Shown here piece by piece: positions 1 through 25,259 of a stretch of DNA of 25,259 bases. A program made the translations under genes and the position numbers. Source of the DNA: a virus. The stretch spans positions 1 through 25,259 of the IMG/VR virus record IMGVR_UViG_3300010296_000075; one strand, given 5' to 3'. Position 1 is the first letter of the stretch. Each line of letters begins with the position of its first letter. The notes under the pieces are model-generated. The model saw only the letters and a list, made by a program, of their open reading frames with translations, was not told the DNA's origin and did not search any database.

Positions 1-2
1 AG

Positions 3-155
3 ATGCGCCCACCCGGTGGGTGGCGTGTGCCAGACGGCTCGAAGCGTTATGAGGTTGTGAACCTTGCCGGTCAGGGGATGCGTCAAGCGGAGGTCGCCAG
101 AACTGTTGGCGTCTCAAAGCAGCGCGTGTCCCAGATTCTGAAGCGCTGGTTCTAA
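3..155 (+). CDS. Small HTH DNA-binding protein (possibly 5'-truncated by window edge)
   Basis: An open frame of 50 codons runs from an ATG at the window edge to TAA at 153-155; the true start may lie upstream. The C-terminal half (roughly residues 25-50) reads as a homeodomain-like helix-turn-helix, with GMRQAEVARTVGVSKQRVSQI resembling resolvase or transposase-type HTH segments. The protein is basic, as expected for DNA binding. It is the only plus-strand gene left of the replication block and converges with it. A phage regulatory role is plausible, but the target cannot be told from sequence. Confidence 0.5.
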   Translation: MRPPGGWRVPDGSKRYEVVNLAGQGMRQAEVARTVGVSKQRVSQILKRWF

Positions 156-188
156 AAAGAAAGAGGGCAGGGAACCACCCCTGCCCTC
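153..188 (-). terminator. Rho-independent terminator of the minus-strand replication operon
   Basis: Positions 163-172 and 179-188 form a perfect 10-bp GC-rich stem (GAGGGCAGGG/CCCTGCCCTC) with a 6-nt loop. Read on the minus strand, the stem is followed by a T-rich tract (TTTCTTTTT) at 162-153. It lies just beyond the last minus-strand gene, and the tail overlaps the end of the opposing plus-strand gene. On the plus strand no T-run follows, so it should work mainly for the minus strand. Confidence 0.75.
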
Positions 189-239
189 AACCCTAATGGA
201 GATTTCCATCTCCGATTGCTGTGTAACACACCGGTGCGT

Positions 240-737
240 CTAGCGCGAGAATAAATGCTGGTGTTCGTATATTGATTTCAGACTTTCTTTCAACAGCTTT
301 GACAGTCCTGTCCGGTTTGTGTTCCCGCTGATGTCCGAGAACTCCCGGATGGAGCAATCGTAAATAATGAAACCCTCCAGCAGTTCGTGTGCCGTCGGGC
401 CAAAGCGCTCGACCACGAACCGACGTAGCTTTTTCAGGATGGCTCTGGCCTCAACCTCTTTGTTCGAGTACACCCGCGCACCCGAACCCCTGACGCTGTT
501 TAAACGGCCAAGCTGGGACTGCACCGAGCCGTGAAGCTGGGCGGTGTATGCGAGGTTCCACCACCAATTCGCAATGTCGTAATCCTGTTCGGACAACTGA
601 CCGCGTAGGTGCGCCCGGTCAATCTGGCGCTGGTCCCTTCGCTTCAGTGTGGATTTATATTTCTCAACCCACACAACCTGAAAGGAACCTTGGTCAGTGT
701 CGATGACCTCTCGCTTATTTTTTGGGGAATTTTTCAA
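240..737 (-). CDS. Putative phage regulator, C-terminal HTH-like region
   Basis: This is the last gene of the minus-strand early operon. The frame is open to an ATG at 821, but that would overlap the helicase by over 100 nt. I prefer a TTG at 737-735 because AGAGGG sits 8 nt upstream and the overlap with the helicase stop falls to about 23 nt; a GTG at 674 is another option. The resulting protein of about 165 aa has a basic N-terminus, a Trp-rich stretch (ANWWWNLAY), and a C-terminal region of alternating helices that faintly recalls DUF6456-type or sigma region 4-like HTH domains. Function is not recognised with certainty; position at the operon end would suit a transcriptional switch protein. 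One GTTTAAAC site lies inside at 498, read as Leu-Asn. Confidence 0.55.
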   Translation of the reverse strand: MKNSPKNKREVIDTDQGSFQVVWVEKYKSTLKRRDQRQIDRAHLRGQLSEQDYDIANWWWNLAYTAQLHGSVQSQLGRLNSVRGSGARVYSNKEVEARAILKKLRRFVVERFGPTAHELLEGFIIYDCSIREFSDISGNTNRTGLSKLLKESLKSIYEHQHLFSR

Positions 738-2220
738 AGAACACGCCCTCTTCTTCTGGCAGGATGCGAAGATGATTGTCGAGCGGGGTGAACTGGAACC
801 GTTTGACACCCGGCTTTCCAATCTTTCTGTGATACCTAGATTTTACCACCAGCACCGCCATGATGCCGTCGCTCTCTGCATGCACAATGACGCCAAGGTC
901 GCACCGGTTGGCCCAGCTTGCCGTGTCAGCAATGTCGTATAGGGTGATGGGTTTGTCCCGCATCTCAGCTTTGATTTTAGTCGGGTGCGCCACGATGATT
1001 AGGTGGACACCCCACTTCTTTGCAAACTTCTTGAACTTACGGATGGCCAGTGACGTGTATTCATGGGTGGACTGCTTGTTGCCCACCTCATGTTCGACCT
1101 CGTTCCATGGGTCAATGACCACGATGTTCACATCATGCCGCAAGATGACCGTCGCCACCCGCTCAAGGATGTAGTCCACAGTTGGAAACTCATCGTCATC
1201 CGGGTAGAGAAAGAAGAAGTTGCGGTCAATCCAAGCGTGGCATTGCTGGCGCTGCGCGTCGTCCTTGAAGCGCGGCACACCGCCCGGTGTAAAGTTAGCG
1301 CCACCACCATGCTCTTCAAGCCACCAGATTTCGAGGTTCTCCCGGTGGTCGTCCTGCGGGTTCTGCTCGAAGCTGGCAAATATAGTCTTGAGACTATGCT
1401 GGTCGGCCATCTTGCAACAGATGTGATTCACCGCTGACGATTTGCCATGGCCGGGGACACCAGACCAAACCGCAAAGTCACCCAGCCTGATTTTCATGTG
1501 GTCATCGAAGGCACCCATGCCCAATGCGTAGGTGGGTCTTGATGGGCTGGGAGGAAGGTCGGACATCTTGTAGACACCAGAGACTGGCATCCATTTGCTA
1601 TGTTCCTCAATGGCTTTCTTCACACCGGCCACGCCGTACTTCATCAGCGCGTCGTTCAGGTCCTTGCATCCCTTCGGGTAGCGCACCCATTTGCAACGCC
1701 CCTTCCCCAGCCGCTTGGCCAAGTCATCACGCAGGATTTGCCCCGGCCCATCGTCATCGGTGGCTAGGATGATTTCCTTCACGTCGAGCAAGTCATCGTA
1801 GGCGTCATCCAGAAAGCTGTACTTTCGAGAATGCTGGTCGTCCGCGAGTGATTGCGTAGGTGCGCCATCGGGACACGAGACCACCCGGACAAACCCGGCA
1901 GTCGCTGCCGCCAATGCATCACACTCACCCTCCGTTATGATTAGGGGCTGGTGCGCTAGCGTCCTGTCTGTGATGACATCGTAATTCCAGAAACACTTTT
2001 CCCCACCAGCATCTTGGAAGAAGTTCTTCTCGTTTAAACGCCGGTGCTTGTTGTTGACGACCTCGCCGCCTTTGATGAAGGGAAACGTGATGCGCTCATG
2101 TGTACCATGTACGCCGAGGCGCAGAGCGATGTCCGTGTCCAGCTTCCTGTCTTCGAGAAACCGAATCATCTCGTTTGAAACCGGCTCCTGAACGCCAGCC
2201 GCAGTGGTGACAGCAGACAT
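715..2220 (-). CDS. Replicative primase-helicase (TOPRIM + RecA-like, T7 gp4B/Twinkle type)
   Basis: This 501-aa protein should prime and unwind DNA at the phage replication fork. A TOPRIM domain is visible at about residues 85-175, with ITEGECDAL carrying the catalytic Glu near 94 and ATDDDGPGQ the acidic DxD near 154. A SF4 RecA-like helicase domain follows: Walker A GVPGHGKSS near residue 255 and Walker B NIVVIDPWNE further on. The N-terminal zinc-binding domain of T7 gp4A is absent here and is encoded by the gene just upstream in another frame. The ATG at 2220 has AAGGAG 9 nt upstream, and the same frame is closed by a TAA shortly before it, so this start is secure. No DNA polymerase is seen in the window. 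Confidence 0.93.
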   Translation of the reverse strand: MSAVTTAAGVQEPVSNEMIRFLEDRKLDTDIALRLGVHGTHERITFPFIKGGEVVNNKHRRLNEKNFFQDAGGEKCFWNYDVITDRTLAHQPLIITEGECDALAAATAGFVRVVSCPDGAPTQSLADDQHSRKYSFLDDAYDDLLDVKEIILATDDDGPGQILRDDLAKRLGKGRCKWVRYPKGCKDLNDALMKYGVAGVKKAIEEHSKWMPVSGVYKMSDLPPSPSRPTYALGMGAFDDHMKIRLGDFAVWSGVPGHGKSSAVNHICCKMADQHSLKTIFASFEQNPQDDHRENLEIWWLEEHGGGANFTPGGVPRFKDDAQRQQCHAWIDRNFFFLYPDDDEFPTVDYILERVATVILRHDVNIVVIDPWNEVEHEVGNKQSTHEYTSLAIRKFKKFAKKWGVHLIIVAHPTKIKAEMRDKPITLYDIADTASWANRCDLGVIVHAESDGIMAVLVVKSRYHRKIGKPGVKRFQFTPLDNHLRILPEEEGVFFEKFPKK

Positions 2221-2374
2221 AAATCTCTTCTCCTTCCATCTTTACAGCGAGAGGTTTGTCCCTCTTGTTATTTTTCCTCTGGCCCTGACACTTGGGGCAG
2301 TACACCTTTTGCCAAAGCCGTCCGGGCCTCAGTCCATGGATGTCATGCTCTGCGATGAAGTCGTCCCGCGTCAT
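2096..2374 (-). CDS. Separate primase zinc-finger protein, overlapping the helicase gene
   Basis: This encodes 92 aa with a CPKC pair near residue 25 and a CCHHCGW cluster near residue 54. The spacing matches the zinc-ribbon of T7 gp4A and DnaG-type primases, which reads the template trinucleotide for primer synthesis. Its ATG overlaps the TGA of the upstream gene as ATGA, a classic translational-coupling junction, which supports it being expressed. The last 125 nt overlap the primase-helicase start, whose frame is shifted by +1. The zinc-finger and the TOPRIM/helicase parts are therefore made as two chains, or joined by frameshifting. The C-terminal tail after the zinc site (Arg/His-rich) is probably not a folded domain. 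Confidence 0.75.
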   Translation of the reverse strand: MTRDDFIAEHDIHGLRPGRLWQKVYCPKCQGQRKNNKRDKPLAVKMEGEEIYVCCHHCGWRSGAGFKRDDSVSRRQEAGHGHRSAPRRTWYT

Positions 2375-3072
2375 AGAAACATCCTGTCTTCATACCGAGG
2401 CTTGGCTGGCTGGTTGAGCCATGTCTTGTAGTGTCCCTTTGAGAAGAAGTTGTACGGGTTGTAGGCCGGTCTGCTGTTTGTGATGCAGTCCTGCACATAC
2501 AACTCCACCGCCACCAGCACAGCATCAGCACCGTCCTGTTCGACAGCCCTCAGGAAGGAGCGCTGCACAACCTCATCCTTCGAGGTCCAGTTGTTCTTGG
2601 GTACAGACTGGTACATGGATTTGAACCTGTCCCAATGTGAGCCATATTCAGAGACACTGGGACTACTTCTTTCTTTCTTCTTTAAAGAGTTCTTCTTTTT
2701 GTGTCCCTGTTCCTGCTCCCGTTCTGCTTCCATCTTGCTTTCACTATGCTGATATTTGTCGTAATTACAGATAGTTATTTGTCCCTTTCCTGCTTCCGTC
2801 TTGTATTCAATCATGTTTTCGTTTTCGAGACGGGACAGAAGGCGACCGACCTTGTTGGTTGACCAACGAAAGCGTGTGGCAATGCATCTCTGGGTGATGA
2901 ACAGGGAACCGCGCGGCACGTCGCAACGTGCGCCATGGATGTTGTGTTGGGTGTCTTGCCACGCCGCTTTCTCAATGAGCCAAAGCCAGCAGAGCCGCTC
3001 CGAATCATCCTTGAAGACGGGGTTCTCCATCCATCCACGATGAACTTTGAACCAGCCTTCAGCCCTTGGCAT
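2371..3072 (-). CDS. Winged-helix replication initiator/organiser-like protein
   Basis: The N-terminal ~110 residues (GWFKVHRGWMENPVF, then LCWLWLIEKAAW, VPRGSLFITQRCIATRF and a closing ICNYDKYQ) follow the pattern of phage replication proteins of the DnaD/O-protein type, where a winged helix binds the origin. A Lys/Glu-rich linker (around residues 115-145) leads to a C-terminal helical region ending NPYNFFSKGHYKTW, typical of helicase-loading partners. The frame opens further upstream to 3159, but I place the start at ATG 3072: it has GGAAG in front and overlaps the preceding stop by only 14 nt. It lies directly upstream of the zinc finger and primase-helicase, consistent with origin recognition and helicase recruitment. 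Confidence 0.82.
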   Translation of the reverse strand: MPRAEGWFKVHRGWMENPVFKDDSERLCWLWLIEKAAWQDTQHNIHGARCDVPRGSLFITQRCIATRFRWSTNKVGRLLSRLENENMIEYKTEAGKGQITICNYDKYQHSESKMEAEREQEQGHKKKNSLKKKERSSPSVSEYGSHWDRFKSMYQSVPKNNWTSKDEVVQRSFLRAVEQDGADAVLVAVELYVQDCITNSRPAYNPYNFFSKGHYKTWLNQPAKPRYEDRMFL

Positions 3073-3298
3073 GGCTTGATTCTTCCGCCTTAGGCAGAAG
3101 CCCCTTTGCCTGAAGCTCTCTGGTTGCGGCGTCAAACCTGACGTGGTTGAGAGGCACATGGGGCCGAAGGCCGTCTAGTGTTGTGCATGTGAAGGTTGCA
3201 ATGGCAGTGCAAAGAAGTGCAGCGTCCTTAGAAAGCTCAATGTCTTGTGACCTGAATGCTGTCCTTGGAACGAGCGTGATTATCTCATTTTGATGCAA
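3059..3298 (-). CDS. 79-aa hypothetical protein, TTG start
   Basis: This is a small gene of unknown function heading the replication sub-operon. It starts at TTG (3298-3296) with a strong GGGGAG Shine-Dalgarno six nt upstream; no ATG is available in frame. Its end overlaps the start of the initiator-like gene by 14 nt, so the two are likely co-translated. The sequence is mixed alpha/beta with a helical C-terminus (VRFDAATRELQAKGLL) that could be a winged-helix fragment, but no family is recognised. The upstream region with two palindromes suggests regulated expression. Confidence 0.68.
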   Translation of the reverse strand: MHQNEIITLVPRTAFRSQDIELSKDAALLCTAIATFTCTTLDGLRPHVPLNHVRFDAATRELQAKGLLPKAEESSHAKG

Positions 3299-3308
3299 GA
3301 TTTACTCC

Positions 3309-3344
3309 CCATATACGAATTAATATGGCTCGTTATGACATAAC
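3309..3344. promoter_or_regulatory. Palindrome pair in the gap between nrdJ and the replication genes
   Basis: In the roughly 80-bp AT-rich gap after nrdJ, CCATAT (3309-3314) and ATATGG (3323-3328) form a 20-bp inverted repeat. GTTATGACATAAC (3332-3344) is a perfect 13-bp palindrome. Both are just upstream of the TTG-start gene at 3298. They look like operators or promoter elements that set the replication genes apart from nrdJ; no convincing -35/-10 pair was found. Confidence 0.35.
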
Positions 3345-3379
3345 CTTTCTCACGCTGCAACCCTTTCGCCTATTTCCTT

Positions 3380-5074
3380 CTATTCGCAGGATTTCATGCC
3401 TGTTTCTGGGTCGATGAAGCAAGCCTCTGCTTTCTGCTCCTCTTCCTTGACCTCGTTCAAAACGCCAAACCTCTGGCCGCTGGCCCGAAACGTCGTACAC
3501 CCTTTCGCGCCGCCCTTCCATGCATCGTAGTACAGCTTCTTGAACTCCTCGAACTTGACGTGGTCACCCACATTGCAAGTCTTGGAGCAAGCTGAGTCGA
3601 TATACTCTTGAGCAACGAGCAGAACGCTCATGTGTTCCGACGCCTCAATCTCATTGGCTGTGCGGCCAGAGACCTGACGAGCGAAGGCATAGTCCTCGAC
3701 GCGCTCTACGATTGGACCGTCGAATGTCTGGATGGTCCGGTCGTAGAAGAGAGAGAACGGCGGCTCAATACCGGACGACACGTTGTCGGCTGACAGGGAG
3801 ATGGTTCCCGTCGGGGCGATGCTTGTCAGGTGCGAGTTGCGAATGCCATGCTGCTGGATGAGATTGCGGACCCGCTCCGGCAGCGACTTGATGTGTTCGC
3901 CTTGCAGGTACAGGTCGCGTTTAAACATCGGAAACGCACCCTTCTCTGCTGCCAGCATAGCGGATGCCGTGTAGCACTCGTCACGCAGACAGGCCAGAAC
4001 CTTACGCTGGAAGTCGAGGAACTTCTCTGTTGCGTATGGCAGTCCCATCATCTCACCGGCGTTTGCAAGGCCTGTAACACCCAGCCCCATGCGACGCTTG
4101 TTCTTGGCTTCCTGCTTCTGCTGGGGCAGCGGGTAGCTCGTCTTGTCAATCACATTGTCCATGGCCCGGACTACATGATGAATGTCTTTCTTCATCTGGT
4201 CGTAGTCGAAGTCACCGCTGTGTGTAACATACTGTGTGAGATTGAAGCTGCCCAAGAGGCACGCGCCATACGGCGGCAGACACTGCTCGGCGCATGGGTT
4301 CGTCGCTTCGAGCGTCTCGCAGTACCACAGGTTGTTGTACTTATTGATGGTGTCGAGGAACAGCACACCCGGTTCTGCCCAGTCCCATGTGCTTCTCATA
4401 ATTTTTTCCCAAAGCTCGACCGGGTCCACCTCTTTATAGACCTTGCCCTCGAACTTGAGTTGGAACGGTGTGCCTGTCTCCAGCGCTTGCATGAACTCAT
4501 CCGTCACACCGACTGAAATGTTGAAGCCGGTCAGCTTGTCGCTGTTGTTCTTACAGGTGATGAACTCCTCCACATCGGGATGGTCCACGCGCAAAACGAG
4601 CATCTGAGCGCCACGTCTGTGACCTGCACTTGAGATGGTGCCGCACACGGCGTCAAAGATGTGAGCGAAGCTGATTGGCCCTGATGCACGACTGTCCAAA
4701 GACTTAATCCAATCACCACGCGGACGGATGCGACTGAAGTCGTAGCCGATGCCACCGCCACGGCGCATGGTCTCGGCGGCCTCGGTTGCCTTCTCCATGA
4801 TGGATGACATCGAGTCTTCGATGATGCCGCTGACGAAGCAGTTAAACGCTGTTACCTGCCGGGGCGAACCAATGTCGGTCTGCACTCGACCCGCTGGCAG
4901 AAAGCGCATGTTGCCAAGGATGTCCTTCAGCGCCACGCGGTGGTCGTCATTGTCTGCAAGTGTTGCGGAGATACGGTAAACCTTACCGGCGAAGTCTTCA
5001 CCGTCGCCACGGTACTTCATCTTGTCAATTTCTTCAGAAATCGGGAGGGTCGGACCCATCATCATGCTGGTCAT
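3380..5074 (-). CDS. nrdJ: Class II (adenosylcobalamin-dependent) ribonucleotide reductase
   Basis: This 564-aa enzyme reduces ribonucleotides to deoxyribonucleotides, feeding phage DNA synthesis; class II enzymes use coenzyme B12 and need no small subunit or oxygen. The signature NPCAEQCLPPYGAC holds the active-site Asn, Cys (thiyl radical) and Glu, plus the Cys corresponding to C419 of the Lactobacillus enzyme. The AFNCFVSG Cys corresponds to its redox partner C119. Also visible are IAPTGTISLSADNVSSGIEP, the SKTCNVGD segment, and GGAKGCTTFRASGQR near the end. The last 12 residues hold two Cys (CFIDPETGMKSC), the swinging tail that re-reduces the active site. ATG 5074 has GAGGAAGAG upstream. 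It overlaps the preceding gene by 41 nt. A GTTTAAAC site is at 3919 (Phe-Lys). Confidence 0.97.
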   Translation of the reverse strand: MTSMMMGPTLPISEEIDKMKYRGDGEDFAGKVYRISATLADNDDHRVALKDILGNMRFLPAGRVQTDIGSPRQVTAFNCFVSGIIEDSMSSIMEKATEAAETMRRGGGIGYDFSRIRPRGDWIKSLDSRASGPISFAHIFDAVCGTISSAGHRRGAQMLVLRVDHPDVEEFITCKNNSDKLTGFNISVGVTDEFMQALETGTPFQLKFEGKVYKEVDPVELWEKIMRSTWDWAEPGVLFLDTINKYNNLWYCETLEATNPCAEQCLPPYGACLLGSFNLTQYVTHSGDFDYDQMKKDIHHVVRAMDNVIDKTSYPLPQQKQEAKNKRRMGLGVTGLANAGEMMGLPYATEKFLDFQRKVLACLRDECYTASAMLAAEKGAFPMFKRDLYLQGEHIKSLPERVRNLIQQHGIRNSHLTSIAPTGTISLSADNVSSGIEPPFSLFYDRTIQTFDGPIVERVEDYAFARQVSGRTANEIEASEHMSVLLVAQEYIDSACSKTCNVGDHVKFEEFKKLYYDAWKGGAKGCTTFRASGQRFGVLNEVKEEEQKAEACFIDPETGMKSCE

Positions 5075-5423
5075 GTGCTTGCTCTTCCTCTAGGTAGCTG
5101 CGTCTCTTGCGGTAAAAAGAGTCGCGAAAATGGACAACGAGGAGCTTTGCTTCCGGCTCACCTTTGGCGAGCCGCTTTGCAAAATTCCTGATTACGCGAG
5201 CATCAATACCGGCGAACTCACACACAGAGAGGAAGTCCTCCTCCTCCTCTTCACTGAGAAACCAGCGAAGAGCCTGTGCTTCTATGCTCTTGTGCTTCCA
5301 TTCCGGCCACCGCATGGACATGCCACGCGACTGGCCTGAGGCATCAAGCAGAGCTTGCAGAACTACAGCTTTCCAGAGTCTTTGTTCGGACTCTAAATCT
5401 AGCTCTTGTGAGCTTCCATCCAT
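5034..5423 (-). CDS. 129-aa phage hypothetical protein
   Basis: It lies between the nuclease and nrdJ in the early operon and overlaps both (80 nt with the former, 41 nt with the latter). The central part (IEAQALRWFLSEEEEEDFLSVCEFAGID) resembles a recurrent small phage family in which an acidic stretch precedes a CEFAGI-type helix, often found near nucleotide-metabolism or replication genes; its role is unknown to me. The N-terminal 35 residues may be over-extended, since the ATG at 5423 has a poor ribosome site and two later ATGs (near 5321) would remove most of the overlap. It is acidic and soluble, with no membrane segment. Confidence 0.62.
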   Translation of the reverse strand: MDGSSQELDLESEQRLWKAVVLQALLDASGQSRGMSMRWPEWKHKSIEAQALRWFLSEEEEEDFLSVCEFAGIDARVIRNFAKRLAKGEPEAKLLVVHFRDSFYRKRRSYLEEEQAHDQHDDGSDPPDF

Positions 5424-5796
5424 TCACGGCGTCCATTGCTTCCTCGACTGAGCGGACTACGACAACGTCGCAGCCGTTCTCAGCAAGACGCTGGTGAAGG
5501 CTACGCTGCGCTGGAGAAAGGCGACCTTTCGGCGTCTTCACTTCCATGCCGTAGTACTTACCGTCGTGTGCAATGAACTGAATGTCTGGCCATCCGGGAT
5601 TGAGACCCGCACGTTTGAGTTTAGCACCCCTCACCCGACCACCGCCGCCAGCAGGGAATGCAGTAAAACAAACAGATGCAGAAAGAATTTTTTTTAAGGC
5701 GTCAATTATAGAGACCTGTAGCAAGAACTCTGGCTCACGCCTTGTTTTTGCTGCGCGATTCTTAGATGTAGAAGTTTTCTTCTGCGGTCTCTTCAC
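5344..5796 (-). CDS. VRR-NUC domain nuclease (PD-(D/E)XK fold)
   Basis: This 150-aa protein is the first gene of the minus-strand early operon. Residues ~60-125 match a VRR-NUC domain: AGLNPGWPDIQFI supplies the catalytic Asp, GMEVKTPKGRLSPAQ the Glu-x-Lys, and the end VVVVRSVEEA is typical of the family. VRR-NUC proteins are structure-selective nucleases (the FAN1 domain) and stand-alone phage versions are common near replication genes, probably resolving branched DNA. The start is GTG at 5796. An in-frame TGA lies about 36 nt upstream and no ATG is available; the ribosome site is weak. The N-terminal ~20 residues are strongly basic. Confidence 0.87.
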   Translation of the reverse strand: MKRPQKKTSTSKNRAAKTRREPEFLLQVSIIDALKKILSASVCFTAFPAGGGGRVRGAKLKRAGLNPGWPDIQFIAHDGKYYGMEVKTPKGRLSPAQRSLHQRLAENGCDVVVVRSVEEAMDAVNGWKLTRARFRVRTKTLESCSSASSA

Positions 5797-5843
5797 GTCT
5801 TTATGTCTTACGTTCTGCTTCTGTTCACCTTGTCATTTGTCCT

Positions 5844-5870
5844 TTTATAGGAAATATTGTGAGACATCAA
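5844..5870 (-). promoter_or_regulatory. Candidate early promoter for the minus-strand replication operon
   Basis: Read on the minus strand, TTGATG (5870-5865) and TATAAA (5849-5844) are separated by 15 bp, slightly short for sigma70 but the best pair in the gap. It would fire into the nuclease gene starting at 5796. The inverted repeat at 5853-5885 overlaps the -35 and spacer, which would let a bound repressor block it. Confidence 0.45.
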
Positions 5871-5885
5871 GCGTCTGGCAGTATT
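5853..5885. promoter_or_regulatory. 33-bp imperfect inverted repeat, candidate repressor operator
   Basis: AATATTGTGAGAC (5853-5865) and GTCTGGCAGTATT (5873-5885) form 13-bp arms matching at 10 positions around a 7-bp centre. It lies in the divergent gap between the CI-like gene and the replication operon and overlaps the candidate minus-strand promoter. Binding by the neighbouring repressor is inferred from position and symmetry only. Confidence 0.5.
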
Positions 5886-5925
5886 CTTGCACACCTTGAA
5901 ATTTGAAATAAAACAGAGGCATAAC

Positions 5926-6612
5926 ATGGCTATAGTTAATAACACACAGAATGCTGAACCCATGCGTAAAGGCGTCAAAACGGATTTGCCCATTTTTAGG
6001 GAAAGGCTGCATGAGGCACTCAAGCAGCTTGACTTGTCTCAACGACAGTTCGCTCTTTCGATAGGCAAAGACCCACGCACAGTTAATCATGTGTTCAAGG
6101 GGCCGGTTCACCCAGACCTTGGAACGCTTAAAGAATTTTGCGAAAGGTTGAACGTATCAGCCGACTGGCTGCTGGGCTTGTCTGACATACAGGAAGACTA
6201 CAAAGCACCTAAAACTATTCATCGGTTTGGCCATCTCAATGATATTACAGACATGTCGAAAAAACTTTATTCGGCCCCCTCATATTCGGAGCTTGATGTT
6301 GCCGACTTACTGATGGCCCCTATGAATAGTGACCATTACGAGCCTAATATTATGAAGGGTGACCTGCTCACAATCGACATGTCCGTAACCGAGGTGACGA
6401 TAGGTGCGATGTATGTCAACTCTTGGCCCGGTGAGGCGCAGTTATATGTCAATTATATGTATCAATCAGACCTAGACGGCAAAATGGGTGTCGTTAGCAT
6501 GTGGCCAAACGGGACTAAAGCTCATACGTTGGGCTTTGAAAGTAGGTTTTTCTCAAAGCACCAGCTTTTGACTCATGGCAGGGTTGTCGGTCGCTATACC
6601 GACATGGAATAA
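5926..6612 (+). CDS. CI-like phage repressor with S24-type C-domain lacking the cleavage residues
   Basis: The start is ATG 5926, with AGAGG six nt upstream; an upstream in-frame ATG at 5887 has no such site. The N-terminal HTH spans about residues 20-75 (LDLSQRQFALSIGKDPRTVN, then LNVSADWLLGLSD), a classic XRE/CI fold. The C-terminal half looks like a LexA/CI S24 beta domain (EPNIMKGDLLTID, GAMYVNSW, GRVVGRY). Where cleavable repressors have D-S-M-E-P, this protein has DHYEP, so the nucleophilic Ser is replaced. The expected Lys after the beta-ribbon appears to be Asn (LYVNYMY). It is therefore probably not self-cleaved after DNA damage. It likely represses the divergent replication operon. 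A terminator follows directly. Confidence 0.88.
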   Translation: MAIVNNTQNAEPMRKGVKTDLPIFRERLHEALKQLDLSQRQFALSIGKDPRTVNHVFKGPVHPDLGTLKEFCERLNVSADWLLGLSDIQEDYKAPKTIHRFGHLNDITDMSKKLYSAPSYSELDVADLLMAPMNSDHYEPNIMKGDLLTIDMSVTEVTIGAMYVNSWPGEAQLYVNYMYQSDLDGKMGVVSMWPNGTKAHTLGFESRFFSKHQLLTHGRVVGRYTDME

Positions 6613-6641
6613 AACACCTCACTTGTAGAAAGAACACCTTT

Positions 6642-6678
6642 AGGCATCTCGTGTTTCTTCGCAAGGTGCCTTTTATTT
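6642..6678 (+). terminator. Rho-independent terminator after the repressor gene
   Basis: AGGCATCT (6642-6649) and AGGTGCCT (6664-6671) pair as an 8-bp stem including one G-U, with a 14-nt loop, followed by TTTATTT. It separates the repressor transcript from the recombination operon whose promoter starts at 6680. Confidence 0.68.
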
Positions 6679-6679
6679 C

Positions 6680-6708
6680 TTGACTTTCGCATCAGTGTCT
6701 CATATTCA
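6680..6708 (+). promoter_or_regulatory. Sigma70-like promoter of the recombination operon
   Basis: TTGACT (6680-6685) and TATTCA (6703-6708) are spaced by exactly 17 bp. The predicted transcription start is at about 6715, essentially at the ATG (6716) of the exonuclease gene, implying a leaderless mRNA. It directly follows the repressor terminator. Confidence 0.6.
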
Positions 6709-6715
6709 GGGACAT

Positions 6716-7582
6716 ATGAAGTTAATCGACTCACATCTTGTCCCAGAACCTTTCCGCTCTGCCATCTTTGATGACAAGTACGAGAAAGGGATTGACGTAG
6801 TTGCGTCAGCAACCACCATCATCAAGCCAGTCCGCGTCACAAAGCTCCGCAAGGAGTACTTTGCTGACATGCAGGAGAGCGCGGTACGCCGTGTGTCTGC
6901 CTTGCTGGGGACTGCGGTTCACAACATTCTTGAGGAGTATGGTGAGGGCCTTGGCTGGCATGTCGAGCGTCGCCTGTATGGGGTGAGCAAGTCGGGGCTT
7001 TCATATTCAGGGCAGCTTGACGCCCTAATCCCTAATGGAGACGAGACGTGGACAATCGGCGACTACAAAGTCGTACCCACGTTTAAACACAACCAACTGG
7101 ACGAGTACTACGACCAGCTTAACATCCAAGCCGCGCTGGCCCGACAGGCTGGCTACGATGTCACCGGCCTCAAGGTTGTTGCCATCTTTAAGGACTGGAT
7201 GGAGAGCCGCTCAAAGCTGTCCGAAAACTACCCGCCCACACCCATCGTAGAATACGACGTTCCGATGCGTGACCCGGACGAACTAGACGATTGGATTGAC
7301 AGCCGTCTGCGTCAGATTGTGGGTGACGACCTGCCTGAGTGCAGCCCAGACGAGCGCTGGATGCGTGACGACAAGTGGGCCGTCCATAAACCAAAAGCGA
7401 AACGTGCCACCAAGGTGTTCGACAACAAGGCCGAAGCCGAGTCGTTCCTTGAGGTGGCTCTCAAGGGCAAGGGTCATGTGGACCATCGTCCAGCCACGCC
7501 CATTCGCTGCACCAACAACTATTGTGGCGTCGCTGAGTGGTGCGCTCAGTGGCAGGAGGAGAAGCACCTATGGAATCTATAG
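6716..7582 (+). CDS. RecB/Cas4-like PD-(D/E)XK exonuclease
   Basis: This 288-aa protein begins the recombination operon. GTAVHNILEEY (GxxxHxxxE-type motif), YSGQLDALI with the metal-binding Asp, and TIGDYKVV with the D-x-K motif are the order expected in RecB-family nucleases. The C-terminus has three Cys (RCTNNYCGVAEWC), recalling the iron-sulphur cluster of Cas4/AddB-type members, though a fourth, N-terminal Cys is not evident. With the ERF annealase and SSB-like genes that follow, it likely resects double-strand ends for single-strand annealing recombination. ATG 6716 fits the domain start; an upstream in-frame start at 6680 would lie inside the promoter. A GTTTAAAC site is at 7081 (Phe-Lys). 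Confidence 0.85.
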   Translation: MKLIDSHLVPEPFRSAIFDDKYEKGIDVVASATTIIKPVRVTKLRKEYFADMQESAVRRVSALLGTAVHNILEEYGEGLGWHVERRLYGVSKSGLSYSGQLDALIPNGDETWTIGDYKVVPTFKHNQLDEYYDQLNIQAALARQAGYDVTGLKVVAIFKDWMESRSKLSENYPPTPIVEYDVPMRDPDELDDWIDSRLRQIVGDDLPECSPDERWMRDDKWAVHKPKAKRATKVFDNKAEAESFLEVALKGKGHVDHRPATPIRCTNNYCGVAEWCAQWQEEKHLWNL

Positions 7583-8271
7583 AGTTTGCGCCAGACTTTG
7601 ATTTGCCAGATGTCATTCAAACTGACTTCCAAATCATCGGTGATGCCAGTGCGCTGTTTACGGCGCTGGCCTCGGCACAGTCAAAGTTCAAGGCAATCCC
7701 CGAAACAAAGACGGTGACCGTCAGTACGCGGCAGGGCCGGTCCTACAGCTACCAATACGCTGACCTGTCCAGCATCATCGACATAGTGCGTCCTGCACTG
7801 AATAGGGAGAAGATTTACCTGTCTCAGACCGTAAGTAAGGGTCGGGTGCAGACCATACTTGCCGGACATGACGCAGTGCTGGTCTTCTCTACACAGTTCG
7901 CGAACAACGACATCAGTCCGCAGGAGCAGGGTTCAGTCCTCACATACTACAAGCGCTACAGTCTCTCTGCTGCGCTTGGCGTAGCCTCTGGCGGTGAGGA
8001 TGTTGATGCGGACGACACGGTTGATGGCGACAGCAAAATCGTACCCATCATGTCGAAGCCGCAGAAGTTCAAGAAGAAAGACTACGCTTGGTGGACCGGC
8101 TGGCAGAACAAAATCCTCGCCGACCTTGAGGGCGTAAAGTCCGACGAGGTCCAGAAATACGTCGTCGCAATCCAGACAGAGCTTTCCGAACTGAAAGAGT
8201 TCGACGCGATGCTCCACTCAGAAGTGGTGCAGCAAATCAATGCCGCCAAGAAGGAGACAGGCAATGGCTGA
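7570..8271 (+). CDS. erf: ERF-family single-strand annealing recombinase
   Basis: This 233-aa protein belongs to the ERF superfamily that anneals complementary single strands and helps circularise or recombine phage genomes. The diagnostic core is present: LFTALASAQSKFKAI, a tyrosine-rich turn (RSYSYQYADLSSIIDIVRPAL), and GSVLTYYKRYSLSAALGVASGGEDVDAD near residues 125-155. The ATG at 7570 overlaps the end of the exonuclease gene by 13 nt and has AGGAGG upstream. The C-terminal ~70 residues are Lys-rich and helical, likely for partner or DNA contact. It is followed by an SSB-like gene overlapping by 8 nt. Confidence 0.9.
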   Translation: MESIEFAPDFDLPDVIQTDFQIIGDASALFTALASAQSKFKAIPETKTVTVSTRQGRSYSYQYADLSSIIDIVRPALNREKIYLSQTVSKGRVQTILAGHDAVLVFSTQFANNDISPQEQGSVLTYYKRYSLSAALGVASGGEDVDADDTVDGDSKIVPIMSKPQKFKKKDYAWWTGWQNKILADLEGVKSDEVQKYVVAIQTELSELKEFDAMLHSEVVQQINAAKKETGNG

Positions 8272-8689
8272 ACAATATGACAACACGAACAGCGGTGCAT
8301 TGTTTGCTCCGCGCACCGAAAAGATTCTCAGGGCTGGCCCTGTGGACATCGACGGGACTGAATACCGAATGGTTATTGTTCAGTCCACCATCCCGGACAA
8401 GCAGACCGGTGGTGAGAAACAAATCTTCGAGACCTACCTCAAGGTCGGGAACATGTTCCAGACCGAGAAGAAGAGCGACAAGGACTCCGATTATGATGGG
8501 AAGTTGAACTTCCCGGTCGGGGACAAGAAGGTCTGGTTCCGCTCGAAGGTGTCCAATCAGGGCAACAAGTTCACTGCGGTTTCCATGGCCCCACTCAAGA
8601 TGAACGGTACAAGCGGTTCCTCCCCCGCTCTGTCTACAACAGCCGCTTCATCGGCGAGTGAGGTCATGGATGACGACATTCCGTTCTAG
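8264..8689 (+). CDS. Single-stranded DNA-binding-like protein with acidic SSB tail
   Basis: It has 141 aa, starts at ATG 8264 (AAGGAG upstream), and overlaps ERF by 8 nt. The body contains beta-rich segments (EYRMVIVQSTI, KQIFETYLKVGNMF, KVWFRSKVSNQGNKFTAVSM), then a Ser/Thr/Ala linker, then the terminus MDDDIPF. That tail is the hallmark by which bacterial SSB recruits partner proteins. The body is not clearly a canonical OB fold by eye, so ssDNA binding is inferred from the tail and the operon of exonuclease and annealase. It could instead be an SSB-mimicking adaptor. Confidence 0.75.
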   Translation: MAEQYDNTNSGALFAPRTEKILRAGPVDIDGTEYRMVIVQSTIPDKQTGGEKQIFETYLKVGNMFQTEKKSDKDSDYDGKLNFPVGDKKVWFRSKVSNQGNKFTAVSMAPLKMNGTSGSSPALSTTAASSASEVMDDDIPF

Positions 8690-9005
8690 GAGTGTCTCGC
8701 CTAAGACGAGGCTTGTGAGGTCGGCGGCTTTTCTAGGGTTTGTTCGCCAGCTTCCCTGCCTCGTCTGCGGCACCTCTCCGCCAGTCCACGCCCATCACAT
8801 CACCTACGCAGAGCCGTCGGGAATGGGCAGGAAAGTCGGAGACAACTGGACGGTTCCACTTTGTGGTGGGTGCCATCACCGTCTGCACAATGACCCGCTT
8901 GGAGAGAAGCTGTTCTGGGCGGACAACGGAATAGACCCAATGGATGAAGCCATGAAGAACTTTGGAAGGTGGGAACAGGGGATGGTTAACAGGCCTTCGG
9001 ACTAG
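8670..9005 (+). CDS. HNH endonuclease (DUF968/Ref-like)
   Basis: ATG 8670 gives 111 aa; a GTG at 8658 is possible and either start overlaps the SSB-like gene. The domain reads PCLVCG, VHAHHITYAEPSGMGRK, then VPLCGGCHHRLH, giving two Cys pairs for structural zinc and the HNH active-site histidines. The GMGxKxxDxW-PLCxxCHH layout recalls DUF968 proteins and the C-terminal domain of phage P1 Ref, a RecA-dependent nuclease, though that link is from memory. As the last gene of the recombination cluster, it may nick DNA during recombination. Confidence 0.8.
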   Translation: MTTFRSRSVSPKTRLVRSAAFLGFVRQLPCLVCGTSPPVHAHHITYAEPSGMGRKVGDNWTVPLCGGCHHRLHNDPLGEKLFWADNGIDPMDEAMKNFGRWEQGMVNRPSD

Positions 9006-9292
9006 GTCTGGCGAAAGATTGGAGTGGTCCCCTGTTCCTCGGCGTCGAGCCTAGCTCCGCCACCTCAGTTGCCACTTCCGTCATTAGTTCGTCGCTCCGT
9101 GTACGCGGGATGCTACTCCGAGCGGTTTAATTTGGGAGGGGCGTAGTGTGTGTAATGCGCTCCTCCCTCTTCTAATTCCTGTGTGAGTAGGCCTGAAGAA
9201 GGACGAAGGCACGGGATAGCGGGGCGGCGGTTGTTGCACTTTTTACTTAGTGATGCACTCCTCCGTCCCGCGCTTGTTTAAACGAGGTTGGT
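9006..9292. other. 287-bp non-coding gap before the int/xis genes
   Basis: No credible reading frame was found on either strand. It holds a GC-rich hairpin at 9134-9167, two TGCACT direct repeats spaced 20 bp apart around 9236-9261, and a GTTTAAAC site at 9276 just before the GAGG ribosome site of the next gene. A small RNA or a regulated leader is possible, but no clear promoter was seen. Confidence 0.5.
9134..9175 (+). terminator. Candidate terminator or structured RNA hairpin
   Basis: GGGAGGGGCG (9134-9143) pairs with CGCTCCTCCC (9158-9167) over 10 bp including one G-U, with a 14-nt loop. A pyrimidine-rich but broken tail (TCTTCTAATT) follows, so termination may be weak. It is placed suitably to end the recombination operon after the HNH gene. 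Confidence 0.42.
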
Positions 9293-9742
9293 ATGAAGCC
9301 GGTTCCACATCACGCCTTTACAAACGTCTCTGGGTTTGAGGCTAAGAAGCACAACATGCGCCAGACCAATGATGGTATGTGGCAGCTTACGTTGACGGTC
9401 GCAGAGTTTGGAGCAGCGGACTGGCTCATTCACGCGCAGCCGGGGACACCACTGGCCATAGGGCTGAAGGCGCTGGACTACGACAACCCGGAACTTGTGC
9501 AGTCCGCAGATGACCCCCTCAAGAAATACGTCGCCCGTGCCGGGATGCTCTGTAAGGACGAGAGCTTCCAGTCATTCTTGGGCGCTCATAATGTAGAGCA
9601 AGCCGCCATGGCTATGAAGGCGGAACTCCAAATCGAAAGTCGAGCGGAATTGTCTGACCCTTACAAGAAGGAGGCACGGCAGAGGCTCGACAATCTTGTT
9701 GACCGCTTCAAAGAATGGAAAAAGTCTTATGACAAATCTTGA
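9293..9742 (+). CDS. 149-aa hypothetical protein upstream of xis/int
   Basis: It starts at ATG 9293 with GAGG five nt upstream. The family is not recognised. The N-terminal half is beta-rich (MWQLTLTVAEF, WLIHAQPGTPLAIGLKALD); the C-terminal half is charged helix ending LDNLVDRFKEWKKSYDK. It has no membrane segment and no catalytic motif that I can name. The end overlaps the Xis-like start by 14 nt, tying it to the integration module. A role in integration control or in the lysis-lysogeny decision is possible but unproven. Confidence 0.75.
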   Translation: MKPVPHHAFTNVSGFEAKKHNMRQTNDGMWQLTLTVAEFGAADWLIHAQPGTPLAIGLKALDYDNPELVQSADDPLKKYVARAGMLCKDESFQSFLGAHNVEQAAMAMKAELQIESRAELSDPYKKEARQRLDNLVDRFKEWKKSYDKS

Positions 9743-10043
9743 GACAGATGTCGCATACTTCACCCCAAAGGAACTTTCTGTGAGATGGCGCATCCATGAA
9801 AAGACGATACATAACATGGCGAAGGATGGCCGGTTAGACAGTCTGACGATTGCCAACCGGCTCCGCATCCCTAAATATGCGGTCCTCGAAATGGAACTAG
9901 GAGTGAATTCATGGAACCAAACTTTATTAAAAGAAAAACAATCTGGCACCTCAGGTACAAAGGGCCGGAAGGTAAGCCGACAACCATCAGCACTGGCTGC
10001 ACAGAAAAGGCTCAAGCGAAAGTCTGGGCCAAAGAGTTCTTAG
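9729..10043 (+). CDS. xis: Excisionase-like MerR-type HTH protein
   Basis: ATG 9729 gives 104 aa. Residues ~8-55 (YFTPKELSVRWRIHEKTIHNM, then GRLDSLTIANRLRIPKYAVLE) form the winged HTH_17/excisionase fold that bends att DNA and directs the integrase toward excision. The remaining ~45 residues are strongly basic and overlap the integrase gene by 133 nt in another frame, which is long for such a pair; typical Xis proteins end soon after the HTH. The tail could be a real DNA-binding extension or an artefact of the open frame. Confidence 0.7.
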   Translation: MTNLETDVAYFTPKELSVRWRIHEKTIHNMAKDGRLDSLTIANRLRIPKYAVLEMELGVNSWNQTLLKEKQSGTSGTKGRKVSRQPSALAAQKRLKRKSGPKSS

Positions 10044-10933
10044 GGGAGCTAGATTCCCCAAAGAACATCGTACTGGTTTCTGACGTGCTGGATGCGTGGG
10101 AGATAAAGAAGCGGGAGGAAGGTGGTGACATCACTAAAATCGCCAGCCAAACCAGAAAGCTCCGCGCAGAGTTTGGTCACCTTGACCCATACAACATGTC
10201 AGAAGCAGTTGATGCATTCATCAGGAAACGTCGTCAGGAAGTGAGCGAGGCCTCTGTGTCGCGTGAGATTACAGACCTCCGCTCCGCACTTAGCTGGGCG
10301 CAAAACCCTGCCTCAGGACAGTTATTGAAAACGCCGCCAGAGAAAATCTGGTTCACGCCTACGGTGAAGAAGAGAACCGTGACTGCCTCAGAGGACAACC
10401 TGATTGAACTGAACAGGGTGACCCAACAAGAAGAGGACTGGTTTCGCTTGGCTTTTCTTTTGGCCATCTCAACAGGCCAGCGTAAAAGCGCGATACTGGA
10501 CCTAAGGGTTGAGCGCGTGGACTGGGCGGCGAACCATCTGAACTTTCACAACCCCGACCTCCGGGGTAAGCGGAAAGGCAGAGCAACTGTACTCATACCA
10601 GATGCGATTATTCCTGTGTTGAAGGATGCCTGTGACCGCTCGGTGTCAGGGTATGTGGTGGAGAAGAGTGGCCGAAAGGTTACAGCGCCCGTGCTTCATC
10701 ATAAGTGGACGCTGGTCCGAGCGAGGGCGGGACTTGATAATCTGTGGTGGCATGACCTGAGAAGGACGTGGGCAACCATGGCTGCAAAGCACCGTGTGGA
10801 CATGGTCCAGATTTCAAAACAGCTTGGCCACGCCAGTGTCGTCATCACAGAACAACACTACGCACACTTCCATCCAGACTATATGGGCAAGGCACAGGAA
10901 CACTCGAATCGGATGTTGCAAAACTTCCTGTAA
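9911..10933 (+). CDS. int: Tyrosine recombinase integrase
   Basis: This 340-aa integrase inserts and excises the phage at att. Catalytic residues are visible: Arg191 in AISTGQRKSAILDL, a hairpin Lys in GKRKGRATV, His281/Arg284 in WWHDLRRTWAT, His307 in LGHASVVITEQHY and the nucleophile Tyr317. The N-terminus (IWHLRYKGPEGKPTTISTG) fits an arm-binding domain and residues ~75-160 a SAM-like core-binding domain. ATG 9911 has AGGAG 8 nt upstream. The gene is followed directly by the palindromic 10965-11067 region, where attP would be expected. Confidence 0.95.
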   Translation: MEPNFIKRKTIWHLRYKGPEGKPTTISTGCTEKAQAKVWAKEFLGELDSPKNIVLVSDVLDAWEIKKREEGGDITKIASQTRKLRAEFGHLDPYNMSEAVDAFIRKRRQEVSEASVSREITDLRSALSWAQNPASGQLLKTPPEKIWFTPTVKKRTVTASEDNLIELNRVTQQEEDWFRLAFLLAISTGQRKSAILDLRVERVDWAANHLNFHNPDLRGKRKGRATVLIPDAIIPVLKDACDRSVSGYVVEKSGRKVTAPVLHHKWTLVRARAGLDNLWWHDLRRTWATMAAKHRVDMVQISKQLGHASVVITEQHYAHFHPDYMGKAQEHSNRMLQNFL

Positions 10934-10964
10934 TTCTCGTGCTTCTCTTGCTTCGTAGCAAATC

Positions 10965-11067
10965 GGTAGCAAGGGGGGTATAAGTTATTGATTTATATAT
11001 AGGTATGTGGTCGGAGTGGGACGACAGCAAGCCATATAAATCAGAGGCTTAACACCCCTTTGCTACC
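10965..11067. repeat. 103-bp in-register interrupted palindrome; candidate attP and/or convergent terminator
   Basis: Four arm pairs share one centre at 11016: GGTAGCAA (10965-10972) with TTGCTACC (11060-11067), GGGG (10974-10977) with CCCC, TAAG (10981-10984) with CTTA (11048-11051), and GATTTATAT (10990-10998) with ATATAAATC (11034-11042). As RNA it would form a long, nearly 35-bp stem with a 35-nt apical loop. ATTTTTAG follows on the plus strand, so it may terminate the int transcript. An extra GTAGCAA at 10955-10961 gives a direct repeat, possibly an integrase arm site. No tRNA 3' end was recognised here. Confidence 0.7.
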
Positions 11068-11071
11068 ATTT

Positions 11072-11515
11072 TTAGCTAATTTGCGCCAGCCGATTACTGA
11101 GCCGCATAGCCCTGTTCGGGGTTTGCTTCGCCCATCTGGAATCCAAAATTTCTTTTGAGCATTCGAGCCACTTGCCTTCGTTGGCCAGTTTGATGCTGCG
11201 TTTAAACCTGCTTAAACGCGGCCTTCCGAGTTGAAAGCACATGTTTGCGAATACTCTTTGCGCTTGTTCCGGCATAAACGAGAAGTCATCAAAGATTAGC
11301 TGGCAGTCGTCAATCGTCACAGCAATGTCGGTGTCAAACATCTCGTCAACACGCTCGTCGGTGATGCTGTCACCCACCTCCATCGGCCACTCTGGGTCAT
11401 CCGCTGTAATCAGATGACCGATGCCAACCGTCCGCTTTGATTCACTACAAAGGTACACCTCGTTACGGCGTCCCTCGTCGGCGGCAATCTCTTCACGCAG
11501 CTTGTCGATGTCCAT
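11072..11515 (-). CDS. GH24 (T4-type) lysozyme, endolysin
   Basis: This 147-aa muramidase should cut the peptidoglycan glycan strands for lysis. The catalytic region DEGRRNEVYLC...RTVGIGHL aligns with the T4 lysozyme triad: Glu is kept, the position of Asp20 is Cys, and Thr26 is kept. The E-8-(D/C)-5-T form is known in phage GH24 enzymes. The C-terminal lobe (QAQRVFANMCFQLGRPRLSRFK; NRAMRLSNRL) fits the family. The frame opens to 11665, but ATG 11515 has GGAG 8 nt upstream and overlaps the methyltransferase stop by 23 nt. No signal peptide is seen, so export should need the holin. GTTTAAAC occurs at 11200, with a near-copy (GCTTAAACG) 11 bp on. Confidence 0.92.
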   Translation of the reverse strand: MDIDKLREEIAADEGRRNEVYLCSESKRTVGIGHLITADDPEWPMEVGDSITDERVDEMFDTDIAVTIDDCQLIFDDFSFMPEQAQRVFANMCFQLGRPRLSRFKRSIKLANEGKWLECSKEILDSRWAKQTPNRAMRLSNRLAQIS

Positions 11516-12008
11516 CTGGCTTGCTCCATATTTCATAGCTTGTTGTTTCGTTGTCAGGGCTGTCCCAGATTGAGACGGCCAACGCTCGGTCAGGCTTCCC
11601 GCCCTTGCCGAGGTAATCTTCACGCCAGTCCATATTGATGAAGCGGGACGGCCTGTGTCTGGCAAACTGTTCCCTGCCCTTCTTGCAAGCCCACAGGCGC
11701 TCTGGACACACCAAGGCCATGCGCTGCACCCCGATGTCGAAGGCGTGGTCTATGAACTGTCTGATGGGCCTGAAGGGGGGATTGGTAATTAGGTTGGGGG
11801 TCAGGGCTTGCTTGTAATCGAAGAAGTCCTTGCCGGTCTGGATGTCACCGTGAAGCACAACATGGCCACGCTCCTTCATCATGTGAACCACGCGCATGTC
11901 ACCAGCGCACGGCTCCCACATCGCACACTCACCCCAGCCTAGATTGTCCAGCAGCGCTGTAACAATAGACACTGGTGTCGGGTAGAAATCGTGTTCATTC
12001 CTCGACAC
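11493..12008 (-). CDS. Orphan adenine-specific DNA methyltransferase
   Basis: This 171-aa protein has the short phage N6-adenine methyltransferase layout: DFYPTP near the N-terminus, WEPCAGDMRVV as the SAM-binding motif I (around residue 32), and ITNPPF as the catalytic NPPF motif (around residue 75), then PERLW. There is no target-recognition domain of normal size and no restriction partner nearby, so it is an orphan enzyme, probably protecting or marking phage DNA. The start is GTG 12008, overlapping the upstream small gene by 14 nt; its ribosome site is weak. It sits between lysis genes, an unusual but known phage arrangement. Confidence 0.87.
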   Translation of the reverse strand: MSRNEHDFYPTPVSIVTALLDNLGWGECAMWEPCAGDMRVVHMMKERGHVVLHGDIQTGKDFFDYKQALTPNLITNPPFRPIRQFIDHAFDIGVQRMALVCPERLWACKKGREQFARHRPSRFINMDWREDYLGKGGKPDRALAVSIWDSPDNETTSYEIWSKPDGHRQAA

Positions 12009-12177
12009 GGATACAGAGAAGTTCCTTGTTGTGGTTTTCTTCTTGAGCCATGTCGAACTCAGCGACAGTTGACTGGAAGTAACACTGGGCCATGGTGTCT
12101 ACATGCATGAGGGGCGTTACCTCAAACTCGAAGGGAGTGACTGCGGTCACCAATATGAGAACCCATGTTGGGGTCAT
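11995..12177 (-). CDS. Small exported or membrane-anchored protein of the lysis block
   Basis: This encodes 60 aa. The N-terminal ~14 residues (MTPTWVLILVTAV) are hydrophobic, like an uncleaved signal or a short anchor, followed by a charged domain with two Cys (MAQCYF and LLCIRV). Its ATG overlaps the TGA of the holin-like gene as ATGA, so expression is likely coupled. The Cys pair suggests a disulphide in the periplasm. A spanin-like or small envelope role fits the location, but no family is recognised with confidence. Confidence 0.62.
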   Translation of the reverse strand: MTPTWVLILVTAVTPFEFEVTPLMHVDTMAQCYFQSTVAEFDMAQEENHNKELLCIRVEE

Positions 12178-12383
12178 TTTTCATGCCCCAGCCAGACAGC
12201 AAAAGCACCAGTCATCGCACCCGTCACGGTGGCAGTGAGTCCGGCGGCCTGTGTGGTCATTGCATCTGGGGGCAGAGCTTGGAACCACCACAGCGTTTCC
12301 ATATACATCCACGTCATCACCGCCATCATCAGACGGGGCAAAATCTTCCACTTCAGGAACCGTTCCATTGTGAGTTCGGCCAT
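12174..12383 (-). CDS. Holin-like two-TM membrane protein
   Basis: This 69-aa protein has two hydrophobic segments, about residues 13-36 (ILPRLMMAVMTWMYMETLWWF) and 43-65 (AAGLTATVTGAMTGAFAVWL), with charged ends (N-terminal MERFLKWK, C-terminal GHEK). ATG 12383 has GGAAG upstream. Similar small Trp/Met-rich proteins ending in FAVWLG-type motifs occur in the lysis regions of marine podoviruses (recollection). With the 126-aa holin next to it, it may be a second holin, an antiholin or a pinholin. Confidence 0.73.
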   Translation of the reverse strand: MAELTMERFLKWKILPRLMMAVMTWMYMETLWWFQALPPDAMTTQAAGLTATVTGAMTGAFAVWLGHEK

Positions 12384-12431
12384 AGTTCTTCCTTGCCTGT
12401 TCAGGAGTGGTGTGGTCGTGCATGTCCCACA

Positions 12432-12812
12432 TTATTTTTTCTTGAATTTGTCCAGTGACCTGATGCCGAGCGCCGCAGAGCATGTAAGGAAAAGCAAATA
12501 GGTGTACCACTCCGGCAACTCAGCCAGTCTGTCGAAGCCGTTCTTCACCACATCTTCCATGCCGGGGATGAAGCACAGGATTACAGGTACTAGAATAACC
12601 AGAGTGACCACCTCGTCCTTGATGGACGACTTGGTACTTTCGGCCATGATGAGTTCCCACTTGCTGTCATGCATAGCGGCACTCTTCATAACCTCTGCCT
12701 TGGCCTCTGCCTCTGTCTGAGCAAGGTTTGCTTTGGCTTTGGTTTTAGAAACCTGTCCCTCAAGGAAGGTCCCCGCCAGCGACGCCAGCGGACCAATCAA
12801 TGCTTGGAACAA
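12432..12812 (-). CDS. Phage holin, GTA 3TM-type
   Basis: This 126-aa protein has a hydrophobic N-terminus (residues 1-16), an Ala/Glu/Lys helix typical of the GTA_holin_3TM group (KTKAKANLAQTEAEAKAEVM), then KWELIMAESTKSSIKDE. Two membrane spans follow at about 68-85 (VVTLVILVPVILCFIPG) and 102-118 (YTYLLFLTCSAALGI), with a basic KFKKK tail. It should form the inner-membrane lesion that lets the lysozyme reach the wall. It starts at TTG 12812 with GGGAG six nt upstream, just after the stop of the upstream gene. Confidence 0.85.
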   Translation of the reverse strand: MFQALIGPLASLAGTFLEGQVSKTKAKANLAQTEAEAKAEVMKSAAMHDSKWELIMAESTKSSIKDEVVTLVILVPVILCFIPGMEDVVKNGFDRLAELPEWYTYLLFLTCSAALGIRSLDKFKKK

Positions 12813-12813
12813 A

Positions 12814-13011
12814 TCAGACTCCCTTGTGCTGTTGGCAGCGCCAGCCTTGAACCTTCATCCATGGAACCTGAACACTGACCTGAGAGACCATCTGGCCTAT
12901 TCTTATTTCGCACTGCTCTTTTGTTTTGTACGGGCCACGGGTGTCATCCGCTTGGATGCACTGAGGCTCCCCTGTAAGTAACCCGCACAGCAGTAAGCTG
13001 GCGTAAAACAT
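12814..13011 (-). CDS. Small secreted Cys-containing phage protein
   Basis: This encodes 65 aa. A short hydrophobic leader (MFYASLLLCGLLTG) precedes a domain with three Cys: CIQADDTRGPYKTKEQC and GWRCQ. The DTRGPYxTxEQC pattern recurs in small exported proteins of marine phages (recollection); function is unknown. ATG 13011 is preceded in frame by a TGA, fixing the start, but its ribosome site is weak. An AAAGGAG further upstream is followed by tandem 13-bp repeats. It heads the lysis block and almost abuts the holin start. Confidence 0.65.
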   Translation of the reverse strand: MFYASLLLCGLLTGEPQCIQADDTRGPYKTKEQCEIRIGQMVSQVSVQVPWMKVQGWRCQQHKGV

Positions 13012-13025
13012 AACGGCGAATCGGA

Positions 13026-13051
13026 CGTGCGCTCATGCCGTGCGCTCATGC
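13026..13051. repeat. Two tandem copies of a 13-bp repeat upstream of the lysis block
   Basis: CGTGCGCTCATGC occurs twice head to tail (13026-13038 and 13039-13051). Read on the minus strand it follows AAAGGAG and creates two ATG codons in different frames before the true start at 13011. It may be an operator, a translational control element or a recent slippage duplication. Confidence 0.7.
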
Positions 13052-13118
13052 GCTGTCCGCTCCTTTCACCGTTAATTCTACGATTTTGCTGATTCTGGTG
13101 ACTGTTTTTGTAAGAAAG

Positions 13119-16100
13119 TTATTTTCCTGCTCTGTCCAATAATCTTTCCACCCGCTCCGCGATTTGATTCCTGCGGTTGATGAGGGTGTTGAGCCGGTCT
13201 TTCTTGTCGGCAGAGGACATCGTCGCGTTGTCACGGACACGGTTAATCTGCTTGGTAATCTTGGACAGGCTGTCTGCCAGCTTGTTGACCGAGCGACGGA
13301 CAGACAGGAGCTTCCGGTTCTCCGTCATCAGTTCACGGGCTGCCTCGCGCCGCCCGGATTCACGCAGCGCACGGACGCCAGTGTAAATCTCGTTGGCTTC
13401 GCGGCGCAGGTCGTAAACCTCACCCACCCATTTGTTGGATGGGTCAGCACCCTCACGGATGAAGCGGTTGATGCCAAGGATGTCGCCACCGGGCATCACA
13501 CCATCTGGCTTTGCCGGGATGAGACCGGCACTGGACAGGGCTGTGTCGATGGTGTTCAGGGACAGGATGCCCAGCGTACCGAGGTGGCCGCGCACCAGAG
13601 CTTCTAGCTGAACAGGGCTAAGGCCCAAGGTGTCTCCAGTTACAGAGCCAATGCCTTGGAGGACCGACGACGTGGTGGTGTCAGCACGTTGTCCCTTCGG
13701 CAGGTTCTGAAGGCGACCGCTCTCAATCTCCCGGCCACGGAAGAAGTCGTAGTTCGTGTAAACCTCAAGGGTCGGACGAATGACCTGCGGGATTGGGTTG
13801 AACGAGAAGGTGTTGAAGAACGTGTGCGCCGCTGCGTCAGCCACATACTTGCCGCCCTCTTGCCCAGAGATAACGTCGAGGACAACCTCCGGCAGCGTCT
13901 GCGCCAGAACACCAACCTCGAAGGCCTTCGGGATGAGGATGCGGTAATCGCCAGCATACAGGATGTGGTAGTTCATCTTCCTGTAGAGCGGTTCATCATC
14001 CCACCGGTCATCGCCAGAAGACAGCGCCCAGATGGCAGTGGACACGGCACTGAGCATACCTATACGAGCAATGGCCTTCCTCTGGTCCGCCTCTTTGCCA
14101 GCCAGTGCTGTGCCTGTTCTGTAGAGGCCTTGAATACGAGCGTTGAGGAACGGCACCATCGGGATGAGGAGAGACAGAACCTGACCGGCCCGTGTCTGTG
14201 GATTGCCACGACGGTTGAAGTTGACGAGGTTCAGGGCTTGGTAGGCTGCCTCAGTCTTGGACCCGGTCCTCTCAAGTGTTGCGCGGTAGATGCCATCGCG
14301 TGTGGACAATTCTGATGCCTCACCGACATCCTGCAAACCGTCGATTGCTTTGCGAAGCTGGGCAACCACGTTGGTCTGCGGGTCAATCTTGCGTTTAAAC
14401 ACGTTGGCAAAGTCGCGGCTGTCCTGCCCGTATGCATAGCCACCCACACCAGAGATGGCCTTCATCTCCTCCGACACACTGTCGTTTTGCAGCACGTTCT
14501 TGAAGCCCTTCAGTGTTCCGAAGATTGGCTTCTGCCCCTCTGTCACAGTAACAAAGCCAGCAATGTCACCACGGATGAGGTTGGCCAGCATGAAGTTCGG
14601 AGCCAGTGTGATGGCGTTACGGAAGATGCCGGTCACCTTCTGCACAATGTCCATCAGGCCGGTAAGCTGCGGAGGGCTGAACGACGACAACGCCATGAAC
14701 ATGCGCTGGTTGAAATCAGAGTCGGCGTTGTCCGCGCCCTCTAGGTCCATGTAGACTTTGTTGCCGTCCTCGTAATAAGTGACCACAAACGGGTTACCGC
14801 TCTCGCGCTCAGTAACCCGGCGAGACATTTTGAGGGTCTCCATGTTGTTGAGCGCACGTTGCATGGCCACGTTCTTGAGACCAGCGTTAATCATCGCGTT
14901 GTTGTTCTTGATGATGTTCTCGTACAGGTCAGAGATGGTGCCTTCACGGCCCGTCAGTTCCTGAATACCAGCGTCTGGGTTGTTGAACACCTGCGTTACA
15001 CGAGGACCGAGGATGGAGTTACGGACCATCTTCTTACCTGTGCCGTACTCCTCCTGCTCCATGTACTTGTAGTACGGAATGTAGTCGATGTTCATCGCCT
15101 CACGCTGGGCTTCGGAGATGACGCCGGTGTCTACAAGAAACTGAAGCGTGTTCTGATTGAACTTGTTGTAGCGGTCAAAGACATCACGGAACTCAGCGCT
15201 CTCAAACTGCATACCATCGGCAATGCGCTCATTCGTCAGGGTGTCATCCAGCCGCTGCTGACGCTCTTCTAGTTTGCGGACCTTGTCTTTGAGTTGGTTC
15301 TTGGTCTTCTTGTCTGCCGTCGCAGCAATCTGCTGCTGGAGAACAGCGACCCGGCGGCGGGTGTCATCTTTGAGTGTCAGCGCACGACGAGCAATCGCGT
15401 ACTGCTGGAACTGCATATACCGCTCACCAGAGCCAATGCTCTTGAAGATGTCGAGAAGGCCTTCGGAGTTTTCATTGATGCCAATCTCGCCGGTGTTCCT
15501 GTCATAAGTCAGGTTGCCGTGCATCAGTGAGAACTCTGAACGACCAGAGTTGTTGGTGGCAAGCTCTGCCATCTTGAAGGCGGACGTGGTGGCTAGGCCA
15601 ATCTCACCCTTGTTGGCCAGCTTGTCGAGTTCAGCCAGCGGCTGGAACCTGTTGATGTTGTCATCAATCCAGCGACCGCTGCGGAAATAGTTGGAGAACC
15701 CTTCACGGGCCTTGCGTAGTACGCCCTCGGTGTCTTGTCGTGCAAGGACATCAATCATCCGGCCTGTTTGACCGATTGTTTGTGGCGAGGCGGAAGCCCT
15801 TACTTCGAGGACTGCGCTGTACTTGGTTGTTCCTTGGGCGTCTGGTCCGGTGCCATCGGTGTTACCTTGGCCAGTCCCTCGAACCCTTGGTTGAACAAGT
15901 TGTCCGCCTTGTCTTTGGAGGAGTCCTGAGAGGGCGGCGTTGTCGATGTCGTCTCGCTCATAATATGGTTTCTCTTTGTTCTGACTGATTTGGAATTTAG
16001 AGGGTAGTATACCATCGCTCTTGAGTTTTTTCGACAACCTTTCAAAGACAGCTTGTGCCTTGTCGGATGTGAACTCGAACATGTTACCCAGACCGTCTGG

Positions 16101-19100
16101 GATGTGGACGTATGGCTGACCGTTCTCTTTGTAGCCATAAACAGACCCGCCCTTGAACTGGATGTAGCGCCCCTCTTTGGTGGTGATGCTGTTGTATGGC
16201 TGGTCGATGCCCATGGCGTCGTGGATGATGCCGTCAATGGTGCCGTGGTCCACCTCTTGTGCTGAAGATGCAACCCAGCTTTCCCAGTGGAAGCGTCCCA
16301 TGGAAGCGTCAGCCTCACGGCCAATCATCTTGTATGCCTTGCGGACAGCAGGAAGCAGGTCACGCTCCAGCGCTTCGTACATCATCAGGCCCATCGTGTC
16401 GTCACCCATCTTCTGGATGGACGAGCCTGTGACCGCCTTCTTGTTCTCGGTCACACCGTCATAGAGGTTGTAGTTGCCAAGACGGCCATCGTTGAACAGG
16501 TTACGGAACTGGACACGGTCGAGGACCAGAACGTCATTGCGGCCAGAAACTAGCAGCATGAAGGACACGACCTTGTTGTTTATGCCAATGCTGGTGTTCA
16601 TCTTGTGGAACTCGCGCCGCACCTGCTTGCCAGACAGCGACTGGTCGGCCACAAGGTTGTGAAACTTCTGGAGCATGGTGAGACCGTCCGGCCCCTTCTT
16701 AGACATCTTTGCCAACGTCATTGTGCCGAAGGCGTTCAGGTTGTGCGTAGCACCAGCACCGGGGCTGTTCTCAGGGATGGCTGTCTTGACCCAGTCAAGG
16801 TATGCATCAAGGTCAAAGTTGCCTTCAGCAGCGTCTTTGATGAACTTACCCACACCAGCCTTGTTGCCGCGCTCCTGCACCACGTCTAGGAACAGGCTCT
16901 CCTGCACAAACGGGCTGACGCCACGAGACAGAATGCCCCACAGGATGAGCTTGCCGGTATGCTCTGGCTCGGCAAGTCCGCCTTCATAGGCAAGCCTAAA
17001 CTTTTCAGCCGAATCAAAACCTGCCTGTGCCATCTCACGCTGGCCTTGTGTCAGACCGCCAATCTGTTCGGCAATCATGGCAGGGTTGTTGGCCATCTGG
17101 ATGGCCCGGAACGGCGGCATGGGGACGGAACCGTCCTTGTTGTCCTTACCCATGGCGTCTGACAAGAAGTCTGCGAAAGCCTTCTCAGAGGCCAGTGTGT
17201 TGGGGTGGTCGTTCAGCAACCCATCCAAGTTGTCGATTTGCCGCTCGGCGTTATTCGGGTTAACACTGGCGTTAATCTTCCGTGGGTGGTCGAACTTCTT
17301 GTCGGTCTTGAAGCGCAGGAATGGCAGCAGACCCAGCGCCCTGTTGTCTCTGACAGATGTGTCTGTCGTCAGTAGTGTACTGGCCTGTGGTGCTGCACCT
17401 ACTACCGGGCGCTCTTGGCCAGCGAACCGCTGCGCTGTGCGACCAGTGCTGGCGTCGCGCATAACATCCTGAACCGAGCGGAAGCCACGACCCATGATGA
17501 GGTTCTTCATCCGTGGGAAGAACTGGGACAGCATGTTGAGGAACCTGCGAACAGGACCGCCAGTGCCGGGTATGTTCTTGCCCTCACGCCTCGCTTGGTC
17601 AAAGGCTTGGAATGTGTAAGCAGCAATTTCACCAGCGTTCAGCGTCTTGCCGCGAAGCTGTCGGTCTATTTCAGGGTTTAAACGCCTGATGAACTTAGCT
17701 GCACCGCTGCGGTCGTACTCAACCTGCTGCCGGGGCTTGCCAAAGAATGCGTCGAGGATTTTCTCCGAGCCTTTGTCGTATGCAGCAAAGTAATCCTGAA
17801 GGGTGTGGAACGCTTCGTGCGCTGCCGTGGAGCGGACGGTTTCTGGGGACAGGGCCAGCGACAGTTCGATGATGCCATTGGTTACATCCTGTGTGCGGGA
17901 GGTGTTCAGGCCAGCTACCTGACCACCGGCCTCGCCGCCACTGCCTTCGGCTGCACCGCCACGGTCCATAAGCTGCTGCACAAACCGGATGCGGTCACGG
18001 CTTCGTTGTGGAAGTATTTCGTTTAGCACATCGGCGGTGTCGAAGATGGTGACGGCTTGCTCTACAGAGATGCCGCGCCGACGCACCGCTTGCTCGACAG
18101 CCCGTGCAAGTATGCCACCTTGGTCGCCCGATGCACGAAGGGCGTCTATACGCTCCTGTATGCGCCTGTTAGCGGCCTCAAGCTGCTCCGGGGTAACCCG
18201 TGCCTGTGGAGTGGCAGGAGCCGCCTGTGGGGCTGCTGGAGCGCCTGTTGCAGCGGACGCTTTTGTCGGGTCAATGAGGCCCAGAGCCTCGTCTTCTTTG
18301 ATGAGCTTGGCATCAACAAGGTTCTGAAGACGGACAGGGTCACCCGACGCCTTTACGTCCTTGACCATATCCTCCTTTAGAAGCGCTACAGCTTCCTTTT
18401 TGGCGGTTTTCTTTTCAGGAAGCAGTCTACTGAAGTCGCTTTCCAGAAGCTCGCCAAATTGGTCTACCTCTTGCCAATTAACATCAAGGACAGTGGGTCC
18501 CTGTTCCGCCGGGTCAATCCACATCAAGTACCGACTGTCCACACCGTCTGAAACCTCAACGACAGGATAACTGTCAAACGGGTCTTTGCGTTTGTCGGGC
18601 CGGTCTGGGTTGAAGGGCATGACCTCTTGGGTCTTGAAGCCGGTTACCTTGGTGCCGATGAGTGACGGTTTGGCTGGGATTAAATCATAGGCTTGGTCGT
18701 ATTGGTCTCCAGTAAGGTCACCTTCGTCAAAGAAGCTGTCCAGTGCCTTTTTCCGACGCCCTTCAATCGCCTCTTTGACCCGCTTCCGCAGACTGTCTGA
18801 CCCCTGTATGGTGGCAACGAAGTCATCAATCGGGCTGGCCGGTGCTGGGTCTGGCGTTGGCGTCGGTGCTGGTGTCACGCCAGTCCGGGCGGCATCAGCT
18901 TGAGCGACAACGTCCTGCTGCAAAAGAGCGCGAGCTTCTGTGATGCGCTCCTTCAACCCATTGATGTCCTGCGCTACACGGGCCTTGCCCCGCATTTTGC
19001 CAGTTTGCTTGCGTCCTTTAGCGATGTCTGTGGCACCAGTGATTAGCCTACTTGTGCTGCCGCTCAGTTGAGACATAGCCTTTTTGAGGGCTTGCTCTTT

Positions 19101-21296
19101 GGGCGTCCCTTCGAGAGCAATGTCATCACGCATGACGCCGCCGCGATTGATTTCATTGTTCAGCAGTTCGTAAGTTGCCTTCGCTTCGATGTAGGCATCC
19201 TCGACACCATCCACGGTCTTGGATGCGGCAAGGTCATCGCGCTCCTCGACAGCGATGGAATCAAAGTCAGGAGGGACTTCGTATTGAGGATTACCGTCCA
19301 TCGCGGCTTGTTTAAACTCAGCCTTTGGCTGTAGTTCAGCGACCGAATTGGTGGCCATGTTGAGAGCCTGTTGCATCGTGACGTTGAGTGTGCCGCGCTG
19401 ACCGCTGAGTACTTGGTCACGCATTTTCTCAATGCTCTCAACTCGACCTGCCGCTGCTTTGAGCGGCATAGCCCGAAGCGTCTCAAGCTGCCTGTCAATC
19501 TCCGGCAGCAGCGCCATTTCTTCTTGGGAAACCCGTTCAGGTATTCTGGCTGTTCCCGGACTACCACCCGCAAACTCGCTTACCCCGCCTTCTGGTGTCA
19601 GGATTGGGGTGGTCTGAGCTATGGCGGCAGGGTCTGTTTGACCGGGCGTGACGGGCGTTTCAATGACCCTGACAGTCGGGTCAGGATTTGCACGAAGCTG
19701 CTCACGGACAGCCGCAGCTTCCTCTGCGCTCACGCGCTGGTATGACGGTGTGCCGTTTGGGCCTAGCTTTTCAATCGCAAAGCGAGAAGGTTGGAGAGTT
19801 GGCTCTGCACGAAGCTGCCCCTCTTCTGGCAGCAGCGACGTAGCCGCTCCCTTGCCGCCACCCTTGCTAGTACCGGCGGCGGCTTCTGCCGCACGTCTTT
19901 GCTGCTCCTCCGGGTTCGGCTGCCCGGTACGCATCCGGGAGGTCTCGCCAATATACTCAGGCCCGGTGTAAATCTCCCTGAACCTAGTGCGAAGCAACTG
20001 AGCCTGTTGCACCGGGTCGGAAATTCTGTCCAATATTTCTGGAATTTGCGGGTCTACATTCCGGTTGTTCTCCGCAAACTCTATTAAGTCCCTGCCACTC
20101 AACATTACCGGCTCGCCGCTTCTGTCTATGGTGGTGGGGACAGGCTCATTGAGTATTCGCTCTGATTGCGGCACGTCGAGAAGAGGCACATCAGGGTCAG
20201 GCATGGACCGGGCAATGACCTCTTGGCCGCCCTGCTCAATGTCAGTCCTTACAGTCTGGATGTCGTCGCGAAGCTGTTGCTGTGCCTCTGCCTTCTCACG
20301 GGCTTCACGCTGCTGTGGGCTTTCACCCGGAATGCCACTGACCAGACCAAAGGCCTTACCGCCAATGGCACCACGCAGACCAGCGTCGAGGATGCGGTCC
20401 ACGTTTTCTTGCGTGAAGAACTCAGGATTGTCTTTGAGGAGTTGTGCTGCGATGAGGTTGTTGGCTTCCTGAACACCTTCAGTCAGGCCTTCAACGGCTG
20501 CACCCTTGCCCCCGCCAATCATCAGGCGTGTAAACAGGGACCGGGCAACCTCGTCTCTGGCGTTTTTGCCAAGGGCTTTGGCAACGCCTACAGGGAGAAT
20601 GGAATCCAGTGCAGCGTTAATGGAGCCGACAAACAGGGCGGTCGCGGCTGCGGGTTCGCCCGTCTCTTCTGCGATGGAGGTGTATGCTTCGGGGATTGTT
20701 TGAGAACCAGAACCGGCAAACGTACCAGCGACAAAGCCGATGCCCTTACCCTTCTTGACGGCAGCTTCAGCCGCGTCTCCGACCAGCTTTCTAGCAAAAC
20801 CTTCAGCGGCTTTCTTGCCGACAAAGCCACCAATGCCACCGCCAAGCAGTGATGTAGCGATGGACGGAATAAACTGACCGATGGTCTCTGCTGCGTACAG
20901 GCCAGCATCACCAGCGTCTTCGATGTCACGGAAGGTGCGGACAGCGGACGGAGCCTTGGCTTCGATGTCCGCCATGGTCTCTTGGTATTCTTGAAGCTGG
21001 CGGTCCCGGTAGTCGTCAGCGCCCACAAGGTCAGCCGCGATGGCTGGCAGGGCGTCACCTAGCAGCGCACCGGTTTGGCGGGTGCCACGGTACAGTCCTG
21101 TCTGGAAGGCATCGAAGAACGAGGTCTCGTCTTTAATTTTCTCGCGCTCTGTGCGCTCCTTCTCAACAAGAAGCCCCTCGATTTCTGCTACTGTTCTGTT
21201 GGGATGAAACTTCTTGCGGTAACCTTCAATCAGTTCCTCGTCCGACTTTTCGTCGTACATAGGAAACTGTTGACGCAGGGCATCAATAAGCGCCAT
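13119..21296 (-). CDS. Giant polyvalent virion protein with zincin motif (LPD38-type C-terminus)
   Basis: This protein has 2725 aa. The N-terminus (FPMYDEKSDEELIEGYRKKF) is typical of large polyvalent or ejected phage proteins. Gly/Ala-rich hydrophobic stretches lie at about 115-245 (SIATSLLGGGIGGFVG, AAATALFVGSINAALD) and could enter a membrane. Pro/Ala/Thr linkers occur near 810 and 1020. AAHEAFHTLQDYF near residue 1160 holds an HExxH zincin metallopeptidase motif. Coiled coil occurs around 1985-2030. FMLANLIRGD near 2232 and the long C-terminal helical tail (YDLRREANEIYTGVRAL onward) resemble LPD38 regions. Such proteins are packed in podovirus heads and injected. The ATG has GGGGGG upstream. 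Three GTTTAAAC sites lie inside (14393, 17676, 19310). Confidence 0.93.
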   Translation of the reverse strand: MALIDALRQQFPMYDEKSDEELIEGYRKKFHPNRTVAEIEGLLVEKERTEREKIKDETSFFDAFQTGLYRGTRQTGALLGDALPAIAADLVGADDYRDRQLQEYQETMADIEAKAPSAVRTFRDIEDAGDAGLYAAETIGQFIPSIATSLLGGGIGGFVGKKAAEGFARKLVGDAAEAAVKKGKGIGFVAGTFAGSGSQTIPEAYTSIAEETGEPAAATALFVGSINAALDSILPVGVAKALGKNARDEVARSLFTRLMIGGGKGAAVEGLTEGVQEANNLIAAQLLKDNPEFFTQENVDRILDAGLRGAIGGKAFGLVSGIPGESPQQREAREKAEAQQQLRDDIQTVRTDIEQGGQEVIARSMPDPDVPLLDVPQSERILNEPVPTTIDRSGEPVMLSGRDLIEFAENNRNVDPQIPEILDRISDPVQQAQLLRTRFREIYTGPEYIGETSRMRTGQPNPEEQQRRAAEAAAGTSKGGGKGAATSLLPEEGQLRAEPTLQPSRFAIEKLGPNGTPSYQRVSAEEAAAVREQLRANPDPTVRVIETPVTPGQTDPAAIAQTTPILTPEGGVSEFAGGSPGTARIPERVSQEEMALLPEIDRQLETLRAMPLKAAAGRVESIEKMRDQVLSGQRGTLNVTMQQALNMATNSVAELQPKAEFKQAAMDGNPQYEVPPDFDSIAVEERDDLAASKTVDGVEDAYIEAKATYELLNNEINRGGVMRDDIALEGTPKEQALKKAMSQLSGSTSRLITGATDIAKGRKQTGKMRGKARVAQDINGLKERITEARALLQQDVVAQADAARTGVTPAPTPTPDPAPASPIDDFVATIQGSDSLRKRVKEAIEGRRKKALDSFFDEGDLTGDQYDQAYDLIPAKPSLIGTKVTGFKTQEVMPFNPDRPDKRKDPFDSYPVVEVSDGVDSRYLMWIDPAEQGPTVLDVNWQEVDQFGELLESDFSRLLPEKKTAKKEAVALLKEDMVKDVKASGDPVRLQNLVDAKLIKEDEALGLIDPTKASAATGAPAAPQAAPATPQARVTPEQLEAANRRIQERIDALRASGDQGGILARAVEQAVRRRGISVEQAVTIFDTADVLNEILPQRSRDRIRFVQQLMDRGGAAEGSGGEAGGQVAGLNTSRTQDVTNGIIELSLALSPETVRSTAAHEAFHTLQDYFAAYDKGSEKILDAFFGKPRQQVEYDRSGAAKFIRRLNPEIDRQLRGKTLNAGEIAAYTFQAFDQARREGKNIPGTGGPVRRFLNMLSQFFPRMKNLIMGRGFRSVQDVMRDASTGRTAQRFAGQERPVVGAAPQASTLLTTDTSVRDNRALGLLPFLRFKTDKKFDHPRKINASVNPNNAERQIDNLDGLLNDHPNTLASEKAFADFLSDAMGKDNKDGSVPMPPFRAIQMANNPAMIAEQIGGLTQGQREMAQAGFDSAEKFRLAYEGGLAEPEHTGKLILWGILSRGVSPFVQESLFLDVVQERGNKAGVGKFIKDAAEGNFDLDAYLDWVKTAIPENSPGAGATHNLNAFGTMTLAKMSKKGPDGLTMLQKFHNLVADQSLSGKQVRREFHKMNTSIGINNKVVSFMLLVSGRNDVLVLDRVQFRNLFNDGRLGNYNLYDGVTENKKAVTGSSIQKMGDDTMGLMMYEALERDLLPAVRKAYKMIGREADASMGRFHWESWVASSAQEVDHGTIDGIIHDAMGIDQPYNSITTKEGRYIQFKGGSVYGYKENGQPYVHIPDGLGNMFEFTSDKAQAVFERLSKKLKSDGILPSKFQISQNKEKPYYERDDIDNAALSGLLQRQGGQLVQPRVRGTGQGNTDGTGPDAQGTTKYSAVLEVRASASPQTIGQTGRMIDVLARQDTEGVLRKAREGFSNYFRSGRWIDDNINRFQPLAELDKLANKGEIGLATTSAFKMAELATNNSGRSEFSLMHGNLTYDRNTGEIGINENSEGLLDIFKSIGSGERYMQFQQYAIARRALTLKDDTRRRVAVLQQQIAATADKKTKNQLKDKVRKLEERQQRLDDTLTNERIADGMQFESAEFRDVFDRYNKFNQNTLQFLVDTGVISEAQREAMNIDYIPYYKYMEQEEYGTGKKMVRNSILGPRVTQVFNNPDAGIQELTGREGTISDLYENIIKNNNAMINAGLKNVAMQRALNNMETLKMSRRVTERESGNPFVVTYYEDGNKVYMDLEGADNADSDFNQRMFMALSSFSPPQLTGLMDIVQKVTGIFRNAITLAPNFMLANLIRGDIAGFVTVTEGQKPIFGTLKGFKNVLQNDSVSEEMKAISGVGGYAYGQDSRDFANVFKRKIDPQTNVVAQLRKAIDGLQDVGEASELSTRDGIYRATLERTGSKTEAAYQALNLVNFNRRGNPQTRAGQVLSLLIPMVPFLNARIQGLYRTGTALAGKEADQRKAIARIGMLSAVSTAIWALSSGDDRWDDEPLYRKMNYHILYAGDYRILIPKAFEVGVLAQTLPEVVLDVISGQEGGKYVADAAAHTFFNTFSFNPIPQVIRPTLEVYTNYDFFRGREIESGRLQNLPKGQRADTTTSSVLQGIGSVTGDTLGLSPVQLEALVRGHLGTLGILSLNTIDTALSSAGLIPAKPDGVMPGGDILGINRFIREGADPSNKWVGEVYDLRREANEIYTGVRALRESGRREAARELMTENRKLLSVRRSVNKLADSLSKITKQINRVRDNATMSSADKKDRLNTLINRRNQIAERVERLLDRAGK

Positions 21297-21307
21297 GTCG
21301 CCCCCCT

Positions 21308-23656
21308 TTAATTAAGACCTAGAGGGTCCGCTGGTGCCGACTGCCCTCCGCCGCCAGACTGACCAAACGCATTGCGAATTGACTTGGCGTAATAATCAAT
21401 CGCCGCCTCCGGGTTTTCCGCTTCGACACCCGGAATGATTGCATTCGGGTCCGCTTGGTACATCTTGGTTGCTGCTGCAAGAATGTCATCTTCGGTGACG
21501 GCACCGGTTTGAGCCTTCTCACGGCCAAGAAGGATTTCTTTCAGACCGTCTTCACCAAACTCGCCCTTCATCCACTCCAGCTTGGCAACCGAGTCTGCTG
21601 GCTTGTCCAGACCAATGGCCTTGAGTTGCTGGTCAATAGCGGTAGACGCCTTCTGCCAGTCGAGTTTGTCTCGGTCGAGGCCAAGCTGTTCGGCCAAGAT
21701 GCCAATCTTCGCGTCACCCTGCTCAACAGTTGCGACTGTCTTGAATAGTTCAGAGTTGGCCAGCATTTCATTGACCGTCTGAGCGCGTTCCTTAATCCCC
21801 ATGTTAAACTTACCAGTCTCTTGCTCGAACCCAAATCTGTCACGGGCAAGCTTAAGCTGGCCTTCGTCGAGTTGAACTCTTTGTTGGTCACGACCGGCTG
21901 CGTCAATCTTGAGACCCGCTTCGAGGTCGAGTTGGGCTGCTGATTGAAGGGAAGCCTCCCTTTCTGAGACGCTGTCCCGCTGTGCTTTGGCAATGTCGAT
22001 TTGACCCTGAGTGATTTGATTGGCCATCGAGTTAATCTTGGTGTTGATGTCCACCTTGGCCTTCTGAAAATCCACGGCAGCGCTGTATTTGTCGAATAGG
22101 TTTTGCTTCTGCTCTGCGTTTAAACGGTCGAAGGTCTCAATACCGACCTTGCCAGCTTCACCAACAGCATTGAGGAAGTTCGCTTCTTTGCTTCCAGCAA
22201 GAGCGAGACCTGCATCAATCATGGACCGGAAGATTCGGTTCTCTGGCGTCATGGAGTTCTTCTCAAAGACATCCATGAACTTCTTCTGAGCATCAAGCAG
22301 CGCATTCATGTCTGTCTTGTAGGTTTCCAGCGCCTTTGCTTGGTCCTCGCTGGCATTTGCCATCAAGCCCTGAATCGTAGTGTCTAGGGCTTCCTTCTCT
22401 TTTATTGAGTCTTCTGCTCTTTGAGTGAATGTGGTGGTCTCACTGGTAACCTTGAATGGGTTGCTGTCGTCACCACCGGACTTTTGTGGGTCGCCACCAC
22501 CAACGCTCTTAATGCCACCGTCTGATGTGCTGCCACCTTCAGTTGTGCTTCCGCCGGAGGTGTTCGGCGTCGTCGCGGCAACGGTGGACCTGTCACCACC
22601 AACAGTCACGGGGCTTGGCGGCGTTGGCCTAGAGCTAGTGGTAGTGTTTACGTCGTCGCCTTTGACCCCGCCCTCTGTGGCCTCAACGTCACTCTTCATT
22701 GCGTTTAAGGCATTGTTGACGACCGACAGCGCGGTTGGGCTTGGCTTCTTGCCGCCATCAACACCCGGCCCCATACCGAGAGCGGATGAAAAGTCTGTGG
22801 AACCCGGCTCATAACCAATCGGACCGGCACCGTCTCCCTGTCTTATCCCCGCAGCTTTAGACTTCAGGTTGCCTGTACCAGCGTACATGCCCTCCGCTTC
22901 ACGGACATCCATGTTTGTCTTAATCATGTCGTCTGTGGCAGAACGAATGCCTCTTGCACGACGAGCGTCAATCGCACTCTGGAAGCCGGGGTCGAGTGGC
23001 ACCTTGTTTGCCGCGTCGATGACCTCTTGCTTGTCGAAGTATTCGCCCTGAAGCATCCTGAGAGGGTTGCGGTCGGTGCCGCCTACCTCACGCCCGAAGA
23101 TGTATTTTTGAGCGAAGGTCGGGCCGTCTGGCCCCTTAGAGACATTTGTTGCATATGGCGCAGATGCCTTGATGCCCATGTTGTCAAACACCGGAGCGTC
23201 TGGCGCTTCCTCTGCCGGTGGGCCTTGGTCAGTGACCATGCCCGAATCTTCCGTAGCTATACGGGCCACGTTCTTGGCATCACCCACCCGCGCAAGGTAT
23301 TCCATGTAGGTCTCGCGAGCGGGGTCGAATGGTTCGATGCCGACTTGCTCTGGGATGGGACTGTTGATGTTGCCACCCAGCGCTGTGACGATGCTTGGTC
23401 CGCCTTTTGCCATGCCCATAGGCTGTTGCTGTTGCGGCATCTGCTGCTGGGGCATCTGCTGCTGGGCTGTCATCATCTCCTGTACACGGGCCTGACGCTG
23501 CTGGTCAGCCATAGCCGCCTGACGCATAGATTGACGGCGGTTGATTTCAGCCACCACAAACTGCGAAGGGATTTTGTCAGGGCGCTTGAGCATTTGCATA
23601 AGCTGCCCGTCTGAGGCTTTCTGGAGGACGGCGGTGTACTGGGCGGGGTTAATCAT
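21308..23656 (-). CDS. Large Gln-rich internal virion/structural protein
   Basis: This 782-aa protein lies between the giant protein and the 329-aa internal protein. Its N-terminus (LMQMLKRPDKIPSQFVVAEINRRQSMRQ) recurs in marine podovirus virion proteins as I remember them. A poly-Gln/Met-Pro run follows at ~65-80. Residues ~310-410 are a Ser/Thr/Gly/Pro linker of low complexity. The rest is mainly predicted helix or coiled coil, with many Gln, Lys and Asp (residues ~420-690). There is no enzyme motif or signal peptide. A role in the internal core or DNA ejection apparatus is inferred from composition and place. A GTTTAAAC site is at 22118 (Leu-Asn). Confidence 0.87.
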   Translation of the reverse strand: MINPAQYTAVLQKASDGQLMQMLKRPDKIPSQFVVAEINRRQSMRQAAMADQQRQARVQEMMTAQQQMPQQQMPQQQQPMGMAKGGPSIVTALGGNINSPIPEQVGIEPFDPARETYMEYLARVGDAKNVARIATEDSGMVTDQGPPAEEAPDAPVFDNMGIKASAPYATNVSKGPDGPTFAQKYIFGREVGGTDRNPLRMLQGEYFDKQEVIDAANKVPLDPGFQSAIDARRARGIRSATDDMIKTNMDVREAEGMYAGTGNLKSKAAGIRQGDGAGPIGYEPGSTDFSSALGMGPGVDGGKKPSPTALSVVNNALNAMKSDVEATEGGVKGDDVNTTTSSRPTPPSPVTVGGDRSTVAATTPNTSGGSTTEGGSTSDGGIKSVGGGDPQKSGGDDSNPFKVTSETTTFTQRAEDSIKEKEALDTTIQGLMANASEDQAKALETYKTDMNALLDAQKKFMDVFEKNSMTPENRIFRSMIDAGLALAGSKEANFLNAVGEAGKVGIETFDRLNAEQKQNLFDKYSAAVDFQKAKVDINTKINSMANQITQGQIDIAKAQRDSVSEREASLQSAAQLDLEAGLKIDAAGRDQQRVQLDEGQLKLARDRFGFEQETGKFNMGIKERAQTVNEMLANSELFKTVATVEQGDAKIGILAEQLGLDRDKLDWQKASTAIDQQLKAIGLDKPADSVAKLEWMKGEFGEDGLKEILLGREKAQTGAVTEDDILAAATKMYQADPNAIIPGVEAENPEAAIDYYAKSIRNAFGQSGGGGQSAPADPLGLN
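23436..23465. repeat. 15-bp tandem repeat coding for Gln-rich run
   Basis: GGCATCTGCTGCTGG occurs twice in tandem (23436-23450 and 23451-23465), with a degenerate third unit beside it. On the coding strand it encodes repeats of the MPQQQ kind in the 782-aa virion protein. Being a multiple of three, changes in copy number would keep the frame. Confidence 0.7.
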
Positions 23657-23664
23657 CTGGCGAC

Positions 23665-24654
23665 CTATGTGAACAAGTTATTCATGGCAAAGCCGCCGGG
23701 AGCGAAGCCACCACCCTGCCCGTAGAGGCCGATGCCAGCGATGCCAAGGCCAGCCAGAGACTGGAATGGGGATGGACCGGGCGGTCCGAATGTTGTGGTT
23801 GTGCTACCCATGGGCGTTCCCTGAAGAATGTCAGACATGAACGCGATGTTCTGCTTTGGGTAGTTCTGCTGGGCCATGAAATCGCCATAGGCCAAATCGA
23901 GTCCCTGCTGGTCCAAGGCTTGGTTCATAGCGCCAATACCTTGTAATGCTTGGTTTTGTTGGAGGCCTAGACCTTGGTCCAGCCTTGCGAGATTGCCAAT
24001 CCCCTGTGCGCCTTGGATTGCAGCCATGTTGTTTTGCTGGTTCGCAGTAAGACCGGCGGCTTGGTTGCGAGCGTCAGCTTGCATGGCCCGATTAGCGTCC
24101 TGACCAAAAATCTTTGCGCCAGATTCATACGCAGCGGCCAGTTGCTTGGCCTCCATGTCGGCCAGCCTGTCCTGTAGATTGGACTGAGCTTCTGCTTCCT
24201 GAACAAACCGACGAGAGTTGTCGCCGAAGGCTCCAGCGCCAATGGCGCGAGCATCACGCTTCTGCCTTGCAATGTCGTCTGCGTCGAAAATCCGCTGACG
24301 AGCGCGGTCTAGTACATTGTCTGTATACGGGTTCATGTAGTCCGCAGCGGTTTGGCTGTCGAACTGACGCGCCTGTACATCCTGAGGGGAATAGTTGGAC
24401 AGGCTGCGAAGCCCAGACATGGCGGCGTCAACATCGCCTCGCTGCTGGCCCTGCATGTCCCTGATATTCTGCATTGCATCAAGCTGGTCTTGTGTGAAGT
24501 CAGCAATACGCTGACCTCCATATGCTTGATACGGCTCTGCGGTGACCTCCGCCGCCCTCTTCAAATTGTCGATGGCTGGCTGCTTGATGTAATCAGGAAG
24601 CTCCTGAATTACCGTGCTTTGTGCTGAATCAGATGTTTGACAGAGAAAACCCAT
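23665..24654 (-). CDS. Internal virion protein candidate (T7 gp14-like position), Ala/Gln-rich
   Basis: This 329-aa protein ends 8 nt before the 782-aa gene begins. It is rich in Ala, Gln, Asn and Asp, with helical stretches and repeated LxxQxLxGIGxMNQALDQQG-type phrases at about 225-250. The motif YMNPYTDNVLDRARQR near residue 110 is a conserved hallmark of this marine podovirus family as I recall it. A Gly-rich hydrophobic end (SLAGLGIAGIGLYGQGGG) suits insertion into membrane or the portal core. A virion ejection protein is the best guess; there is no enzymatic motif. Confidence 0.87.
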   Translation of the reverse strand: MGFLCQTSDSAQSTVIQELPDYIKQPAIDNLKRAAEVTAEPYQAYGGQRIADFTQDQLDAMQNIRDMQGQQRGDVDAAMSGLRSLSNYSPQDVQARQFDSQTAADYMNPYTDNVLDRARQRIFDADDIARQKRDARAIGAGAFGDNSRRFVQEAEAQSNLQDRLADMEAKQLAAAYESGAKIFGQDANRAMQADARNQAAGLTANQQNNMAAIQGAQGIGNLARLDQGLGLQQNQALQGIGAMNQALDQQGLDLAYGDFMAQQNYPKQNIAFMSDILQGTPMGSTTTTFGPPGPSPFQSLAGLGIAGIGLYGQGGGFAPGGFAMNNLFT

Positions 24655-24657
24655 TTA

Positions 24658-25113
24658 TTACTTCCACAAAAACTTGCTTGTGTCTCCGGTGATGATTGTT
24701 GTTCCCAGTTGTCTTCCGAGGCGTTTAAACAGCTTCGACTTACGGTCTTCATCGACCGGTCCAAAGTTAGCCATCAAAAGAGGGAGACCAGCTTGCGAAG
24801 CCATCTTCTTGGCTTCGTTTACCATCATGCGAAACGCCCGTGTCTTTCGTGCTTCGGGGGCAACGTATGTAAATGCGTCCATGAGTGCCTTGTCATCGGA
24901 CCACCAAAAGTCCGAAATCTTCAGGCCCATCACGGCACGGGGTAGGCTTCCGTCTTCGATGACTAGAATAACACCCTGCTGTAGGGTGGTGCGTACATGG
25001 CGTTCAACCTTGGCTACGTTGATTGAACCCATGCCACTCTCCTCATGCATTCTGAGGAGGAGAAATAGTATGTCGTTTACGTCCTCTTCGAGGGCCTTAC
25101 GAAGACGCAGCAC
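24658..25113 (-). CDS. GNAT-family N-acetyltransferase-like protein
   Basis: This 151-aa protein starts at GTG 25113 and overlaps the upstream gene by 17 nt. The pattern LRKALEEDVNDILFLLLRMHEES at the start, VILVIEDGSLPRAVMGL in the middle and FTYVAPEARKTRAFRMMVNEAKKMA (beta4-alpha3 with an acetyl-CoA loop-like R-K-x-R-A-F) fit the GNAT fold. Such genes are common among podovirus virion genes; the target is unknown, perhaps a virion or host protein. The canonical Q/RxxGxG/A loop is degenerate, so activity is not certain. A GTTTAAAC site is at 24723 (Phe-Lys). Confidence 0.82.
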   Translation of the reverse strand: MLRLRKALEEDVNDILFLLLRMHEESGMGSINVAKVERHVRTTLQQGVILVIEDGSLPRAVMGLKISDFWWSDDKALMDAFTYVAPEARKTRAFRMMVNEAKKMASQAGLPLLMANFGPVDEDRKSKLFKRLGRQLGTTIITGDTSKFLWK

Positions 25114-25259
25114 GGGCCTTGTACTTTTTCAGTGCTGCCAGCCGCTGCTGCTCAAGGCTTTTAATACCCTTGTCGTAGCTGCCCTGCCCCTCGTCCAGAA
25201 CCATCTCATACGGCAGGACGTACTCCCTAGATGAGAGCATGAATGGACCTACTAGGTCG
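25097..25259 (-). CDS. C-terminal end of a gene running off the window
   Basis: An open frame enters at the window edge and ends at TAA 25099-25097, giving 53 visible residues. It includes FMLSSREYVLPYEMVLDEGQ and a Lys/Arg/Ala-rich helical end (LAALKKYKARAASS). Overlap with the GNAT start supports a shared operon. It is too short to name; a structural protein is likely from its place. Confidence 0.65.
   Translation of the reverse strand, partial: DLVGPFMLSSREYVLPYEMVLDEGQGSYDKGIKSLEQQRLAALKKYKARAASS

Follow-up and report, generated by a model that had tools for sequence, protein, structure and literature searches.

The stretch of viral DNA analysed here (IMG/VR record IMGVR_UViG_3300010296_000075, positions 1 to 25,259; hereafter the window) raises the question of why a phage would carry many exact copies of a single octamer, GTTTAAAC. 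All eleven copies reported in a preliminary description are present, compared to a mean of 0.20 and a maximum of 3 in 100 dinucleotide shuffles, and GTTTAAAC is by a wide margin the most over-represented 8-mer of the window. Its one-mismatch neighbours occur at background level, while 11 of the 12 TTTAAA words of the window fall within copies of GTTTAAAC. The copies had also been described as evenly spaced, which holds in the window (P ~ 4e-5): their spacing is more even than random, with a probability of 3e-5 for a minimum of at least 1534 bp and of 4.5e-5 for the observed CV.

From left to right, with coordinates given without strand, GTTTAAAC is located in the gene for a 193-aa regulator (498..505, LN frame), a Toprim-DnaB helicase gene whose domains were detected (2032..2039), a ribonucleotide reductase gene (3919..3926, FK frame), a PD-(D/E)XK exonuclease-like gene (7081..7088, FK frame), the intergenic DNA directly ahead of the 149-aa gene at 9293 (9276..9283), a lysozyme gene (11200..11207, FK frame, with a near-copy, GCTTAAAC, at 11210), the LPD38 gene (14393..14400; 17676..17683, LN frame; and 19310..19317, FK frame), a 782-aa virion-region gene (22118..22125, LN frame) and a GNAT-like gene (24723..24730, FK frame). 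The LPD38 gene also contains two sites of a variant word, GTGTAAAC, both on the + strand (13756..13763 and 20528..20535).

The use of two coding frames, FK and LN, had been advanced against protein conservation as the sole explanation, which is a weak argument, because these are the only frames possible, the third containing TAA; two frames are thus not evidence by themselves. The conclusion itself is borne out by synonymous-codon shuffles that preserve protein and codon usage (n=2000), which gave a mean of 1.37 copies, one fixed intergenic copy included, and a maximum of 5, against 11 observed, thereby ruling out protein or codon constraint as the cause of the excess. An assembly linker was likewise rejected as the source, since 8-bp inserts would cause frameshifts, yet a 2725-aa frame spans several of the sites.

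The excess persists in the rest of the same genome. Three IMG/VR contigs (L005, L006 and L007), which are 99.97-100% identical to the window in the overlap, extend it by 5.7 kb rightward and by about 9.3 kb leftward and add five copies of GTTTAAAC. The resulting 40.8 kb, here called phage A, holds 16 GTTTAAAC (0.27 expected) and 7 GTGTAAAC (0.69 expected), the terminase-side and tail ends carrying GTGTAAAC and no GTTTAAAC. Taken together, the 23 sites are spaced more evenly than chance allows: a minimum spacing of at least 637 has a probability of 5e-5, and none of 200,000 trials gave a lower CV. The bases flanking the core are a pyrimidine on the left and a purine on the right in 27/32 cases, giving the consensus YGTKTAAACR.

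A relative, phage B (contigs L009-L011/L014), is syntenic with phage A at about 66-69% DNA identity (56% for the integrase) and contains no GTTTAAAC; its top 8-mer is GTGTAAAC, with 10 copies in 17.9 kb (0.38 expected; codon shuffle 0.73), and the third base of the word can therefore change. The perfect palindrome of the preliminary description is thus the main form in the window phage, but the non-palindromic GTGTAAAC, which A and B carry in both orientations, is in excess there too and is the main form in the relative. The site at 13756 is the only aligned one that A and B have in common, while the rest have turned over; for example, the sites at 11200, 14393, 20528 and 24723 read GCTTGAAT, CCTTGAAC, GGGCAAAT and GTCTAAAC, respectively, in B. 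Positions are therefore not kept, and the word is maintained rather than inherited in place. In about 24 other syntenic relatives, among them five contigs of 46-56 kb, GTTTAAAC is at background, the exception being G015 with 8 GTGTAAAC, partly protein-coded. Distant relatives totalling 1.08 Mb contain 16 GTTTAAAC (19.6 expected) and 31 GTGTAAAC (26.6 expected), and no top-ranked dispersed 8-mer there reaches z = 12. Comparison of LPD38, helicase, terminase and integrase with named phages returned distant matches only, and genome scans for a host using LPD38 and integrase alignments returned no relative.

These comparisons bear on the readers that had been suggested for the sites. The 193-aa regulator was rejected, as it is also present in motif-free relatives. 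The window encodes an integrase, an excisionase and a CI-like protein (5887-6612), by which gene content the phage is temperate, and L5-like phages offer a precedent for dispersed operators (PMC9283540); the sites might then be stoperators of the CI-like immunity repressor. This is highly unlikely, as the control region of the CI-like gene (5797-5886) contains no GTKTAAAC and relatives with CI homologues (G007, G014 and G015) have no excess of GTTTAAAC. An exact, 8-bp and mostly palindromic word would suit a HIP1-like iterated palindrome acted on by a DNA methyltransferase or a restriction-modification system, whether of the phage or of its host, and the window does carry a small NPPF-type putative N6-adenine methyltransferase gene (11493-12008); its product is 81% identical in B, and the other syntenic relatives that were compared do not have it. 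Against this, neither GTTTAAAC nor GTGTAAAC, the latter of which is not palindromic, occurs in nine phage loci whose enzyme is 55-60% identical, and we therefore give the phage's own methyltransferase little credence as the cause. The same putative gene occurs on otherwise unrelated phages (L020-L028), i.e., it is mobile.

The word is not confined to this phage lineage. A scan of IMG/VR with a query of two YGTTTAAACR about 480 bp apart yielded 80 loci among the matches listed, most of which are dense in exact GTTTAAAC, e.g., 37 in 12.4 kb (0.37 expected), where the selection guarantees two copies per locus, not twenty to forty. In the densest of the loci among the matches listed, mismatched forms of the word are not in excess. 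Many unrelated phages have 10-44 exact copies, and whole contigs hold up to 44, as against 0-3 of the reversed word. The motif-bearing contigs represent different tailed phages, with GTTTAAAC in phages recorded from Alphaproteobacteria, cyanobacteria, Betaproteobacteria and enterics, and GTGTAAAC in phages of Actinobacteria. Site layout varies, some contigs having one block of 8-10 kb and others dispersed sites; even spacing consequently describes the window phage and not the motif-bearing phages in general, many of which have clustered sites. About 24 motif-dense phages (L171/L177/L232/L247-type) carry amidoligase and glutamine amidotransferase genes, for which the control contigs gave no match.

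A motif-blind, all-against-all protein comparison of 99 motif-bearing contigs (those of A and B among them) with 101 control contigs returned as its top family a SprT-like protein, present in 63/99 motif-bearing and 0/101 control contigs; a HMM search for the family raised this to 67/99, against 0/133 controls. Contig counts make the evidence look more independent than it is, since many of the motif-bearing contigs have further genes in common; with a limit of >=3 shared families they form 13 groups, one of which has 50 members. The HMM gave no SprT hit in G021, G029 and G031, three long and motif-rich contigs that may be incomplete, and the contigs of relative B stop before the expected place of the gene. 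In phage A the gene is located about 5.2 kb to the left of window position 1 (L007:16871-17434, minus strand, 187 aa).

Family members share a conserved RE.WL close to the start, and their C-terminal part is a zinc ribbon of the form K.Q[STG]TR[ML].K..C..CGY..R.[ST].KW. The Pfam profile PF10263 scores the L166 member at 23.9 bits, against a cut-off of 25.6, and does not match that of the window phage. The metalloprotease motif HExxH is present in L166, Zeta1847, ep3 and others, while several other members have lost it, as has the phage A protein, which keeps the tail (KKQSTRM) in a phage that keeps the motif. An AlphaFold2 model (pLDDT 90.5) shows a body that is helical and metalloprotease-like, together with a beta-beta-alpha tail. 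Its fold matches in the PDB are weak, with all E-values above 0.001, and point to minigluzincins for the body (proabylysin 4jiu, probability 0.97, E 0.036) and zinc ribbons for the tail; a PDB sequence search with the protein gave no match. Threonine at the ribbon position R-x-[S/T] goes with tolerance of or preference for GTGTAAAC (P 0.0016), and the phage A protein, with its mixed set of GTTTAAAC and GTGTAAAC sites, has threonine there. This apparent association between Ser or Thr and the form of the word (T or G) is modest, other columns correlating too, and serves as a lead only.

The association was examined further in named phages, among which 166 records contain a SprT-like gene, annotated as 'SprT-like protease', 'transcription elongation protein' or hypothetical. 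Sixteen were analysed, eleven with the tail and five without. The word is found in 11/11 tail-bearing phages at 4-41 copies, either as GTTTAAAC (Pan1 16, R5C 17, Mica 7, ep3 4 and Mano 4) or as GTGTAAAC (Zeta1847 22, Emotion 17, Tweety19 26, Crosby 41, Honk 33 and 4A 13), the latter being the top 8-mer in Zeta1847, Emotion, Tweety19, Crosby and 4A. Phages that keep the SprT body and lack the tail have none (Katzastrophic, Armstrong, Eden and Epa43) or one copy (CN1); KSRSG.SIKL replaces the tail in Katzastrophic, Armstrong and Eden, and nothing similar is found in CN1 and Epa43. With kinship ignored, the correlation between tail and word in these sixteen phages has a Fisher P of 2e-4. Since the tail accounts for the presence or absence of the word here, a methyltransferase becomes very unlikely as its cause.

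Three of these phages, Honk (33 copies), Katzastrophic (0) and Armstrong (0), have the same listed host strain, Microbacterium foliorum NRRL B-24224, and the host therefore does not set the word. This tells against the suggestion that the word mimics a chromosome-organising or iterated motif of the host, for which dispersed, largely intragenic and, in the window phage, evenly spaced sites would be apt: phages of one strain carry many sites or none according to the SprT tail, and the same word recurs across phages of unrelated bacterial groups with a GC range of 0.30-0.71. Host mimicry thus has very little probability.

The gene neighbourhood suggests another candidate for the reader of the word. 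In phage A the SprT-like gene, here without HExxH, forms an operon-like trio with MoxR AAA and DUF7192 genes (L007:16871-19853, minus strand), a MoxR gene adjoins it in other phages too, and in L234 the SprT, MoxR and VWA genes lie side by side. It could be argued that the SprT-like gene is a passenger of a replication, transcription or MoxR/DUF7192 module in which another protein reads the word; yet MoxR-family genes occur in 13 motif-rich contigs, compared to 63 for SprT, and it is the SprT tail alone that separates motif-positive from motif-negative named phages. The passenger explanation is therefore considered improbable.

We consider it probable, from the genomic comparisons, that the phage-encoded SprT-like protein recognises the GTTTAAAC copies as sites (YGTKTAAACR) dispersed over the genome. 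The C-terminal zinc ribbon, K.Q[STG]TR[ML].K, probably reads the site, and the N-terminal SprT-like (minigluzincin metalloprotease) domain is often catalytically decayed, as in the window phage. The earlier view of the copies as dispersed, stoperator-like binding sites is in this way supported in its broad idea; the readers then named are not, and the one proposed here is encoded outside the window.

The positions of sites relative to the SprT-like gene suggest autoregulation. In 9/11 tail-bearing phages the conserved SprT start has a site in the roughly 110 bp upstream of it (0.43 expected, P 2e-12), R5C and 4A having none upstream of their own gene; of the four sites that ep3 and Mano have in 42 kb, one lies 17-19 bp away from the SprT start codon. 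In the environmental contigs an upstream site is found for 35/60 SprT genes as against 202/827 other genes. The nearest upstream site in phage A is a GTGTAAAC at L007:18417, ahead of the adjacent DUF7192 gene. Judging by this placement, it is very likely that the SprT-like protein controls its own gene via a site just upstream.

That the protein binds directly at the sites, and what such binding would do, we infer from these data. One of the likeliest roles is to block or silence transcription along the genome in the manner of stoperators, in keeping with the autoregulation and the clustered early regions; we hold a transcriptional roadblock or silencing as a tentative assignment, somewhat short of an even chance. 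Alternatively, the bound protein may position a protease (SprT itself or the adjacent MoxR AAA with a partner) to strip proteins off phage DNA, in keeping with what is known of SprT and MoxR and with sites spread widely along genomes, but several readers lack HExxH; such protein clearing is possible, if rather doubtful. Genome organisation, replication or packaging takes up the remaining probability. A broader and speculative proposal, which we hold with low confidence, is that unrelated tailed phages share a system for protein clearing or silencing that is autoregulated and directed to sites. In it the SprT-like protein would read YGTKTAAACR tags along the phage genome and bring a metalloprotease (its own domain, or the MoxR AAA protein with partners) to proteins on the DNA such as host silencers, defence proteins or stalled polymerases, and tail and tag would evolve together between their T and G forms.

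Dispersed operators of temperate phages read by dedicated repressors include the conserved inverted repeats of phiC31 and the c1 operators of P1; these resemble the present sites in being dispersed on temperate phages, but are longer and lie mainly at promoters. The stoperators of mycobacteriophage L5-type phages, read by the immunity repressor gp71 (PMC9283540), are likewise short sites in many dispersed copies with a phage-encoded reader whose specificities differ among related phages. Phage A, with its 23 GTKTAAAC in 40.8 kb, is similar in this respect, but differs in that its predicted reader is a SprT-like zinc-ribbon protein and not a HTH repressor, and in that its sites are mostly intragenic, unlinked to the CI-like gene (none at 5797-5886) and of mixed orientation, with a palindrome as the main form and GTGTAAAC in both orientations rather than an asymmetric site in fixed orientation. 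HIP1, GCGATCGC, is a highly iterated palindrome that belongs to the host genome, in cyanobacteria, and goes with orphan methyltransferases (PMC4390886); the paper on it does not mention GTTTAAAC. HIP1 too is an exact iterated palindromic octamer far above expectation, whereas the present word is carried by phages of unrelated hosts, follows a phage gene and is missing from the nine phage loci with a methyltransferase similar to that of the window phage. SPRTN (the SprT/Spartan metalloprotease) is a DNA-binding protease for DNA-protein crosslinks (PMC5127644); the phage proteins resemble it in the HExxH of many members and, more tentatively, in a weak Pfam SprT-like match (PF10263) that stays below the cut-off, but their TR[ML] zinc ribbon is distinct and goes with an 8-bp site, and they have often lost the catalytic motif, which is absent from the protein of the window phage.

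The link between the word and the SprT-like tail appears to be undescribed, neither GTTTAAAC nor GTGTAAAC being tied to phages in the literature searched, the coverage of which was partial. The tail-to-motif code gives phage SprT-like proteins, which have had no established role, a candidate target, provides a new marker for reading phage genomes, and is testable in cultured phages of Arthrobacter, Microbacterium, Streptomyces, Dinoroseobacter, Burkholderia and E. coli. If true, it would constitute a dispersed-site system across phages of unrelated hosts, apart from immunity.

Other iterated words were observed in the same genomes. TTATCCACA-like (DnaA-box) words are in excess in the GTTTAAAC-bearing contigs L159, L162 and L234, and Pan1 and R5C (L323-L324) also have an iterated CTCGCTTAT / GTCGCTTAT word in 6-10 copies. 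In Arthrobacter phage Emotion (L318 / OQ709216.1) the palindrome TTCACGTGAA occurs seven times and extends to TGTTTCACGTGAAACA-like words, which resemble bacterial parS sites. In phage A, AACCCTAATGGAG recurs just 5' of the start codons of many left-side genes (window 192-204; L007 12456, 13100, 14432, 15735, 16363, 17444 and 19694), and this repeat proved to be a shared ribosome-binding or translation-start region.
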